From positions 1 through 64,000 of the forward strand of contig JAFZXE010000021.1 of NCBI GenBank assembly GCA_017616895.1: DNA of 64,000 nt, read 5' to 3'. A program made the position numbers and the translations under genes. The notes below the pieces were generated by a model. It was not told where the DNA came from. It made no database searches and worked only from the letters and a program-made list of their open reading frames with translations. Shown here one piece after another: positions 1 to 64,000 of the stretch. This DNA is from Bacteroidales bacterium. Its GTDB lineage: Bacteria > Bacteroidota > Bacteroidia > Bacteroidales > P3. Each line of letters begins with the position of its first letter. Position 1 is the stretch's first letter.

Positions 1-69
1 GTCAGCAGTCAGCAGTCAGCAGTTAGCAGTCAGCAGTTAGCAGTTAGCGGGCAGTAGTTAGCAGTCAGA
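1..69. repeat. Heptamer array AGCAGTC/AGCAGTT
   Basis: Nine or so imperfect 7-bp units of the AGCAGTC or AGCAGTT type run from the window edge up to the leader of hutH. The left end is cut by the window, so total copy number is unknown. The same word recurs in spacers around 3.7, 6.8, 34.8, 38.1 and 58.9 kb, mostly in the sense orientation of the adjacent gene. Confidence 0.85.
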
Positions 70-97
70 TTGAAACTTGAAACTAAAAACTAAAAGA

Positions 98-1594
98 ATG
101 ATTCATTATATTTCTACTGAGGGTCTTACCCTCAAAAAGATAGAGGAAATCATAACCAACAAGATGGACATCGCCCTCGGCGAGGATGCGATTGCCCGTA
201 TCAACAAATGCCGTGACTATCTCAACACCAAGATGGAAACTCAGAAAGAGCCAATCTACGGTGTGACAACCGGTTTCGGTTCGCTGTGCAACATCAGCAT
301 CAGCAAGGAAGAGTTGAGCCAGCTGCAGAAGAACCTCGTCATGAGCCATGCCTGCGGTGTGGGCGACGAAGTGCCTCAGGAAATTGTAAAACTTATGCTC
401 CTCTTGAAGGTACAGAACTTCAGCTTCGGCTACAGCGGTGTCCAGCTCGAAACCGCACAACGTCTCGTTGACTGCTACAACTGCGACATCCTGCCCGTCG
501 TCTATCAGCAGGGCTCCCTCGGTGCCAGCGGAGACCTCTGCCCTCTCGCCAACCTGATGCTTCCCAGCGTGCTCGGCTTGGGTGAAGTCTATTACAAAGG
601 CGTCCGTACCGACGTCTCGAACGTCTATATCGAAAAAGGCTGGAAACCCATCACCCTCCAGAGCAAAGAGGGATTGGCATTGCTCAACGGCACACAGTTC
701 ATGAGCGCCTATGCGGTGTGGAACCTGCTGAAAGCCCAGCGTCTCAGCAAGCAGGCCGACATGATTCTCTCTCTCAGCCTCGATGCATTCGACGGCCGTA
801 TTGAGCCCTTCTTCGAGTCGCTCCACAAAGTGCGTCCTCACAAAGGGCAACTCGAGACAGCCGCAGCAGTACGCAAATACACAGACGGAAGCGAGATAAT
901 CACACGCCACAAAGAGCATGTGCAAGATCCCTACAGCTTCCGCTGCGCCCCTCAGGTTCACGGAGCCGCTAAGGACACTATCCGCTACGTATCCAGCGTG
1001 GTCGAGACCGAAATAAACTCAACAACCGACAACCCAATAGTTCTACCCGACGAAGATATGGTCATCAGCGGTGGTCACTTCCACGGCGAGCCCCTCGCCA
1101 TGGTACTTGACTTCCTGGCAATAGCCGTAGCCGAACTGGGCAGCATCAGCGAACGTCGCTGCTACCAGCTTATCGACGCCAAACGCGGTCTTCCGAGCTT
1201 CCTCGTGGCAAAGCCTGGTTTGAACAGCGGATTCATGATTCCTCAGTATGCCGCCGCCGCCATCGTGAGCCAGACAAAGCAGTACTGCACACCGGCCAGC
1301 GTCGATAGCATACCGTCGAGCCAGAACCAGGAAGACCTCGTGTCGATGGGTGCCAACGCAGCCACCAAGTGCTACAAAGTGATGGAAAATGTGGAGCGTG
1401 TGCTCGCCATCGAGCTTTTCAACGCGGCGCAGGCTCTCGACTTCCGCCATCAGGAAGGACTGAAGAGCAGCCCGTTTATCGAAAACATGGTTGCAGAACT
1501 GAGAAAGACTGTACCGTTTGTAGAAATAGACGAGATAATGTACAAACACATCCACAGCAGCGTCAGATTCTTGCAGACGATGGAAGTAAAATAA
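98..1594 (+). CDS. hutH: Histidine ammonia-lyase
   Basis: Deaminates L-histidine to urocanate, first step of histidine degradation, in the cytosol. The 499-residue protein has the family length and the Ala-Ser-Gly triplet (about residues 143-145, in GSLGASGDL) that cyclises to the MIO electrophile. The YGVTTGFG motif near residue 54 and the SSQNQEDLVSMG motif of the C-terminal half are also present. I start at the ATG at 98 because the upstream in-frame codons are translated repeat and the family begins close to here. No other hut gene is in the window. A tyrosine or phenylalanine ammonia-lyase is a less likely alternative. The gene faces rmlA tail to tail across a shared hairpin. Confidence 0.93.
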   Translation: MIHYISTEGLTLKKIEEIITNKMDIALGEDAIARINKCRDYLNTKMETQKEPIYGVTTGFGSLCNISISKEELSQLQKNLVMSHACGVGDEVPQEIVKLMLLLKVQNFSFGYSGVQLETAQRLVDCYNCDILPVVYQQGSLGASGDLCPLANLMLPSVLGLGEVYYKGVRTDVSNVYIEKGWKPITLQSKEGLALLNGTQFMSAYAVWNLLKAQRLSKQADMILSLSLDAFDGRIEPFFESLHKVRPHKGQLETAAAVRKYTDGSEIITRHKEHVQDPYSFRCAPQVHGAAKDTIRYVSSVVETEINSTTDNPIVLPDEDMVISGGHFHGEPLAMVLDFLAIAVAELGSISERRCYQLIDAKRGLPSFLVAKPGLNSGFMIPQYAAAAIVSQTKQYCTPASVDSIPSSQNQEDLVSMGANAATKCYKVMENVERVLAIELFNAAQALDFRHQEGLKSSPFIENMVAELRKTVPFVEIDEIMYKHIHSSVRFLQTMEVK

Positions 1595-1622
1595 GATAAT
1601 TTGTTGTTTTTTTATGGTTAAA

Positions 1623-1660
1623 GAAACAAGCCAGCGGAGTAACATCTGCCGGCTTGTTTC
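1623..1660. terminator. Bidirectional hairpin terminator between hutH and rmlA
   Basis: Inverted repeat GAAACAAGCC ... GGCTTGTTTC, extended inward by five more pairs around one mismatch, lies between two convergent genes. T-rich tracts lie on each side, fitting termination in both directions. Confidence 0.75.
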
Positions 1661-1695
1661 GATTTTATGAAGCTGTGTTGCGCAGTTTCGGAATC

Positions 1696-2571
1696 CTATC
1701 CCTCTATCATACGCATGAGGTACTGACCGTACTGGTTCTTAAGCATGGGTTTTGCTATCTCGATTATCTGTTCTCTGGTCACCCAGCCGTTGCGGTAAGC
1801 GATGTCTTCTAGGCATGCTATCTTCAAACCCTGACGTTTCTCTATAACTTCCACAAAGGTACTGGCTTCGCTGAGCGAATCGTGGGTGCCGGTGTCAAGC
1901 CACGCAAATCCGCGACCAAGCGTCTGCACTTTTAACTGTCCCGCTGCAAGGAACTCCTGATTGACGGATGTAATCTCCAGCTCTCCTCGCGCCGAAGGTT
2001 TAATCTGCTTGGCCACTTCCACCACTTTGTTGGGATAGAAATAGAGCCCAACGACAGCGTAGTTACTCTTGGGGTTGGCAGGTTTCTCCTCGATACTGAG
2101 GCAGTTTCCCTGTGCGTCGAACTCGGCCACACCGTAACGCTCGGGGTCGCTTACCCAATAGCCGAACACTGTGGCTTTGTCGTTATGCTCTGCATCCTCT
2201 ACAGCTTTTCGCAACATACCGGTAAAGCCGCTACCATAGAATATGTTGTCACCCAAAACAAGGCAGGCGGCATCGTTGCCTATAAACTTCTCTCCGATGA
2301 TAAATGCTTGTGCCAATCCGTCTGGAGAGGGCTGCTCGGCATATTCGAAATGAACACCATAGTCGGAGCCGTCACCCAAAAGACGACGGAAAGCCGGCAG
2401 GTCGCTGGGAGTCGATATTATCAGTATATCACGTATGCCAGCCAGCATCAAGGCAGAGATGGGGTAATAGACCATCGGCTTGTCGTAGATGGGTAGCAGC
2501 TGCTTGCTGACGCCTTTTGTAATCGGATATAGTCTTGTACCGGAGCCTCCGGCGAGTACGATACCTTTCAT
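1696..2571 (-). CDS. rmlA: Glucose-1-phosphate thymidylyltransferase
   Basis: Makes dTDP-glucose from glucose 1-phosphate and dTTP, the first step to dTDP-rhamnose and related surface sugars. The 291-residue protein opens with [16 protein letters not shown], the nucleotidyltransferase signature, and continues with the [11 protein letters not shown] and VLGDNIFYG motifs of RmlA. The start at 2571 is chosen because the signature is at the very N terminus in this family; the longer reading frame upstream carries nothing recognisable. rmlB, rmlC and rmlD are not in the window, so the gene is separated from the rest of its pathway. It lies 26 bp after a permease gene on the same strand, without obvious functional link. 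Confidence 0.95.
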
Positions 2572-2597
2572 AGGAGTATGTTTAATTGTTGTTGTGT

Positions 2598-3677
2598 TTA
2601 TTCCATTCTGACTCTGGGGTCTATAACACCGTAGAGTATGTCGGTTATTATGTTGATTACCACTAAAAGCAGGCATACAAACAGTATGCAGCCCATCACC
2701 ACGGGGAAGTCATATTTCTCAAGACCATCGACTATGACGATACCCATGCCTTTCCAGTCGAACACATACTCGACAAAGACAGCTCCAGCCATCAAACCCG
2801 CCAGCCATCCCGAAGCAGAGGTGACAATGGGGTTTAATGCGTTACGAAGTGCGTGATGGACGACCACCTTACGATATGGGAGTCCTTTTGCTCGTGCGGT
2901 TCTAATATAGTCCTGCGAAAGTGCCTCAAGCATGGAGTTCTTTGAGAGTTGTGTGAGCGTTGCGAGGGGACGCAAACCGAGTGTAAGCGCCGGAAGTATA
3001 AGATTCTTCAGATCCAGATATTCTCCAGTGCCGTAGTCATCGACGGTGAAGAGGTTGCCGAACATATTCAGATGCGTGACTTCAGCCAATACGTAAGCGA
3101 AAAACCAAGCGATGAGAATGGCGGCAAAGAACGATGGCAACGACATGCCGAGGGTTGAAAGTACGAGGGTGAGACGGTCAACCCATGTGTCTTTATACAA
3201 GGCTGAAACCACGCCGAACGTGATGCCTACAATGAGTGCAAACGTCATAGCCACCAATGCCAGCAGAGCAGTTTGAGGGAATGCGGTCGCGATGATTTCC
3301 GACACCTTGCGTTTCGACTGGTAGCTACGCCTCAGATAGGGAGCCTTCAAGACTACCGACGTGCTTTTAATTTTCAGCAGCGTGGTGTATGGCGCATATT
3401 TGTCGGGGTCTAGATAGAAATAATTTGTCTGGTCGCTATTGTTGTGAAACGATAGCGGCGCCAAGTCGTTTATGTAGTTCAAGAACTGTAATCCTACTGG
3501 TTTGTCGCGCCCAAGGTCACGGTTTATGATTTCTATGCTCTCGGCATCGGCTCGCTGACCGAGCATCATTCTGGCAGGATCGCCTGGAAGTATGTTGAAT
3601 AGGAAAAACACCAGCGTCACCACCCCCAGAATAACCAGGAGCCCGTAAAGTAGCCGTTTGAGAGTGTAGCGAAGCAA
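2598..3677 (-). CDS. DppB-type ABC transporter permease
   Basis: Inner-membrane subunit of a peptide or nickel-type ABC importer. The N terminus has the DppB pattern ([13 protein letters not shown], then a membrane helix and [13 protein letters not shown]), followed by a long periplasmic stretch of about 100 residues and five further hydrophobic segments. The binding-protein-dependent permease loop ([15 protein letters not shown]) lies near residue 255. The 359-residue length matches Bacteroidota members that have an enlarged first loop. The second permease, ATPase and binding protein that normally accompany it are absent from both sides (rmlA and tsaB), so the partners must be encoded elsewhere. 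Substrate unknown. Confidence 0.85.
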
Positions 3678-3680
3678 GGA

Positions 3681-3775
3681 TTAGTGATTAGTGAATTGTG
3701 AATAGTGAATTGACGATACTGACTGCTGACTCTTTGAAACTTAAAATCTATAACTTACAGCTTAAAACTAAAAAA
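3681..3775. repeat. Mixed short-word repeat spacer
   Basis: The spacer between tsaB and the permease gene is built from words also seen elsewhere in the window: GTGAATTGTGAATAGTG-type octamers, one TGACTGCTGACT heptamer pair, and the TTACAGCTTAAAAC word. No gene is visible in it. Confidence 0.75.
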
Positions 3776-4460
3776 GTCCCCTGACAATTGATTTCTTGGC
3801 GACGAAGTCTTTGAGATAGAAGGGCTCGTAGTATGCCACATCCTCTACCCTGCCCTCTTGCAGGAGTTTTTCTGCCAACGGAAGCATGGACGCCGCCGAA
3901 ATACGGTAATCGGTATCGAACCTTGCATTGGGATGCACGCCCAGCACCGCCTTGCATTTCTCGGCCCCGTCGCCGACAAAGACCACCTGCCCGCTGTCGA
4001 GCCATCGGTCATAGATTCCCGGCTCTATGATGTCGGCAGAGACGGGTTTGAGCTCATCGAGTGAACTGGAGTATATTGCAGCATAGCACTCCATGCGACG
4101 TGCATCTATCATCGGGCAGACCATACCGTCATAGTCGGGGTGCTGCTGACAGTAGCCGGCAGCCATGTTTTTCAGGGTTGGCACTGCGAGCAGCGGTATT
4201 TTCAACCCATAGCATAGACCTTTGGCTCCGCTAACACCGATACGGAGTCCAGTGTAGCTTCCCGGACCGCCGCTGACGCATACGGCATGCAGTTCGGATG
4301 GTTTCAAGCCGCTTTCGTCCATCAACTCGCCAATAAAGAGGTTCATCTTGGAGCTGTGGGCATTAGGCTCGTCGGCCTCTCTCTTGACCACCACTCGTCC
4401 ATCGATGCCTAGCGCTACTGAACAGACCGCTGTGGCGGTTTCAATCATAAGAATATTCAT
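3768..4460 (-). CDS. tsaB: tRNA N6-threonylcarbamoyladenosine (t6A) synthesis protein TsaB
   Basis: TsaB is the inactive ASKHA-fold partner of TsaD in t6A37 formation on ANN-decoding tRNAs. The 230-residue protein has the N-terminal ILMIETAT strand-loop, the GGPGSYTGLRIG motif near residue 64 and the family length. The start at 4460 leaves a 4-bp gap from the preceding lipoprotein gene; the longer open frame reads back into that gene in another frame and has no family similarity. The C-terminal tail of about 40 residues is less conserved. tsaC, tsaD and tsaE are not in the window. Confidence 0.92.
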   Translation of the reverse strand: MNILMIETATAVCSVALGIDGRVVVKREADEPNAHSSKMNLFIGELMDESGLKPSELHAVCVSGGPGSYTGLRIGVSGAKGLCYGLKIPLLAVPTLKNMAAGYCQQHPDYDGMVCPMIDARRMECYAAIYSSSLDELKPVSADIIEPGIYDRWLDSGQVVFVGDGAEKCKAVLGVHPNARFDTDYRISAASMLPLAEKLLQEGRVEDVAYYEPFYLKDFVAKKSIVRGLF

Positions 4461-4464
4461 CGCC

Positions 4465-5346
4465 TCAGTTCTTGGCAGCCAACTGTTGGATTGATTCAAA
4501 AAACAATGCGACTTCGGTGTCCGGAAGCATGTACGGGCGCAGTTCTGAAAGCGGCACTTTAATTGCCACCACACCGTAGCAATATGCCGCAATCTCGTAA
4601 GGCTGGTAATAGAAAGTGAACCCTTCTGGCGACACTGAGAAATTGTCGTTTGGTTTCACCATTTCCATATCGAAAATCTCCATACCTTCATATTCCTCAT
4701 CGTGAGCAATATGATATTGCAGACTCTTGTAAAGAATCTCTGTCATGGCATCGCGCGACTGTTTGTCGCCAGCAAAGACATCGTCGAGTTTCAGTCGTTT
4801 TCCTGTGACGGTGGAATAGAGAGTATAGCAATTGGCGAACATACCGTGCACACCGCCCTGATAATCAAAATAATCTGCCTCATACACCAACAACGGGGGA
4901 TTGTACATATCGACTGTGCCGCTGACGGTCGTCTCCCATTTGTACATATAAGACATGCCCTCCGCCTCTATCAACTCCTTATCCTCTTCATAATCCGATA
5001 TGGTGCTGCCAAAAGCGGCTTGCCTGTCAGCCACGTATGCCAATACAAAATCCATAGCCTTGTTCCCTTTCGAATACTGTTCACCCAGCACGTCTGATAA
5101 TATCTGCTTGCGCAACAATCCTGCCACGGGGTTTCCCTTGTCGGACATCGGAAGAGCAAGGCTCACGTCGATACTCAGCGACGGTACATTGTCGGGATGG
5201 TCGTGGAAACCGATGGTATCGAAAGAAAACAACGGCATCCGGGCCTCCATCGAATCGGTTTCAATCCCGTTGTTTGTTTTGGGCTTTTTGAAGCAACCTG
5301 CCAAAAGGAGGCAACCTGCCAAAAGAATTATAAACGATTTATTCAT
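4465..5346 (-). CDS. DUF3298 domain lipoprotein
   Basis: A predicted exported lipoprotein of 293 residues. A short charged N terminus and hydrophobic core end in LLLAGC, a lipobox with Cys18. The middle contains FDYQGGVHG and the C-terminal third contains YYQPYEIAAYCYG and VPLSELRPYM, the pattern of the DUF4163/DUF3298 pair seen in PdaC and RsiV-like proteins, which bind cell-wall-related ligands. Its exact function is not known. It is followed after 4 bp by tsaB, so the two are probably co-transcribed. Confidence 0.8.
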   Translation of the reverse strand: MNKSFIILLAGCLLLAGCFKKPKTNNGIETDSMEARMPLFSFDTIGFHDHPDNVPSLSIDVSLALPMSDKGNPVAGLLRKQILSDVLGEQYSKGNKAMDFVLAYVADRQAAFGSTISDYEEDKELIEAEGMSYMYKWETTVSGTVDMYNPPLLVYEADYFDYQGGVHGMFANCYTLYSTVTGKRLKLDDVFAGDKQSRDAMTEILYKSLQYHIAHDEEYEGMEIFDMEMVKPNDNFSVSPEGFTFYYQPYEIAAYCYGVVAIKVPLSELRPYMLPDTEVALFFESIQQLAAKN

Positions 5347-5380
5347 AATGACTGTTTAATCAAAACTAACATATAAATGG

Positions 5381-6034
5381 TCACCTCATATCAATCACCT
5401 CGACTCCTTTGTTGGCTGCAGTGTCGAACACAAAATCCTTGTCGGAGCATTTCGCACCAGTCTTTACTGCCGAGATTTGATAGATTCCCTCGGACGAGTC
5501 GTAGTTGTGGATTTCCATCTGCTTGATGTGGCCGTTATTGCTGTTTATAAGCATACGTATCTTGTAGTAGCTCTTCGACTTGAAGGGCGTGAGGTCTATA
5601 ACCGCTGTTCCGTCGTCCTCAAGGCGTATAAATTTGGTCTTGAAGTTCTTGCTGTAAGTCGCCAGCAGCCGTGCGGGGTTCATCAAGTCGTCATCACCCT
5701 GGGCGAGGGTATTAACCGTCACCTCGTTGGCCTGTTTATCCCACTGCCACACGCTGCTTCCGTCGCTGTACAATATCTGGTTGCCCGTAGTCACACGGTA
5801 GCGACCCTTACTGTACAAGACATCTGCTTTCTGCCGAGCTGTCTCTTTCTTCTCGCTGTTGCGGTTAATCATGGTCACGGTGAAACTCACAGCCGATTTA
5901 TCAAACACTGACTGAGCCTTCTTGAGCACCTTGTTGGCGTTTTCGTCGATGTCGCCCTTGGCTGTATGGGTTATCTGCGCCGACACTCCCAGTGCAACGA
6001 ACAGCATAACGATAATAGCGATATATTTTTTCAT
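5381..6034 (-). CDS. lolA: Outer-membrane lipoprotein carrier LolA-like protein
   Basis: LolA shuttles lipoproteins through the periplasm to the outer membrane. The 217-residue protein has a signal peptide of about 19 residues ending VSA-Q, followed by the half-barrel fold pattern, including RYRVTTGNQILYSDGSSVWQWDKQ near residue 75, where LolA-family proteins line the hydrophobic cavity. In Bacteroidota such proteins are often annotated as LolA or DUF4292-like carriers. It lies 35 bp upstream of the DUF3298 lipoprotein gene on the same strand, so a lipoprotein may be co-expressed with its carrier. Confidence 0.85.
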   Translation of the reverse strand: MKKYIAIIVMLFVALGVSAQITHTAKGDIDENANKVLKKAQSVFDKSAVSFTVTMINRNSEKKETARQKADVLYSKGRYRVTTGNQILYSDGSSVWQWDKQANEVTVNTLAQGDDDLMNPARLLATYSKNFKTKFIRLEDDGTAVIDLTPFKSKSYYKIRMLINSNNGHIKQMEIHNYDSSEGIYQISAVKTGAKCSDKDFVFDTAANKGVEVIDMR

Positions 6035-6099
6035 AATAATTTAGTGATACTATAATAATTAGTGTCCTACAACGCCAGATTTCTTGCAAATGGGGCGGC

Positions 6100-6705
6100 T
6101 TAATGGAGGTTCACCCCGATAATATGCATAAATTCCTCGCGGGTTTTGGGGTCTTTCATGAAGGCCCCTGTGAAGTCGCTGGTGGTGGTTACGGAGTTTT
6201 GTTTTTGGACTCCTCGCATGGACATGCACATGTGCTGAGCCTCGATGACGACGGCTACGCCAAGAGGCTGGAGGGTGTTCTGGATGCAGTCTTTGATTTG
6301 CTTGGTAAGCCGTTCCTGAACCTGGAGTCGGCGGGCGTAGGCATCCACCACGCGGGGAATCTTACTCAATCCCACAATTTTTCCATTAGGTATGTAGGCG
6401 ACGTGGGCTTTGCCGACAAAGGGAACCATGTGGTGCTCACAAAGCGAGTACATCTCTATGTCTTTGACGACGACCATCTGCTTGTAGTCTTCGTCGAACA
6501 TGGCTGAACGGAGGATTTCCTCTGGGTTGAGGTCATAGCCGTTGGTGAAGAAGAGCATGGCTTTGGCGACACGTTCGGGCGATTTGAGGAGTCCTTCTCG
6601 GTCTGGGTCTTCGCCGAGGAGTCGTATAATCTCACGGTAGTGAGCGGAGAGTTGTGCGACACATTGCTCGTCGTATTTGTCGATTTTCTGGTATCCTAAT
6701 TCCAT
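6100..6705 (-). CDS. folE: GTP cyclohydrolase I
   Basis: Converts GTP to 7,8-dihydroneopterin triphosphate, the entry step for folate and, in many bacteria, for queuosine. The 201-residue protein has the zinc ligands ([10 protein letters not shown] near residue 92 and the later [10 protein letters not shown]), the GLSKIPR motif and the NSVTTTS motif. Its product feeds QueD, and the complete queC-D-E-F set lies at 32-35 kb. The start codon at 6705 is the first possible one after a repeat-rich spacer. Confidence 0.96.
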
Positions 6706-6714
6706 TTTCTATAT

Positions 6715-6860
6715 TGCGTTATTGTGGGATTGTGCTATTGTGTTAGTGTGTTGATTGATATGTTAAAAGTGTTGAAAGGTTTAAATGTTTGAAAGGTAAC
6801 TGACTGCTGACTGCTAACCACTGACTGCTGACTGCTAACTACTAAATTCCCCTGTGTGGG
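6715..6860. repeat. Mixed short-word repeats between rlmI and folE
   Basis: Contains TTGCGTTATTGTG octamers, TTTGAAAGG nonamers, a doubled CTGACTGCTGACTGCTAAC run, and a 3' hairpin element (CCTGTGTGGGCATGAACC on the + strand) just after the rlmI stop. No gene seen. Confidence 0.8.
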
Positions 6861-6875
6861 CATGAACCTAAACAC

Positions 6876-8138
6876 TCACTCTACCTCCAGCAACAATCCT
6901 TTCAGGTATTCACCTTCGGGGTGGTAGATGCTTACAGGATGGTCGGGGGCGTGCTGGAGGTGTTTGATAATTCTTACGTTGCGTTTCGCCGTTGCAGCTG
7001 CTGTGAACGCCATTGTCTGGAAGTCAGCCTGACTCACCGCCTGCGAGCAGCTGAAGGTGAAAAGAAGTCCTCCTGGCTTTATCTTCTCAATGGCACGCTG
7101 ATTGATGTTGCGGTAGCCTTTGAGACCGTTCTGCAACGACCTGTGGTTCTTGGCGAATGCTGGCGGGTCGAGTATTATGATGTCGTATTGGTCATCTATG
7201 GTGTCGAGGTATTTGGTGACGTCGGCGACAATGCCGCGATGGCTTGCCTGAGGAAAATTCATCTCCACATGTCTGTTGCACAGTTCGATGGCACGCTTTG
7301 AGATATCTACAGTATCGACTTGGGCTGCGCCACCGCGGAGGGCACCGAGGGTGAAACCGCCGGTGTAGCCGAAACAGTTAAGGATGCGCTTGCCCTCGGC
7401 AAATTGACCCACCATACGGCGGTTGTCGCGCTGGTCGAGGAAGAAGCCTGTCTTCTGCCCTTCGGCGAAGTTAATGATGTAGCGGTTGCCCCACTCTGTC
7501 GCTTCCCATTCATCTAATGTGTGACCTGAGACCCGTGACCTGTGATCAGAAACAGGCTGCTGACAATTAATATCGCCCGTGCGACCAGCACTGGGAGATG
7601 TGATCCAGCCGTTTTCGCAGCCTTTTATTGGCAGGGTTGCTTCGCTCTTGTCATAGACGCCTTTGAGGTCGGGCAACAGTTCGTTCAGCAGATTGGCAAA
7701 GACGGGGAACAGGCGGTGCATACCCACACTGTGGGCCTGCAGCACCACTATCCCGTTATAGTAGTCGGCAATCAAGCCTGGCATGAGGTCGCCTTCTCCA
7801 TTGACAAGTCGGAACATTGTGGTGTCATCCGTACCGCAACGCCCATCCACACCTATCAGCCCAAGTGTCTTGCGATAACTGATTGCGTCACTCAGCCTTG
7901 CACGCCAGAAGCCATCGTCGATCGAACACCCCTCAAACGACAGTATCTTACACACAATGCTGTCCGACTGATAGTGTCCGCAGGCGAGCCACTGTCCGTC
8001 GGCAGAAACCACATCAACCACATCGCCATCTTCAGGTCGCCCTTCGGTCCGCGCGACAGCGCCGGAGAAGAGCCACGGATGCCGACGAAAAATCGACTTT
8101 TCCTTGCCTTTGTGAAGTATCAATTTTGCCGTTGCCAT
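6876..8138 (-). CDS. rlmI: Class I SAM-dependent rRNA methyltransferase (RlmI-like)
   Basis: Predicted 23S rRNA m5C methyltransferase of the PUA-plus-Rossmann type. An N-terminal PUA domain (residues 1-80, with HPWLFSGAV) is followed by the methyltransferase domain: FFLDQRDNRR near residue 232, NCFGYTGGFT (SAM binding) and DPPAFAK. At 420 residues it is about 25-30 longer than usual. The excess is a segment around residues 180-210 encoded by three of the local repeat words, placed between the NGW and EWGNRY motifs. The frame is maintained, so the enzyme is probably functional with a surface loop. The gene has a well-formed promoter at 8215-8244. Confidence 0.88.
   Translation of the reverse strand: MATAKLILHKGKEKSIFRRHPWLFSGAVARTEGRPEDGDVVDVVSADGQWLACGHYQSDSIVCKILSFEGCSIDDGFWRARLSDAISYRKTLGLIGVDGRCGTDDTTMFRLVNGEGDLMPGLIADYYNGIVVLQAHSVGMHRLFPVFANLLNELLPDLKGVYDKSEATLPIKGCENGWITSPSAGRTGDINCQQPVSDHRSRVSGHTLDEWEATEWGNRYIINFAEGQKTGFFLDQRDNRRMVGQFAEGKRILNCFGYTGGFTLGALRGGAAQVDTVDISKRAIELCNRHVEMNFPQASHRGIVADVTKYLDTIDDQYDIIILDPPAFAKNHRSLQNGLKGYRNINQRAIEKIKPGGLLFTFSCSQAVSQADFQTMAFTAAATAKRNVRIIKHLQHAPDHPVSIYHPEGEYLKGLLLEVE
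7515..7596 (-). repeat. Repeat-word insertion inside rlmI
   Basis: Three words met in spacers elsewhere occur here back to back and in frame: a TGACC/TGATC heptamer run (about 7520-7549), GCTGCTGAC, and the hairpin element (sense AGTGCTGGTCGCACGGGC). They encode the extra loop of the methyltransferase. Confidence 0.8.
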
Positions 8139-8214
8139 GGTTGAATGAAGTTTTGTAACGAGTGACCCTTGACCTGAAAGTGCCTGCCGAGTAAATATTA
8201 ATTAAAAACGCGTG

Positions 8215-8244
8215 CAAAAATACTAAAACTGCCGCAATCAGCAA
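8215..8244 (-). promoter_or_regulatory. rlmI promoter
   Basis: On the minus strand TTG (8244-8242), a 19-nt spacer, then TATTTTTG (8222-8215), followed by C: a full match to the Bacteroidetes sigma-A -33/-7 pattern. It lies 77 bp before the rlmI start. Confidence 0.75.
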
Positions 8245-8394
8245 CAATCCACGGCCACAAATTATAAATCTCGGTGATTTTGTAGTATTGCGTTAATGTG
8301 TTATAGAGTGAATTATGAGGTTGATATGCTCGACTGGCTGCCGACTACTAAAAACTGACTATAGACCACCGTTGTGAAAATCGACACTTTAATA
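8245..8394. other. Spacer between divergent rlmI and hppA
   Basis: The 329-bp divergent region holds the two promoters and, between them, one TTGCGTTAATGTG word, GAGTGAATTATG and GACTGGCTGCCGACTAC words. No gene or RNA seen. Confidence 0.6.
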
Positions 8395-8424
8395 TTGTAA
8401 AGGATAATATTTTTAGTAAATTTG
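8395..8424 (+). promoter_or_regulatory. hppA promoter
   Basis: TTG at 8395-8397, 19-nt spacer, TAAATTTG at 8417-8424. This fits the Bacteroidetes promoter consensus and is 43 bp before the hppA start codon. Confidence 0.75.
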
Positions 8425-8467
8425 CGGGCACTTCAAATTCCATAGATAACACACAAACAACTTTATA

Positions 8468-10891
8468 ATGAAGAAATTAGCAACTACACTACTCTTGCTG
8501 GCGGCGCCTGTTTTCGCCTTTGCCAGCGAAGCTGACCTTGAAATGCCTGCTGGTTTTGCCCAGAGCGGCGACGCGTCGATACTCTACTGGGGATTCGCGG
8601 TGGTCATCGTCGGACTGCTGTTCGGCTTCTGGCAGTTCAGCAAGGTGCGCAAACTCAAAGCCCACAAGTCGATGCTTGAAATCGGCAACGTGATTTTCAA
8701 GACCTGCTCGACCTACCTGAAGCAGCAAGGCAAATTCCTCCTGCTGCTCTTCGTCTTTATCGGAGCGGCGATGGCGCTTTATTTCGGAGTGCTCAGCCAC
8801 ATACCGTTCGGCAGTGTGCTGCTGGTGCTGGCATGGACCGTTGTCGGAATACTCGGCAGCTACGGTGTGGCGTGGTTCGGCGTCCGCATGAACACCTACG
8901 CCAACGCCCGCATGGCCTTTGCCTCGCTTAGAAGAAAACCCCTCGACCTGCTCAACATCCCGCTGCGCGCCGGTATGAGCATCGGAATCGTGCTCATCTG
9001 CGTCGAGCTGGTGCTGATGCTGGTCATCCTGCTGCTCATGCCCGAAAATCTGGCTGGCAGCTGCTTCATCGGCTTCGCCATCGGCGAGAGCCTCGGTGCG
9101 AGCGCACTGCGTATCGCCGGCGGTATCTTCACGAAGATTGCCGACATCGGAAGCGACCTGATGAAGGTGGTGTTCAAAATCGGCGAGGACGACCCGCGCA
9201 ACCCCGGTGTGATAGCCGACTGTACGGGCGACAACGCCGGTGACTCGATTGGACCCACCGCCGACGGTTTCGAGACTTACGGAGTGACGGGAGTGGCGCT
9301 GGTGAGTTTCATACTGCTGGCCGTACCCGAGCCCTCGATGCAAGTCAAACTGCTGGTGTGGATATTCGCTATGCGTATTCTCGGTATCATCGCCTCGGTG
9401 CTGGCCTACTACATCAACGGCGGCATAGCCAAAGCGAAATACAAGAGCGCCGACGACATCAACTTCGAGCATCCGCTGACCTCGCTGGTGTGGATAACCT
9501 CGATACTGAGCATCATCGGAACATTCTGCGCAAGCTATTTCATCCTGAACAACGCCGAAGTGAACGCACTGGTGCCGAACTTGTGGCTGGCGCTGAGCAT
9601 CATCATCAGCTGCGGCACACTCGGTGCAGCCCTTATACCCGAGTTCACCAAGCTCTTCACCTCGCCCACGTCGAAACACGTGAAAGAGGTCGTGAAAGCC
9701 TCTGAACAGGGTGGCGCTTCGCTTAACATCCTCTCTGGCCTTGTGGCCGGCAACATGGGCGGATTCTGGACAGGCATGGTGTTCTTCGTGCTGATGGTCA
9801 TCGCCTACTTCGCCTCCACAGCGTTCAACATCGAGCCAGTGTTCGGAGTATATTACAGCATCTTCGCCTTCGGATTGGTAGCGTTCGGCATGCTGGGAAT
9901 GGGACCTGTGACCATCGCTGTCGATAGCTACGGACCTGTGACCGACAACGCACAGAGCGTGTATGAGCTGAGCCTTATCGAAGACGACATCGAGAAAACC
10001 ACGAAAGAGGTGAAAGACGAGTTCGGCTTCACGCCCGACTTTGAGAAAGCCAAATACTACCTGGAGGCCAACGACGGTGCAGGTAACACCTTCAAAGCAA
10101 CCGCCAAACCCGTGCTTATCGGAACGGCCGTTGTGGGAGCCACCACGATGATATTCTCGCTGATACTTATGATTCAGAAGACCCTCGGCATCGAACCCGA
10201 GAGCATACTGAACATGCTCAACCCCTACAGCATCCTCGGATTCATCCTGGGCGGATGTGTGATATTCTGGTTCACCGGAGCGTCGATGCAGGCCGTCACG
10301 ACCGGAGCCAACCGAGCTGTGGAGTTCATCAAGAACAACATCAAGCTCGACCCGAACGCACCCAAGAAAGCCGATACCGCCAAGAGCCAAGAGGTGGTGA
10401 AGATCTGCACCAACTACGCACAGAAGGGTATGATCAACATCTTTATCGCCATCTTCTGCTTCGCGCTGGCATTTGCCTGCCTGAGCTCGCCCGAGAGCAT
10501 CGGAGGTCAGAACGCCGTGTGCCTGTTCATCGCCTACCTTATCTCTATAGCTGTGTTTGGATTGTTCCAGGCTGTGTTTATGGCTAACGCCGGCGGCGCA
10601 TGGGACAACGCCAAGAAGGTAGTGGAAGTGGATATGAAAGCCAAAGGCACGCCGCTGCACGACGCATCGGTTGTAGGCGACACAGTGGGCGACCCGTTCA
10701 AAGACACGTCGAGTGTGGCATTGAACCCCATCATCAAGTTCACCACACTGTTCGGAGTGCTCGCCATGGAGATCGCCATCAGCGAAGGCTTCCGCAAGAT
10801 GGCTCCCTGGTTTGGCGTAGCCTTCCTGGCGATAGCGCTGGTGTTCGTCTATCGCTCGTTCTACAAGATGCGCGTAGACGGAAAGAAATAA
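8468..10891 (+). CDS. hppA: Membrane-bound ion-translocating pyrophosphatase
   Basis: Couples PPi hydrolysis to export of H+ or Na+ across the inner membrane. The 807-residue protein has a cleavable-looking signal, then about 16 hydrophobic segments. The PPi site motifs are present: DDPRNPGVIADCTGDNAGD (residues about 238-256), the second acidic cluster NAGGAWDNAKK with GDTVGDPFKDTS near 710-750, and EQGGASLN. In the segment GAGNTFKATAK near residue 540 the position that separates K+-dependent (Ala) from K+-independent (Lys) enzymes is Lys, but the residue three further on is Ala rather than Thr, so K+ dependence is uncertain. The ion carried cannot be decided by eye. Own promoter and terminator; monocistronic. 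Confidence 0.95.
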   Translation: MKKLATTLLLLAAPVFAFASEADLEMPAGFAQSGDASILYWGFAVVIVGLLFGFWQFSKVRKLKAHKSMLEIGNVIFKTCSTYLKQQGKFLLLLFVFIGAAMALYFGVLSHIPFGSVLLVLAWTVVGILGSYGVAWFGVRMNTYANARMAFASLRRKPLDLLNIPLRAGMSIGIVLICVELVLMLVILLLMPENLAGSCFIGFAIGESLGASALRIAGGIFTKIADIGSDLMKVVFKIGEDDPRNPGVIADCTGDNAGDSIGPTADGFETYGVTGVALVSFILLAVPEPSMQVKLLVWIFAMRILGIIASVLAYYINGGIAKAKYKSADDINFEHPLTSLVWITSILSIIGTFCASYFILNNAEVNALVPNLWLALSIIISCGTLGAALIPEFTKLFTSPTSKHVKEVVKASEQGGASLNILSGLVAGNMGGFWTGMVFFVLMVIAYFASTAFNIEPVFGVYYSIFAFGLVAFGMLGMGPVTIAVDSYGPVTDNAQSVYELSLIEDDIEKTTKEVKDEFGFTPDFEKAKYYLEANDGAGNTFKATAKPVLIGTAVVGATTMIFSLILMIQKTLGIEPESILNMLNPYSILGFILGGCVIFWFTGASMQAVTTGANRAVEFIKNNIKLDPNAPKKADTAKSQEVVKICTNYAQKGMINIFIAIFCFALAFACLSSPESIGGQNAVCLFIAYLISIAVFGLFQAVFMANAGGAWDNAKKVVEVDMKAKGTPLHDASVVGDTVGDPFKDTSSVALNPIIKFTTLFGVLAMEIAISEGFRKMAPWFGVAFLAIALVFVYRSFYKMRVDGKK

Positions 10892-10920
10892 GACCCCAAA
10901 CGAAAATTTTCTTCATAAAG

Positions 10921-10954
10921 AAAAAGCCGCCGCGAAAGCGACGGTTTTTTCTTT
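10921..10954 (+). terminator. hppA terminator
   Basis: AAAGCCGCCGCGAAAGCGACGGTTTTTTC: CCG.CGC pairs with GCG.CGG around a GAAA tetraloop with one mismatch, followed by six T. It begins 30 bp after the hppA stop. Confidence 0.85.
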
Positions 10955-11068
10955 TTTGCCTCATACAACGCCGAAAGATATTCTTGCTATGCTCGAACTC
11001 GGTTTTGGGGAAAAGAATCAGGAAAAAAGATCGGTGTCGGAGATGTTCAAGAAAAATATGACAAAGCA

Positions 11069-11123
11069 GGGAGTTAGTTGGGAGTTGGTTGGGAGTTAGT
11101 TGGGAGTTGGTACGGAGTTCCTC
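11069..11123. repeat. 11-bp array, GGGAGTTAGTT type
   Basis: Four perfectly phased 11-bp units (GGGAGTTAGTT, GGGAGTTGGTT, GGGAGTTAGTT, GGGAGTTGGTA) and a partial fifth, CGGAGTTCCTC. Confidence 0.9.
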
Positions 11124-11137
11124 TAATTTTGAATTTC

Positions 11138-11191
11138 GAATTATTCACTTGATTAAATTTGACAAAGCGGTGTTCATCAATGCTAAAGCAT
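11138..11191. repeat. Dispersed repeat copy 1
   Basis: Shares GAATTATTC, CTTGATT and an exact TCATCAATGCTAAAGCAT block with 56619-56672. The block holds a small palindrome (ATGCT-AA-AGCAT). Confidence 0.8.
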
Positions 11192-11481
11192 ATTCGAATA
11201 TTGAATATTGCGATATATTGGGTGGCGTTTTTGAGGTTTTGTGTGGTCGTTTCGGGGTAAAATGCTTCCAGATGGAATCAATATGATGAAATTCCAGAAC
11301 GGCAGTTTGCGCGAAAAGCGAGGGTAAAAAGTGTTAAAATTCGGTTTTCGAGTGTCGTTTGGGTGCCTTTTAGGAGGAAAAAACGATAGTTTTTGTCGTT
11401 TTTTGAGGTTAAAATGTGTTGATCAGGAGAAACGTCAGCAAGGTATCCTATTGATTTATTGCCATATAGCAGAGCCCATCC

Positions 11482-11626
11482 GTTACAGTTACAGTTGTTA
11501 CAGTTATTTTTTGAGGGGTATCAATTTCCTTATATCTTACATATACTATTAATAATTAATTAGTTATATATTATATAGAGGAAAAATTGTAACCCATTTT
11601 TTAACTGTAACAACTGTAACTGTAAC
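11482..11626. repeat. Long-hairpin element A
   Basis: A perfect 25-bp inverted repeat (arms 11482-11506 and 11602-11626) made of GTTACA/GTTACAGTT words encloses about 95 bp of AT-rich sequence (TTATATCTTACATATAC ... TTATATAGAGG). Inside the arms both sides carry a T6 tract in the same strand (TTTTTTGAG and CATTTTTTAA), so the tracts are opposed T with T when the arms pair. No coding capacity. Element B next to it has the same plan. Confidence 0.9.
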
Positions 11627-11696
11627 GCCTCCGACGCATTGCCCGCATCCTATCATGCTGATTTTATGCTCCGTAGAGGAAAATTACAGGGTATAT

Positions 11697-11847
11697 TTCC
11701 GACAGAAGACAGTTACGACAGTTGTTTTTTGAGAGATGACAAAATTCTTATAACTTATCTATATATCTATATATTAAGTATTTATATAACATAAAGAAAG
11801 GAAGCTAGTATCCATTTTTTAATTGTCGTAACTGTCTATTGTCGGAA
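11697..11847. repeat. Long-hairpin element B
   Basis: 27-nt arms 11697-11723 and 11821-11847 pair at 24 of 27 positions; two of the three exceptions are G-T. The interior again has TTTTTTGAGAGATGAC, TTCTTATAACTTATC, a TATATA tract, GGAAGC and ATCCATTTTTTAA, aligning with element A. The arm sequences differ between A and B while each stays self-complementary. Both elements are followed by a shared tail including CCGTAGAGGAAAA. Confidence 0.9.
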
Positions 11848-11928
11848 CTGTAAGATAAGCCTGAGTCATATCCTGCTTTTTTAATGATCCGTAGAGGAAA
11901 AACGGGATTGTGGTCGGGGTTGATATTT

Positions 11929-12870
11929 TTACTTGTTTAATTGTTCCCTAAAGTAATCAATGGTACGTTTCAGTCCTTCATCCAACTGGACAGTAGGTTG
12001 CCAATTTAGTATCTTTCTCGCGAGCGAAATATCCGGTTTGCGGCGTATAGGGTCGTCTTCAAGTGCATCGCAAAACGTCATGGCGGAATGTGAGCCTGTA
12101 AGCAACTTTATCTTCTCGGCCAAATCTACCATAGTCACCTCGTGCGTATTGCCGATGTTAACAGGGAATGAAACTGAGTCATCTGTTTGCATCATCCTGA
12201 TCAATCCCTCAATTAAATCATCCACATACTGGAAACTACGTGTTTGTTTGCCGTTTCCATATAGAGTAATGCTCCTATTCTGTAAAGCTTGGATTATAAA
12301 ATTGGAGATAACTCTACCGTCATCACACTGCATTCTTGGTCCATACGTATTAAAAATGCGAACTATCTTGGTTCGTACACCATATTGACGATGATAATCC
12401 GAGAAAAGCGTCTCAGAACATCTCTTCCCTTCGTCATAGCAAGAACGGATACCAATTGGGTTGACATTTCCCCAGTACGATTCGTCCTGAGGATGAACCA
12501 TTGAATTCCCATACACCTCGCTAGTTGAAGTTAACAGCACCTTAGCATTACACTTATGGGCCAGTTTCAGCACATTAATGCTACCCAAGACTGACGTCTC
12601 CAGCGTTTTCACCGCATTTTCCTGATAGTGAATAGGTGATGCAGGGCAAGCCAAATGGTATATTTCATCAACAGTCTCTTCATTAAAAGGAACTCTAACA
12701 TCACATTCCACTAATTTAAAATCGGAGTTACCGATAAAACTAGAGATGTTTTGCTTACTCCCAGTATAAAAATCGTCCAAGCATACAACCTGGTTCCCCT
12801 CGCGCAGCAAGCGTTCACATAAATGCGAGCCTACAAAACCACCACCACCTGTTACTAATATCCTCTTCAT
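11929..12870 (-). CDS. UDP-glucuronate decarboxylase-like SDR
   Basis: Extended short-chain dehydrogenase of 313 residues. The NAD-binding [10 protein letters not shown] is at residues 8-17, [12 protein letters not shown] near 72 and the catalytic YxxxK in SCYDEGKR near 143. The combination of the SPIHYQ and SCYDEGKR motifs is characteristic of UXS enzymes, which make UDP-xylose from UDP-glucuronate. It heads the 3' end of an AT-rich four-gene block with a glycosyltransferase and two radical SAM genes. Base composition is clearly lower in G+C than hppA or sufS. A dTDP-glucose dehydratase is a less likely reading. Confidence 0.88.
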
Positions 12871-12910
12871 TTGTAATGTTTACTCAAATAATAAATCTCA
12901 TCATTGCGGT

Positions 12911-13888
12911 TTATCTTACCACAGAAATTTCCTTTGTATTTTCAAAATACATATAGTACGAAGGATTCTTGTCCAACAGTACTTTTTCCCCATCGGCATA
13001 TCTTTCAAACTGCTTTATGAACCTTTTTAAATTTCCAATAAAGGAGCGTCCATAGCCATAGTCATGTTCGATCTTCATATCCTCACAGAAGAATGCCCTA
13101 AACCCACATCTGTTAGCTTGAAGGCAGAAGTCAATGTCTTCACCCGCGGCATTAGGAAATGAAGTATCAAATTCTATGGATATCCCGACATTCTTGGTTA
13201 TTGCAAGATTTGCGGTTGGGCCATATAATAAATGTTCTTTCCCTTTGAACATTCTGCCGTTAAGGGTACCATTAAGCTCATGATACTTGTCAAACCATGA
13301 ATTTCCATAGGACAATGTATTGCCGGAAAGGATATTTGCATACTTGTTATTCAGAAAAAAGTGTTTGATTGAACTCATCCAACCAGGCGACAAAATGCAA
13401 TCGGAATCAGTGAAGGCAACAATATCCGCACCTTGAGAAAGAGCGTACTCCAGGCCTACATTTCTCGCAGTCGCAGGTCCACAATTTTTTTTCTGTTTCC
13501 TAAACACAATACCACCAAACGCACTCTCGTCATACGGATAAGGAGAACAGTCATCAACGAATATCACTAAATCCGGCTTGACCTCCTGACCAATAAGTGT
13601 TTGATACAACCGTTTCAATTGGTCGGCCGATCTGGCATCCCTTATGTAACAAGGCACAACTACTGCAGTCTTTGATGTAGAAGAGATTGAATTCTCAAGT
13701 GGCGAAGCGAATTCTCGATAATCGCTTTGCGCTGCCTTTATCGAAGGCAACGGATTTGATTTCTTCTTGAACGAATACATCTCGACCAATTTAGTAAGAA
13801 GAAATCTTAACTTATAACCATTGAGAGTAGAAGAACCGTTCCAATAACGGATTGTTTCCAAATATGGAGAATGTGAAAGCGAGCTCAT
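12911..13888 (-). CDS. Family 2 glycosyltransferase
   Basis: Inverting GT-A fold enzyme of 325 residues. After about 70 N-terminal residues of unclear role, TAVVVPCY starts the nucleotide-sugar domain, with VDDCSPY, the metal-binding FTDSDC near residue 160 and NAAGEDIDFCLQ near 240, the usual acceptor-side acidic motif. Donor and acceptor are not predictable; the adjacent UDP-xylose-type gene suggests a UDP-sugar. It begins 5 bp after the end of the upstream radical SAM gene, so the block is an operon. AT-rich codon use, unlike the flanking housekeeping genes. Confidence 0.88.
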   Translation of the reverse strand: MSSLSHSPYLETIRYWNGSSTLNGYKLRFLLTKLVEMYSFKKKSNPLPSIKAAQSDYREFASPLENSISSTSKTAVVVPCYIRDARSADQLKRLYQTLIGQEVKPDLVIFVDDCSPYPYDESAFGGIVFRKQKKNCGPATARNVGLEYALSQGADIVAFTDSDCILSPGWMSSIKHFFLNNKYANILSGNTLSYGNSWFDKYHELNGTLNGRMFKGKEHLLYGPTANLAITKNVGISIEFDTSFPNAAGEDIDFCLQANRCGFRAFFCEDMKIEHDYGYGRSFIGNLKRFIKQFERYADGEKVLLDKNPSYYMYFENTKEISVVR

Positions 13889-13892
13889 TATT

Positions 13893-14825
13893 TTATATTC
13901 CTAAATTTGCACAATTTTTACAATAATAGTGTTCCTTATACAACTTCTTAAAATTCGTATACTTAACACCTGTTAATATATTATCCAAAGTATCCTCAGA
14001 CAAATTACCGTACTTATACGGATTGAACATATTGCAAGGTGTCACAGTTCCATCATAGAGTATGCACAACTCATTTTCCAGCGCTGGACAATGTCTCATT
14101 GAACCGTGTGTCATCGTATTATTCTTGGAATTAATAGCAATTCCGCCAATCTGATCAGGAATCAGGCACTGCAAGTCTGAATCTTCGTACAATTCGGATA
14201 CGGTGTTGAATGATTCGACTATAGCATCCACATTATTTGTTACATAATTGTGATAACCAACTATTGTATTTTCGTTGTCGCTACGAACCGAGTTATATAT
14301 AATAGAACAGTTTTTCTCAAACGCAAACCGTCCAAGTTCCTCTATTTCCCCAATATTATCCAGCTGAAGTGTGGCAATGATAAAAGGACGAATAGGAAGA
14401 GTCTTCAGACCATCAATGTTAGCGATGACTGATTCGTATCGACATCCAAACCTGATTTTCTCAAATAGTTCCTTTTTTGTGCTGTCAAACGAAACAAAAG
14501 CCAAGACATTACAAGCGATAAGAGCGTCAACCAGGGTCGGATTATTGAATGAGGCGTTAGTGAAAAGGCTCAACTGTAGCGAAGGATACTTCCCATGAGT
14601 CCATTCCAACAGTTCTTTAAAGTTTGGATGGATAGTACTTTCACCCCTACCGTTTAATCGGAGGCGCTCCGTCTTCTCTGCAAACATATCTACGTATTTG
14701 CGATAACTGTTTGCTTCCATGAACTTCTCCCTTTTAACGGGATTGTATCTAAAACCAAAACCACACATTTGACATGAAATGTTACAGTTATGGCTCATTT
14801 CTATCATCACTTCTTTAAATTGCAT
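13893..14825 (-). CDS. Radical SAM/SPASM protein (downstream of pair)
   Basis: 310 residues. The radical SAM cluster CNISCQMC (Cys14, 18, 21) is near the N terminus, RLNGRGEST supplies the SAM-binding glycine-rich region, and a C-terminal SPASM-like domain carries CPALENELCILYDG, TPCNMF and YYCKNCANLG, enough cysteines for auxiliary Fe-S clusters. Substrate unknown. It overlaps the upstream radical SAM gene by 19 bp, so they are translationally coupled. In glycan loci such pairs modify a sugar or a peptide; no precursor peptide gene is visible nearby. Confidence 0.88.
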   Translation of the reverse strand: MQFKEVMIEMSHNCNISCQMCGFGFRYNPVKREKFMEANSYRKYVDMFAEKTERLRLNGRGESTIHPNFKELLEWTHGKYPSLQLSLFTNASFNNPTLVDALIACNVLAFVSFDSTKKELFEKIRFGCRYESVIANIDGLKTLPIRPFIIATLQLDNIGEIEELGRFAFEKNCSIIYNSVRSDNENTIVGYHNYVTNNVDAIVESFNTVSELYEDSDLQCLIPDQIGGIAINSKNNTMTHGSMRHCPALENELCILYDGTVTPCNMFNPYKYGNLSEDTLDNILTGVKYTNFKKLYKEHYYCKNCANLGI

Positions 14826-15658
14826 TTCAGTACTTTACATGGTTTGTTACACAATTTCATCTTCATAACAACACCTTGCGCATATTTTGTATTGATAATA
14901 TCCTCAACATTGTCCGTATGTAAATTCCCCAAAGGCATTTCACATCCTTCCATCCAATTCTGCTGGAAACAGGTCATTACAGAACCATCTTGCATAATGC
15001 TAACATTTCTACCCGCAGCGTAACATTGTTGTTCTCCTGACGGGATATTAGAAACCTTATCCTTGAGTGGAGTCCAGTATCCTTCAAAACCTTCTGAAAT
15101 ATAATCCTGTACTGTATGTGACACATGATGTTCTTCAGCGTATCTCTTCACCCCAGGGATATGATCTCTGGTTTCTTCTGCCAATACGCTCTGAATGCTT
15201 ATCTGCCAACCCGTAAGGTGTTTAAACGCATATTCAAAATTTGACATACACCTATCATAAGAGTCTGTTCCGCGGACAAACTTCCAAAAATCTCTATCTA
15301 CCGTATCTATAGAAAATACAAAATGGACATGATAATCTTTTGTCTCATCAATAAAGGATCTATCAAGAGCATATCCATTAGTGATAATAACTGTACGGAT
15401 ATCAGTATTCTTTAAACCAAATAAGATCTCCTGAATTTCATTTTTAAACAACAAAGGTTCCCCTCCCACAATGACAAATTCCTTACACGAAGGAATCGCA
15501 CAAAGAAAGTCAACTATTTTTTGAGGAGCTAAACGAGTCTTAGTATATGGTGGGTATTTCCAATGAGAACACTTGGAACACCGCTGATTACAATTAATAG
15601 TAATCATATAATAGATATCTTCTGGTTGAAGAATCAATCTATTTGAAGACATACTCAT
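14807..15658 (-). CDS. Radical SAM/SPASM protein (upstream of pair)
   Basis: 283 residues with CNQRCSKC (Cys23, 27, 30), VGGEPLL as the GGE motif, SIDTVD, and a C-terminal SPASM-type half with CYAAGRNVSIMQDGSVMTC and CNKPCKVLKC. It is only distantly similar to its overlapping neighbour, so they are not a recent duplication. It is the first gene of the AT-rich block. The 80-bp upstream gap contains no obvious strong promoter. Function inferred only as an Fe-S radical enzyme. Confidence 0.88.
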   Translation of the reverse strand: MSMSSNRLILQPEDIYYMITINCNQRCSKCSHWKYPPYTKTRLAPQKIVDFLCAIPSCKEFVIVGGEPLLFKNEIQEILFGLKNTDIRTVIITNGYALDRSFIDETKDYHVHFVFSIDTVDRDFWKFVRGTDSYDRCMSNFEYAFKHLTGWQISIQSVLAEETRDHIPGVKRYAEEHHVSHTVQDYISEGFEGYWTPLKDKVSNIPSGEQQCYAAGRNVSIMQDGSVMTCFQQNWMEGCEMPLGNLHTDNVEDIINTKYAQGVVMKMKLCNKPCKVLKCNLKK

Positions 15659-15737
15659 CGAATTGCACTTATAGGCATCATTTTTTTACACAACCATCTC
15701 CATTCAAGTGTTCAAGGTTATGACGAAGATTGTGTGC

Positions 15738-16553
15738 TTACGGCAGGCAGACGACTCGGAAGCCGAGATTGTAGGCTTTGTAGTCGGGGTTGAGGCCGTA
15801 GCGGAAGGAAAGACGACAGTGGGACGGGACTTTGTTCCAGCTGCCTCCTCGGTCAACATGCTTTGTACCGTCCGACGGCCCTTCGGGGTCGGTGACGGCA
15901 TCGCTGCCGAAGTCGTCACTCCAAAAATCACGGCACCACTCCCACACGTTGCCGGTCATATCGTAGATGCCGAGTGCGTTGGGTTTGAGACTCGCTTCCT
16001 CATGTGTGGTCTCATCTGCGTTGTCCATATACCAAGCCACCTCGTCGAGGTCATCGCTGCCCGAGAAGACCGTCTGCTTCGGAGCCTTGTGTCCGCCACG
16101 TGCGGCATATTCCCACTGCGCTTCTGTGGGAAGCGTAAAGGTGCGGCCCGTCATCTCCGAAAGCTTTTGGCAGAAAGCCATCGCATCGTTGTACGATACC
16201 GTCTCGACTGGATATTTGCCTCCGTTGGAGAAACCGCTGGGGTTGGTGCCCATCACAGCTTCGTAGAGATCCTGCGTGACTTCGGTCTCGCCAATATAGT
16301 AGTCGCTGGAAAGCGTCACCTGATGCACACGTTCGAAGACAGCACGGTCGTAGTTGTCGTCGATTTCCCAATCACCTTGCGGGAAAGCAGCCTGCTCAGA
16401 GGTGCAGCCCATGGTGAAGGTGCCAGCTTTGACATGCACCATCTTGAATGACACGTCGCTTACGGTGACGGTAAGAGTATCGGAAGCGCCGCTACAAGAG
16501 GCGAGAAGTCCACACAGAAAGAGTGTAGATACAAGAAGAAGCGATTTTCTCAT
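15738..16553 (-). CDS. SUMF1/formylglycine-generating-type lipoprotein
   Basis: 271 residues from the ATG at 16553, which follows the elbB stop by one base. A signal ends in LLASC (lipobox Cys21), followed by FKMVHVKAGTFTMGCTSEQ, the standard opening of the FGE-sulfatase domain. The rest of the domain is complete: GETEVTQDLYEAVMG, YPVETVSYNDAMAFCQKLS, LPTEAQWEYAARGG, NVWEWCRDFW, DRGGSWN and LGFRVV. The active-site cysteine pair of true FGE is not evident, so it is more likely one of the many Bacteroidota surface proteins that reuse this fold. Confidence 0.85.
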   Translation of the reverse strand: MRKSLLLVSTLFLCGLLASCSGASDTLTVTVSDVSFKMVHVKAGTFTMGCTSEQAAFPQGDWEIDDNYDRAVFERVHQVTLSSDYYIGETEVTQDLYEAVMGTNPSGFSNGGKYPVETVSYNDAMAFCQKLSEMTGRTFTLPTEAQWEYAARGGHKAPKQTVFSGSDDLDEVAWYMDNADETTHEEASLKPNALGIYDMTGNVWEWCRDFWSDDFGSDAVTDPEGPSDGTKHVDRGGSWNKVPSHCRLSFRYGLNPDYKAYNLGFRVVCLP

Positions 16554-16554
16554 A

Positions 16555-17238
16555 TTAACCGAGCATTTCTTCCAGTCGGGCAACCATATTCTCGGCACCG
16601 GCGAAGATTTCGCTGATGCGGGTGGCTGCCATATAGGCTGGAGTGGTGATGACCTTGTGCTCGCTGTCGATACAGACGTCGGTGGGGCCGCACTCCTGCG
16701 GTTTGGCACCGAGTTGCTGTGCTGCGAGAGCCGCCTGGTTGTCGGACGCGCCGAGGGTGAGTTCGACACCATAGCGACCCAACACCTTAGCCAGCACCAT
16801 CGGAGCTATGCACATAGCCACCACAGGTTTCTTGGCGCGGTAGGTTTCGAGTATGGCGTCGGCCACGCTGTCGATGACTTCCATACGGGGACCGTCGAAG
16901 GCGAAGGTGGAAAGGTTGCGAGCGGCACCCATTCCGCCGGGGAGAGCCAGACAGTCGTAGTCGGCTGGCGAATATTCGTCGAGCGACTTGATATCGCCGC
17001 GGGCGATGCGTGCCGACTCCACAAAGATATCTCTCTGCTCGGTATCGACCAGGGCGCCCTCTTCGGCGTCTTCGAGGTCTTCGATATCGACATGAGGGAT
17101 AACCTCAAACATGCCCTCGGGGGCGAAACACTGATACTGCCAGCCACGACGGTCGATGGCGAGCATCAAAGAGAGGGACTCCTGCAGCTCGCTACCGTCG
17201 CGATTACCGCAGCCGGAAAGGATTATGGCGATTTTCAT
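16555..17238 (-). CDS. elbB: ElbB-type glyoxalase / isoprenoid biosynthesis protein
   Basis: A DJ-1/PfpI-superfamily protein of 227 residues. MKIAIILSGCGNRDGSELQE is the ElbB N terminus, and the nucleophile-elbow cysteine is in AMCIAPMV near residue 138. The family has weak glyoxalase activity on glyoxal; a link to isoprenoid synthesis is historical. It is followed with a one-base gap by the SUMF1-type gene. Upstream lies a TGTGACC/TGTGATC heptamer array. Confidence 0.9.
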   Translation of the reverse strand: MKIAIILSGCGNRDGSELQESLSLMLAIDRRGWQYQCFAPEGMFEVIPHVDIEDLEDAEEGALVDTEQRDIFVESARIARGDIKSLDEYSPADYDCLALPGGMGAARNLSTFAFDGPRMEVIDSVADAILETYRAKKPVVAMCIAPMVLAKVLGRYGVELTLGASDNQAALAAQQLGAKPQECGPTDVCIDSEHKVITTPAYMAATRISEIFAGAENMVARLEEMLG

Positions 17239-17244
17239 TCGAAT

Positions 17245-17400
17245 TGAAAATTGAAAGTTGAAAGTTGAAAATTGTAATCTGTGACCTGTGATCTGTGATC
17301 TGTGACCTGTGACAAGAGACAGGTTTTCCGGTAAAGAAATAGTGACTAGCGACTGTGGCTATATCTGGTCACCGGTCACTGGTCACTATTTCACTCGTCA
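17245..17400. repeat. Heptamer TGTGACC/TGTGATC spacer
   Basis: Starts with GAAAGTTGAAAGTTGAAAATTG, then a run of CTGTGAC/CTGTGAT heptamers and a second part with ACTAGCGACTG and GGTCACTGGTCACT words. It fills the gap between mgl and elbB. Confidence 0.8.
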
Positions 17401-17407
17401 CTAGCAA

Positions 17408-18610
17408 TTATTTGCAGGCGTCCACGCTCTCTTTGATGAGCTGGAAGGTAGCCTCGATGTCGTTGTCAAGACCCATCGAGAAGCGGATAAGGCCTTCGCT
17501 CATACCCATCTCTTTCTGGATGTCCTCGGGAACCTCGCTGGAGGTCGATTTACCAGAGTTGCTGAAGAGGGTCTTGAAGTATCCGAGCGAGACGGCGAGG
17601 TAGCCGACGCCTTTCTCCTGCATGACTTCCATGATCTTGCTGGCCTTGTCGGCAGTACCCATGTCGATGGAGATCATGCCGCCGAAACCGAAGCCGTCGT
17701 TCATCATGCTCTTGAAGAGCTCGTGGTCGGGATGTTCGGGGAGTCCTGGATAGTTGTATTTGAAGCCCACCTCTTTGAAACGTTTGGCGAGATACATGGC
17801 GTTCTCGCTGTGTTTCTTCATGCGGATATGGAGGGTGTGGAGGTTCTTGTTGATAGAAGCGCTGCGCATCGGGTCGAGCACCGGGCCGAGAAGCATGCAG
17901 GTGCCGTTGTTGACGTCGATGAGGCTGTTGATGTACTCGGCCGAGCCGCAGATGGCGCCAGCCACGCAGTCGTTAGTACCGTTGACATACTTGGTCATAG
18001 AATAGACGGTGATGTCGGCGCCGAGACGGCAAGGACTGAAAATCATCGGGGTGAAAGTGTTGTCAACGATGAGCTTGGCTCCGATGGAGTGGGCAATCTT
18101 CGAGAGTTCGGGAACGTTGGCGATGCGGAGCAGCGGGTTGTTCATGGTCTCGGTGTAGAGAACCTTGGTGTTGGGGTGCTCAGCGACAGCTTTCTTCACC
18201 GCGTTGAGGTCCTGCATATTGACGAAGGTGGTCTCGACGTTGAATTTCTTGAGGTAGTTGGCCATGAAGGCGAAGGTGCCGCCGTAGGTGGTCATAGAGC
18301 TGATGATATGGTCGCCAGCCTTAACCTCGTGGATGAGAGCGCTGGTGATGGCAGCAAGACCGGAACCGGTGACCCAAGCAGCCTCAGTGTCTTCCATAGC
18401 GGCGAGGTTCTGGCAGAGAGCGAGGTTGGAAGGATTCCAGTGACGGCTGTAAAGGAAGTAGCCCTCGGTTTCACCGTGGAAGGTCTCGGTCATAAGATGA
18501 GCCTCGGGGAAAGTGAAAGTAGCGGAATCGCAGATAGCGGGGTTCACACCACGGTTGGCGTCGCGACCGTCGTGACGCTGGATTGCTGTTGCAGGATCAA
18601 ATTTGTTCAT
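17408..18610 (-). CDS. mgl: Methionine gamma-lyase-type PLP enzyme
   Basis: Cys/Met-metabolism PLP-dependent enzyme of 400 residues. The Schiff-base lysine is in YSMTKYVNG (about residue 209), the PLP phosphate-binding SGLAAI is near 84, and YSRHWNPS and TETMNNPLLR are conserved. Likely splits methionine (or homocysteine/cystathionine) into alpha-keto acid, ammonia and a thiol. Specificity within the family (Mgl, MetB, MetZ) cannot be fixed by eye; the GxFLYSRHWNP form is common in Bacteroidota genes annotated as methionine gamma-lyase. Monocistronic, own -7 element at 18660-18667. Confidence 0.85.
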   Translation of the reverse strand: MNKFDPATAIQRHDGRDANRGVNPAICDSATFTFPEAHLMTETFHGETEGYFLYSRHWNPSNLALCQNLAAMEDTEAAWVTGSGLAAITSALIHEVKAGDHIISSMTTYGGTFAFMANYLKKFNVETTFVNMQDLNAVKKAVAEHPNTKVLYTETMNNPLLRIANVPELSKIAHSIGAKLIVDNTFTPMIFSPCRLGADITVYSMTKYVNGTNDCVAGAICGSAEYINSLIDVNNGTCMLLGPVLDPMRSASINKNLHTLHIRMKKHSENAMYLAKRFKEVGFKYNYPGLPEHPDHELFKSMMNDGFGFGGMISIDMGTADKASKIMEVMQEKGVGYLAVSLGYFKTLFSNSGKSTSSEVPEDIQKEMGMSEGLIRFSMGLDNDIEATFQLIKESVDACK

Positions 18611-18659
18611 AGTTGTTATTTTTAATTTGTTATTGTATTCAATAATTTTTACGAGAGTG

Positions 18660-18667
18660 CAAAGTTA
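18660..18667 (-). promoter_or_regulatory. mgl -7 element
   Basis: TAACTTTG on the minus strand, 50 bp before the start codon. A -33 TTG at the usual spacing is not present. Confidence 0.5.
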
Positions 18668-18748
18668 CAAATTATTTTTGACGTTTGTATCTTACTCCAC
18701 AAGATTTCATATAATACTGTTTCCTAATCGTCCTGTGCGGACACGCAG

Positions 18749-19951
18749 TTAACTCAGCATCGGGACGATGCGGTTGAGGGCATTGACAAAGGCATCGACA
18801 TCGTCGCGAGTGTTATAGACAGCGAACGAGGCGCGGACGGTGCCAGGGATGCCGTAACGGTCCATTATAGGCTGGGTGCAATGATGTCCGGTGCGGACGG
18901 CTACGCCGAGTTTGTCGAGCAGCGTGCCTACGTCGTAGGGGTGAGCGTTTCCGATAAGAAACGATATGACAGCGGCCTTCTGAGGAGCGGTGCCGATGAA
19001 ACGCATACCCTCGATGTTGCGCATACGCTCGACGGCATAGTCGTGCAGTTCCATCTCGTGACGACCGATATTTTCAACACCTTCGGTGAGCATGAAGTCT
19101 ATAGCAGCACCCAAACCAAGCACGTCGCCCACCGATGGAGTTCCAGCCTCGAACTTGAAAGGCAACTCGTTATATGTGGTCTTTTCAAGTGTTACATCCT
19201 TAATCATCTCTCCTCCACCCTGATAGGGCGGCATCTCGTCGAGCCAGCGGCGTTTGCCATACATCACGCCGACACCCATCGGCGCATACATCTTATGACC
19301 AGAAAAGCAGTAGAAGTCGCAGTCGAGAGCCTGTACATCGACAGGGATATGAGCCACCGACTGAGCACCGTCGATAAGCACCGGCACATCGTGACTGTGG
19401 GCAATCTTGATTATCTCGGCCACGGGGTTGACCGTACCGAGAGTGTTTGAGACGTGGTTGACAGCGACTATACGGGTTTTCTCGCTAAAAAGAGTTTTAT
19501 AGATATCCAAGTCTAACACGCCCTCATCGCTGAAAGGGATATACTTTATCTTAGCTCCCTTACGCTCACAAACCATCTGCCAAGGTACCATATCAGAATG
19601 GTGTTCCATAGCCGACACAATGACCTCGTCGCCCTCGCCGATGAAACGTTCGCCGAAAGATGAAGCCACCAGATTGATGGACTCTGTGGTGCCGCGAGTG
19701 AATACCACCTCGGTGCGGTCAGCAGCGTTGATGAAAGAGCAAACCTTGCGACGAACCTCCTCGAAACGCTCGGTGGCAGCGGTGGCGAGGTAGTGTGTGC
19801 CACGATGGATGTTACTGTTGAGCGAGGTGTAATAAGAAGTCAGCACGTCGATGACCGACTGCGGTTTCTGCGTGGTGGCAGCGTTGTCGAGATAGATTAG
19901 AGGGCGGTCATAGACCTTGGTTCGAAGTATTGGAAACTGAGATTGTTGCAC
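18749..19951 (-). CDS. sufS: SufS-type cysteine desulfurase
   Basis: Moves sulfur from cysteine to the Fe-S assembly machinery. The 400-residue protein has the PLP lysine in FSGHKMYAPMG near residue 225, the TTESINLVA motif, and the active-site cysteine in RTGHHCTQP near 359, the group II (SufS) form. sufB, sufC, sufD and sufE are not adjacent, so the gene stands alone here. The stop codon is followed within 2 bp by a hairpin element (sense CTGCGTGTCCGCACAGG). Confidence 0.93.
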   Translation of the reverse strand: MQQSQFPILRTKVYDRPLIYLDNAATTQKPQSVIDVLTSYYTSLNSNIHRGTHYLATAATERFEEVRRKVCSFINAADRTEVVFTRGTTESINLVASSFGERFIGEGDEVIVSAMEHHSDMVPWQMVCERKGAKIKYIPFSDEGVLDLDIYKTLFSEKTRIVAVNHVSNTLGTVNPVAEIIKIAHSHDVPVLIDGAQSVAHIPVDVQALDCDFYCFSGHKMYAPMGVGVMYGKRRWLDEMPPYQGGGEMIKDVTLEKTTYNELPFKFEAGTPSVGDVLGLGAAIDFMLTEGVENIGRHEMELHDYAVERMRNIEGMRFIGTAPQKAAVISFLIGNAHPYDVGTLLDKLGVAVRTGHHCTQPIMDRYGIPGTVRASFAVYNTRDDVDAFVNALNRIVPMLS

Positions 19952-19976
19952 AAGTTAAAATGTTAAAAACAATGTG

Positions 19977-19984
19977 CAAAGATA
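19977..19984 (-). promoter_or_regulatory. sufS -7 element
   Basis: TATCTTTG on the minus strand, followed by C, 26 bp before the sufS start. No -33 TTG at the expected place. Confidence 0.5.
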
Positions 19985-20015
19985 GTGATTTTTTAGTGAA
20001 TTGTGATTGGTGAAT

Positions 20016-20083
20016 TGCGAATTGCCGCCTTCGGCGTCATTCTGCTCTTTGTGCGAATTGCCGCCTTCGGCGTCATTCTGCTC
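20016..20083. repeat. 32-bp direct duplication
   Basis: Two identical 32-bp copies (20016-20047 and 20052-20083), starting TGCGAATTGCCGCC and ending TCATTCTGCTC, are separated by TTTG. Each contains the hairpin CGCC-TTC-GGCG. Confidence 0.9.
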
Positions 20084-20186
20084 ACCTTAATCGCAGAATT
20101 GTGAATTAACAATACCGACCACTGGATAAACGGTGTTATGCAATTTTTCAAGTCGTTATACGTTATAGAATTATAAAACGACAGAC

Positions 20187-21338
20187 ATGCGAGTAATCAT
20201 ATTAGGTACAGCATGGCCCTATCGGGGAGGATTGGCGGCTTTCAACGAGCGGCTGGCCTACCAGTATCAGACAGAAGGCCATGAGGTAGAGATTATAACC
20301 TTCACTCTTCAATACCCATCGTTTCTATTTCCCGGAAAGTCGCAATACAGCGACGAACCCGCACCCAAAGGGTTGAAGATAACCCGTATGCTCAACGCCG
20401 TCAACCCGTTCAGCTGGCTGAAGACCGGCATGTATATCAAACGGCAGAAGCCCGACCTGCTGATTACCAAGTTCTGGCTTCCCTTTATGGCACCCGCATT
20501 GGGAACGGTAAACCGAGTGGCAAAACATACAGGTATGCAGCGAGTGTCGATTCTCGACAACCTGGTACCACACGAGCATCGTATCGGCGACAAGATGTTC
20601 GCTCGATACTTCGTGGGATCTATCGACGGTATGATAGCCATGAGTCAGTCGGTGTTGGACGATGCCGACATTTTCGACCCGAAGCACCTCAAACCGAGAT
20701 GTCTCTGCATGCACCCACTATATGACCACTACGGAGAGACGATGAGCAAGGAAGATGCATGCAAGATATTGGGCATTAATCCAGATGGACGTTATGCTCT
20801 CTTTTTCGGATTCATACGCAACTACAAAGGACTAGACCTGCTGCTTGAGGCGATGGCTGACGAACGCATCGGACAGATGGGAATGAAACTCATAGTGGCC
20901 GGCGAGTTCTATGGCGATCCGAAGCCTTATATGGAACAGATAGAGCGGCTGGGGATTGGCGACCGCGTGATACTTAAGACCGACTTCATACCCGACAGCG
21001 AGGTGAACCGTTACTTCTGTGCGGCCGACGTGGTGGTGCAGCCATACAAGACGGCGACCCAGAGCGGCGTCACCCAGATAGCCTTCAACTTCGAGAAACC
21101 TATGATTGTTACCAATGTAGGTGGATTACCCGAGATTGTGCCAAACGAGAAAGTGGGATTCGTGGTTGAACCCGATGCCAAGACTATTGCCGATGCGATA
21201 GTGCGGTATTACGAAGAAGGGTGGCAGGACCGATTGACCGAAGGAGTGGAAGAAGAGAAGAAAAAATACCTGTGGGAGAATATGACGAAGGCCGTAGAGG
21301 GATTAGCAGTCAGGTGCATGCCCACACAGGGCGATTAA
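20187..21338 (+). CDS. Family 4 glycosyltransferase
   Basis: GT-B fold enzyme of 383 residues. The N-terminal acceptor domain begins MRVIILGTAWPYRGGLAAFNE, and the C-terminal donor domain has the LFFGFIRNYKGLDLLLEA motif near residue 206 and GGLPEIVPNEKVGFVV near 312, where the EX7E-type glutamates lie. Directly upstream of the heptose genes gmhA-hddC-gmhB, so it probably builds a heptose-containing surface glycan or lipopolysaccharide core; this is inference. The last seven residues (CMPTQGD) come from a copy of the 3' hairpin element, which overlaps the stop codon. Confidence 0.88.
   Translation: MRVIILGTAWPYRGGLAAFNERLAYQYQTEGHEVEIITFTLQYPSFLFPGKSQYSDEPAPKGLKITRMLNAVNPFSWLKTGMYIKRQKPDLLITKFWLPFMAPALGTVNRVAKHTGMQRVSILDNLVPHEHRIGDKMFARYFVGSIDGMIAMSQSVLDDADIFDPKHLKPRCLCMHPLYDHYGETMSKEDACKILGINPDGRYALFFGFIRNYKGLDLLLEAMADERIGQMGMKLIVAGEFYGDPKPYMEQIERLGIGDRVILKTDFIPDSEVNRYFCAADVVVQPYKTATQSGVTQIAFNFEKPMIVTNVGGLPEIVPNEKVGFVVEPDAKTIADAIVRYYEEGWQDRLTEGVEEEKKKYLWENMTKAVEGLAVRCMPTQGD
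21313..21336 (+). repeat. 3' hairpin element overlapping the GT4 stop
   Basis: GGTGCATGCCCACACAGGGC, then GATTAA, in sense orientation. It supplies the last codons and stop of the glycosyltransferase gene. Confidence 0.8.
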
Positions 21339-21339
21339 T

Positions 21340-21425
21340 TTTGTGAAGTTGTGAAGTTGTGAAAATTGAAACCTCGACATCTTCACTCCTTAACATCTTA
21401 ACATATCAACTTATCAACCTAAAAC
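21340..21425. repeat. GTGAAGTT and AACATATC words
   Basis: Two and a half GTGAAGTT octamers, then CTTAACATCTTAACATATCAACTT-type words up to the gmhA leader. Confidence 0.7.
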
Positions 21426-21441
21426 GCATAAATATCCATCC

Positions 21442-22014
21442 ATGAATAGAATCCAGGAAGCCATAGAACAGAGTATTGGCGTGAAACAGGCGGTATTGTC
21501 CGACTCGCGGCTTATGAACACCATCGGAGAAGCGGCAAAGACGATTGAACAATCGCTTCGTAACGGTGGCAAGATACACTTCTGCGGGAACGGAGGAAGC
21601 GCTGCCGACGCACAGCATCTGGCGGCAGAGCTGAGCGGCCGTTTCTACTTCGACCGTCCACCTCTCAACGCAGAAGCTCTGCACTGCAACACCTCATACC
21701 TCACCGCCGTAGGCAACGACTACGGCTATGAGCATATCTTTTCGCGCCTGTTGCGAGGGTCGGGAAAGAAAGGCGACGTGCTGGTGGGTATCTCCACCAG
21801 CGGCAACAGCCGCAACATCATAGAAGCTTACAAAGTGTGTCAGGAATTGGGTATAGAAATCATATCCATGACCGGCGCCAGCGGTGGAAAGATGAAAGAC
21901 TACGGCGGATTGCTGCTCAACGTGCCCTCGACCGACACACCGCGCATACAAGAGTGCCATATCATGATAGGTCATATCATCTGCGAACTGGTGGAGGCGG
22001 CGATGTATGCTTGA
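21442..22014 (+). CDS. gmhA: Sedoheptulose 7-phosphate isomerase
   Basis: Converts sedoheptulose 7-phosphate to D-glycero-D-manno-heptose 7-phosphate for heptose-containing glycans. The 190-residue SIS-domain protein has the phosphate-binding HFCGNGGSAADAQHLAAEL and the STSGNSRNI loop, plus the catalytic-region HIMIGHIICELVE. Its end overlaps the next gene by 8 bp. Together with the nucleotidyltransferase and phosphatase downstream it supplies most of the heptose pathway; the heptose 7-phosphate kinase is not in the window. Confidence 0.94.
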   Translation: MNRIQEAIEQSIGVKQAVLSDSRLMNTIGEAAKTIEQSLRNGGKIHFCGNGGSAADAQHLAAELSGRFYFDRPPLNAEALHCNTSYLTAVGNDYGYEHIFSRLLRGSGKKGDVLVGISTSGNSRNIIEAYKVCQELGIEIISMTGASGGKMKDYGGLLLNVPSTDTPRIQECHIMIGHIICELVEAAMYA

Positions 22015-22696
22015 AGCAATAGTACTTGCTGGAGGATTCGGAACACGGCTTCGGTCGGTAGTCAGCGACGTGCCTAAACCTATGGCACCTGTAGCGGGGA
22101 GACCATTCCTGTGTCACCTGCTCGACGCGCTGAAAAAAGAAGGCTACAGTCATGTGGTGCTCGCCACAGGCTATCTGCATGAGAAAGTGGAGGATTACTT
22201 CGGCAACGAATACAACGGATTGAAGATTGACTATGCCGTCGAACACGAACCGCTCGGTACAGGCGGCGCCATCGTGAACGGCCTGCAGCATTGCGAAAGC
22301 GACAAGGTGACGGTATTGAACGGCGACACACTATTCTTGATTGACCACCAGAGCCTTATAAGTGTTTGCAACGAGAAAGAGACACCCTTAACCATAGCCC
22401 TGCGGCATGTGGAAGATTCGGGACGTTATGGAAGCGTGGAGACAGACGAAGATGGGCGCATCACGGCTTTCGTTGAGAAAAACGACAAAGGAGAGGCCGG
22501 ATATATCAACGGCGGCATCTATAGGCTTGACCGCCATCTACTCGACAGTTTTCCGCTCGGACAGCAGTTCTCATTTGAGAAAGAAGTGCTGCAGAAAGAA
22601 TACCGAGTGCGGCCGTTCTACGGAGTGCGATTCCAGAGCTACTTCATCGACATCGGAATCCCCGAAGATTATGAGAAGGCGAACTATGAGTTTTAA
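22007..22696 (+). CDS. hddC: Heptose 1-phosphate nucleotidyltransferase
   Basis: 229 residues with the signature EAIVLAGGFGTRLRSVVSDVPKPMAPVAGRPF at the N terminus and LNGDTLFL as the metal-binding motif. In this setting (gmhA overlapping upstream, gmhB downstream) it most likely activates D-glycero-D-manno-heptose 1-phosphate as the GDP sugar, like HddC; a mannose-1-phosphate guanylyltransferase relative is the alternative. The start codon lies inside gmhA, so translation is coupled. Confidence 0.85.
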   Translation: MLEAIVLAGGFGTRLRSVVSDVPKPMAPVAGRPFLCHLLDALKKEGYSHVVLATGYLHEKVEDYFGNEYNGLKIDYAVEHEPLGTGGAIVNGLQHCESDKVTVLNGDTLFLIDHQSLISVCNEKETPLTIALRHVEDSGRYGSVETDEDGRITAFVEKNDKGEAGYINGGIYRLDRHLLDSFPLGQQFSFEKEVLQKEYRVRPFYGVRFQSYFIDIGIPEDYEKANYEF

Positions 22697-22846
22697 ACTG
22701 TAAGCTGTAAGCTGTAAGTATTAAGTTGTAAGTTTTAAGCTGTAAACTGTAAGTTGTAAGTAATAGGCAAGCGTCATTTGTCAATTCACTATTCACAATT
22801 CACAATTCAATATTCACTATTCACTATTCACAATTCACTATTCACC
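22697..22846. repeat. CTGTAAG heptamers and ATTCACTA octamers
   Basis: The first half is GTAAGCT-type heptamers, the second half ATTCACAA/ATTCACTA octamers running right up to the gmhB start. No other content. Confidence 0.85.
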
Positions 22847-22847
22847 C

Positions 22848-23384
22848 TTGAAAATAACAGAACATACAGCGTTGTTCCTTGACCGCGACGGGGTGCTCAA
22901 CGTGTTACGGCCCGACGACTATGTGAAGCGTCCCGACGAGCTGGAGGTGCTGCCGGGTGTCAAAGAAGCTCTACGCTTGCTGAAGGAACAGTTTGCGCAC
23001 ACGTTCATCGTCACCAACCAGCAAGGCGTAAGCAAAGGGTTGATGACAGAAGAAGACCTACATGCTGTACACAAAAAACTTATCGACGCTATAGGCGAGA
23101 TAGACCATATCTACTACTGCATCGAACGCCAGAGCGCACACAGTTTCAATCGCAAGCCCAATATAGGAATGGCTCTTCAGGCGCATAGAGATTATCCCGA
23201 CATACGGCTCAAAGAGAGCGTGATGGTGGGAGACTCCGCTTCCGACATGCTCTTCGGCCGCCGTGCAGGGATGACGACAGTACTGATTGGCCCAACCAAC
23301 GACATCGCCCTCAACCACCCCAAGTTGGTGGACCACTACTACCCCACCCTGCTGGATTTTGCAAAAAATATTTCACAAGGCTAG
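22848..23384 (+). CDS. gmhB: Heptose bisphosphate phosphatase, HAD family
   Basis: HAD hydrolase of 178 residues removing the 7-phosphate of heptose 1,7-bisphosphate. FLDRDGVLN carries the nucleophile and general-acid aspartates, FIVTNQQGVSKG is motif II, and VGDSASDMLFGRRAGM holds the motif IV aspartates. The only start that keeps the full first motif is TTG at 22848, directly behind an ATTCAC octamer array; no in-frame ATG precedes the motif. The usual upstream part of the gene may have been replaced by repeat sequence. Confidence 0.88.
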   Translation: MKITEHTALFLDRDGVLNVLRPDDYVKRPDELEVLPGVKEALRLLKEQFAHTFIVTNQQGVSKGLMTEEDLHAVHKKLIDAIGEIDHIYYCIERQSAHSFNRKPNIGMALQAHRDYPDIRLKESVMVGDSASDMLFGRRAGMTTVLIGPTNDIALNHPKLVDHYYPTLLDFAKNISQG

Positions 23385-23431
23385 ATGGTTTTTCCAACTT
23401 TTTGCAACTAACTAAACAAAGTCTCCACATA

Positions 23432-24883
23432 ATGTCAATAAAAGCCACAGTAATCATACTTTTGACCGCCATCGTGGCGATGCCGTGCCCATCGTTTGCC
23501 AAAGACAAGAAAAACAAGAAGCAATCCAAACCAAGCTACCGCATATCTTTGCATATAGACGGCGCGACGGACGACACGGTATATATGGGTTACTATTCGA
23601 TGAAAGGCGGCACCTACGCCATCGACACCGCCATAAACGACGGCAAAGGAAACTTCACCTACAACGGAGACTCTCTGCTCTATCAAGGACTCTATTTTTT
23701 CACCAACACCAAAGGAAAATACGTCGAATTCTGCGTACACAAAGAGAATCAGTCGTTTATTTTCAACACCAAGAACGACGACTGGGCAAGACACATAAAG
23801 GTTAAAGGTTCTCCAGAAAATGAGGTGTTTTATGCCTTTCAAGCCGAACAGCGAGCATTGAAAGATGACCTACAAGCAGCCTCCAAACGACTGAGCGAAG
23901 AGGAGTTCAAGTCATACCGATCAGAACAGCTCAAAAAGAACGACAGCCTGATGACGAACTACATAGAGGCCCACCCAGAGTTGATGTTTACAAAGATGAT
24001 GAAATCAACCATCCCCATCGAAGTGCCGCTTGTGAATGGATATGGCGACTCGCTCTCATCACAGGAACGCTACGAATACTACGCAGAACATTATTTCGAC
24101 AACATACCCCTCGACGAGGAGTTCCTGTTACGAACCCCCGAGAATGTGGGATTCAACAAGAAGCTGGAGGATTATTTCAACGTCACTCTAAAAAACACGA
24201 TGCCTAATTTTATCATTGCACATGTTGATGCAATGATAGACAAGGCTCGGCCCGCACCCGAGATGTTCAAATACCTGGTACACACCACGGCAGAGCGGTA
24301 TTTGCAGAGCAACGTGATGGTCTATGACGAAGTCTATGTCCACATGATACATCGCTACTATGCCACCGGTGAAGCATTCTGGTCGTCACCGAGCACAATA
24401 GACGAGAACGTACACCGCGCCGATGTCTGGGAGAAAATCCTCGTCGGCAAACAGGCTCCCGAACTGATACTTAAAGACACGCTGGGGGCATTTCATGCAT
24501 TGAGTATAGAGTGTAAACGGCATCAGTACACGCTACTTATGTTCTGGTCGCCGACCTGCGGACACTGCAAGGTGACGATACCTGAGATGCACGAGATGTA
24601 TGAGAAATACAAAAAAGATTACGACATAGCAGCCTTCGCCATCTTGAGCGAACCAGACGATGCCACGCGTCCCAAATGGAAGAAATTCATACACGACCAT
24701 AACCTCGACTGGCTTAACCTCGACGGAGGCGAGTGCAACGTTGACTGGAAAGAGGTGTACGATGTGGTCACCACGCCCAAAATATTCTTATTGGACCGCG
24801 ACAGGAAGATAATAGCCAAGAAATTCAGCCCCGAAACCTTCGAAGGGTTGATAACGAACCAGCTTAAGAAGGTTGGAGAATAG
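23432..24883 (+). CDS. Secreted thioredoxin-domain protein, paralogue 1
   Basis: 483 residues. A signal peptide (about 23 residues, ending SFA) is followed by a Lys-rich stretch, a DUF4369-like beta domain (RISLHIDGATDDTVYMG), a helical DUF5106-like middle, and a C-terminal thioredoxin fold with CGHC near residue 375. Probably a periplasmic or envelope-anchored thiol oxidoreductase. The next gene is a tandem paralogue with the same architecture. A 98-bp stretch (24644-24741) is identical in DNA to the second copy, including third codon positions. Confidence 0.85.
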   Translation: MSIKATVIILLTAIVAMPCPSFAKDKKNKKQSKPSYRISLHIDGATDDTVYMGYYSMKGGTYAIDTAINDGKGNFTYNGDSLLYQGLYFFTNTKGKYVEFCVHKENQSFIFNTKNDDWARHIKVKGSPENEVFYAFQAEQRALKDDLQAASKRLSEEEFKSYRSEQLKKNDSLMTNYIEAHPELMFTKMMKSTIPIEVPLVNGYGDSLSSQERYEYYAEHYFDNIPLDEEFLLRTPENVGFNKKLEDYFNVTLKNTMPNFIIAHVDAMIDKARPAPEMFKYLVHTTAERYLQSNVMVYDEVYVHMIHRYYATGEAFWSSPSTIDENVHRADVWEKILVGKQAPELILKDTLGAFHALSIECKRHQYTLLMFWSPTCGHCKVTIPEMHEMYEKYKKDYDIAAFAILSEPDDATRPKWKKFIHDHNLDWLNLDGGECNVDWKEVYDVVTTPKIFLLDRDRKIIAKKFSPETFEGLITNQLKKVGE

Positions 24884-25011
24884 TTGTCACCACATCTAAA
24901 CACAATGATTAGATTGTGTTATTTCGGTTTTGCGTTAACGCATTAGTACATTGGTGGTTTTATTGCGAAAATGTGCCAACCCGACACTAAAGGTTCGTGT
25001 TTTTACGCAAT

Positions 25012-25101
25012 GTGTGCCGGCGGCGCACCATCCCATTAACCCCACACTTGTAGTGTGGGGAAGAACAACCGATAAAGAAAAAGCGTGCCGCCAGCACGCT
25101 A
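25012..25101. repeat. Three-hairpin composite repeat, copy 1
   Basis: Three inverted repeats in a row: GTGTGCC.GCGGCGCAC, CCCCACACTTGTAGTGTGGGG-type (8-bp perfect arms) and GCGTGC-CGCCA-GCACGC, joined by ATCCCATTAA and AAGAAAAA. A close second copy is at 28530-28620. Confidence 0.85.
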
Positions 25102-25253
25102 CAACCACCGACGACATATACAAACCATAGTGCCGACCTGGAGTTATCATAGAGTCACATCGGAATATGGATACTTTTGAAATCCAACGATTACTTTCTT
25201 ATTTAAATTTCAACACTCAATCTCAAAACAACCCGACAACAAAGGATTTGGCT

Positions 25254-25352
25254 GGGATTCAAAATCCCGAAAAAAGAAGTGCCGGATTTTTCTTATCCAG
25301 CGGTGCTCAAGGCCACGACCTGCGGTCAGGCGTGGAAATCCGACACAACAGG
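25254..25352. repeat. GGGATT..AATCCC palindromic element, diverged copy
   Basis: Begins GGGATTCAAAATCCCG, then AAGAAGTGCCGGATT as in the copies at 27539 and 28643, but the second arm is displaced by about 40 bp of unrelated sequence before AAATCCGACACAAC. Confidence 0.75.
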
Positions 25353-25496
25353 TCGAAATTAAATGCCGTTTCTTAAAATTGACTCTGACAAACGTTCTCT
25401 TTATACACGACTCTGATAAAGTTTGGCTGTTGGCGTATTACACAATAACTATTGCCGAAACTCGTTATTAACCAAGATACAAGCAAAAATAGTGCT

Positions 25497-26948
25497 ATGA
25501 ACAATAAGAGAGTAAAAATACTGACGCTATTTCTAGCGGTCTTGATCCTTGTGCCAAATGTTGCTTTTTCGAAAGACAAGAAGGATAAGAAGGGTGGCAA
25601 GGCCGGTTACCGTATATCTTTGCATATTGACGGCGCAACGGACGACACGGTATATATGGGCAACTATTTCGCCAAAGGCACATACGCCATAGACACGGCT
25701 CTGAACGACGGCAAGGGAAACTATGTGTTCAGCCGCGGGACGGAATTGTTTCCTGGATTGTATTTCTTCACAAACCAGAAGGGTAAATATTTTGAGTTTG
25801 TGGTATATAACGAGAAGCCTGAATTCAGTTTCACCACAAAGGACGACAACTGGCAGCGCAACGCAAAAGTGAAAGGATCACACGAGAACGAGATTTTCTA
25901 TGCCTTCCACGCCGAACGCCGTGTGCTGATGGATGACCTCGAGGCGAAGTCGAAAAACATGAGTAAGGAAGAGTTCGAAGCATACAGAGCCGAACAACTG
26001 AAAAAGAACGACTCGCTGATGCTCAAATATATCGGTCAGTATCCCGACTGCATGTTCGTCAAGATGATGAGCGCCACCAAACCCATCGAGGTACCGCTTG
26101 TCAACGAAAAGGGCGACTCGCTGACCGCCACCGAGCGTTGGGAGTACTACGCCGACCACTATTTCGACAATATGCCGCTGGGCGAGAATTTCATCGTCCG
26201 CACACCCGAAAACATCTTCTATAAGAAAATTGAGGATTACTTTAACGTAACGCTGAAGAACACGATGCCCGATTTCATAATCCCACACATCGACCGCATG
26301 ATAGACAAGGCCCGTCCGGCGCCAGAGGTGTTCAAATATCTGGTTCACACCACGTCGGAGCGCTTCCTGCAAAGCAACGTGATGGTGTACGACGAGGTTT
26401 ATGTCCACATGATTCATCGCTACTACGCTACTGGTGAAGCCGTATGGGCGTCGCCGAGTTCGATAGACGACAACGTGAAACGTGCCGACACATGGGAGAA
26501 GATACTGGTGGGCAAGATCGCACCTGAACTGATACTGAAAGACACACTTGGCACGTTCCACTCGCTGGGTATGGAGTGCAAACGTCACCAATACACGCTG
26601 CTGATATTCTGGTCGCCGACCTGTGGCCACTGCAAGGTGACGATACCTGAGATGCACGAGATATACGAGAAATATCGCAAGGAGTACGACATAGCGGCCT
26701 TCGCCATATTGAGCGAACCAGACGATGCCACGCGTCCCAAATGGAAGAAATTCATACACGACCATAACCTCGACTGGCTTAACCTCGACGGAGGCGAGTG
26801 CAACGTCGATTGGAAAGAGGTTTATGACGTCACAACCACGCCCAAGATATTCCTCCTCGACCGCGACAAGAAAATCATAGCCAAGAAGTTCAGCCCCGAA
26901 ACATTCGAAGGGCTGATAACGAACCAGCTTAAGAAGGTGGGCGAATAG
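25497..26948 (+). CDS. Secreted thioredoxin-domain protein, paralogue 2
   Basis: 483 residues, same domain order as the preceding gene: signal peptide ending AFS, Lys-rich linker, DUF4369-like domain, helical middle, CGHC thioredoxin domain near residue 375. Roughly 80 percent of residues match by eye, with the C-terminal 130 residues almost identical. The start at 25497 puts a signal peptide at the N terminus; the 15 codons before it are not signal-like. A strong terminator follows at 26985. Confidence 0.85.
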   Translation: MNNKRVKILTLFLAVLILVPNVAFSKDKKDKKGGKAGYRISLHIDGATDDTVYMGNYFAKGTYAIDTALNDGKGNYVFSRGTELFPGLYFFTNQKGKYFEFVVYNEKPEFSFTTKDDNWQRNAKVKGSHENEIFYAFHAERRVLMDDLEAKSKNMSKEEFEAYRAEQLKKNDSLMLKYIGQYPDCMFVKMMSATKPIEVPLVNEKGDSLTATERWEYYADHYFDNMPLGENFIVRTPENIFYKKIEDYFNVTLKNTMPDFIIPHIDRMIDKARPAPEVFKYLVHTTSERFLQSNVMVYDEVYVHMIHRYYATGEAVWASPSSIDDNVKRADTWEKILVGKIAPELILKDTLGTFHSLGMECKRHQYTLLIFWSPTCGHCKVTIPEMHEIYEKYRKEYDIAAFAILSEPDDATRPKWKKFIHDHNLDWLNLDGGECNVDWKEVYDVTTTPKIFLLDRDKKIIAKKFSPETFEGLITNQLKKVGE

Positions 26949-26984
26949 TTGTCATTCCTGCTAAAACGGCAATATTAACGCACG

Positions 26985-27017
26985 AAAAGTGCTTCCTTAT
27001 GCGGGGAGCACTTTTTT
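26985..27017 (+). terminator. Terminator after thioredoxin paralogue 2
   Basis: AAAAGTGCTTCC and GGGAGCACTTTT form a 12-bp stem (one G-T) with a 7-nt loop, followed by a T run. Confidence 0.9.
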
Positions 27018-27036
27018 GTTTCCGACAAACTTTCCA

Positions 27037-27080
27037 GCGACTTTGCTGTGGCTTTGCAGTGGCTTTGCAGTGGCTTTGCT
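27037..27080. repeat. 11-bp array, GTGGCTTTGCA type
   Basis: Four contiguous 11-bp units: GCGACTTTGCT, GTGGCTTTGCA, GTGGCTTTGCA, GTGGCTTTGCT. Confidence 0.9.
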
Positions 27081-27172
27081 CTGCGAACGCCCTCACCCTG
27101 GGTGAAATATCGAAAAATTGCGGAACAAATCACATAAAAGCCTCTGGCATTGGTTTTTACCCACATTCCTTT

Positions 27173-27342
27173 TACATTTCTCCTACAGTTTACCTACTTT
27201 CCTTTTACTTTTCGCCTACAGTTCTTTTACTTTGCTTTTACCTTGCTCCTACTTTCCTTTTACTTTTCACCTACATTGCTCCTACATTTTACCTACATGG
27301 GTTATCTACTGGTTTTATACTGACCCTTTACCGACATTATAC
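27173..27342. repeat. Long 11-bp array with TAC every 11 nt
   Basis: TAC occurs at 27173 and then every 11 nt without error to 27294 (12 occurrences), then after a 13-nt step again at 27307, 27318, 27329 and 27340. The eight bases between are degenerate but pyrimidine-rich (for example TTTTCGCC, ATTGCTCC, TTTCCTTT). Related but less regular sequence continues to about 27395. Confidence 0.92.
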
Positions 27343-27421
27343 TGACCTTACTTTACACCTATTCGGTTACTATTCTGCGCCTACTACGCTTTTACTTTTT
27401 TTGTTTCACGGGTACTTGAGA

Positions 27422-27462
27422 AAAAGTTCACAACATTGTGGTCCACAACTTTGTGAACTTTT
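27422..27462. terminator. Strong symmetric hairpin
   Basis: AAAAGTTCACAA pairs perfectly with TTGTGAACTTTT (12 bp), with an inner TTGTGG/CCACAA stem. A-rich before and T-rich within the stem ends; could terminate in either direction, though the nearest upstream gene already has a terminator. Confidence 0.6.
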
Positions 27463-27538
27463 AAGGAATAGTTGTTTCTTTGGACCATTCTTGCCGACCC
27501 AGTTTTCCGCCTGTGGATGCTTCGAGACAACTCATTGT

Positions 27539-27595
27539 AGGATTTTAAAATCCCGAGAAAAGAAGTGCCGGATTGCAAATCCGGCACAACGGGAC
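27539..27595. repeat. GGGATT..AATCCC palindromic element copy
   Basis: AGGATTTTAAAATCCCGAG, AAAAGAAGTGCCGGATT, GCA, AATCCGGCACAACGGGA: two inverted repeats in series, same as at 28643-28703. Confidence 0.85.
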
Positions 27596-27612
27596 TTTTT
27601 CTGCACTAATTA

Positions 27613-28113
27613 TTATAGGCTTTCAATATCTTCTTCCGACAAGCCTGTAATTTCTACTATGTCAGAAACGGAATAACCTTTTGCTTTCATTCTGCGGGCG
27701 GTTTGCTCGAGGTTTTTACTGGTAGTTGCTTCAACAATGACAGCCTCGTTCTTCTCCCACGCCTCCCAGTCGGTTTCTGTCAAGTATCGAGATACTTGAT
27801 CGCGCAACGGATGAAGGTCTTCTCCTATCACTTTCCAAACCTCAACAGGATTTATCTGATAGTAGTCGTGCACCAAGACATGACGCATCCTTGTGATATG
27901 TTTCCAAGGTGTTTCGGCATGTTGACGACAAAAGGCATTGGTCAATTTGTAAGCGGCTTCTCCGATAATCTCAATGTTCTTTACTACGCCGTAGTATTTT
28001 AAGTTGTCAGCCTCAAGCTCTTCTTTCGTTTTCCCGGCGGCAAAACTAAGGATGCGGTCGATGGATTCAATAATGTGTTCCAGCCGTTCGCGGTCTCTAA
28101 CGTACTCTCTCAT
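27613..28113 (-). CDS. hepT: HepT-type HEPN toxin with C-terminal extension
   Basis: HEPN-domain RNase or AMPylation target of an MNT/HEPN toxin-antitoxin pair. Residues 1-115 are the helical HEPN domain with the Rx4-6H motif RHVLVHDYY near residue 80. At 166 residues it is about 50 longer than typical HepT. The extra C terminus (RRMKAKGYSVSDIVEITGLSEEDIESL region) resembles the short helix-turn-helix-like tail common on Rpn-family nucleases. It overlaps mntA by 17 bp. Confidence 0.87.
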   Translation of the reverse strand: MREYVRDRERLEHIIESIDRILSFAAGKTKEELEADNLKYYGVVKNIEIIGEAAYKLTNAFCRQHAETPWKHITRMRHVLVHDYYQINPVEVWKVIGEDLHPLRDQVSRYLTETDWEAWEKNEAVIVEATTSKNLEQTARRMKAKGYSVSDIVEITGLSEEDIESL

Positions 28114-28393
28114 ATATCAACTTCCTATCTTGATTTACATTTTCGCTTATCCTCTGCCGTAATGTGCCATCCTCCACGATGTCCACAGGGCGGTCGAGAA
28201 TTTCTTCCAACTCGTTGAGCATAGAGGCATGTTTCAACAAGCTGATGCCTTCGTCATCGTACTGCACAAGCAAATCGACGTCGCTCAGAGGTGTTTCCTC
28301 ACCTCGTGCGAATGAGCCGAAGAGCCATGCCCTCACGACGGGTTGCGTCTTGAAGTAGTCGGCTATTATCTGTGTCATCGCTTGCGTGATCAT
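28097..28393 (-). CDS. mntA: MntA-type nucleotidyltransferase antitoxin
   Basis: 98-residue minimal nucleotidyltransferase with GSFARGEETPLSDVDLLV near residue 26: the GSxxRG and DxD motifs needed for catalysis are intact. In characterised systems MntA neutralises HepT by AMPylating the tyrosine of its Rx4HxY motif. First gene of the two-gene operon; a good promoter lies at 28425-28455. Confidence 0.9.
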   Translation of the reverse strand: MITQAMTQIIADYFKTQPVVRAWLFGSFARGEETPLSDVDLLVQYDDEGISLLKHASMLNELEEILDRPVDIVEDGTLRQRISENVNQDRKLIYERVR

Positions 28394-28424
28394 AAATCGA
28401 AGTTTACGGTGTGGTTATCAACTG

Positions 28425-28455
28425 CAAAAGTACGAAGAAATTTTAATTTGACCAA
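28425..28455 (-). promoter_or_regulatory. mntA-hepT promoter
   Basis: On the minus strand TTG (28455-28453), 20-nt spacer, TACTTTTG (28432-28425). It is 32 bp before the mntA start. Confidence 0.65.
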
Positions 28456-28529
28456 ATTGGTGGTTATTTCTCTCTTGTTTTTGGGGGAGAGAAATTTTGC
28501 AGAATTTGAAGAAATCTACCAATCTTTTT

Positions 28530-28620
28530 GTGTGCCAGCGGCACACTATCCCATTAACCCCACACTCGTAGTGTGGGGTATGGCGACCAACAAAGAAAAA
28601 GCGTGCCGTCGGCACGCTAC
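28530..28620. repeat. Three-hairpin composite repeat, copy 2
   Basis: Same order as 25012-25101: GTGTGCC-AGC-GGCACAC, CCCCACAC-TCGTA-GTGTGGGG, and GCGTGCC-GTC-GGCACGC. The outer stems are better formed than in copy 1. Confidence 0.87.
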
Positions 28621-28642
28621 TATTGAATTGTGGGAGTGTTGA

Positions 28643-28703
28643 AGGGATTACAAATCCCGAGAAAAAAGAAGTGCCGGATTCGGAAATCCGGCACAACGGG
28701 ATT
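28643..28703. repeat. GGGATT..AATCCC palindromic element copy
   Basis: GGGATTACAAATCCCGAG, AAGAAGTGCCGGATT, CGGA, AATCCGGCACAACGGGATT. A half copy, GGATTACAAATCCC, is at 31707-31720 after htpG. Confidence 0.87.
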
Positions 28704-28716
28704 TAACTTGTAATAT

Positions 28717-29328
28717 TTATTTGTTTTTGTAAAGTTTTTTCTTGATATTACGATTGTAGAGTTTTTCTGCAGACTCCTGCCCAGCATGCGTAGGTACCCA
28801 ATCGGAAGCAGAGACGGATTTTGTTTTCAATACAACATTTTGGTTTCGGTCATAAAAAACAAGATATGCGTGATCCTTACCCTTATCGTCATATACATAT
28901 TCAAGAATAAAATCAGCTTCTTCAGCACAGCCAACAACAATCCAGAAGCCATCATCGAGTATCTTCGAACAGAGCCAAAAACTACCAGAACGTTGTACAA
29001 CTGTGGGACTCGCTATGGGTATATAGACCTTACGGCCAGCAGCAAGGAACTCTGCTTCATTACCATTAAAAACTACAGGAGGAATTCGACGTATCATGTT
29101 GGTGCATATAACACGGGATCCCTTTTCAACATCTTCATAAAGGACAACGCTATCCATCTCATAACTTTTGACCCATCTTCCATCTTTGACAGAGATAGTT
29201 TGGGCGTCATGCTGCAATGCTGTTTCATAGATATAGCATTTGCCATTAGTTAGTTCTACAAGTCCTTGTGCAAAAGAAAATCGTGAGAATGCGATAATTG
29301 CAACAACGAAAAAAAGTGTCTTTTTCAT
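28717..29328 (-). CDS. Secreted protein of unknown function
   Basis: 203 residues with a signal peptide of about 20 residues ending FA-Q. No family recognised. The body is mixed alpha/beta with WVKSYEMDSVVLYEDVEKGSR, GRKVYIPIASP and a C-terminal FILEYVYDDKGKDHAYLVFYDR segment, and a basic tail ending NIKKKLYKNK. It is probably periplasmic. The transcript would start near 29586 and carry a 250-nt leader that contains a large inverted repeat. Confidence 0.75.
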   Translation of the reverse strand: MKKTLFFVVAIIAFSRFSFAQGLVELTNGKCYIYETALQHDAQTISVKDGRWVKSYEMDSVVLYEDVEKGSRVICTNMIRRIPPVVFNGNEAEFLAAGRKVYIPIASPTVVQRSGSFWLCSKILDDGFWIVVGCAEEADFILEYVYDDKGKDHAYLVFYDRNQNVVLKTKSVSASDWVPTHAGQESAEKLYNRNIKKKLYKNK

Positions 29329-29401
29329 ATTAAAACCCTTGTCCGTGTCGGGCTCAACTTTTAATGCTCGCCTGTGCCATAACGAGTTTTTTTGCCGTAA
29401 A

Positions 29402-29568
29402 GAAGCGTGGCACCATATATACCACTTCTCTTAGTGGAGGTCTTGAGAATACCTTGGAATTTGAAATGGAATATAGTCCACGCTTTACGCGTAAACCATT
29501 ACACCACGTCTTGCATTCCATAGGAAGGTTCTCAAGTTTCCACTAACAAGACGAAGATATAACGCTTC
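29402..29568 (-). repeat. Large imperfect palindrome in a 5' leader
   Basis: Nested complementary pairs: GAAGCGT (29402-29408) with ACGCTTC (29562-29568), and TTAGTGGAGGTCTTGAGAA (29431-) with TTCTCAAGTTTCCACTAA (to 29546), then CTTGGAAT with ATTCCATAGG. The centre has CACGCTTTACGCG. May be a structured leader RNA or a relic of a miniature element. Confidence 0.65.
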
Positions 29569-29592
29569 GCGGTTTCCTTATGAAACCGACTG

Positions 29593-29600
29593 CAAAAATA
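29593..29600 (-). promoter_or_regulatory. -7 element upstream of the 28717-29328 gene
   Basis: TATTTTTG on the minus strand followed by C. No -33 TTG at the usual spacing. It places the likely start of transcription just before the palindrome at 29402-29568. Confidence 0.45.
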
Positions 29601-29773
29601 CGGAAAAATTTTCAGATAGAATTGAGACCTTCTCAAAACACTGGCCTGTGGTGGGAAACACTTTCTTGTTCCCTACGAAATGACGGTTTCCATGTACTGA
29701 CATTTTGACATAATCACTATAGATGGTATAACTATTGATATCTTGTGGGTAGTTAAATATAAAAGACATTACT

Positions 29774-31651
29774 ATGAACGGAAAACTTAACGTACAGACG
29801 GAAAACATCTTTCCGGTGATAAAAAAATTCCTTTATTCGGATCACGAGATTTTCTTACGCGAGTTGGTGAGCAACGCCATCGACGCGACGCAGAAACTGA
29901 AGGCGCTGAGTTCGCGGGGCGAGTTCAGCGGCGAGATGGGCGATGTGACCGTAGAGGTTAAGGTTGATAAAAGCAAGAAGACGCTGACGGTCAGCGACCG
30001 CGGTGTGGGCATGACGGCAGACGAGATTGAAAAATATATCAACCAGATAGCGTTCTCGGGCGCTGAGGACTTTCTGGAAAAATACAAAGACATACAGGAG
30101 AACTTGATAGGCCACTTCGGATTGGGTTTCTATTCTGCATTCATGGTGGCCGACAAGGTGGAGATAATCACCAAGTCGTACAAAGACGCGCCGGCGATGC
30201 ACTGGACGTGCGACGGCAGTCCTGACTACGACATGAAGGAGTGCGACAAAAAGGAACGCGGAACGGATATAGTGCTGCACATTGCGGAGGACTGCACAGA
30301 GTTTCTAGAGGAATACAGGGTGCTGGAGCTGCTGAGGAAATACTGCCGTTTCATGCCAGTTGCGATACACTGCGGCGAAGAGAGCGTGTGGGAGGACAGC
30401 GAGACGGAGTGTGACAAAGACGGCAAACCCAAGCGTGTGGAAAAGAAGCAACCTCGCATAATCAACAACACAGAGCCGGCATGGAAAAAGACTCCATCTA
30501 CGCTGACGGACGAGGACTACAAGAAATTCTATCACGAACTGTATCCGATGAACTTCGAGGATCCGCTGTTCCAGATTCACTTGAACGTGGATTATCCGTT
30601 CAACCTGACGGGCATACTCTATTTCCCGAAGGTACGCAAGACGATAGACCCGAACCGCAACAAGATACAGCTCTACTGCAACCAGGTCTTTGTGACCGAC
30701 TCGGTGGAGGGTGTGGTGCCTGAATACTTGATGCTGCTACACGGTGTTCTCGACTCACCTGACATACCTCTGAACGTGAGCCGCTCGTATCTGCAGAGCG
30801 ACAGCAACGTGAAGAAGATTTCGTCGCACATAAGCAAGAAGGTGGCCGACAAACTGGAAGAGATGTACAAGAACGGTCGCGAGGATTTCGAGAAAAAGTG
30901 GGACGACATCAAAATATTCGTGGAATACGGAATGTTGACGGACGAGAAGTTCTGCGACCGCGCCATGAAGTTCGCACTTTTCAAAAACAGCGAGGGGAAA
31001 TATTTCAACATCGACGACTACAAGGAGAAAGTCAACGCGCTGCAGACAGACAAGGACAAGAACCTATGCATCCTGTATGCCACCGACGCGGATGAGCAGC
31101 ATGCGTATATAGCCAAAGCGAGGACGAAAGGTTATGACGTATTAGTGATGGACAGCCCTCTGACGCCGCACTTCGTCAACTTGTTGGAGCGCAAAATTGA
31201 GAACTGCCGCTTTGTGCGTGTGGATAGCGATACCGTTGAAAAGCTCATCCCGCACGAGGATACGATTCCGTCAAAGCTGTCGAAGGAAGAGCAGGACAAA
31301 CTGAAACCCATAATCGAAGCGGAAGTCGATAAGCAGAAGTTCACGGTGGTGATGGATAGTATGGAGAGCGACGAGGAACCGATGCTGATCACGCAAAACG
31401 AATTTATGCGCCGATACAAGGAGATGTCGGCGATGGGCGGCGGTATGGGTTTCTACGGGGAGATGCCGGAGAGCTATAACCTAGTGGTAAACACTAACCA
31501 TCCTCTTATAGGACAGATTCTTAACGAAACGGACAACGAAAAGCAGAAGCAGTTGATACACCAGTTGACAGATTTGGCACTGCTAAGCAACGGACTGCTG
31601 AAAGGCGAAGCGCTGACGAACTTCATCAAACGCAGTGTGGAGATGATTTGA
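29774..31651 (+). CDS. htpG: Molecular chaperone HtpG (Hsp90)
   Basis: 625-residue Hsp90. The N-terminal GHKL ATPase has FLRELVSNAIDATQK (catalytic Glu and Asn), VSDRGVGMT and IGHFGLGFYSAF (lid glycines). The middle domain has the NRNKIQLYCNQVFVTD and VDSPDIPLNVSRSYLQ-type segments. The C-terminal dimer domain is shorter than in eukaryotes and lacks MEEVD. Length is normal for Bacteroidota HtpG. No neighbours on the same strand; terminator at 31667. Confidence 0.96.
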   Translation: MNGKLNVQTENIFPVIKKFLYSDHEIFLRELVSNAIDATQKLKALSSRGEFSGEMGDVTVEVKVDKSKKTLTVSDRGVGMTADEIEKYINQIAFSGAEDFLEKYKDIQENLIGHFGLGFYSAFMVADKVEIITKSYKDAPAMHWTCDGSPDYDMKECDKKERGTDIVLHIAEDCTEFLEEYRVLELLRKYCRFMPVAIHCGEESVWEDSETECDKDGKPKRVEKKQPRIINNTEPAWKKTPSTLTDEDYKKFYHELYPMNFEDPLFQIHLNVDYPFNLTGILYFPKVRKTIDPNRNKIQLYCNQVFVTDSVEGVVPEYLMLLHGVLDSPDIPLNVSRSYLQSDSNVKKISSHISKKVADKLEEMYKNGREDFEKKWDDIKIFVEYGMLTDEKFCDRAMKFALFKNSEGKYFNIDDYKEKVNALQTDKDKNLCILYATDADEQHAYIAKARTKGYDVLVMDSPLTPHFVNLLERKIENCRFVRVDSDTVEKLIPHEDTIPSKLSKEEQDKLKPIIEAEVDKQKFTVVMDSMESDEEPMLITQNEFMRRYKEMSAMGGGMGFYGEMPESYNLVVNTNHPLIGQILNETDNEKQKQLIHQLTDLALLSNGLLKGEALTNFIKRSVEMI

Positions 31652-31666
31652 AATCATTGATAAAAA

Positions 31667-31691
31667 AACGGTCTCTGATATTGAGGCCGTT
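31667..31691. terminator. htpG / FISUMP bidirectional terminator
   Basis: AACGGTCTC and GAGGCCGTT form a 9-bp stem with one G-T pair and a 7-nt loop. Preceded by A7 and followed by a T-rich tract, between convergent genes. Confidence 0.8.
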
Positions 31692-31727
31692 TCTTTATGT
31701 TGTTTGGATTACAAATCCCTAAAAGGA

Positions 31728-32342
31728 TTATTGCGCGACAGAGCAAACTGGTCGGACAGACATTCCGCATAGTGTTCCAAAGACACTGCTTTCAAATCCT
31801 TCCGAATTAAAAAAATATCCTCGTCCATAATCCGAATATTTCCAATACAGAGAACTTGACCAGTAGTAACCGATAGTGCCCTCACCACCTGTAAGGGTGC
31901 AACCCGAGGCCGGCAAGAAAAGGCTATTGCCATTACCCCCTGTCAGTTCCATTCCAAAAACGCCATTCAGTTCCTTCCACTCTCCTCTCGTATTGTCTAT
32001 CAACTCCTTCCATTCCTCAGCAGTAGGGATACGTGCCCCACAGCCAAGAGTCACAACAATACCTTCGCCTATGGGCAACAATGGCATATTCGTTCGAAGC
32101 GGTAGCCGATTGTTGTTTTCGTCATATATGGAGTATCTGCTTAAATCGTAAATGTTTTCGCCCCAAATACAGTAGTCACCACTCTCTTCTGGCGATTTCG
32201 CCCCCAGATTGCATGTTGCCCACAACACACCACTGGGAAGCCCCAAATCAACCCAACCGTCATCAGCCCCATACGCAGCATGAGACTTCCCAAATAAACA
32301 AAACAGCGTATATAAAAAAACTACTGTTCTAATCATACACAT
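31728..32342 (-). CDS. FISUMP-domain secreted protein
   Basis: 204 residues. After a short signal peptide comes GWVDLGLPSGVLWATCNLGAKSPEESGDY, the typical opening of the FISUMP/DUF1566-like fold that is expanded in Bacteroidota and Fibrobacter, followed by RIPTAEEWKEL, SLFLPASG, YYWSSSLY and SVRPVCS. Role is probably surface-exposed binding, not proven. ATG at 32336 (two codons in) is an equally good start. It ends near the htpG terminator and follows queF by 12 bp, so it may ride on the queuosine operon transcript. Confidence 0.8.
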   Translation of the reverse strand: MCMIRTVVFLYTLFCLFGKSHAAYGADDGWVDLGLPSGVLWATCNLGAKSPEESGDYCIWGENIYDLSRYSIYDENNNRLPLRTNMPLLPIGEGIVVTLGCGARIPTAEEWKELIDNTRGEWKELNGVFGMELTGGNGNSLFLPASGCTLTGGEGTIGYYWSSSLYWKYSDYGRGYFFNSEGFESSVFGTLCGMSVRPVCSVAQ

Positions 32343-32354
32343 AGACGAACCATC

Positions 32355-32810
32355 CTAAACATAGTTCTCTAAACGGCGTGCTGCCATCTGCTCATACATA
32401 GTACTTGGACGACCATAGTTGGCATAGGGGTGGATGCTGATGCCTCCGCGGGGAACAAAATAGCCCGTGATTTCGATATAGCGAGGATCCATGATGCGGA
32501 CGAGGTCGTCGAGGATGGTGTTGACGCAGTCTTCGTGGAAATCACCGTGGTTGCGGAACGAGAAAAGGTAGAGTTTGAGGCTCTTGCTCTCGACCATCTT
32601 CTTGTCGGGTATATAGAGTATCTTCAGCTCGGCGAAGTCGGGTTGTCCGGTGATGGGACAAAGGGTGGTAAACTCCTTGCAGTTGAACTGCACCCAATAA
32701 TCGCGTTCGGGATGGCTGTTTTCGAAGGTTTCCAACACTTCTGGATTGTAATCGGAAGGTATCGAACTCTTGTGTCCAAGTTGTTGAAGGTTGTCTTTTT
32801 CGCGGTTCAT
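32355..32810 (-). CDS. queF: preQ0 reductase (NADPH-dependent 7-cyano-7-deazaguanine reductase)
   Basis: Reduces preQ0 to preQ1, the last free-base step of queuosine synthesis. The 151-residue unimodular form has the thioimide-forming cysteine in [13 protein letters not shown] near residue 50, the QueF motif [14 protein letters not shown] and the FHEDC segment. Last of the four que genes on this strand. A 200-bp repeat-word spacer separates it from queE. Confidence 0.95.
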
Positions 32811-32814
32811 GATA

Positions 32815-33005
32815 ATATGTGGATATGTTTTCTGTTGATATGTTTTCTGTTGATATGTTGATAGGTTTTATTGTGAACTGTGACCTGTGATCTGTGACCT
32901 GTGATCTGTGACCTGTGATCTGTGACCTGTGATCTGTGACCTGTGATCTGTTACCTGTGACCTGTGACCTGTGACCTAAAACTTGAAACCAAACTGTTGG
33001 CACGC
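32815..33005. repeat. TGTTGATATG and TGTGACC/TGTGATC arrays
   Basis: Three TTGATATGTTTTCTG-type units, then about 18 CTGTGACC/CTGTGATC heptamers in one uninterrupted block. The longest heptamer run in the window. In the sense direction of the que genes it reads as TCACAGG/TCACAGA. Confidence 0.9.
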
Positions 33006-33011
33006 AACTGA

Positions 33012-33596
33012 CTACTTGATATCTATCATCTTGTGGGTTTGGAGGGACAGGCGCCACTGTGGATTTGTCTTTATATATTCGACTGTCTGATTGATGATTT
33101 CTTTGTTTTTTTCGAGATTTCCCGTGTCGCAGGGTTGCAGAAAACGAGCGTGGCGGACTTTTATATGTTCGTAGGGGTTTGGTTTATGAACTCCGTCATA
33201 GACGACCTTCAGCTCGTCAACTTCGCAGAGTATCGGTTTGGCCGATTCGCCGAGAAACATATCCTTCGGCGAAAGGGTTATCCAGTCGATGCCATGCGGC
33301 AACAATCCGGTGCCATTGGTCTCTACTGCCACCATCCTACCCTCTCGGTGCAAGGAGTCAACCAGAGACTCGGTCAGCTGTAGCGACGGCTCGCCGCCTG
33401 TGACAACCACCAGGTGAGCCGGATGTTCCATCACGGCTGAGACGATTTCGGTTTCTGTCATCTCACGTCCTGCTGCGTAGTCGGTGTCGCAAAACGGACA
33501 CCGAAGGTTACAGCCAGAGAGACGGACAAACACGGCCGGAGTTCCCGTAAGGAAACCCTCACCTTGAAGACTGTAGAATATCTCGTTAACTCGCAT
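33012..33596 (-). CDS. queE: 7-carboxy-7-deazaguanine synthase
   Basis: Radical SAM enzyme of 194 residues converting CPH4 to CDG. The cluster motif is CNLRCPFC near residue 30; EIFYSLQGEGFLTGTPAVFVRLSGC is the family N terminus and VVTGGEPSLQ the GGE motif. The start codon shares one base with the queD stop (TAATG), so the two are translationally coupled. Confidence 0.95.
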   Translation of the reverse strand: MRVNEIFYSLQGEGFLTGTPAVFVRLSGCNLRCPFCDTDYAAGREMTETEIVSAVMEHPAHLVVVTGGEPSLQLTESLVDSLHREGRMVAVETNGTGLLPHGIDWITLSPKDMFLGESAKPILCEVDELKVVYDGVHKPNPYEHIKVRHARFLQPCDTGNLEKNKEIINQTVEYIKTNPQWRLSLQTHKMIDIK

Positions 33597-33928
33597 TAAT
33601 CAACTTCGTAGGTTGCGATATTGCCGGACGTCTCTTGCACATCGACGCGGTAGCAGCACTCTATCTGCTGCTGGCACCAGCGGGCAATGTTTTCGGATGT
33701 AGGGTTGTAGGGTATCACATCGTTTATCAGATTATGGTCGAGCTTGTCGAAAATCCTGCGTTTTATTTCAGAAAAATCGACTACCATACCGTTGTGATCC
33801 AACTCCTTGGCTCGGCAATAAATGGTTATTATCCAGTTGTGACCGTGAAGTTCGATGCATTTGCTGGGATAGTCGAGCTCCAGCCAATGCGCTCCCGACA
33901 CTTCAATTGTTTTCTTGATGTAGAACAT
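33596..33928 (-). CDS. queD: 6-carboxytetrahydropterin synthase
   Basis: 110-residue QueD. Zinc histidines are in SGAHWL and LHGHNW, and the catalytic cysteine is in SKCIELHGHN near residue 24. Converts dihydroneopterin triphosphate (FolE product) to CPH4. Overlaps queE by one base. Confidence 0.95.
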   Translation of the reverse strand: MFYIKKTIEVSGAHWLELDYPSKCIELHGHNWIITIYCRAKELDHNGMVVDFSEIKRRIFDKLDHNLINDVIPYNPTSENIARWCQQQIECCYRVDVQETSGNIATYEVD

Positions 33929-33929
33929 G

Positions 33930-34035
33930 TTTTTGAAAGGTTTGAAAGGTTTGAAGGGTTTGAAAGGTGAACTGACCGCTGGCTAATGTTGATATGTTTA
34001 CTTAAAACTTACAGCTTAAAACTTAAAACTCATTT
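33930..34035. repeat. TTTGAAAGG nonamers and mixed words
   Basis: Four TTTGAAAGG/TTTGAAGGG nonamers, one TGTTGATATG word, TTAAAACTTACAGC words, then a 3' hairpin element directly after the queC stop (TAG then GTGCGAGCACGCACAGGGC in sense). Confidence 0.85.
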
Positions 34036-34057
34036 ATTGCCCTGTGCGTGCTCGCAC

Positions 34058-34726
34058 CTAACTATCGTATTCTGTCGGGTCGGGGATGCCGGCTTGGCGG
34101 AAGGCCTCCTTCCGCTCGGTGCAGGTGCCGCAGACACCACAGTGTCGTTCGTGACCGCAGTAGCAGGAGTAAGTGTCGGCAAAATCGATACCCAGTGCAG
34201 CACCACGCCTCACTATGTCGCTCTTCGAAATATTTGTATAAGGGGCCACTACCCGTACATTGATATATGTGCCCGACTGAGTGGCAGCGTCGATAGCATT
34301 GATAAACTCAGGCCTGCAATCGGGATATATGGCGTGGTCGCCGCCGTGATTGGCTATGAGCACCTGTGTCAAGCCACGACTTTCGGCCAAACCACATGCA
34401 ATGGACAGCATGATGCCGTTGCGGAACGGTACGACGGTAGAACGCATGTTGGCATCATCATACCCGCCGACAGGCACCGCATCGGCACCGTCGAGCAGCG
34501 ACGAGTGGAAATATTTTTTTATGAAGTCGAGCGGAATGATGATATGCTCTATGCCGAGACGCTCACAATGGCGCTTTGCACAGGCGATTTCGCGAAGGTT
34601 GTGGTTGCTGCCGTAGTCGAACGTGACAGCGAGCGCGATGCGGTCACGATTCTCATACAGCAAGGTAGTGGAGTCGAGTCCTCCTGATAGAATGATAAGA
34701 GAGTTTTTCCCTGTTACGGATTTCAT
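34058..34726 (-). CDS. queC: 7-cyano-7-deazaguanine synthase
   Basis: ATP-dependent synthesis of preQ0 from CDG and ammonia. 222 residues; the PP-loop SGGLDST is at residues 14-20 and the zinc site is C-x8-C-x2-C-x2-C in CYCGHERHCGVCGTC near 190. First of the que genes on this strand; the leader region is repeat-filled and I see no preQ1 riboswitch fold. Confidence 0.95.
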   Translation of the reverse strand: MKSVTGKNSLIILSGGLDSTTLLYENRDRIALAVTFDYGSNHNLREIACAKRHCERLGIEHIIIPLDFIKKYFHSSLLDGADAVPVGGYDDANMRSTVVPFRNGIMLSIACGLAESRGLTQVLIANHGGDHAIYPDCRPEFINAIDAATQSGTYINVRVVAPYTNISKSDIVRRGAALGIDFADTYSCYCGHERHCGVCGTCTERKEAFRQAGIPDPTEYDS

Positions 34727-34774
34727 ATTCTTGTTTTGTTAAAGGGGGTTGTCAAGAAGACCCCTGTATTATTG

Positions 34775-34963
34775 CGTTATTGCGTTAATGCGTTAGTGTG
34801 TTATTGCGTTAGTGCGTTAATGTATTAATGTGTTATTGCGTTTGTAGCTGACTACTGTTAACTTGTGACCTTGAACCATTCAAACCCTTTAAATCTTTTA
34901 AACCCTTTGAACCTTGAACCAACAATCTGCCCTGTCCGGGCACGGACCCTGTGCGGGCACGCA
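34775..34963. repeat. TTGCGTTA octamers and double hairpin element
   Basis: About ten TGCGTTAT/TGCGTTAA octamers, CCTTTAAATC-type words, and two adjacent 3' hairpin elements after the lpxA stop. The second hairpin reads GTCCG-TGCC-CGGAC: relative to GTGCG/CGCAC both sides of one pair have changed. Confidence 0.88.
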
Positions 34964-35749
34964 CTATTCCTTACGCATATACGAATAGCCTTTCATCAAG
35001 CCCGTATTGGCTCCTCCGATGAAACTGAGAATCACCTTAGCCTCGTCGGTATGACCATACTGTTCTTTGATGGCTTCAACAGCGTGACTTACGGTGAGCC
35101 CTTTCTGGAAGAGGTAGCGGTAGATGTCGCTGATGATGTTTATCGACTCCTGAGAGAATCCTCGACGAGAGAGCCCTAGTGTGTTGACTCCTGCGTACGA
35201 GATGGGGTAGCGGGCTGCCTTGACAAACGGCGGTATATCCTTATCGACCAAGGCTCCTCCCTGAGTGATGGCATGTGAGCCGATATGCACAAACTGCAGT
35301 ATGGCCGTCTTGCCACCGAGGATGACGTAGTCACCGACAATGATATGGCCGGCCAAGGTGGCGTTGTTGGCAAACACACAGTTGTTGCCCACCACACAGT
35401 CGTGTGCGATGTGCACGTAAGCCATTATGAGGTTGTTGTCGCCCACAACGGTCTTACCCGAGGCTGCCGTGCCGCGGTTGATGGTGCAGCATTCGCGGAT
35501 GACGTTGTTGTCGCCAATCTCGACGGTACTATATTCGCCGGCAAACTTCAAGTCCTGCGGAATAGCAGAAATCACCGCACCGGGGAATATCTTGCAGTTC
35601 TTGCCGATGCGTGCGCCGGGGAATATGGTAACATTGGGGCCAATCCAAGTCCCGTCGCCAATGACCACATCGTCATATATAGTGGTGAAATTTTCTATCG
35701 TAACATCCTTGCCTATCTTGGCATTGGGGTTGATGTCGTTGAGAGTCAT
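34964..35749 (-). CDS. lpxA: UDP-N-acetylglucosamine acyltransferase
   Basis: First enzyme of lipid A synthesis. 261-residue left-handed parallel beta-helix of hexapeptide repeats (for example IGDGTWIGPNVTIFPGARIG), the catalytic His in AYVHIAHDC near residue 122 and a helical C terminus. Starts within the lpxC stop (ATGA overlap). Confidence 0.96.
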   Translation of the reverse strand: MTLNDINPNAKIGKDVTIENFTTIYDDVVIGDGTWIGPNVTIFPGARIGKNCKIFPGAVISAIPQDLKFAGEYSTVEIGDNNVIRECCTINRGTAASGKTVVGDNNLIMAYVHIAHDCVVGNNCVFANNATLAGHIIVGDYVILGGKTAILQFVHIGSHAITQGGALVDKDIPPFVKAARYPISYAGVNTLGLSRRGFSQESINIISDIYRYLFQKGLTVSHAVEAIKEQYGHTDEAKVILSFIGGANTGLMKGYSYMRKE

Positions 35750-36669
35750 GATTTTGTATGTGTGTAATAGTTAATCAAGTATTTAGCAAAAGCATTGTTG
35801 GCTTTATGTCCGGGTTTATAGACTTTGAAGCGGCCTTTCAATTGGCATCCCACAAGTCTTACGTCGCCAAGAAAGTCGAGCAACTTGTGGCGAGCCGGCT
35901 CATTGGGGAAGTAGAGGTCGGTGGTGTTGAGCAAACCGTCGTGAACCCTGAACTGCGATGCGTCTTTATGGAAAGTTTTCTCAAGACGTTTCAGCTGTCT
36001 TGATCCCAGCTCTTTGTTTACGAACACCAGAGCGTTGTCCAAGCTGCCGCCTTTGATAAGATTGAGGTGTAGCAGAGGCTCCACTTCGTGCAGAAAAACG
36101 AATGTGCGGCTGGGGGCTATCTGGTCGGCATACTCGTCAAGCGAGTTCATCACCGCCTGCTGTCGGCCGATAACGCTATCTACGAACTCTATCGTACACT
36201 CCACCGAGAAATGGTCGTCGGGTTCCACATCGTAAATCGAGCCTGTGGGTGCGTATTCAAAATGTATGGGTTCTTTTATATCCAACACTCTCCGCTGGAC
36301 GTCAAGATGAACGGTGCCAACACGTTGCAGCTGCTGAAGCCACGGGCGAGCCGACCCGTCCAGTATCGGTATCTCTCCGCCGTCGGGCTCGATGAGGGCG
36401 TTGTCGATTTGCATTCCGTGCAACGCCGACATCAGGTGTTCGATAGTTGCTATTGAATGTCGTCCGAATCCAAGTGTCGTTCCTCGCGCCGTGCTACCCA
36501 CCCTGTCGGCTGTCGCCTGCTGGGTAATGATATTCACCCTGTCAGTACGTCGAAATGCTATGCCGAAGTTCGCCCCCGCAGGTCGCACCAATACTGTCAC
36601 GGTACGTCCTGTATGGAGTCCAGGTCCTGTCAATCGGAAAGGTATGCGTATGGTTGTCTGTTGTTCCAA
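35746..36669 (-). CDS. lpxC: UDP-3-O-acyl-N-acetylglucosamine deacetylase
   Basis: Zinc amidase committing to lipid A. 307 residues. Zinc ligands are in TIEHLMSAL, and HKLLDFLGD; the catalytic His is in GHKANNAF near the C terminus. Most Bacteroidetes LpxC proteins are fused to a FabZ dehydratase of about 150 residues; this one ends directly after the LpxC fold and overlaps lpxA, so FabZ must be elsewhere. Confidence 0.95.
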   Translation of the reverse strand: MEQQTTIRIPFRLTGPGLHTGRTVTVLVRPAGANFGIAFRRTDRVNIITQQATADRVGSTARGTTLGFGRHSIATIEHLMSALHGMQIDNALIEPDGGEIPILDGSARPWLQQLQRVGTVHLDVQRRVLDIKEPIHFEYAPTGSIYDVEPDDHFSVECTIEFVDSVIGRQQAVMNSLDEYADQIAPSRTFVFLHEVEPLLHLNLIKGGSLDNALVFVNKELGSRQLKRLEKTFHKDASQFRVHDGLLNTTDLYFPNEPARHKLLDFLGDVRLVGCQLKGRFKVYKPGHKANNAFAKYLINYYTHTKS

Positions 36670-36689
36670 AGTGTGTGAAGATGTTGATG

Positions 36690-36892
36690 GGTTGTAATTG
36701 CGTTATTGCGTTATTGTGTTATTGTGTTAGTGCGTTAGTGCGTTAGTGTGTTATTGCGTTATTGCGTTATTGTGTTATTGCGTTACTGTGTTATTGCGTT
36801 ATTGCGTTATTGTATATTGCGTTATTGTGTTATTGTGTTAGTGCGTTATTGTGTTAGTGTCTGATTGCTAATTGCCCTGTGCGGGCACGCAC
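36690..36892. repeat. Long TTGCGTTA/TTGTGTTA octamer array
   Basis: About twenty octamers of the GCGTTATT, GTGTTATT and GCGTTAGT kind in 150 bp upstream of lpxC, ending in a 3' hairpin element right after the stop codon of the LysM gene. No gene. Confidence 0.9.
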
Positions 36893-38641
36893 CTAGTACC
36901 TCCCCGACAATGGCACGAATCGTAAATTGCTGAGTTTATAGAACACAGCCGACTCGTTGACGAACCCGTGACCTCTGTCGCTCTGCGAGAAAAACATCGG
37001 ACACAGCATTCCTGACACACTCGACTGGTTGGGTGAGCGCCAGAATTCCGTCCCGCGGTTCTTCAATCCATACACAAAATAGATGATGATATCGTTTGCC
37101 ATCGGCGCGTATGCACCTATCGGATCGACCTTGAAATGCTCGTTGAAGGCATCGATGAAATCTTTCTTCGACGGGTCGTTGTAATCCAACTCCGTGTTCA
37201 CCGTCATATAATTTGCCTGCTGCAGCTGTGCGAAATCGATGTCGCCGTATTTAAGGATATAGTTGTCAAATGACACCAGCGTCACCCCTGACGACTTGGC
37301 TGCCGCCATTCTGTTGAGCAGAGTGCTCACCTGTATATGGTTTTTGTCACGGTTCTGGTCGTAGATATTAAGCACATAGCAGTTGGGTGTCTTCTTCATG
37401 GTTGCCACCAGTTTCGAGTTGGCCGACCAATCGAAAAAAGTGTAGGCAATATCGCCGCGGGCTTTAAGTTTTTCTTCGACCAAACCTCTCACACGCGCCT
37501 CGTTCTTCGAGCCAGAAGTGATAATATACAGGTGCGGTTTGCCCGACATGCCGCCGATAATCTTCAGCAACTCGTTCACCTCGCCATCGACCGACGACAT
37601 ACACTTGAACACATACGGATTTCCTTCCACTATCTCATCGCGTTCGGCCAGCGGGTTTATGATGAATATCTGGTTCTTCTGCGCCCAGTCGGCAGCATAT
37701 TCAAACTGCTCTTTAGGCAGCAGGGCTATGATGAAGTCGCTTCGTGTCACATCGTGGGTGTTTATCGCTGTCTCTATATCCATACGGGTCTTGCCTGTGA
37801 TATCGACAACATTTAGTACCACCTTGCAGTTCATTCTTTCAAGTCGTTCCATTCCCACCAACAGTCCCTCGTAGAACTGTATGTACTCGAAAGCGCCGTA
37901 ACTTTTCTTTCCGCGCTGGTCAACATCGAACTTGGTGGTAGAGATCTTGTCCAAATCGCCCAGATGCAGCGGCATCAACAGCGACACATGAATCCGACCC
38001 GGCTCAATCAGCGGCGAAACCACAGCAGGCTCCGCAGGTGCTTTCGGCGTATATGCCGCCGGCTGACGTCCGCCATTACTGCCCGTGCGGCTAGCACCAG
38101 GTTGCTGACTGTTAACTACCGACTGCTGACTGTTAGATTGCTCTGTGCGAGCACGCACCTGACTGTCATTATCGCCCGTGCGGCCAGCACCCGGCACTTT
38201 TATCGTCTGCCCGGCCTTAAGTCCCATCGTCCTCAATTCGGGATTCAGCTCGTTCAGGTCCTCGATGCTCACGTTGTATTTCTTCGAAAGGCTGTACAGC
38301 GTCTGACCGGGCTCAACCACGATGAACTGATATTCCCGCTTGGTTTCTTGCTGACCGCCAGATTGCTCTGTGCGAGCACGCACTTGACTGTTAACCACAC
38401 AGTCGGTGCAAGGAATCCACACCGTGTCATCTACCGACAGGTGGTGTATATCCGACTTCAGTATCGCCTCGTGCTCTTTCACACCGTAGAGTTTGGTGAT
38501 TGAATACACCGTCTGGCCGGGTTGCACGATATGTATGTAGCATTTCTTGCCGTTGTGCATCCCCACGGTGTTCGACTTCACCACCTGGGCGCTCAACGAC
38601 ACCGACAAACTAACCAAGAATAAAAACAATAATCTTTTCAA
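36893..38641 (-). CDS. LysM-domain protein with periplasmic-binding-protein fold
   Basis: About 583 residues from the TTG at 38641, which begins a signal peptide (KRLLFLFLVSLSVSLSA-Q). The GTG further upstream only adds translated repeat. Two LysM modules (YIHIVQPGQTVYSITKLYG and FIVVEPGQTLYSLSKKYN) bind peptidoglycan; the rest is a type I periplasmic-binding fold (IHVSLLMPLHLGD to the end). The linkers before and after the second LysM hold hairpin and heptamer repeat words read as SQVRARTEQS, GAGRTGDND and GASRTGSNGG. It is 52 bp downstream of guaA on the same strand. Confidence 0.85.
   Translation of the reverse strand: MKRLLFLFLVSLSVSLSAQVVKSNTVGMHNGKKCYIHIVQPGQTVYSITKLYGVKEHEAILKSDIHHLSVDDTVWIPCTDCVVNSQVRARTEQSGGQQETKREYQFIVVEPGQTLYSLSKKYNVSIEDLNELNPELRTMGLKAGQTIKVPGAGRTGDNDSQVRARTEQSNSQQSVVNSQQPGASRTGSNGGRQPAAYTPKAPAEPAVVSPLIEPGRIHVSLLMPLHLGDLDKISTTKFDVDQRGKKSYGAFEYIQFYEGLLVGMERLERMNCKVVLNVVDITGKTRMDIETAINTHDVTRSDFIIALLPKEQFEYAADWAQKNQIFIINPLAERDEIVEGNPYVFKCMSSVDGEVNELLKIIGGMSGKPHLYIITSGSKNEARVRGLVEEKLKARGDIAYTFFDWSANSKLVATMKKTPNCYVLNIYDQNRDKNHIQVSTLLNRMAAAKSSGVTLVSFDNYILKYGDIDFAQLQQANYMTVNTELDYNDPSKKDFIDAFNEHFKVDPIGAYAPMANDIIIYFVYGLKNRGTEFWRSPNQSSVSGMLCPMFFSQSDRGHGFVNESAVFYKLSNLRFVPLSGRY
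38085..38200 (-). repeat. Repeat-word linker in the LysM gene
   Basis: Three hairpin elements (sense GGTGCTAGCCGCACGGGC, GTGCGTGCTCGCACAGAGC and GGTGCTGGCCGCACGGGCG) with AACAGTCAGCAGTC heptamers between them, all in frame. Confidence 0.85.
38362..38390 (-). repeat. Hairpin element in first LysM linker
   Basis: Sense AAGTGCGTGCTCGCACAGAGC, followed by AATCTGG; encodes QVRARTEQSG between the two LysM modules. Confidence 0.8.
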
Positions 38642-38692
38642 ACCAACTTCAAATTTCAAAATTCCAAATTCAAAATTCAAAATCACACGCAC

Positions 38693-40219
38693 CTACTCCC
38701 ACTCTATCGTTGCAGGCGGTTTCGAGCTGATGTCATACACCACCCTGTTCACGCCTTTCACTCGGTTGATAATCTCGTTCGACACCTTGGCGAGGAACTC
38801 GTACGGCAGGTGGCTCCAGTCGGCCGTCATGCCATCGACGCTCTCCACAGCCCTCAGCGCCACCACGCTCTCGTATGTGCGCTCGTCGCCCATCACTCCC
38901 ACCGACTGTACCGGCAGCAGCATACATCCCGCCTGCCACACTTTGTCGTACAACCCGTTCTCCCTCAACCCCCTCACAAATATGTCATCGACCTCCTGCA
39001 GTATGCGTACCTTCTCGGGTGTAACATCGCTCAGTATCCTGATTGCCAAACCGGGGCCCGGGAACGGGTGACGGCCGATCAGCTCGTCCTTGATACCCAG
39101 CTGGCGTCCCACTCTGCGCACCTCGTCTTTGAACAAGCTGCGCAGCGGCTCCACCAACTGCAGCTTCATATAGTCGGGCAATCCGCCCACGTTGTGGTGG
39201 CTCTTTATCGTCTGCGACGGTCCTTTCACCGAGCTGCTCTCAATCACGTCGGGATAAATCGTACCCTGTCCCAGCCACTTCGCGTCGGTTATCTGTTTCG
39301 CCTCGGCGTCAAACACGTCGATGAACGTCTTGCCAATTCCCTTGCGTTTCTTCTCCGGGTCGGTCACTCCGGCCAGCACCGAGTAGAAGCGCTCCTTCGC
39401 ATCCACACCTTTCACGTTCAACCCCATGTCCTTGTAAGACTCCAGCACGCTCTCGAACTCGTTTTTCCTCAGCAATCCGTTGTCCACGAATATGCAGTGC
39501 AGCTGATGTCCTATCGCGCGGTTCAGCAGCACCGCCGCCACCGTCGAATCCACTCCGCCGCTCAACCCCAGCACCACCTTGTCGTTCCCCACTTTGGCTT
39601 TCAACTCCGCAACGGTGGTCTCGATAAACGACGCCGGAGTCCAGCTCTGGTCACAATGACAGATATCCACCACGAAGTTCTTCAGCAGCGTCAACCCATC
39701 GACCGAGTGGTGCACCTCGGGGTGGAACTGTATGGCGTAGGTCTCTTCGCCCTCAATCTTATAGCCTGCATACTTCACGTTCTCCGTCGAGCAGATGCAC
39801 TTGTATCCCTCGGGCACACACTCTATCGTGTCGCCGTGGCTCATCCACACCTGGCTGCCGGTCGGCACCCCTTTCATCAGCGGCGACTCCGTGTCTATCC
39901 AGTTCAGGTTCGCCCTGCCGTACTCTCTTATCTTCGACTGCTGCACCTTTCCGCCGCCCCATTTGGCGAGATACTGCGCTCCGTAGCACACCGCCAGCAG
40001 CGGCAGCTTGCCTTTGATGTCCTTCATGTCTGGCACAGGCGCGTCCTCGGCGTTGCAGCTGTACGGGCTGCCCGAAAAAATCACGCCCTTCACATCCTTC
40101 GTCAACGCGGGAATCTTGTTGAACGGGTGTATTTCGCAATAAACATTAAGCTCCCTCACCTTGCGGGCAATAAGCTGAGTGTACTGAGAACCAAAGTCTA
40201 AGATAATGATAGAGTCCAT
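38693..40219 (-). CDS. guaA: GMP synthase (glutamine-hydrolysing)
   Basis: Amidates XMP to GMP. 508 residues: class I glutamine amidotransferase (nucleophile in AVCYGAQ near residue 84, then HPEVHHS), ATP pyrophosphatase with the PP-loop [12 protein letters not shown] near 224, and the C-terminal dimerisation domain ending [13 protein letters not shown], which is the conserved C terminus. It has a clean promoter at 40242-40271. Confidence 0.97.
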
Positions 40220-40241
40220 ATTGTTTGCAGATTAAGAAGTG

Positions 40242-40271
40242 CAAAAATACGAATATATTTATATATATCAA
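40242..40271 (-). promoter_or_regulatory. guaA promoter
   Basis: On the minus strand TTG (40271-40269), 19-nt spacer, TATTTTTG (40249-40242), followed by C. It is 23 bp from the guaA start codon. Confidence 0.78.
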
Positions 40272-40807
40272 AATCCTTGCAGCAAGTCCCCTTTTCTTCC
40301 CTCTCATCCCTGCCCAAGCGCCAATCCCCGCACACCACCCCCACCGCCAACCACACAACATTTCAAGACGCACCGAACCCACAAACCAAAACACTCCTTA
40401 GCGCCATCCTAGAGAAACCCTTAAGTTACCCTTAAGTTATCTTAGATGGGTCTTAGAGATGGTACGGCTTTGATACGGAGTTGATACGGCCTTGATACGG
40501 TGTTGATACGTACCTGACCCATCTACCACTCTGTTTATCACACTCTTTCAAACATCGGAATTACAACCACTCCACACATCAAACTCACTTATATCTGATT
40601 ATCATCCACTTGGATATGATATACTATCCCAGCTCCACACTTGCAAAGTTACAAATAAATATCCCGCTAAACAATTTTTTTCAAAGAAAATTTTACCAAC
40701 CCACTACTCCCTGTCTCTCAACCCATTATCTTTCATTCCCAACCCACTTGGGCAATATCGCACCGTTTTGTGCGTTATATTTTTTATTAACGCGAAACTT
40801 AACAATA
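40272..40807. other. Spacer between guaA and the restriction-modification cassette
   Basis: 540 bp without a gene. Holds a nine-unit 11-bp array (40417-40515) and then AT-rich sequence that probably contains the original promoter of the M3 peptidase gene (for example GTGCGTTATATTTTTTATTAACG before the ATG at 40812). Confidence 0.55.
40417..40515. repeat. Nine-unit 11-bp array
   Basis: Exactly nine consecutive 11-bp frames: ACCCTTAAGTT twice, ATCTTAGATGG, GTCTTAGAGAT, GGTACGGCTTT, GATACGGAGTT, GATACGGCCTT, GATACGGTGTT, GATACGTACCT. Confidence 0.92.
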
Positions 40808-40826
40808 AAATATGCGTAAAACATCA
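40808..40826 (+). repeat. Left 19-bp direct repeat of the RM cassette
   Basis: AAATATGCGTAAAACATCA, identical to 42597-42615. It includes an ATG and the first codons MRKTS as in the peptidase gene, then diverges and stops after 29 codons: the remnant start of the disrupted gene. Confidence 0.88.
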
Positions 40827-40910
40827 CTTTTTGCAAACCGATTAAGAGACAAGAAGCATCCGCAGCCCAGCGCAAACAGAAGCATAAAACAAAAAATATG
40901 ACACACTAAA

Positions 40911-41918
40911 ATGGGTTTAGACGATAAAAAAAGAGCCGAGCGAAACAGAACGCTCACAATATCACAAAACGAGATCCCCACACTCTCAAGAATGGTTTCG
41001 TCGAAAAACGACGTCCTAAAGTCGGGAATAACCGACACCATCATAAACGCCAACATAATGGATGTTATAGACGCAATACCAGACAAGTGTGCCAATTTGA
41101 TAATTGTTGACCCTCCATACAATTTATCGAAAGACTTTCATGGTGTAACGTTCAATGCGATGACATCTGATAGTTACGAAAAATACTTACGCGAGTGGTT
41201 TTACAAAATATGCGATAAGCTCTCAGACAACGGAACTCTATACATGTGTGGAGACTGGAAGTGCACAAGCTCCATGCAAAAGGTCATATCCGAACGCCTG
41301 TCCATCATAAACCGCATTACATGGCAACGCGAAAAAGGCCGAGGCGCAATGTCAAACTGGAAAAACAGCATGGAAGACATCTGGTTCGCCGTAAAAAAAA
41401 CAAACGACTACTATTTCAACGTTGAAGCAGTTATGTCGAAACGAAGGGTATTGGCACCATACAGAGACAACGGCAAACCGAAAGACTGGAACGAAACCGA
41501 CAACGGTAACTTTAGAACCACTTACCCATCAAATTTCTGGGACGACATCAGCGTTCCGTTCTGGTCAATGCCTGAAAACACCGACCATCCGACGCAAAAA
41601 CCGGAAAAACTGTATGCCAAACTCGTGCTGGCTTCGTCGAAACCTGGCGACTTGGTTTTCGATCCATTTTTAGGAAGCGGCACATCGGCAGTTGTTGCAA
41701 AAAAACTGAATCGTCACTATTGTGGCATCGAAATCAACAAGGAATACTGCCTATGGGCAGCAAAACGTATTATGAATTCCGAAACCGACAAAGAGATTCA
41801 GGGCTACCAAGATGGGGTTTTCTGGGAACGTAACACCCTAAACTTTCAAAAAAAGGGGGGTGAAAAGAGACAAAAGAAATTTCATACCACTAGTCAACAG
41901 CCATCACTTTTTTCTTAA
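40911..41918 (+). CDS. Type II DNA adenine methyltransferase, beta class
   Basis: 335 residues. Motif order DPPYN (residue 67) before DPFLGSGTS (about 251) marks a beta-class N6-adenine (or N4-cytosine) methyltransferase such as HinfI- or CcrM-like enzymes; HPTQKPEKL is the usual motif before the SAM site. The following gene, 20 bp on, is the presumed cognate nuclease. A+T-rich relative to neighbours guaA and the M3 peptidase, consistent with transfer. Recognition site cannot be read from the sequence. Confidence 0.92.
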   Translation: MGLDDKKRAERNRTLTISQNEIPTLSRMVSSKNDVLKSGITDTIINANIMDVIDAIPDKCANLIIVDPPYNLSKDFHGVTFNAMTSDSYEKYLREWFYKICDKLSDNGTLYMCGDWKCTSSMQKVISERLSIINRITWQREKGRGAMSNWKNSMEDIWFAVKKTNDYYFNVEAVMSKRRVLAPYRDNGKPKDWNETDNGNFRTTYPSNFWDDISVPFWSMPENTDHPTQKPEKLYAKLVLASSKPGDLVFDPFLGSGTSAVVAKKLNRHYCGIEINKEYCLWAAKRIMNSETDKEIQGYQDGVFWERNTLNFQKKGGEKRQKKFHTTSQQPSLFS

Positions 41919-41938
41919 TCGTCCAATGTACAATTCCC

Positions 41939-42598
41939 ATGAGAAAACTTGATCTGGATAATATATCGAAAGAGCTTCTCCTCGACCTTAACCACAATGC
42001 ACAAGAACTGGTTAATCCCGATATGCTAAACTCCCCACGCACAATCGGAGACTCCGTGCAACAGTATCTTGCATCTGTCGGATTGCCAAAAGTACTCAAA
42101 CAAAGCAACATTTCCGTAGAGAATAATTTCAGCAGAAGGTCGATGGAGGACATGGCATTTTCTGACTGTCAGGAAAATTACTACGCCGTGGATGTCAAAA
42201 CACACAACTTGGACACACTATTCAACATGCCCAACCTAATATCGGTAAAAAGACTGGCTCAATTTTACAGAAACGACGACAAAAATCACTTCTGCATAAT
42301 TATAGCATCCTACCGGGTTGGAAAAGACAAACTACTATACGAAGACTGCATATTCAAACCAATCGAAGCTTTCTCTTGGAAATGTCTAACGTTAGGGGCA
42401 TTGGGTTGGGGACAGATCCAGATTGCGAACGCAAACAAACTCATCTTCGAAAAGAACGTTAACCGCTGTAAGTGGATGCTTGACTTGTGCGACAATCTAT
42501 CATTGTTTTATGACGAGGAAATAAATAAAATCGGGGAAAGGAAAAACTGGTTTTCCGAAAACAGACAATATTGGGCAAACAAAAATCAAAACAATTAA
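41939..42598 (+). CDS. Probable type II restriction endonuclease
   Basis: 219 residues, no family named with certainty. A PD-(D/E)xK-like core is seen: ED near residue 61-62 and YYAVDVKTHN (Asp and Lys about 76 and 78), an arrangement like that of EcoRV (Asp...DxK). Position directly after the methyltransferase supports its role. Ends 2 bp before the M3 peptidase ATG, so all three genes can share one transcript. Confidence 0.72.
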   Translation: MRKLDLDNISKELLLDLNHNAQELVNPDMLNSPRTIGDSVQQYLASVGLPKVLKQSNISVENNFSRRSMEDMAFSDCQENYYAVDVKTHNLDTLFNMPNLISVKRLAQFYRNDDKNHFCIIIASYRVGKDKLLYEDCIFKPIEAFSWKCLTLGALGWGQIQIANANKLIFEKNVNRCKWMLDLCDNLSLFYDEEINKIGERKNWFSENRQYWANKNQNN

Positions 42599-42615
42599 AT
42601 ATGCGTAAAACATCA
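42597..42615 (+). repeat. Right 19-bp direct repeat of the RM cassette
   Basis: AAATATGCGTAAAACATCA, overlapping the start codon of the intact M3 peptidase gene. Matches 40808-40826 exactly. Confidence 0.88.
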
Positions 42616-44640
42616 TTACTTATTGCCAGCTGTGCGGTGCTCATCCTTGCCGCCGGATGCAAAGAGAAAAAACAAGCCGTTATGGAGAACGAAAATCCAT
42701 TCATCGCGGGATTCAACACCCCGTACAACATCCCCGACTTCGAGAAAATCAAGACCGAGCACTATATGCCGGCTTTCGAGGAGGGCATGAAACAGCAGAA
42801 AGAGGAAATCGACGCCATCGTCAACAACACCGAAGCACCAACGTTCGAGAACACCATCGAGGCGCTGGAGTACAGTGGTGAGCTGCTTTCGACCGTCAGC
42901 AGCGTCTTCTTCAACCTCTCCGAATGCGAGAACTCGCCCGAGATGGAAGCGATAGCCGAAGAGGTGACGCCTAAGCTCTCCGCCCACGGCGACGACATCG
43001 CGCTCAACGCCAAACTTTTCGCACGTATCAAAGCCGTCTATGACCAGAAAGAGACGCTGAACCTCAACCCCGAGCAGTTGCGTCTGCTGGAGGAGACCTA
43101 CAAAGGTTTCGTGCGCAGCGGTGCCAACGTGCCCGAAGATCAGCAGCCCCGCTTCCGCGAGCTGAACGAGAAGATAGCCTCGCTGACGCTGCGTTTCGCC
43201 CAGAACGTGCTGAAAGCCACCAACGCCTACAAGAAAAAACTCGACGACGGCACCGAAGTTACCCTTCAGCTGCCCTCGTGGGAGCCGTTCATGCAGACCT
43301 GCCCCGACCGCAAGCTGCGCGAAGAGGTGTGGCACGCCTACGCCGACCGCTGCAACGGAGGCGAGTTTGACAACACCAAGATTATCGACACCCTCGTCAA
43401 CCTGCGCCTCGAACGCGCCAACATATTGGGTTTCCCGACCCATGCCGACTATGTGCTTGACGACTGTCTGGCCAAGACTCCGAAAGCCGTTTACGACTGC
43501 CTGATGCAGATTTGGACACCCGCGCTGAAGAAAGCCAAATCCGAGTGCGCCGAATACCAGAAGATGCTCTCCAAAGACGAACCCGGCGCCAAGCTGCAGC
43601 CGTGGGATTGGCGCTACTACAGCGAGAAACTGCGTGTGGAGAAATACAGCCTCGAAGATGCCGTCGTACGCCCCTATTTCAAGCTCGACAACGTGCTGGG
43701 AGGTGCCTTCAACGTGGCCAACAAACTGTATGGCATCGAGTTTGAAGAGACCGACACCCTGCCCACCTACGACAAGGAGGCCCGCAGCTTCCTCGTGAAA
43801 GACGGTGGCAACGTGATAGGCATACTCTATATGGATTTTTTCCCGCGCGAGAGCAAGCGCAGCGGCGCCTGGATGACCGAGTTCCGCGGACAGAAAGTTG
43901 ACCGCAACGGCAAAAACGTGATACCCATCATCTCGGTTGTATGCAACTTCACCAAGCCGACCGCCGACAAGCCGTCGCTACTCAACTTCGACGAGAGCGA
44001 GACGCTGTTCCACGAGTTCGGCCACGCCTTGCACGGCCTGCTGAGCAAGTGCACCTATCCGTCGCTGGCCGGCACCAACGTGCCGCGCGACTTCGTCGAG
44101 CTGCCCTCGCAGATTATGGAGAACTGGTGCCGCAACCCGCAAGTGATGAAAGAATACGCCAAGCACTACCAGACAGGCGAAGCGATACCCGACGAGCTGA
44201 TAGCCAAGATAGCTGCCGCACAGACCTACGGACAGGGCTTCATCAACACCGAGTTGCTGGCCGCCTCGCTGCTCGACATGGATTACCATTCAATCACCGA
44301 GAAGCAAGCCATCGACCCCAACAAGTTCGAGCAGGAGCACATGGACAAGATAGGCCTGATTCCCGAAATCATCAGCCGCTACAAGAGCCCCTATTTCCAG
44401 CATATCTTCACCACCGGTTATGACGCCGGCTACTACAGCTACACCTGGACAGCCATCCTCGACCACGACGCCTTTGCGGCCTTCACCGAGAGCGGCGACC
44501 TCTTCAACCCCGAGCTCGCCAAGAAGTTCCGCCACATCCTCGAGAGCGGCAACACCATCGAGCCGATGAAGATGTACCTCGAATTCCGCGGCAAACAACC
44601 CAGCGTGACCCCACTCTTGAAAGACCGAGGTCTGCTGTAA
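42601..44640 (+). CDS. dcp: M3 family peptidyl-dipeptidase lipoprotein
   Basis: Zinc metallopeptidase removing C-terminal dipeptides. 679 residues from the ATG at 42601. A signal with LAAGC gives lipid attachment at Cys20, so it is membrane-anchored in the envelope. The zinc motif is FHEFGHALHG near residue 470 and the downstream Glu is in PSQIMENW. GC-rich codon use, unlike the restriction genes just upstream. The ATG lies in a repeat shared with 40808, which indicates that the cassette was inserted at this gene start. Confidence 0.94.
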   Translation: MRKTSLLIASCAVLILAAGCKEKKQAVMENENPFIAGFNTPYNIPDFEKIKTEHYMPAFEEGMKQQKEEIDAIVNNTEAPTFENTIEALEYSGELLSTVSSVFFNLSECENSPEMEAIAEEVTPKLSAHGDDIALNAKLFARIKAVYDQKETLNLNPEQLRLLEETYKGFVRSGANVPEDQQPRFRELNEKIASLTLRFAQNVLKATNAYKKKLDDGTEVTLQLPSWEPFMQTCPDRKLREEVWHAYADRCNGGEFDNTKIIDTLVNLRLERANILGFPTHADYVLDDCLAKTPKAVYDCLMQIWTPALKKAKSECAEYQKMLSKDEPGAKLQPWDWRYYSEKLRVEKYSLEDAVVRPYFKLDNVLGGAFNVANKLYGIEFEETDTLPTYDKEARSFLVKDGGNVIGILYMDFFPRESKRSGAWMTEFRGQKVDRNGKNVIPIISVVCNFTKPTADKPSLLNFDESETLFHEFGHALHGLLSKCTYPSLAGTNVPRDFVELPSQIMENWCRNPQVMKEYAKHYQTGEAIPDELIAKIAAAQTYGQGFINTELLAASLLDMDYHSITEKQAIDPNKFEQEHMDKIGLIPEIISRYKSPYFQHIFTTGYDAGYYSYTWTAILDHDAFAAFTESGDLFNPELAKKFRHILESGNTIEPMKMYLEFRGKQPSVTPLLKDRGLL

Positions 44641-44672
44641 GATTTGACCGGTAACGGAACCCATAAAACAAG

Positions 44673-44703
44673 AAAAGCCTCTCCCATCGAGAGGCTTTTT
44701 TGT
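44673..44703. terminator. dcp terminator
   Basis: AAAAGCCTCTC and GAGAGGCTTTT form an 11-bp perfect stem with a 5-nt loop, followed by T residues. Confidence 0.92.
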
Positions 44704-44800
44704 GGTCTAACTAACAGCATATACATCCCGACACAAAACCTTTTCGTACTCTTACAAGATTGCTTCGTGTCGCCCAAAAGTCAACCCGAAACCTCATACT

Positions 44801-44844
44801 GGGAGTTAGTAGGGCGTTGGTAGATAGCGAGGTGATACCCCTAA
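44801..44844. repeat. 11-bp array in a convergent spacer
   Basis: GGGAGTTAGTA, GGGCGTTGGTA, GATAGCGAGGT, GATACCCCTAA: four frames of 11 bp. First two units match the 11069 array, last two the GATAC units at 40472. Confidence 0.8.
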
Positions 44845-44879
44845 CCTTTACTTCCTCTCCCCTCAGGTCACAACCGAAT

Positions 44880-46043
44880 CTATCTATTGCCTTTCGCGCG
44901 GTTGTGGGTTTTGCATAGCATCTGGCAGTTTTCTTCCGTCGTCGCACCGCCGCGACTCCAAGCCGACACATGGTCCGCCTCCATCTCCCTTTCTCCCCAT
45001 AGTTTCGTGCGGTTTGCCTCGTGACCCATTGCGCATAGTGGGCAGTTACTCACACCGTTTGTTCTTGCTTCGGCTGTCTGTTTTCTATACACGCGTCTCT
45101 TGGTTGCATCGTCAAACACTCGCACATCAAGTAGCCTGGTGTCCGCTTCGCCGCCTAGCAAGTACTCAAACACTCCTTTGCGGTTCCTTACACAAGGGTC
45201 GTCCATAAGTTCTGCTGCTCGAGCCGTGATTTTCTTTTGGTCGTAGGGTGTGTCGTGGTAGTCGTCGTACAATACTCCCCATTTCAACCCGCACATTTCG
45301 TTGTAACAGTCAGCGAAGATGCTTTCCACCCAGGCGATTACATCGCCGAAATGCGCTTGTAACTCTTCAATGTCGGTGTCGTGGCGATGCGCCTGCATAT
45401 ATTCTTCCACCTCTCCGTGACTGACCCAGTCAAGTGCGGTGTTGAGGAAGTCCTGCCGTTTGACCGAACCCCGCACGTAAGCACTCCATTTTTGCACATT
45501 GGCGTTGCGGCTATTTGAAAAAACAGCACGGGCTTTGGTTACAAATGGACCGCTATAGACGGCGTTCAATTCCTCCTGCTCGTTGAGCGGTATGCCCGCT
45601 ATGTTGATTGTCTGAAACCACTGTTTTATCTCGCTTTCCGTTCCCTCACACTCATATACGAGCATTTTTGTTTTCTCTATTAATTTTTGCTGGTCTTTGG
45701 GAAGTGCATGGAAACGATATGGCAGGTCGTTACTCATAACGGAGAACTTGTCTGTAAGAAAGCGGCCAAGTGAAGTGATTCGCTGCTGTCCGTCCAGCAC
45801 TTCAAGTCTTCCGTTGGGCAGGCGGTTAAAATACAGCAGCCCCAGTGGGTATTGTTTCAATACCGATTCAATGACTGCCACCTCTTTTTTCCCGTTGTCT
45901 TCCGCATAGAGATAGTTCCTTTGATACTCCGGCTGAATCGTCAACTTGCCCGAAAGACCATATAGACCTTTTTCTTCCAGTTCGTTATACACAAATCCGT
46001 CGCAAAGTTCGGCAATGCTGTATTGTTTAAGTTCTGTTTCCAT
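44880..46043 (-). CDS. DUF262-HNH nuclease
   Basis: 387 residues. The N-terminal DUF262 (ParB/GmrS-like nucleotide-binding) domain has [11 protein letters not shown] and [16 protein letters not shown] (DGQQR near residue 84), a motif that hydrolyses or senses nucleotides in GmrSD, SspE and BrxU. A helical middle is followed by a C-terminal HNH domain with [31 protein letters not shown]. It is the last gene of an operon with a DNA methyltransferase, suggesting a restriction role. Ends 36 bp after the 11-bp array. Confidence 0.85.
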
Positions 46044-46045
46044 GA

Positions 46046-46270
46046 TTAAATTTCCTCTAAACTGTTAATGGCATCCTCTAAATTATCGCAGGCGTTTTCC
46101 ATTGCGTCAATCGCATCCTGCATTTGTTCGCCTCGCTCGCTGTCTTGCAGGCCTTCTGGCATGTTATCGAACTTTTCTTCCTCGTCGTATTTCATCGATT
46201 CAAGTTTCGACTTGATTTCCTCAAGGGAAGCAATGAACTTCCCGATTTCTTTTCTTCCTTGTGCGTTCAT
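46046..46270 (-). CDS. Small acidic coiled-coil protein
   Basis: 74 residues, almost entirely helical with heptad pattern ([19 protein letters not shown], then [26 protein letters not shown]) and a central [16 protein letters not shown]. Similar small proteins are frequent in phages and mobile regions, role unknown. Two bases separate it from the DUF262-HNH gene and 7 from the methyltransferase gene, so it belongs to the operon and may be an adaptor or inhibitor. Confidence 0.75.
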
Positions 46271-46277
46271 AGTATTA

Positions 46278-47396
46278 TTATTTTTTACGTATTAAGATTC
46301 GTGCATAAGTAGGCTTTCCGTTAATAGCCCCCTCTTTGTCTTTTATCAAACCATGAGGTTTTATTGGAACAGTATTATTCCTTCTGAAGTCGTTTGCATT
46401 AAGTATTTCAAACTGTTCAACACAATGTTTGTCTAGAAATGAAATGGGAACACCCATAACACCTGTATAATCGGATGGAATGGCATCTGTGTAGGGAACT
46501 TCGATTGCTTTATAATTGTCATAGAGTTCATATGCGTGCTTTGTTTTTAAATCCTTATGTTTGCTGTATTTAAGATTGTCTTCAAGAGTCATTAATTCTA
46601 AGGGTTGGTGTCTTCGGCCATGCTCTATGTTTGTGAACCACACACTGGGTGAACGTCCAAGAACTTCACCATTCACAATTTTGTATTTGCTACCCTCTTT
46701 GCCATTGGTGATAAATTGAGCTTGCAGTTCTGCGGGAATTCTAAATAAGATATCCTGACTCATGGAAGTTTTGCCTGTCCACATTTGTCCAGATTTGATA
46801 TAGGGGAATAGTTCTTTGTATGTAACGCAGTTTTTGTTTGCAATTAGTACAAATTTTTTCCCTGTGTCAATGATCCATGCGAAAAATTCACGGAATAACG
46901 AGAATGGTGGATTGGTAACGATTATGTCGGCTTCGTCACGGAGTTTTGTTACCTCTTTGCTGCGAAAGTCACCATCGCCCTTTAGATATTGCCATTTCAA
47001 ATCCTCAATGTCTATATGTCCGTCTCCGCTTTCATCTTTGTCAAGTATAAATATTTTTCCGTGCGAACGAGTCTTTTTCTTGTCGTATTGTGGCGAGTTT
47101 TTCTCGAAATTTGTTTCAAACATCGAAAGTTGTATGCCGTAGCGTTCCTGTTTGCGTTCCACAGCATAGCTTGTACTGATTAGCTTTTTGAGTCCTAAAC
47201 GTTCAAAGTTTTGGGCAAAATACTTGGTGAAGTTGCTCCATTCCGGGTCGTCGCATGGCAGCAGTACTGTCTTGTCCCTGAAAACATTGGGGTCGTAATC
47301 GAGGTAGGCTTCAATCTCGCGTTCAATATCATAATATTGAGTGTAGAACTCATCCTGTTTTGCCTCTCTGGCGTTAGTCAATGTTGTGTTTGGCAT
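46278..47396 (-). CDS. EcoRI-like adenine-specific DNA methyltransferase
   Basis: 372 residues from the ATG at 47396. TLTNAREAKQDEFYTQYYDIEREIEAYL is the typical N terminus of the EcoRI-methylase family, DKTVLLPCDDPEWSNF the SAM-binding region and IIVTNPPFSLFREF the catalytic NPPF motif near residue 164. A longer frame to 47474 has no conserved residues. First gene of the operon; transcription probably starts near 47691, which leaves a leader of almost 300 nt with a large hairpin. Confidence 0.88.
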   Translation of the reverse strand: MPNTTLTNAREAKQDEFYTQYYDIEREIEAYLDYDPNVFRDKTVLLPCDDPEWSNFTKYFAQNFERLGLKKLISTSYAVERKQERYGIQLSMFETNFEKNSPQYDKKKTRSHGKIFILDKDESGDGHIDIEDLKWQYLKGDGDFRSKEVTKLRDEADIIVTNPPFSLFREFFAWIIDTGKKFVLIANKNCVTYKELFPYIKSGQMWTGKTSMSQDILFRIPAELQAQFITNGKEGSKYKIVNGEVLGRSPSVWFTNIEHGRRHQPLELMTLEDNLKYSKHKDLKTKHAYELYDNYKAIEVPYTDAIPSDYTGVMGVPISFLDKHCVEQFEILNANDFRRNNTVPIKPHGLIKDKEGAINGKPTYARILIRKK

Positions 47397-47469
47397 CGGT
47401 GATTGATAGTTTTTTGCATTGCCATCAATCACTACTGGACATAAGAAAGGTGCAGACCTTTCTATCACA

Positions 47470-47579
47470 TTCACGAGGAGCGTCGGATTGAACCCCGTTG
47501 CACAGTTAGAAGCCTACACCTAAATGTGTAGCTTACTTTATACTGTGCAACAAAAATCCGTTCACCCTCTCCGCGTGAA
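47470..47579 (-). ncRNA. Structured leader of the DUF262-HNH operon
   Basis: Nested pairs over 110 nt: TTCACGAGGAG with CTCCGCGTGAA (11 positions, one mismatch), CGGATT with AATCCG, GTTGCACAGT with ACTGTGCAAC (10 perfect), CTACAC with GTGTAG. A competing hairpin GTTCAC (47560-47565) / GTGAAC (47575-47580) uses bases of the outer stem. Not a recognised RNA family. Confidence 0.55.
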
Positions 47580-47697
47580 CTATTATCCAGAATTAAAATC
47601 TCCAGTTTCCGACGCTTTTGATTCGAATGTGAATAATAGTAATGCTGTTTTTTATTTCATTTCACGTCGCCCCACATCTCTCGGGGCTAACAGTTTG

Positions 47698-47727
47698 CAA
47701 AGATAAGCATTTTTAACCAATTGGCAA
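47698..47727 (-). promoter_or_regulatory. Promoter of the methyltransferase/DUF262-HNH operon
   Basis: On the minus strand TTG (47727-47725), 19-nt spacer, TATCTTTG (47705-47698), then C. Full match to the Bacteroidetes consensus. Confidence 0.72.
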
Positions 47728-47753
47728 AAACCGTTGTTTTTTTCGTATCTTTG
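47721..47753 (+). promoter_or_regulatory. Promoter of the DUF4919 gene
   Basis: TATCTTTG at 47746-47753 followed by C; TTG at 47721-47723 is 22 nt upstream, slightly long. Overlaps the divergent promoter of the methyltransferase operon. Confidence 0.6.
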
Positions 47754-47790
47754 CAAGCCGAAAGTAAACCCAACGATAAACAACATTATA

Positions 47791-48924
47791 ATGAAAAGAA
47801 TCCTTCTCATACTCGTTCTGTTTTTGATAGCCAACACCTTACCGGCTCAGGAAGAATATTGGTCGAATCCTCCAGACTTGAAGAAAATAGAAAACGAAGT
47901 CAACTCCAAATCCAGCCCCCACTACTACCCAAAACTGGTGAAACGTCTGACGGCATGCGACACGACTCTCGTCGGTAGCGATTACGAAGCCCTCTACTAC
48001 GGTCAAGCCTATCAAGAAGGCTACAGCCCATACGGTGACCATGACGATATGAGTGCCATACGTAAGATGATGCAGCAGGACACGCTCACCCCTGACGACG
48101 TAGAAAAAATCATGAAACACGCCGACAAGTATATCAAAGATAATCCTGCCGACCCGCAAATATACTACTACCGCTTCGTGGTGCGCAACTACTCAATACA
48201 AGTACACGGAGCCGACAGTGGCCAAATCGACGACGATTACTACCGTTTCGTAATGCTGTCGCGCGCCTTTATTGGCAGCGGCGACGCCAAGAGTATGGAT
48301 CACGCCATGTATGTCGTAACCACTGCCCATGAATATTTCTTCATGAACCTGATGAACGTAAGGATGCACACACAGCACCTAATCTCACAAAACGGGCACA
48401 ACTACGACCTGATGGAGCTGGGAGAAAACGAAGAGGGCATCGACTCGCTATGGTTCAACATCGACATCAACTTCAACTGGCTGAACAAAACCTTCAGTTC
48501 AAACAACACAAAGACGAAGGAAAATAAAGCCGTCACAAGCGTGGACATCCCACTCAACACCTACTTTGACATCGAAATTGTCAAGGTTAAGAGCGGCAAA
48601 AGCAAATTCCGTGTGGTAAGTATGGAATCATACGATGAAATAATTGTATTCGACAGCGTCCTGAACAATTCCATACCAAAGAATCACATCATAGGATATT
48701 TTGGCAAAGCCAAATGGGCAAAAGACGCTGAAAGCACAAATCTGATCTTCAAAGCCAACGTTGACGGAAAACCTTTGTCGTTCGACACCGATATTCAGTA
48801 CCACGGCTCGGAAAAGTTTCAGAAAACATCCAACTCTGGAATATTCAACGGAGTTAAAATGAATGAAATCTGGCACGACAATATCAGTGCCATCCGCATA
48901 AGCAACATTAGACGAGAAAAATAA
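47791..48924 (+). CDS. DUF4919 secreted protein
   Basis: 377 residues from the ATG at 47791, which starts a signal peptide ending LPA-Q. The segment SPHYYPKLVKRLTACDTTLVGSDYEALYYGQAYQEGYSPYG matches the DUF4919 pattern found in Bacteroidota envelope proteins, followed by ADKYIKDNPADPQIYYYR (TPR-like). The C-terminal half is beta-rich and unrecognised. Function unknown. It is 31 bp upstream of fba on the same strand. Confidence 0.78.
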   Translation: MKRILLILVLFLIANTLPAQEEYWSNPPDLKKIENEVNSKSSPHYYPKLVKRLTACDTTLVGSDYEALYYGQAYQEGYSPYGDHDDMSAIRKMMQQDTLTPDDVEKIMKHADKYIKDNPADPQIYYYRFVVRNYSIQVHGADSGQIDDDYYRFVMLSRAFIGSGDAKSMDHAMYVVTTAHEYFFMNLMNVRMHTQHLISQNGHNYDLMELGENEEGIDSLWFNIDINFNWLNKTFSSNNTKTKENKAVTSVDIPLNTYFDIEIVKVKSGKSKFRVVSMESYDEIIVFDSVLNNSIPKNHIIGYFGKAKWAKDAESTNLIFKANVDGKPLSFDTDIQYHGSEKFQKTSNSGIFNGVKMNEIWHDNISAIRISNIRREK

Positions 48925-48955
48925 GTCAAAACAATAACACAATCAAATAACAATC

Positions 48956-49963
48956 ATGACAAACTACAAGGAAATAGGACTGGTGAACACACGTGCTATG
49001 TTCGCCAAAGCTGTGGATGGCGGCTATGCCATTCCGGCATTCAACTTCAACAACATGGAGCAGCTGCAGGCCATCATCATGGCGGCGGTGGAGACCAAAT
49101 CGCCCGTGATACTGCAGGTGTCGAAAGGTGCGAGAAACTACGCCAACCAAACCCTTCTGCGCTATATGGCCGAAGGTGCTGTTGAGTATGCCAAAGAGCT
49201 GGGTTGCAAACACCCCGAGATAGTGCTTCACCTCGACCACGGCGACAGCTTCGAGCTGTGCAAGAACTGCATCGAGACGGGCTTCAGCTCGGTGATGATT
49301 GACGGCTCTGCCCTACCCTACGACGAGAACGTGGCGCTGACGCGCAAGGTGGTTGACTTCGCCCACCAGTATGACGTGACCGTCGAAGGCGAGCTGGGCG
49401 TGCTGGCCGGCATCGAAGACGAAGTGTCCTCGGCCGAGAGCCACTACACCAAGCCCGAAGAGGTGATAGACTTCGTGACCAAGACGGGTGTCGATTCGCT
49501 CGCCATCTCGATTGGAACGAGCCACGGTGCCTACAAGTTCACCCCCGAACAGTGCACCGTTGACCCGAAAACGGGCCGCCTGCTGCCTCCGCCGCTGGCA
49601 TTCGACGTGCTGAAAGCCATTGAGGAGAAACTTCCGGGATTCCCCATCGTGCTTCACGGCTCGAGTTCGGTGCCGCAGGAGGATGTAGATATCATCAACG
49701 CCAACGGAGGCGCCCTGAAACAGGCAGTAGGCATCCCCGAAGAGCAGCTGCGTCAGGCTTCGAAGAGTGCGGTGTGCAAGATAAACATCGACAGCGACAG
49801 CCGTCTGGCGATGACCGCCGCAATAAGAAAGACTCTGGCCGAGAAACCGGCAGAGTTCGACCCGCGCAAATATCTCGGTCCCGCACGCGACCGCATGAAG
49901 GAGCTCTACAAGCACAAAATCACCGACGTGCTGGGTTCGGACGGGAAGTTGATTGAGCTGTAA
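48956..49963 (+). CDS. fba: Class II fructose-bisphosphate aldolase
   Basis: Zinc-dependent cleavage of fructose 1,6-bisphosphate in glycolysis. 335 residues; VLHLDHGDSFELCK holds the catalytic Asp and a zinc His, VEGELGVLAGIEDEV the second metal site, ISIGTSHGAYKF the third His and VLHGSSSVPQ the phosphate-binding loop. Stop codon is followed directly by a 3' hairpin element. Confidence 0.95.
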   Translation: MTNYKEIGLVNTRAMFAKAVDGGYAIPAFNFNNMEQLQAIIMAAVETKSPVILQVSKGARNYANQTLLRYMAEGAVEYAKELGCKHPEIVLHLDHGDSFELCKNCIETGFSSVMIDGSALPYDENVALTRKVVDFAHQYDVTVEGELGVLAGIEDEVSSAESHYTKPEEVIDFVTKTGVDSLAISIGTSHGAYKFTPEQCTVDPKTGRLLPPPLAFDVLKAIEEKLPGFPIVLHGSSSVPQEDVDIINANGGALKQAVGIPEEQLRQASKSAVCKINIDSDSRLAMTAAIRKTLAEKPAEFDPRKYLGPARDRMKELYKHKITDVLGSDGKLIEL

Positions 49964-49984
49964 GTGCGTGCCCGCACAGGGCAA
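49964..49984 (+). repeat. 3' hairpin element after fba
   Basis: GTGCGTGCCCGCACAGGGC, AAC, starting at the base after the TAA stop: GTGCG and CGCAC pair across TGCC. Confidence 0.88.
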
Positions 49985-50026
49985 CTAAATATTTAGTGGA
50001 CAGTAATCAATACTTATCCATCAGTT

Positions 50027-52975
50027 GTGAGCGACTGTATTGAAATACACGGTGCGCGGTGCAATAACCTGAAGAACATCGATGTTGACATACCAACAGG
50101 CAAGTTGGTGGTCATTACAGGTTTGAGCGGCAGCGGCAAATCGAGCCTGGCCTTCGACACACTTTACGCCGAAGGCCAGCGCCGATATGTGGAGAGCCTA
50201 AGCAGCTATGCACGCCAGTTTATGGGACGCATGGCGAAGCCCGAGGTGGATTACATCAAAAACATCTCGCCCGCCATCGCCATAGAGCAACGTGTGAACA
50301 GCAGCAATCCTCGCTCGACGGTGGGCACCAGCACCGAGATATACGAATATCTCAAACTGCTGTTCGCCCGCATCGGACGCACCTTCTCCCCTATTTCGGG
50401 TGTGGAGGTAAAGCGCCACTCGGTGAGCGACGTGACCGACTACATCAGCGCCCTTGCCGACGGCACACGGGTGATGATCTACGCCCCGCTGCAGGTCACA
50501 AAAGAGCGTCCGCTCGACGAACAACTGAAGATACTGCACCAAGAGGGCTTCATGCGTGTCTCAATCGCAGGCACGATAGTGAAGATTGAGGATTACTTGC
50601 GCGTGCCAGCACAGGGCGATAATAGCGACGACGTGATGTTGCTGGTGGACCGCATAGAGATACACCACGAAGACGACGGGCAGACGGCCCGCATAGCCGA
50701 GTCGGTGCAGACAGCCTTCTTCGAAGGACGGGGCGAGTGTGTGGTTAGCAGTGAGTGCGTGCCAGCACAGGGCGATAATAAGCCGACGGTGGCGAGGTTT
50801 TCGAACCGATTTGAAGCCGACGGCATCACCTTCGAGAAACCCAACCCGAACTTCTTCAGCTTCAACAACCCCTACGGAGCCTGTCCTACCTGTCAGGGTT
50901 ATGGCAGCGTGATAGGTATCGACGAACATCTGGTGATACCCAACCCCAGCTTGTCGGTGTATGACAACGCTGTGGTGTGCTGGCGCGGGGAGAAGATGCA
51001 GGAGTGGAAGACCTTCCTCATCAAGCAATCGACCAAGATAGGATTCCCGATACACACCCCCTACCGCGAGCTGACTGAAGAGCAGCGCGACATACTGTGG
51101 CACGGAAAGGGCAACTGGGAGGGCATAGACGGATTCTTCAACTGGGTTGACAGCCAGAACTACAAGATACAATACCGAGTGCTAGCGGCGAGATACAGAG
51201 GCAAGACCACCTGTCCCGACTGTCACGGAAGCCGCCTGCGCAAAGACGCCGACTACGTGAAGGTGGGCGGCAAGAGCATCACCGAGCTGACCAGAATGCA
51301 GGTGAGCGACCTACAGCAGTGGCTGGAGGCGTTGGAACTCAACGACCACGAGCGCGAAGTGTCGAAACGCATAATGGTGGAGCTTCGCAACCGCGTGGGT
51401 TACCTGATGGAGGTGGGACTCGGATATCTAACTCTGAGCCGACTGTCGAACACCCTTTCGGGCGGCGAGTCGCAGCGAATCAACCTTTCGACCTCGCTGG
51501 GCAGTTCGCTGGTGGGGTCGATGTACATACTCGACGAACCGTCGATAGGCCTCCACAGCCGCGACACCGAGCAGCTTATAGGTGTGTTGAAACACCTGCG
51601 TGATTTAGGCAACACCGTGATTGTGGTGGAGCACGACGAGGACATCATCCGTGCAGCCGACTACATCATCGACATCGGGCCATTGGCTGGAAGGCTGGGC
51701 GGCGAGGTGGTGTTTGCCGGACATTGCGAAAACGAGGTATGGAAGCAAGGCCTCTCGAAAAAGAAAGTCACAGCTTCAAACATAAAGAAATCCCTCACAC
51801 TGCAGTATCTCACCGGGCAACTCACCATACCAGTACCCGAAAGCCGACGCCGCTGGCGCGACCGAATATGCATCCACGGGGCATACTGCAACAACCTCAA
51901 GGATGTCGATATAGATTTCCCGCTCAACGTATTGACCGTCGTCACCGGTGTGAGCGGATCGGGCAAGACGAGCCTTGTGAAGCAGGTGCTCTACGACGTG
52001 CTGAAGAAACGCTTTGAGGACAACCCCGAATACACAGGACAGTGTGTGTCGCTCACGGGCGACGTGTCGCGTATCTGCGGAGTCGAGCTGGTTGACCAGA
52101 ACCCCATCGGACGCTCCACACGCAGCAACCCCGCCACATATATGAAAGCCTACGACGAGATACGCCAACTATATGCCTCGCAACCGTTGGCGAAAACACG
52201 CGGATACAAAGCAGGCTTCTTCTCGTTCAACACCGAAGGCGGACGCTGCGAGACATGCGAGGGAGAAGGCTACGTAACAATCGGCATGCAGTTCATGTCG
52301 GATCTGCACCTTGTATGCGAAGAGTGCCACGGAACCCGCTTCAAAGAAGAGACGCTCGAAGTGCTTTTCCGAGGCAAGAACGTGAGTGAGGTGCTCGATA
52401 TGACCATCGACCAGGCAGTCGAGTTCTTCTCTATCACCGACGAAGAGGAATGCGCCACCGACAACAAGAAAGAAATTCCCGACGCCGCCCCGCGAAAATC
52501 CGACCCCAAACAGGCGACGGCACAATCGCTCAAGGCCATACTCGCCCGACTCAAACCCCTGCAGGACGTAGGACTCGGATACCTGAAGATGGGACAGAGC
52601 AGCAGCTCGCTATCAGGCGGCGAGGCACAACGAGTCAAGCTTGCCTCCTACCTCATCAAAGGCTCTGACGAACGTCCACGGCTTTTCATTTTCGACGAAC
52701 CCTCCACAGGCCTGCATTTCCACGATATCAAGAAGCTGCTGCAGTCGTTCAACACCCTTATTGCCAACGGACACAGCATAATAGTCATCGAACACCACCC
52801 CGATATCATAAAGACCGCCGACTGGGTGATAGACCTCGGTCCTGAAGGAGGCGACCAAGGCGGTAACGTGGTGTTTGCAGGCACGCCAGAGGATTTGGTG
52901 AAATGCAAACAGTCATACACAGCGAAGCATGTGAAGTTAGCAGACAAGTGCGTGCCCGCACAGGGCGATAAATAA
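50027..52975 (+). CDS. uvrA: Excinuclease ABC subunit A
   Basis: Damage recognition in nucleotide-excision repair. 982 residues from a GTG that gives IEIHGARCNNLKNIDVDIP. Walker A sites at about 33 (GLSGSGKSS) and 641 (GVSGSGKTS), signatures LSGGESQRI near 478 and LSGGEAQRV near 862, and zinc-finger cysteines (CPTCQG, CPDCHGSR, CETCEGEG, CEECHGTR). It is longer than typical because of in-frame repeat words: VPAQGDNSDD (residue about 192), ECVPAQGDNKP (about 244) and a C-terminal KCVPAQGDK. The first two fall in variable loops of the insertion domain, so function is probably kept. Confidence 0.95.
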   Translation: MSDCIEIHGARCNNLKNIDVDIPTGKLVVITGLSGSGKSSLAFDTLYAEGQRRYVESLSSYARQFMGRMAKPEVDYIKNISPAIAIEQRVNSSNPRSTVGTSTEIYEYLKLLFARIGRTFSPISGVEVKRHSVSDVTDYISALADGTRVMIYAPLQVTKERPLDEQLKILHQEGFMRVSIAGTIVKIEDYLRVPAQGDNSDDVMLLVDRIEIHHEDDGQTARIAESVQTAFFEGRGECVVSSECVPAQGDNKPTVARFSNRFEADGITFEKPNPNFFSFNNPYGACPTCQGYGSVIGIDEHLVIPNPSLSVYDNAVVCWRGEKMQEWKTFLIKQSTKIGFPIHTPYRELTEEQRDILWHGKGNWEGIDGFFNWVDSQNYKIQYRVLAARYRGKTTCPDCHGSRLRKDADYVKVGGKSITELTRMQVSDLQQWLEALELNDHEREVSKRIMVELRNRVGYLMEVGLGYLTLSRLSNTLSGGESQRINLSTSLGSSLVGSMYILDEPSIGLHSRDTEQLIGVLKHLRDLGNTVIVVEHDEDIIRAADYIIDIGPLAGRLGGEVVFAGHCENEVWKQGLSKKKVTASNIKKSLTLQYLTGQLTIPVPESRRRWRDRICIHGAYCNNLKDVDIDFPLNVLTVVTGVSGSGKTSLVKQVLYDVLKKRFEDNPEYTGQCVSLTGDVSRICGVELVDQNPIGRSTRSNPATYMKAYDEIRQLYASQPLAKTRGYKAGFFSFNTEGGRCETCEGEGYVTIGMQFMSDLHLVCEECHGTRFKEETLEVLFRGKNVSEVLDMTIDQAVEFFSITDEEECATDNKKEIPDAAPRKSDPKQATAQSLKAILARLKPLQDVGLGYLKMGQSSSSLSGGEAQRVKLASYLIKGSDERPRLFIFDEPSTGLHFHDIKKLLQSFNTLIANGHSIIVIEHHPDIIKTADWVIDLGPEGGDQGGNVVFAGTPEDLVKCKQSYTAKHVKLADKCVPAQGDK
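50598..50623 (+). repeat. Hairpin element in uvrA, first
   Basis: GCGCGTGCCAGCACAGGGCG then ATAATAG, sense orientation, read in frame as RVPAQGDNS. Confidence 0.85.
50755..50780 (+). repeat. Hairpin element in uvrA, second
   Basis: GTGCGTGCCAGCACAGGGCG then ATAATA, sense, in frame as CVPAQGDN; nearly identical to the copy 157 bp upstream. Confidence 0.87.
52948..52970 (+). repeat. Hairpin element forming the uvrA 3' end
   Basis: GTGCGTGCCCGCACAGGGCG then ATAAATAA: the element encodes the last residues and supplies the stop. Confidence 0.85.
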
Positions 52976-53056
52976 GTTTTAAGCTGTAAGTTTTAAGTGA
53001 TTAGCGGTCAGAAAACATATCAACATAAAACATATCAACGTATCAACATAAATCCC
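52976..53056. repeat. AACATATC words before the membrane protein gene
   Basis: TTTTAAGCTGTAAGTTTTAAG, then AAACATATCAACATAAAAC and ATATCAACGTATCAAC words up to the start codon. Confidence 0.75.
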
Positions 53057-53635
53057 ATGAACAAACACATTCGTAAAATACGCACGGCGTCGTTGGTAGG
53101 GCTATATTGCTCGATGGCGCTGGTGGCTGCGATAGTTGCGCTTAACTATTTTCTAAAATGGCATGTGACGGGAGTTTCGCTGGCGATGCAGCGCTCGATG
53201 CTGGTGTGCGGCACAGTCTTGGCGGTACTTGTCACCGCTGTGGCGTTGCTCACCATACGCCGTTTCACACCCAAGATACGCCAACTCGACGACACCGAGC
53301 GCAAGGTGAAACTCTATGCCGGCAACATCGCACGACTCTACTACGCCGTCCTCGCCACCGTGATTATAGAATGTGTATTTGTCATAATCTCGGGCAACAC
53401 CATCCTGATAATGGTGACGCTGCTGCTGGTGATGATGCTGTTCCTCGCCTACCCCAACATGTACAAAATCAAGGTTGACCTAGGGTTGGACGACGACACC
53501 ATGAAGCAGCTTTTCGGCGACAAATATATCAGCGAGAAGAAAGAATGGGACGAGCGCCCTATAGCATGCGTGGAGTTGGGCAAAGACGAGCCAGAGAGCG
53601 AAGACGAGGAAGAGAAGAAAGGATGTCAACAATAG
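53057..53635 (+). CDS. Four-helix membrane protein of unknown function
   Basis: 192 residues. Four hydrophobic segments at about 12-35, 50-70, 96-117 and 120-138, positively charged N terminus, and a soluble acidic C terminus of 50 residues ending in a run of Glu/Lys. No family recognised. The start at 53057 is chosen because the 20 upstream codons are translated repeats. Its end overlaps the mnmE start by 13 bp, so the genes are co-transcribed. Confidence 0.7.
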   Translation: MNKHIRKIRTASLVGLYCSMALVAAIVALNYFLKWHVTGVSLAMQRSMLVCGTVLAVLVTAVALLTIRRFTPKIRQLDDTERKVKLYAGNIARLYYAVLATVIIECVFVIISGNTILIMVTLLLVMMLFLAYPNMYKIKVDLGLDDDTMKQLFGDKYISEKKEWDERPIACVELGKDEPESEDEEEKKGCQQ

Positions 53636-54979
53636 CATCCATATCGACGCCATCGGGCGTGGGCGGCATCGCCGTGATACGGATGTCGGGCGACAAAGCG
53701 AAAGGCATTGCCGAAGGCTTCATCAAACCACTCTCCGACCATAAGGCGATATACTCCCCTTTTGTTGCTGACGGCGAAGCCATAGACGAAGTTGTCGCAA
53801 CGTTTTTCAAGGCGCCCCACTCCTATACTGGCGACGATGTTGTGGAAATTGCCTGTCACGGCTCGATATATATACAGCAAGCCATATTGCAGCAGCTCAT
53901 ACAAGCTGGCGCACGGATGGCCGAACCGGGTGAGTTCACACGAAAAGCCTTCCTCAACGGACGGCTTAACCTCTCGCAGGCAGAAGCGGTTGCCGACCTC
54001 ATAAACTCGACATCACAAGTCTCGAACCAACTGGCTATGAGTCAGCTTCGCGGCGGCTACCAGCAGAAACTCAAAGAGATGCGGCAGGAGTTGCTCGACC
54101 TCACCGCATTGCTCGAGTTGGAGCTCGACTTCAGCCAAGAAGACGTGGAGTTTGCCGACCGCAGCCGCCTGACGGCATTGACACAAAACATAGAGAACGA
54201 AGCTACACGGCTGGTGGAGAGCTTCAGGACAGGAAACGCCGTGAAGAACGGAGTGAAGGTAGCCATCGTAGGACCACCCAACGCAGGCAAGAGTACGCTG
54301 CTGAACGCGCTGCTCGACGACGACCGCGCCATTGTGAGCGACATACCCGGCACCACCCGCGACACTATCGAAGACACAATCACCATCGACGGACTCCTCA
54401 TTCGCTTTATCGATACCGCCGGCATACGCCATACGGACAACCCCATAGAGCAGGCCGGCATCGACCGAAGCCTGAAAGCGGCAAAGGAAGCCGACGTGAT
54501 GATTTATGTTGTGGAAGCAGCTGACAAGGACAATCTGAACAATATTCCAACTATCCAAGGGACAACCATCATTGCCCTCAACAAATGCGACCTCCACGAC
54601 AATACAGACATCTCAACACATCAACATATTAACATATCAACATATCAACATATCAACATTAAACACATCAACATATCAACAGTTTAACATCTCAGCGAAG
54701 AACCGCACCGGCCTTGAGGAGTTGAAGCAAGCCATCGTGGCACCATTCAAAGAGACAGGCGACGGGGCTATGCTGACCAACCTGCGCCACTACGACGCCA
54801 TGCAACACCTGTTGGAAGCCATACGTCTCGTGAAGCAAGGTCTCGAACAGCAAACCCCGTCCGACCTCATCGCCATAGACCTTCGCGACGCCATATACCA
54901 TATCGGCACCATCACGGGCGAAGTGACCACCGACGAAGTGCTGGGAACGATATTCTCCCGTTTTTGCGTGGGCAAGTAA
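53623..54979 (+). pseudogene. mnmE: mnmE with a frameshift at an 8-bp repeat (broken or phase-variable)
   Basis: MnmE is the GTPase of the MnmE-MnmG complex that installs cmnm5U34 in tRNA. The N-terminal folate domain, G1 GPPNAGKST (about residue 218), DTAG and G4 NKCD (about 320) are in one frame; the G5 region FNISAKNRTGLEELKQAI and the conserved terminus FCVGK are in the next frame. The change occurs inside an array of 8-bp ATCAACAT units between G4 and G5. One extra unit, or loss of two, would join the frames with no stop. As read, the product ends at 54687 without the C-terminal cysteine. Sequencing error in the array is possible. Confidence 0.85.
54620..54680 (+). repeat. 8-bp ATCAACAT array inside mnmE
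   Basis: Five contiguous units at 54620-54659 (the second is ATTAACAT), then TTAAACAC, then ATCAACAT and ATCAAC. Same word as the spacers at 21.4, 33 and 53 kb. Confidence 0.92.
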
Positions 54980-54990
54980 TCTAATACACA

Positions 54991-55257
54991 ATGATATCCA
55001 TCCTAGAAATATACCTCATAGCCATCAACCTCGTGACATTCTTCATATATGGCATCGACAAACTCAAAGCCAAACGAGGGAAATGGCGCATACCCGAAAG
55101 CATGTTGCTGACGCTTGCCGTCGTTGGCGGAAGCATCGGAGCTTTGCTGGGGATGTTGGTCTTCAGACACAAGACAAAGCACAAGAAATTCATCATAGGA
55201 GTCCCCCTGATACTCGCAGCGCAAGTTGCGCTACTTATTGCGATAATGGCAAAATAA
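54991..55257 (+). CDS. DUF1294 membrane protein
   Basis: 88 residues with three hydrophobic segments and the DUF1294 pattern: FFIYGIDKLKAKRGKWRIPE, LLTLAVVGGSIGALLGMLVFRHKTKHKKF. Small inner-membrane protein of unknown role. It is 11 bp after mnmE, likely the same transcript. Confidence 0.85.
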   Translation: MISILEIYLIAINLVTFFIYGIDKLKAKRGKWRIPESMLLTLAVVGGSIGALLGMLVFRHKTKHKKFIIGVPLILAAQVALLIAIMAK

Positions 55258-55315
55258 CAGACAATAAACCATAACCGAAAGCGTTATTTCTAAATTGTAA
55301 CAAACGATTACAGAT

Positions 55316-56590
55316 ATGCTTCAATTACAGTACATCAAAGAGCACCGCGACGAGGTTATCGCCCGACTTAAAATCAAGAACGTACAGGACGTTGAAAACC
55401 GTATAGACAACATCATCAAACTCGACGAGCAGCGTCGTTCGCTGCAAGCCAAATCCGACGCCATAAAAGCCGACCAGAACCGCATTGCGAAAGAAATCGG
55501 CGCCCTTATGAAACAGGGCAAGCGCGAAGAGGCCGAAGCAGCAAAAGCGCAGACGGCTGCATTGAAAGCCGAAGAGAAAGAACTGAGCGAGCAGCAGGCG
55601 GCGGTCAGCAGTCAGCTCGACGAAGAGCTCATCTCACTGCCCAACGCACCTCATATCACGGTGCCCGTAGGAAAGAGCGAGGCCGACAACGTGGTGGTGG
55701 GCGAATTCGGCAAGAAACCCGAACTGCCAGCCGACGCACTGCCCCACTGGGAGCTCTGCGCCAAATACGACATCGTCGATTTCGAGCTGGGCAACAAGAT
55801 AACAGGCGCGGGATTCCCTGTGTATAAAGGCAAAGGCGCCCGTCTGCAGAGAGCTTTGATAAACTTCTTCCTCAACGAAGCCGCCGATGCAGGATTTGTA
55901 GAGATTCAGCCGCCGTTGATGGTGAACGAGGCATCGGGATTGGGTACCGGCCAGCTGCCCGACAAAGAGGGTCAGATGTATGCTATCCCGCTCGACGGAT
56001 TCTATATGATCCCCACCGCCGAAGTGCCCATCACAAACATCTATCGCGGCGAGATTGTGTCGGCCGACCAGTTCCCCATCAAGCACGTGGGCTACTCAGA
56101 GTGTTTCCGTCGCGAAGCCGGCAGCTATGGCAAGGACGTGAGAGGATTGAACCGACTGCACGAGTTCTCGAAAGTGGAGATTGTGGTCATCGAACACCCC
56201 GACCGCTCATACGAGCAGCTCGAAGAGATGAAGAAACATGTGGGCGGCCTGCTCGACAAACTGGGCCTCCCCTACCATATACTGAAACTCTGTGGCGGCG
56301 ACATAAGCTTCACTTCGGCTATGACTTTCGACTTCGAGGTGTGGAGCGCGGCACAGAAACGCTGGCTCGAAGTGTCGTCGGTATCGAACTTCGAGACATT
56401 CCAAGCCAACCGCATGAAGCTGCGTTTCAAAGACAGCGACGGCAAGATGAAACTCGCCCACACGTTGAACGGTTCGGCATTGGCTCTGCCCCGCATTATG
56501 GCTGCACTGCTGGAGAACAACCAGACGGCCGACGGCATAGTGATGCCCGAAGTGCTGAGACCGTATCTGGGGTTTGAGAAGATTCAGTGA
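55316..56590 (+). CDS. serS: Seryl-tRNA synthetase
   Basis: 424 residues. The N-terminal long coiled coil (residues 1-110) holds tRNA-Ser; the class II core has GAGFPVYKGKGARLQRAL, PTAEVPITN (motif 2 approach), ECFRREAGSYGKDVRGLNRLHEFSKVE and the motif 3 NGSALALPRIMAALLENNQ. Complete, normal length. No T-box seen. Confidence 0.97.
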   Translation: MLQLQYIKEHRDEVIARLKIKNVQDVENRIDNIIKLDEQRRSLQAKSDAIKADQNRIAKEIGALMKQGKREEAEAAKAQTAALKAEEKELSEQQAAVSSQLDEELISLPNAPHITVPVGKSEADNVVVGEFGKKPELPADALPHWELCAKYDIVDFELGNKITGAGFPVYKGKGARLQRALINFFLNEAADAGFVEIQPPLMVNEASGLGTGQLPDKEGQMYAIPLDGFYMIPTAEVPITNIYRGEIVSADQFPIKHVGYSECFRREAGSYGKDVRGLNRLHEFSKVEIVVIEHPDRSYEQLEEMKKHVGGLLDKLGLPYHILKLCGGDISFTSAMTFDFEVWSAAQKRWLEVSSVSNFETFQANRMKLRFKDSDGKMKLAHTLNGSALALPRIMAALLENNQTADGIVMPEVLRPYLGFEKIQ

Positions 56591-56594
56591 ACGG

Positions 56595-56760
56595 TGTGAA
56601 TTGTGAATTGTGAATTGTGAATTATTCGCTTGATTTAATTTTATTCAGCGGTGCTCATCAATGCTAAAGCATGTGTGAATAGTGAATAGACAAATGTATT
56701 TGCTGACTGCTGACCGCTGACTTGGAATTTGAATCTTGTGCCGAAGGCTGCGAACACCGA
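56595..56760. repeat. Repeat-word spacer with dispersed repeat copy 2
   Basis: GTGAATTGTGAATT octamers after serS, then the dispersed repeat (56619-56672, with TCATCAATGCTAAAGCAT) and TGACTGCTGACC words, here in the opposite polarity to most others. Confidence 0.75.
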
Positions 56761-56796
56761 TAAATCAAATAAAATGAAGTGAGTTAAACTTGAATC

Positions 56797-57267
56797 ATGA
56801 AAATCAAGTACCTCAAACTTAAGAACTGGCTGTATGTAGCATTGGGGGGGATGCTGGGCATCAACCTCTCATGCGACAAGACGTCGTCGCCTATTGCCTG
56901 CGAGTACGGCGTTCCCGAAGCAACCTATACCGTCAAAGGGCAGGTGACCAACCAGAACAGAGAGCCCATAAGTGGCATTCAGGTGAAGATAAATTTTTCA
57001 GCCGAAAACTTCAACGACGAAGTTTGGGAGTCTTCCGATGTAGTGACCGACAGCAACGGACGCTACGACATCTCAACCTACCAGTTCCCATATACCGACA
57101 CAATGTATCTTAAGTTCATCGACGTCGATGGCGAGGAGAATGGCGTGTATGCCGACACCGTGGTACATGTGTTGTTCAAGGACGCACAGTTCACGGGTGG
57201 CGACGGCAACTGGAACTACGGCTCCGCCACAGTCACCAAAGACGTGCAACTCCGGAGAGTGGAATAG
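56797..57267 (+). CDS. Lipoprotein of the rSAM/lipoprotein-system type
   Basis: 156 residues. Signal and lipobox end in NLSC (Cys26). The motif ACEYGVPEATYTVKGQV follows, which I recognise from the 'radical SAM-associated putative lipoprotein' family whose members are usually next to a dedicated radical SAM gene. The rest is one carboxypeptidase-regulatory-like Ig fold (PISGIQVKI, TDSNGRYDIS). No radical SAM gene is adjacent; the two in this window are 41 kb away. Family call from motif memory, moderately sure. Confidence 0.7.
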   Translation: MKIKYLKLKNWLYVALGGMLGINLSCDKTSSPIACEYGVPEATYTVKGQVTNQNREPISGIQVKINFSAENFNDEVWESSDVVTDSNGRYDISTYQFPYTDTMYLKFIDVDGEENGVYADTVVHVLFKDAQFTGGDGNWNYGSATVTKDVQLRRVE

Positions 57268-57331
57268 TTATAATTTTGAATTCTGAAAGTCGAATTTTGA
57301 AAGTTAGTGACCCTTTGGGGGGTGGTAAACA

Positions 57332-57362
57332 AATAGGGGCGTTCCGTCGGAACGCCCCTATT
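57332..57362. terminator. Bidirectional terminator
   Basis: AATAGGGGCGTTCC and GGAACGCCCCTATT form a perfect 14-bp stem with a 3-nt loop, between the convergent lipoprotein and barrel genes. Confidence 0.93.
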
Positions 57363-57386
57363 CTTTATGCTCAGATTCAACTAATC

Positions 57387-58181
57387 TTATTTGTGAGGTC
57401 CGAAGTGGAAGTTGAGACGGAGAGCCACAGTGCCGAAGTCGCGGGTGACGGGCTTGGGGTTGTACTGCAACGAGACGCCGTCGCCATAGTACTGAGTCCA
57501 ACGCGCAGCCAAGTCGGAGATTGGTAATGGGTCGATTTCCGAGTTCTCTTTCAGCATAATCTTGTGCGAGCCGAAGCCGTAGTAGTATATGCCGACCGAC
57601 ACCCAGTCGGAGAAGAAGCAACCAACGCCCACATTGCCCGAGAGAGCACCCTTGGCATTGTAGCGATAGTCGTCGCCAGCATTGAGGGCCTTGCCATACT
57701 CGCTCGAGATGAAGAGCAGGTCGTAACCGATGCCGAATTCAGCGTAGGGCATAATGATGTCGGTCACCGGGTAGCGGTATTGCGCACCGATGTAGAGAGG
57801 CACGTTGATGTACTGAGGATAGGTGTTGTTGGCCTCGTCAAACTGTTTGCGCAAATCCTTGTTGGGACGGTTCCAGAAGCCGTTGACCTCGACGTATGGG
57901 AGAACCTCGCCATACTCGCTGTTGTTGATAGGGATGCGATAGCCGAAACGGAATGCGAAACCAAGCATATCGGACGAGCTATTCATAATGTACTGAGTAC
58001 CCATCAAGCCTTGTGAGTTACCCATCAAAGCACCTGATACGGGGATTTTAGTTTTCATGTCGCCAGTAGATATGCCACCAGTAAGGCTGAGGCCGAATTC
58101 GAACTGTGCGTTGGCAGTAAAAGATGCGAAGCAGAAAGCTGCTCCGAGCACCAATGTCTTGAAAATGTTTGTCTTTTTCAT
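57387..58181 (-). CDS. Outer-membrane beta-barrel protein
   Basis: 264 residues from the ATG at 58181. Signal peptide ending ANA-Q, then alternating strands with FEFGLSLTGGISTGDMK, LGFAFRFGYRIPI, IMPYAEFGIGYDLLF, WVSVGIYYYGFGSHKI and a C-terminal TVALRLNFHFG strand, the usual 8-stranded porin/OmpX-like barrel signature. Specific role unknown. Confidence 0.8.
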   Translation of the reverse strand: MKKTNIFKTLVLGAAFCFASFTANAQFEFGLSLTGGISTGDMKTKIPVSGALMGNSQGLMGTQYIMNSSSDMLGFAFRFGYRIPINNSEYGEVLPYVEVNGFWNRPNKDLRKQFDEANNTYPQYINVPLYIGAQYRYPVTDIIMPYAEFGIGYDLLFISSEYGKALNAGDDYRYNAKGALSGNVGVGCFFSDWVSVGIYYYGFGSHKIMLKENSEIDPLPISDLAARWTQYYGDGVSLQYNPKPVTRDFGTVALRLNFHFGPHK

Positions 58182-58208
58182 ATTACAATCGTTTAAGATT
58201 ACGAGGGG

Positions 58209-58216
58209 CAAAGATA
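58209..58216 (-). promoter_or_regulatory. -7 element of the barrel gene
   Basis: TATCTTTG on the minus strand followed by C, 28 bp before the start codon. No clear -33. Confidence 0.55.
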
Positions 58217-58262
58217 CATATTTTTTTAGTTTTAAGCTGTAAGTTTTAAGTTTTTAAGTCAC

Positions 58263-58853
58263 TCATTCTATCCCGAACACTCCGGTTATGCCGCCGGCGA
58301 AGAGTTTGACGGACATGGCGAGGAGGATGACTCCGAAGAACTTGCGAAGCACATATATCACGTCGGTTCCCAGCTTGTTGGCAATTTTGTCTAGGAAGCG
58401 TATCACGAAATAATCCAACACTATGTTGAGGAACAGGCCTATCAGAATGTTGACCGACGCATACTCGGCTCTGAGCGAAATCAGCGCGGTGATGGCTCCG
58501 GGCCCTGCTATGAGGGGGAAGGCAACAGGCACGACGCTGGCACCGCTGGCAGTCGGCTCGTTCTTGATAATCTCCCTGCCAAGTACCATCTCCAGCGCAA
58601 GGATGAACAACACCAACGCTCCTGCAACGGCAAAGGATGAGGAGTCGATGCTGAAGAGTCGCAGCAAGGCGTCGCCGACGAAATAGAAAGCTACGAAAAG
58701 CAGCAACGCCACCAGCGTGGCCTGCAAAGGTTTGATGGCTTTGCCCTGATTGCGCATCGACACAAAGATGGGTATCGACCCGGTTATGTCGATGATGGCG
58801 AACATAACAAGGAAGGCGCTGAAGATTTCTACTATATTGATTTGATGAAACAT
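58263..58853 (-). CDS. marC: MarC family integral membrane protein
   Basis: 196 residues with six hydrophobic segments. FAIIDITGSIPIFVSM near the N terminus and VPVAFPLIAGPGAITALISL in the second half are MarC motifs. Inner membrane; transport function is assumed but unproven for the family. Confidence 0.92.
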   Translation of the reverse strand: MFHQINIVEIFSAFLVMFAIIDITGSIPIFVSMRNQGKAIKPLQATLVALLLFVAFYFVGDALLRLFSIDSSSFAVAGALVLFILALEMVLGREIIKNEPTASGASVVPVAFPLIAGPGAITALISLRAEYASVNILIGLFLNIVLDYFVIRFLDKIANKLGTDVIYVLRKFFGVILLAMSVKLFAGGITGVFGIE

Positions 58854-58857
58854 GGAT

Positions 58858-58970
58858 GATTGCGTTATTATGTTAGCGAGGTGAATGTAAAGATGTTAAG
58901 GTGTTAAGGTGTTGAAATGTGAGGATGTTAACTGACCGCTGACAGCTGACAGCTGACTACTTATAGTATA
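58858..58970. repeat. Mixed short-word spacer
   Basis: TTGCGTTATTATG, GTTAAGGTGTTAAGGTG octamers and TGACAGCTGACAGCTGAC heptamers. No gene. Confidence 0.8.
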
Positions 58971-58982
58971 ACGAAACTATCT

Positions 58983-60287
58983 TCATTCTTGGTATTTGCA
59001 CTTGAAGCGCTTCTCGTATTCCTCAATCAGTTCCGGTCGGAAGTCGGGGTGTGCGATGTGGATGAGGTCTTCGGCGCGGTGCTGCAGCGTACGCCCCTTG
59101 AGGCGTGCTATGCCGTATTCGGTTGCGATATAATCGACGTCGTTGCGTGAGGTGCTGACGGCGGCTCCTTCGGTGAGGAACGGTTTGATTCTCGAAATCT
59201 TGCCGCCTGCGGCGGTGCTGCGCATGGCTATGATGGCCTTCCCTTCGCGTGCCAGCGACGCGCCTCGAATGAAATCGACCTGCCCGCCTATGCCGCTATA
59301 CTGCCTTATGCCGATGGTCTCGCTCGCCACCTGTCCCTGCAAATCAACCTCCAGACACGAGTTTATCGAAATCATTCGGTCGTTTTTGGCGATGATCAGC
59401 GGGTTGTTCACATAATCCACGGGGTGAAACTCCACATCTTGGTTCCCGTCAACAAACTCATACAGCTCGCGGCTGCCCATGATGAACGTCACCACCACCT
59501 TCCCCTTATGCAAGGTCTTGCGACTGCCGTTGATGTTGCCCCGTTTCACCAGGTCTATGATTCCGTTAGATATCATCTCGCTGTGTATGCCCAGGTCGTT
59601 CTTGTCGCCCAGCGCTGCGAGCACGGCGTCGGGTATGGCTCCTATGCCCAGCTGCAGCGTCGAGCCGTCGGCTATTAGCGAAGCACAGTTTCTACCTATC
59701 GCCATCTCGACATCTCCTGCCGACGGCAGCAGCAGCTCCTGCAGGTGGTAGGCGCAGGGTATGATGTGGTCCATCTGCGAAATGTGTACCAGCGTGTCGC
59801 CGTAGGTGAACGGCATAAGTTCGTTGGTTTCGATAATCACCGTCTTGGCTGCACGAATCGCAGCTTTGGCATAGTCGCAGCTCACTCCCAGCGAGCAGTA
59901 GCCCTCCTCGTTGGGCGGTGTGGCTTGAAACACGGCGACGTCGCATGGGATGTCGGTTCCGATCATCGCCGGCACATCTTTGAAGTAGGCCGGGAAGAAA
60001 TCGCCCTCGCGGCGCTCGACGACATCTCTCGAGTTGGCCGATAGGAAGTTGCTCACATGTCTGAAGTGGCCGAAACAGCGTGGCTTGTAGCATGGGTTGT
60101 CTCCCAACGTGGTCATGTGGAATATCAACACGTCGTTGTAGTCCTCACAGTGGTTGGCTAATTCCTGCTGTATGACTCTCGGAGCCGCCGCCGCATGTCC
60201 CATCACGACGCATTGTCCGTCGTGGATGTCTTTGATTGCTTTTGCCGGTGTCGATACTTTTCTTTTGTACTCTTCTTTCCAGTTCAT
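58983..60287 (-). CDS. Acetyl-CoA hydrolase/CoA-transferase family enzyme
   Basis: 434 residues. Members move CoA between short acyl groups (for example 4-hydroxybutyrate, butyrate, succinate or propionate with acetate). The first half has VMGHAAAAPRVI and FHMTTLGDNPCY; the second has LQLGIGAIPDAVLAALGDKNDLGIHSEM with the catalytic Glu near residue 235, and GIGGQVDFIRGA. The exact acyl partners cannot be fixed by eye. The start at 60287 is preferred to 60317 because the family begins with WKEEYKRK. A cobalamin riboswitch is the leader, which would fit the B12-dependent succinate-to-propionate route. Confidence 0.88.
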   Translation of the reverse strand: MNWKEEYKRKVSTPAKAIKDIHDGQCVVMGHAAAAPRVIQQELANHCEDYNDVLIFHMTTLGDNPCYKPRCFGHFRHVSNFLSANSRDVVERREGDFFPAYFKDVPAMIGTDIPCDVAVFQATPPNEEGYCSLGVSCDYAKAAIRAAKTVIIETNELMPFTYGDTLVHISQMDHIIPCAYHLQELLLPSAGDVEMAIGRNCASLIADGSTLQLGIGAIPDAVLAALGDKNDLGIHSEMISNGIIDLVKRGNINGSRKTLHKGKVVVTFIMGSRELYEFVDGNQDVEFHPVDYVNNPLIIAKNDRMISINSCLEVDLQGQVASETIGIRQYSGIGGQVDFIRGASLAREGKAIIAMRSTAAGGKISRIKPFLTEGAAVSTSRNDVDYIATEYGIARLKGRTLQHRAEDLIHIAHPDFRPELIEEYEKRFKCKYQE

Positions 60288-60476
60288 AGTATATAATGTT
60301 TTATTGTTCGTCAGCATTTTGTCTATCCTATCGACAATGCCAGCGAAAAAACATCACACACGAACCGATTTTCCTTTTTCAGCTTACAGAAAACATACAA
60401 CAAAAGTATGAACTCTGAACCATTATTCTATTTTCAACAACCGCCTTTTAGACGCGAAAGCATTGCCGAATCATCC

Positions 60477-60635
60477 GAGGCAGGTCTCCTGGCTCATCAC
60501 CTCTTGGCCGACACCTTCTCAGGGACTTTCCCCCAATGGCATGTTATCGACCCGTCACCGGCGAATTACAGTTGCGCGACAGCTCACGATTTCCACGTGA
60601 TTCCCTCTTGGCGACCCCATTACAGAGCCGACCTC
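60477..60635 (-). promoter_or_regulatory. Cobalamin riboswitch
   Basis: On the minus strand all conserved blocks appear in order: GGGAATCACGTGGAAATC, GCTGTCGCGCAACTGTAA, GCCATTG, GGGGAAAGTCCC, AGAAGG and the B12 box GAGCCAGGAGACCTGCC. Closing pairs GAGGTCGG / CCTGCCTC delimit it. It lies 190 nt before the CoA-transferase start in the same direction, and no other gene intervenes. Confidence 0.93.
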
Positions 60636-60708
60636 AGCGATTTTTAGTTATTCTAAAGAACTGTTGCTGTGGAGATTCTACATAAAGACATGTTCCCCGG
60701 CAGCGACG

Positions 60709-60716
60709 CAAATATA
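60709..60716 (-). promoter_or_regulatory. -7 element for the riboswitch transcript
   Basis: TATATTTG followed by C on the minus strand, about 75 nt before the riboswitch core. Divergent to the OmpA-gene promoter. Confidence 0.55.
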
Positions 60717-60737
60717 CACTTTTTACAATAAAAAACG

Positions 60738-60745
60738 TATTTTTG
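60738..60745 (+). promoter_or_regulatory. -7 element of the OmpA-family gene
   Basis: TATTTTTG followed by C, 26 bp before the start codon at 60771. Confidence 0.55.
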
Positions 60746-60770
60746 CAAATTGAATCAGACCGAGATAACA

Positions 60771-63524
60771 ATGAAAAGACTGACGATATTCGCGATATTT
60801 ACGGTTGCGGTTTTTGCTGTCGGAGCCCAGACTTCCAACCAACCAGGATGGAAGGAGCTGCAAAACAGGAACTACTCTAAAGCGGAGAAGAAGGCGGAAA
60901 AGGCCTACAAAGAGGACTCGACAGATGTGATGAACTGCTATATGCTGGGGCTTGTGTGTGGAGAATCGAAGAACCCTCACCGCAACAACGAACGTGCATA
61001 CGGCGCTCTGCTACGTGCAAAGAGCCTGCTGGAAGGACTCAGCAACTTGAAACGCAGCCTGCTGCGACGCGACGGACTTACGATTGAAAATGTGGAGCAG
61101 AAACTGGCGGAGGTGACGGCGCTGGCCCTGTCGGACGCCCAGGCGGTTAACACAAAGGGGGCCTACAACCATTTCAGGGAACACTATGCCCAGACGATGA
61201 CCAAAGAACTGGATTATGCAGCGAGAGAGGGTATTAGCGGGATTGACTACCAAATTGCTGAAAACGAGAACAGCGTCGAGGGCTACGAGCATTTCCTGGC
61301 CCTGCACCCCGAGTCGTCGAAAGCCATGGAAGCAGAACAAAGGATGCAGGCGCTGGCCTACTCAAAAGCCAAAAGCATCAACACCCTGACAGCTTACGAA
61401 CGCTATGTGGCCGACTACCCCGACGCCGAAGAGGCCGAGGAGGCCGAGATGCAGGTCTATAGCATGATGTACTACCGCGCTCTTGCACAAAACACGGAAG
61501 AGGCATTCCGCCGCTATGCCGACGACTATCCGGAAAGCCCTTACGCCTCAGCAGCCAGACGCAAAGCCAGCGCCATAAACTTCAGCAAAGAGACCGACCC
61601 CAAGGATTGGAAAAGTTTCAAACGCTACATAGAACGACATCCTGAAAACCGAACGAAAAACAAAGAGGCTAAACGGATTATAGCCGAAATATCGATAGAG
61701 ACAAAAAACGCCGACGGGCTTGAATGGAGCCTGCTCAAATGCGACACATCTCTGCGCGACACCATCATACGGGCAATACACGACCTGTATGTCAACAGCG
61801 ACCGCATATCGGAGTTTGAATCGACATACGAACGCACCGTGCCCGCCGACCTGAAAAAGAAAGACCAAGATGCCCTAGACGCGATATTGGACATACAGAC
61901 AAACGACCGCACCAGTGTCTCCAAAGCCATCAAAGCCATCGCCCCCTACCGCATCGCATACGACCTGCTGCTCTATATGATAGAACACGATGCCCGTCGC
62001 GGAAAGTGGGAATATGTCAAAAAAACTGTTGACGAGTTTGAGGAAATCTTTGCCGGCAATGAGGACTATGCATCCCTGAGAGCCATCGTCTCTGCTCCCG
62101 ACATGAAGATAACCCGCCGAGTGTTGGACGGAACCGTCAACAGCACTATCGGCGACGAATACTCGCCTGTGGTGAGCGCCGACGAGCAGACACTATACTT
62201 CGCGGGGAAAAACCGAACTGGCAACATCGGTGGCGAAGACATATTCATGTCAACCAAGAACGCTGCCGGACAATGGCGCCGGGCCTACCCCGTTCCAGGC
62301 TTGAACACAGTCGTTCACAACGAGTCGCCGTCGTCAATCTCACGCGACGGACAGACAATCATCATATTCCAGAACGGGAAACTGCTTATATCCCAAAAGG
62401 ACGAACTGGGCTGGGGTATGCCGAAACCCTTACCCAAAGAGCTGAAACTCGGCAACTGGCAATCTGATGCCATGATAACTGCCGACGGACGGGCCATACT
62501 CTTCGCCGCCCGAACCAAAACCGAGCACGAAGTCGCACCATCCATGAACATCTACGTCTCGACCCTCGACGACAAAGGCAATTGGAGCGAGCCCATCGGT
62601 CTTGGTCCCGTGATCAACACCTTCGGCAACGACCGCGCACCATTCCTCCATGCCGACATGAAAACACTCTATTTCAGTTCAAACCGTCACTCGAACATTG
62701 GCGGATTCGACGTGTTCAAATCCACTCGACTCTCGGACGACAGCTGGACGGAATGGAGCGAACCCGTAAACCTCGGCAAAGAGATAAACACAGTGGATGA
62801 CGACTGCTGGTTCTCGGTAAGTGTTGACGGCACCACCGCATATATGTCAACAAAACAAGGCGAGTCTCAAGACATCTGCACAATCGAGCTGCCCGAAGCC
62901 ATGAGACCCTGCACCGTCGCCACCCTCACCGGACGTGTCTCCGACACAAAAGGCAACCCTCTCTCCGTCGAAATACGATGGAACGACCTCAATACCGGAA
63001 ATTCCTGCGGCCGATACACCACCAACCCCTCTGACGGCAGCTTCTTCATAACACTTCCTCTCGGCAAACAATACGAATACTACATTGCCGGCAAAGATTA
63101 CTATCCTTCCTCAGGCAGCATAGACCTTCGCACCACCACCCTCGCTAAAAAAGAGCACACCATATTGGTGACAGCCACAAACCGGCAAATGAGCGAGGGC
63201 GCAAGCAACCTGCCCCTTAACGGTATTTTCTTCACCAATTCAAAAGCCACTCTCACGCCCCTTTCCAGAGCCGTCATTAACCGCGTGGCAAATACCGTAA
63301 AACAAATCGAACGCCCAATCACCATCACGGCTTATACCGAAGCCCAAGACCTCAACAAATCAACGAACCTCGACCTTCAGCGAGTCCAAGCCGTGAGAGA
63401 ATCGCTCATTAAGGCAGGTTGCAACGCCGACAGCATCACCGTCAACGTACAGGCATACGAGAACGGCAAAAGCCTCACAACCCGCCAGCATAAGCACAAA
63501 ACCTTGATGACGGTCAACTTCTGA
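60771..63524 (+). CDS. OmpA-family protein with TPR-like and PD40 repeats
   Basis: 917 residues from the ATG at 60771. Signal peptide ending VGA-Q; residues 30-430 are helical tetratricopeptide-like repeats with 'FLALHPESSKAMEAEQRM'-type units; 430-690 a PD40/WD40-like propeller (EYSPVVSADEQTLYFAG, GGEDIFMST, RAPFLHADMKTLYFSSNRHSNIGGFDVFKS); 700-790 a carboxypeptidase-regulatory-like domain; the last 110 residues resemble an OmpA C terminus (NGIFFTNSKATLTPLSRAVINRVANTV), weakly conserved. Probably anchors the outer membrane to peptidoglycan or part of a Bacteroidota secretion apparatus (PorE-like), the latter uncertain. Confidence 0.82.
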   Translation: MKRLTIFAIFTVAVFAVGAQTSNQPGWKELQNRNYSKAEKKAEKAYKEDSTDVMNCYMLGLVCGESKNPHRNNERAYGALLRAKSLLEGLSNLKRSLLRRDGLTIENVEQKLAEVTALALSDAQAVNTKGAYNHFREHYAQTMTKELDYAAREGISGIDYQIAENENSVEGYEHFLALHPESSKAMEAEQRMQALAYSKAKSINTLTAYERYVADYPDAEEAEEAEMQVYSMMYYRALAQNTEEAFRRYADDYPESPYASAARRKASAINFSKETDPKDWKSFKRYIERHPENRTKNKEAKRIIAEISIETKNADGLEWSLLKCDTSLRDTIIRAIHDLYVNSDRISEFESTYERTVPADLKKKDQDALDAILDIQTNDRTSVSKAIKAIAPYRIAYDLLLYMIEHDARRGKWEYVKKTVDEFEEIFAGNEDYASLRAIVSAPDMKITRRVLDGTVNSTIGDEYSPVVSADEQTLYFAGKNRTGNIGGEDIFMSTKNAAGQWRRAYPVPGLNTVVHNESPSSISRDGQTIIIFQNGKLLISQKDELGWGMPKPLPKELKLGNWQSDAMITADGRAILFAARTKTEHEVAPSMNIYVSTLDDKGNWSEPIGLGPVINTFGNDRAPFLHADMKTLYFSSNRHSNIGGFDVFKSTRLSDDSWTEWSEPVNLGKEINTVDDDCWFSVSVDGTTAYMSTKQGESQDICTIELPEAMRPCTVATLTGRVSDTKGNPLSVEIRWNDLNTGNSCGRYTTNPSDGSFFITLPLGKQYEYYIAGKDYYPSSGSIDLRTTTLAKKEHTILVTATNRQMSEGASNLPLNGIFFTNSKATLTPLSRAVINRVANTVKQIERPITITAYTEAQDLNKSTNLDLQRVQAVRESLIKAGCNADSITVNVQAYENGKSLTTRQHKHKTLMTVNF

Positions 63525-63784
63525 TACGTTGATACGTTAAGTTGTGAAGTTGTTAAGTTGTGTAATGACAAGACCACTTACAACTTAAAACTTACAGCTT
63601 ACAGCTTAAAACTTAAAACTTACAGCTTAAAACTTACAGCTTATACGTTGATACGTTGATATGTTGATATGATAAGCTGTTAAGGAGTGAAGATGTTAAG
63701 ATTTCAATTTTCACATCTTCACAACTACACAACTTCACATCTTCAACCGCCCTGTGCGGGCACGCACCCCTGTCGGGCACGCAC
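63525..63784. repeat. Long mixed-word spacer at a convergent junction
   Basis: GTTGTGAAGTTGTTAAG octamers, six or more CTTACAGCTTAAAA words, GTTGATACGTTGATATG octamers, CTTCACAACTACAC words, then two 3' hairpin elements directly after the pspC stop. No gene. Confidence 0.88.
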
Positions 63785-63988
63785 CTACCTTCCCTCTTCC
63801 GGGGCGGCGATCCAGACAATCAGATAGGCCCAGAAGCCTATGCTGCCGCATATCAGCGCCACAAGAAATCCGATGCGCACGACAGTTGGGTCGATGTTCA
63901 AATATTTGGCGATACCGCCGCATACGCCAGCGATACGACGATCCGTAACGCTGCGAGTCAATTTACGATAACTATTATTTTCTTCCAT
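63785..63988 (-). CDS. pspC: PspC domain protein
   Basis: 67 residues: SVTDRRIAGVCGGIAKYLNIDPTVVRIGFLVA and the following hydrophobic segment GSIGFWAYLIVWIAAP are the PspC domain. Small inner-membrane protein of envelope-stress type. The stop codon is followed at once by the hairpin element (sense). Confidence 0.92.
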   Translation of the reverse strand: MEENNSYRKLTRSVTDRRIAGVCGGIAKYLNIDPTVVRIGFLVALICGSIGFWAYLIVWIAAPEEGR

Positions 63989-64000
63989 GAGAAATCGATT

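Follow-up and report, generated by a model that had tools for sequence, protein, structure and literature searches.

A 19-letter palindromic repeat at gene ends in a Bacteroidales genome resembles small dispersed DNA repeats more than an established signal for message ends

Few mobile sequences are as poorly explained as small palindromic repeats that lack a known transposase. The small dispersed repeats (SDRs) of cyanobacteria, the subject of work by Elhai et al. in 2008 that PMC3116915 cites, are reportedly very small, mobile and linked to short tandem repeats. REP and REPIN elements of the GTAG and CGTC types are palindromes of 20–40 bp that lie mostly downstream of coding regions, near the 3′ ends of genes, with some intragenic copies; CGTC REPs have stems of 8–9 bp and occur mostly in head-to-head dimers (PMC3733652). 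Rickettsia palindromic elements (RPEs) are small and mobile, and conserved genes contain them as in-frame fusions (PMC2229807); yeast mitochondrial GC clusters are short, GC-rich hairpins that are sporadic, AG-flanked and made of merging units (PMC4478555). Literature searches with the 14-base core of the repeat analysed here as a word returned no paper, and searches for similar repeats turned up no description of the element in the literature collection covered. In this element an almost complete bias of orientation in one species goes together with stop-codon contact, with copies read in frame within housekeeping enzymes and with an identical 19-mer in two phyla.

The window, that is, the whole 64,000-nucleotide stretch of Bacteroidales DNA that was analysed, contains eight exact GTGCG-N4-CGCAC sites against 0.04 expected. 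The longer pattern GTGCGN4CGCACAGGGC (GTGCGNNNNCGCACAGGGC), allowing up to 3 mismatches, has 19 matches against 1.85 expected. An earlier note, made from the letters of the window, had counted about 17 copies; 13 of those listed are among our 19 matches, at positions within a few bases, four (6852, 7574, 38085, 38172) are divergent or of a second subtype, and the first pspC unit has a shortened stem. The other six of the 19 are three likely chance matches (830, 7325, 9940) and three reverse readings of palindromic copies (38145, 38370, 52943). The copies are as follows.

6849–6867, minus strand: degenerate copy GTTCATGCCCACACAGGGGA, 4 mismatches, 8 nt past the stop of an rlmI-like gene
7575–7591, minus: second subtype GTGCTGGTCGCACGGGC within the rlmI-like gene
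18730–18748, minus: copy whose stem B is GTCC/GGAC, 0 nt past the sufS stop
21314–21332, plus: copy at the 3′ end of a glycosyltransferase gene and read in its frame; the ORF stops 6 nt on
34039–34057, minus: copy GTGCGAGCACGCACAGGGC, 0 nt past the queC stop
34929–34947, minus: second tandem unit past lpxA, GTCCG/CGGAC stem
34946–34964, minus: first tandem unit past lpxA, sharing one base with the TAG stop
36874–36892, minus: exact copy, 0 nt past the stop of a LysM gene
38081–38097, minus: second-subtype-like copy GTGCTAGCCGCACGGGC within the LysM gene
38140–38158, minus: in-frame copy in the LysM gene, stem B GCTC/GAGC
38174–38190, minus: second-subtype copy within the LysM gene
38365–38383, minus: in-frame copy in the LysM gene, stem B GCTC/GAGC
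49964–49982, plus: exact copy, 0 nt past the fba stop
50599–50617, plus: in-frame uvrA copy within a variable loop
50755–50773, plus: in-frame uvrA copy within a second variable loop, missing from 29 other aligned sequences
52948–52966, plus: exact copy whose translation forms the uvrA C-terminus; the ORF stops 9 nt on
63749–63767, minus: exact copy, second unit past a short gene (pspC in the earlier note)
63768–63784, minus: first unit, with shortened stem, GTGCGTGCCCGACAGGG, directly past TAG

The best NCBIfam match of the rlmI-like gene is RlmI, below its cut-off. The short gene before 63749 received no call from our codon-usage script, and pspC rests on the reading of the earlier note and on the TAG before the first unit. 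Placement just past stop codons, as claimed there, holds at sufS, queC, fba and others, but the copies given as following uvrA and the glycosyltransferase gene are read in frame.

The core of the element is GTGCG-TGCC-CGCAC-A-GGGC followed by R-A-T-T-A (3′ flank consensus over 107 copies); the hairpin core has 19 letters, and the repeat as a whole measures about 19–24 bp. Stem A pairs positions 1–5 with 10–14 and stem B positions 6–10 with 16–20, and the two are mutually exclusive. An H-type pseudoknot of both could be drawn on paper but was rejected: one linking base would have to cross four pairs, which looks sterically poor, and A and B are therefore treated as probable alternatives. Stem A occurs as GTGCG/CGCAC, GTCCG/CGGAC, CTCCG/CGGAG and GTCG/CGAC, and stem B as GCCC/GGGC, GCTC/GAGC and GTCC/GGAC. 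The second subtype, GTGCTGGYCGCACGGGC, has similar flanks and is mostly followed by GATAA-like sequence; it or a close relative accounts for the window copies at 7575–7591, 38081–38097 and 38174–38190 and occurs elsewhere in the genome at C5:60142 and C22:84753. Tandem units run head-to-tail on the same strand, by eye usually with a GTGCG-type unit first and a GTCCG- or GTCG-type unit second.

The window's own genome (G000; 2,613,366 bases in 31 contigs, a draft that is 88% complete) has 58 exact and 30 one-mismatch matches to GTGCGN4CGCACAGGG and none to the reversed control. These 88 near-identical copies of less than 30 bp at unrelated loci place the element in a broad SDR-like class. Orientation was scored on 107 copies (up to 3 mismatches) forming 90 clusters in the window and in stretches of DNA totalling 265,238 bases with it; the stretches were picked around matches, and the count covers match-bearing regions, not more divergent copies elsewhere. 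Ten further copies were scored after this main set, one chance match (C25:100916) being left out. Genes were called with our own codon-usage script, and two calls were corrected by reading frames.

The genome-wide scan of orientation and position that the earlier note had proposed gave a non-random result for both. Taking the 90 main-set clusters and the 10 further ones together, 96 of 100 are sense to the gene that they follow or occupy. In the main set, 64 are intergenic behind a same-strand gene and 22 lie in sense within a called gene; two others point outward from a divergent gene start, one is antisense to an ORF without Pfam support, and for one the upstream gene falls outside the DNA examined. 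The 10 further copies are all sense, three of them within genes. More than half of the intergenic clusters (39/64) start at 0 or −1 nt from the stop codon, and 52/64 within 12 nt; for seven, the same-strand gene is 61 to 2144 nt distant. Fifty-three of the main-set 90 lie between co-directional genes. The repeat and its orientation bias are real and striking.

The element is abundant in few species. A model search of 120 genomes of the genus (E ≤ 0.01, with filters that lose weak matches) gave 73 matches for the own genome, 72 for G014, 30 for G078 and 0–5 for each of the others. Matching coordinates tie G014 to the RUG12008 records, both G078 and G061 to Tb.RUG.96, and both G148 and G064 to a reindeer record; RUG is presumably a rumen label in record names. 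In G034, with two model matches, two GTCCG-type units lie close together (L219:1501–1550, minus strand). At three gene ends, orthologous on both sides, the element is present in one species and the site is empty in another. The gene pair at C24:147216 abuts in G014 (TAA-ATG) and is split by the element and a tract in the own genome; at window position 16555 the upstream gene is orthologous to that at an occupied end, and the next gene differs. Because sites filled in one sister species are empty in another, comparing them offers a way to test the route of copying. We read the element, with a probability of about 0.5, as a non-autonomous dispersed palindromic repeat that has recently multiplied in a few related Bacteroidales through copying at the DNA level, its orientation being set by flanking sequence and by what genes tolerate.

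Evidence on orientation comes from G014. The earlier note had every copy reading in the direction of its gene, which stands for the window (at 63749, with respect to the gene proposed in that note) but does not hold generally: of the 32 clusters found at 23 loci in G014, 11 are antisense to the neighbouring or containing gene, and nine of these 11 have an exact core. Three clear ones stand ahead of start codons: by 2 nt at a gene that has no Pfam family but begins like a signal peptide, by 26 nt at purE and by 41 nt at a deaminase gene. Of the two in-gene clusters of G014, one is a degenerate antisense copy within mutL. Among the 11, L082:1214 (without an exact core) may be a partial copy read backwards, and L056 and L085 share a duplicated stretch. 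At the G078 loci, eight of nine clusters are sense, and the ninth is a palindromic copy read in reverse. For the gene next to them, such antisense copies of G014 cannot serve as elements of the message 3′ end.

The flanks, too, favour a repeat that spreads at the DNA level. A YRR triplet precedes 34 of 49 clusters that are not at a stop, against a background of 12.6%, with CAG (15) and TAG (6) the commonest; stop codons themselves fit T-R-R. Against this, the 5′ flank differs between species, being YAG in the own genome and often NTG in G014. By eye, the element is associated with short tandem-repeat tracts, and G exceeds C in the 40 nt on its 3′ side in 51 of 67 intergenic clusters of the own genome (mean skew 0.34). 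In G014 the same is true of 10/11 antisense clusters (mean skew 0.42) and 14/19 sense clusters (0.34; 19 of the 21 sense clusters were used). Since the G-rich 3′ flank accompanies both orientations in G014, the local DNA strand can account for orientation. Spacers free of the hairpin have an outward G skew of 0.175 from stops and 0.449 from starts in the own genome, and of 0.272 from starts in G014. Against a strand set by the flanks, the skew outward from stops in G014 is −0.009, and 5/19 sense and 1/11 antisense clusters have no G-rich 3′ flank.

Spacers of the own genome are polar low-complexity modules, with G-rich repeats past stops and C-rich ones before starts; in a convergent pair (window 63525–64096) each gene has its own sense tail. 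A fixed left and ragged right end of the copied unit was considered and dropped, as sharing confined to the downstream side vanished once pairs with non-coding DNA on both sides were compared (120 pairs: at least 10 shared upstream in one, at least 10 downstream in two).

Under DNA-level copying, the most likely mode, for instance by template switching in replication or recombination between repeats, each event would place GTGCG...AGGGC-RATTA immediately behind a triplet that ends in a purine (in the own genome, YRR), often beside a G-rich low-complexity tract. Stop codons would be YRR sites at which insertion is harmless, open frames in the element would allow copies in protein loops and C-termini, and orientation would depend chiefly on which strand flanks the site at a gene edge and on gene tolerance rather than on the transcript. 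Exact stop contact (39/64) counts against this reading, since it seems stronger than YRR preference alone would obviously give; together with the sense-only in-gene copies that have no visible tract, at least eight in number, it is not fully explained. No donor event was seen, and no enzyme for such copying emerged from searches that covered two families, RVT_1 and PF01797.

The polarity could instead reflect a functional RNA at cistron ends, in which the exclusive hairpins A (GUGCG/CGCAC) and B (UGCCC/GGGCR), sitting at the stop codon, would stabilise the upstream message, terminate transcription or change fold as the ribosome terminates. Similar action has been proposed for intercistronic REPs. 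The 96/100 sense clusters and the frequent position between co-directional genes agree with this, as do three G014 copies followed by runs of at least five T (L042:1395, L060:285, L067:7606) and two-sided stem changes. In an alignment of 43 chosen distinct rows (24-mers, mostly from 60 of 75 shown in one set with a few from another, tandem first units excluded), stem A has seven cells with two-sided changes, a number reached in 0/500 shuffles, and stem B four (5/500) over three pairs (13/500). The number of A pairs concerned, two, is ordinary (108/500), however, and covariation is weaker on 68 unselected distinct 20-mers with up to 4 mismatches, where A has 7 double changes (shuffle mean 2.3, maximum 8) and B 3 (mean 1.4, maximum 5). 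Loop bases T6, G7 and C8 and spacer A15 are conserved at 90% or more, like most stem bases, as expected from recent copying.

The GTCCG/CGGAC swap that the earlier note reported by lpxA is present (34929), and C-G at pair 3–12 recurs in 15 of 200 non-redundant copies, all carriers pooled. As an argument for selection on the hairpin, the use made of it there, it is weakened: template switching in replication can reportedly also create paired stem changes (PMC8794818). Paired stem changes and sense orientation alone do not prove RNA function. The consensus 3′ flank, RATTA over 107 copies, has no T run, unlike that of an intrinsic terminator, and other window genes end, by eye, in ordinary T-run hairpins; a ribosome-coupled terminator is disfavoured by the antisense copies and by the same lack of a T run. 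No Rfam 15 family scored above its gathering threshold at the copies in the window and at 10 Oscillospiraceae loci, and elsewhere in those DNAs the only matches were a riboswitch and tRNAs. A cobalamin riboswitch lies at window 60462–60651 (minus strand, 102.7 bits), and a PreQ1 riboswitch match below threshold (22.2 bits, gathering 39) at 34725–34770 (minus) at the queC start. With antisense copies 2 nt from a start codon and in mutL, copies inside coding genes, and large numbers in just three of 120 genus genomes, we consider a general role of the element as an RNA at cistron ends unlikely, although an RNA role for some copies is possible.

Copies inside genes bear on a second RNA-based route. 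In-gene clusters are sense in 25 of 26 cases (22 main-set, three further), the exception being the one antisense to the unsupported ORF; at least eight sense copies have, by eye, no strand-fixing tract alongside. The ORF ends within 10 nt past the element in 8 of the 22 main-set in-gene clusters. All three frames are used (VRARTGQ, CVPAQG, ACPHRA), and in-frame hosts include uvrA, lpd, coaBC, prmC, dapF, ddl, anmK, the LysM gene and an MMPL gene. RelE-like cleavage acts at UAG and CAG codons; as an explanation it was dropped in view of the use of three frames. The two internal uvrA copies lie in loops whose length varies among 30 sequences, and coaBC has a two-unit copy in a variable linker. 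In lpd, a copy is common to the own genome (GCVPAQGN) and G148 (GCVSAQGN), and in 12 other species the corresponding stretch, G-V or G-F plus three residues, is shorter by two codons. The copy thus exceeds the native stretch by just 6 nt, a better fit to templated replacement than to clean insertion. The metG genes of G002, G010 and Bacteroides congonensis contain the exact 19-mer and that of G138 a version with one mismatch, length being unchanged; these in-frame 19-mers (L050:1944, L080:3884, L090 on the minus strand, L218:1501) are in species otherwise without many copies. An origin of the element in metG was rejected: metG of the own genome differs, and chance and peptide similarity may explain the matches.

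The near-exclusive sense orientation within genes, free of tracts in the cases noted, and copies that start 1 nt past tRNA genes at three places in Oscillospiraceae are what RNA-linked or transcription-coupled spread would produce, the element entering transcripts or transcribed DNA in sense and then being fixed in the genome. Searches for reverse transcriptase (RVT_1) found no match in the own genome, at 88% completeness, and matches in 15 of 41 genus genomes, including one in G014, where 11/32 clusters are antisense, among them one (degenerate) of the two in genes. We regard this route as very unlikely. The suggestion of the earlier note, an element acting as RNA at message 3′ ends or spreading by an RNA-linked route, is thus partly supported by polarity and position, and weakened by the antisense G014 copies, the G-rich flanks, the YRR preference and the lack of RVT_1 and Y1_Tnp matches in the own genome.

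A RAYT/Y1 transposase recognising the hairpin and moving the element in trans would fit a small palindrome with a one-sided tail. A CGTC-like foot tag is seen in many Oscillospiraceae copies, where the opposite strand reads GCGTC-T-GCCC-TGTGC-GGGC, but not in the listed Bacteroidales copies. The transposase family PF01797 is absent from the own genome (88% complete) and from the incomplete genomes G014, G061, G062, G063 and G067; it is present in 3 of 15 genomes searched (G001, G003 and the poor carrier G064). The tandem units run head-to-tail, as against the mostly head-to-head CGTC REP dimers with 8–9 bp stems (PMC3733652). We judge such movement very unlikely.

The exact 19-mer was found, taking one genome per species, in 62 stretches, with titles of Bacteroidales/Bacteroidetes and of Oscillospiraceae/Ruminococcus/Ruminococcaceae/Clostridia/Clostridiales, plus four scattered single records; three further matches are those in metG of Bacteroides congonensis and two congeners. 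Carrier records in both phyla are largely rumen-derived (by titles). Thirteen genomes behind such loci have 1 to 22 matches each (up to 2 mismatches), and in the family of one Oscillospiraceae carrier 7 of 297 genomes have a match. In Oscillospiraceae, AGACGC...GCGCTG usually comes after the core, and folding of the alignment consensus gives a 10-bp stem with GTGCG. Of 31 clusters there, at least 5 lie 0–1 nt past a stop (L034, L043, L071, L089, L092); orientation is mixed, 24/31 agreeing with the upstream or containing gene, and one of the other seven is a tRNA case. At L052, L059 and L076 the element stands behind a copy of the gene's first ~30 nt, with a similar start repeated downstream. 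Occurrence in Oscillospiraceae rests on several independent records, with bin contamination possible. Identical cores in two phyla would need horizontal transfer, and viral contigs had no exact match to the element. A bolder reading, which we hold to be decidedly unlikely, would make it a new mobile element of 19 bp with two competing hairpins, guided to gene edges (stops, tRNA 3′ ends, start-codon edges), that has crossed between Bacteroidota and Bacillota without a recognised transposase or reverse transcriptase.

On this evidence the element has more in common with small dispersed DNA repeats, of a non-autonomous kind copied at the DNA level, than with an established message-end signal; it probably lacks a dedicated function, and a function for some copies is possible. 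Cyanobacterial SDRs are likewise very small and mobile and go with short tandem repeats; they differ in sequence and host, and the present element adds a strong polarity at gene edges and a core that recurs in two phyla. The short GC-rich hairpins of yeast mitochondria, sporadic, AG-flanked and with merged units (PMC4478555), are similar in form, but ours are in bacterial chromosomes and come without demonstrated target duplication. RPEs also have in-frame copies in conserved genes (PMC2229807), whereas the present element is much shorter, uses all three frames and lies mainly at gene ends. REP and REPIN elements share with it the small palindrome near gene 3′ ends with some copies inside genes (PMC3733652), and the element is set apart from them by rich carriers without a Y1 transposase, by the lack of head-to-head pairing, by a 5-bp stem and by a near-complete orientation bias in the own genome.
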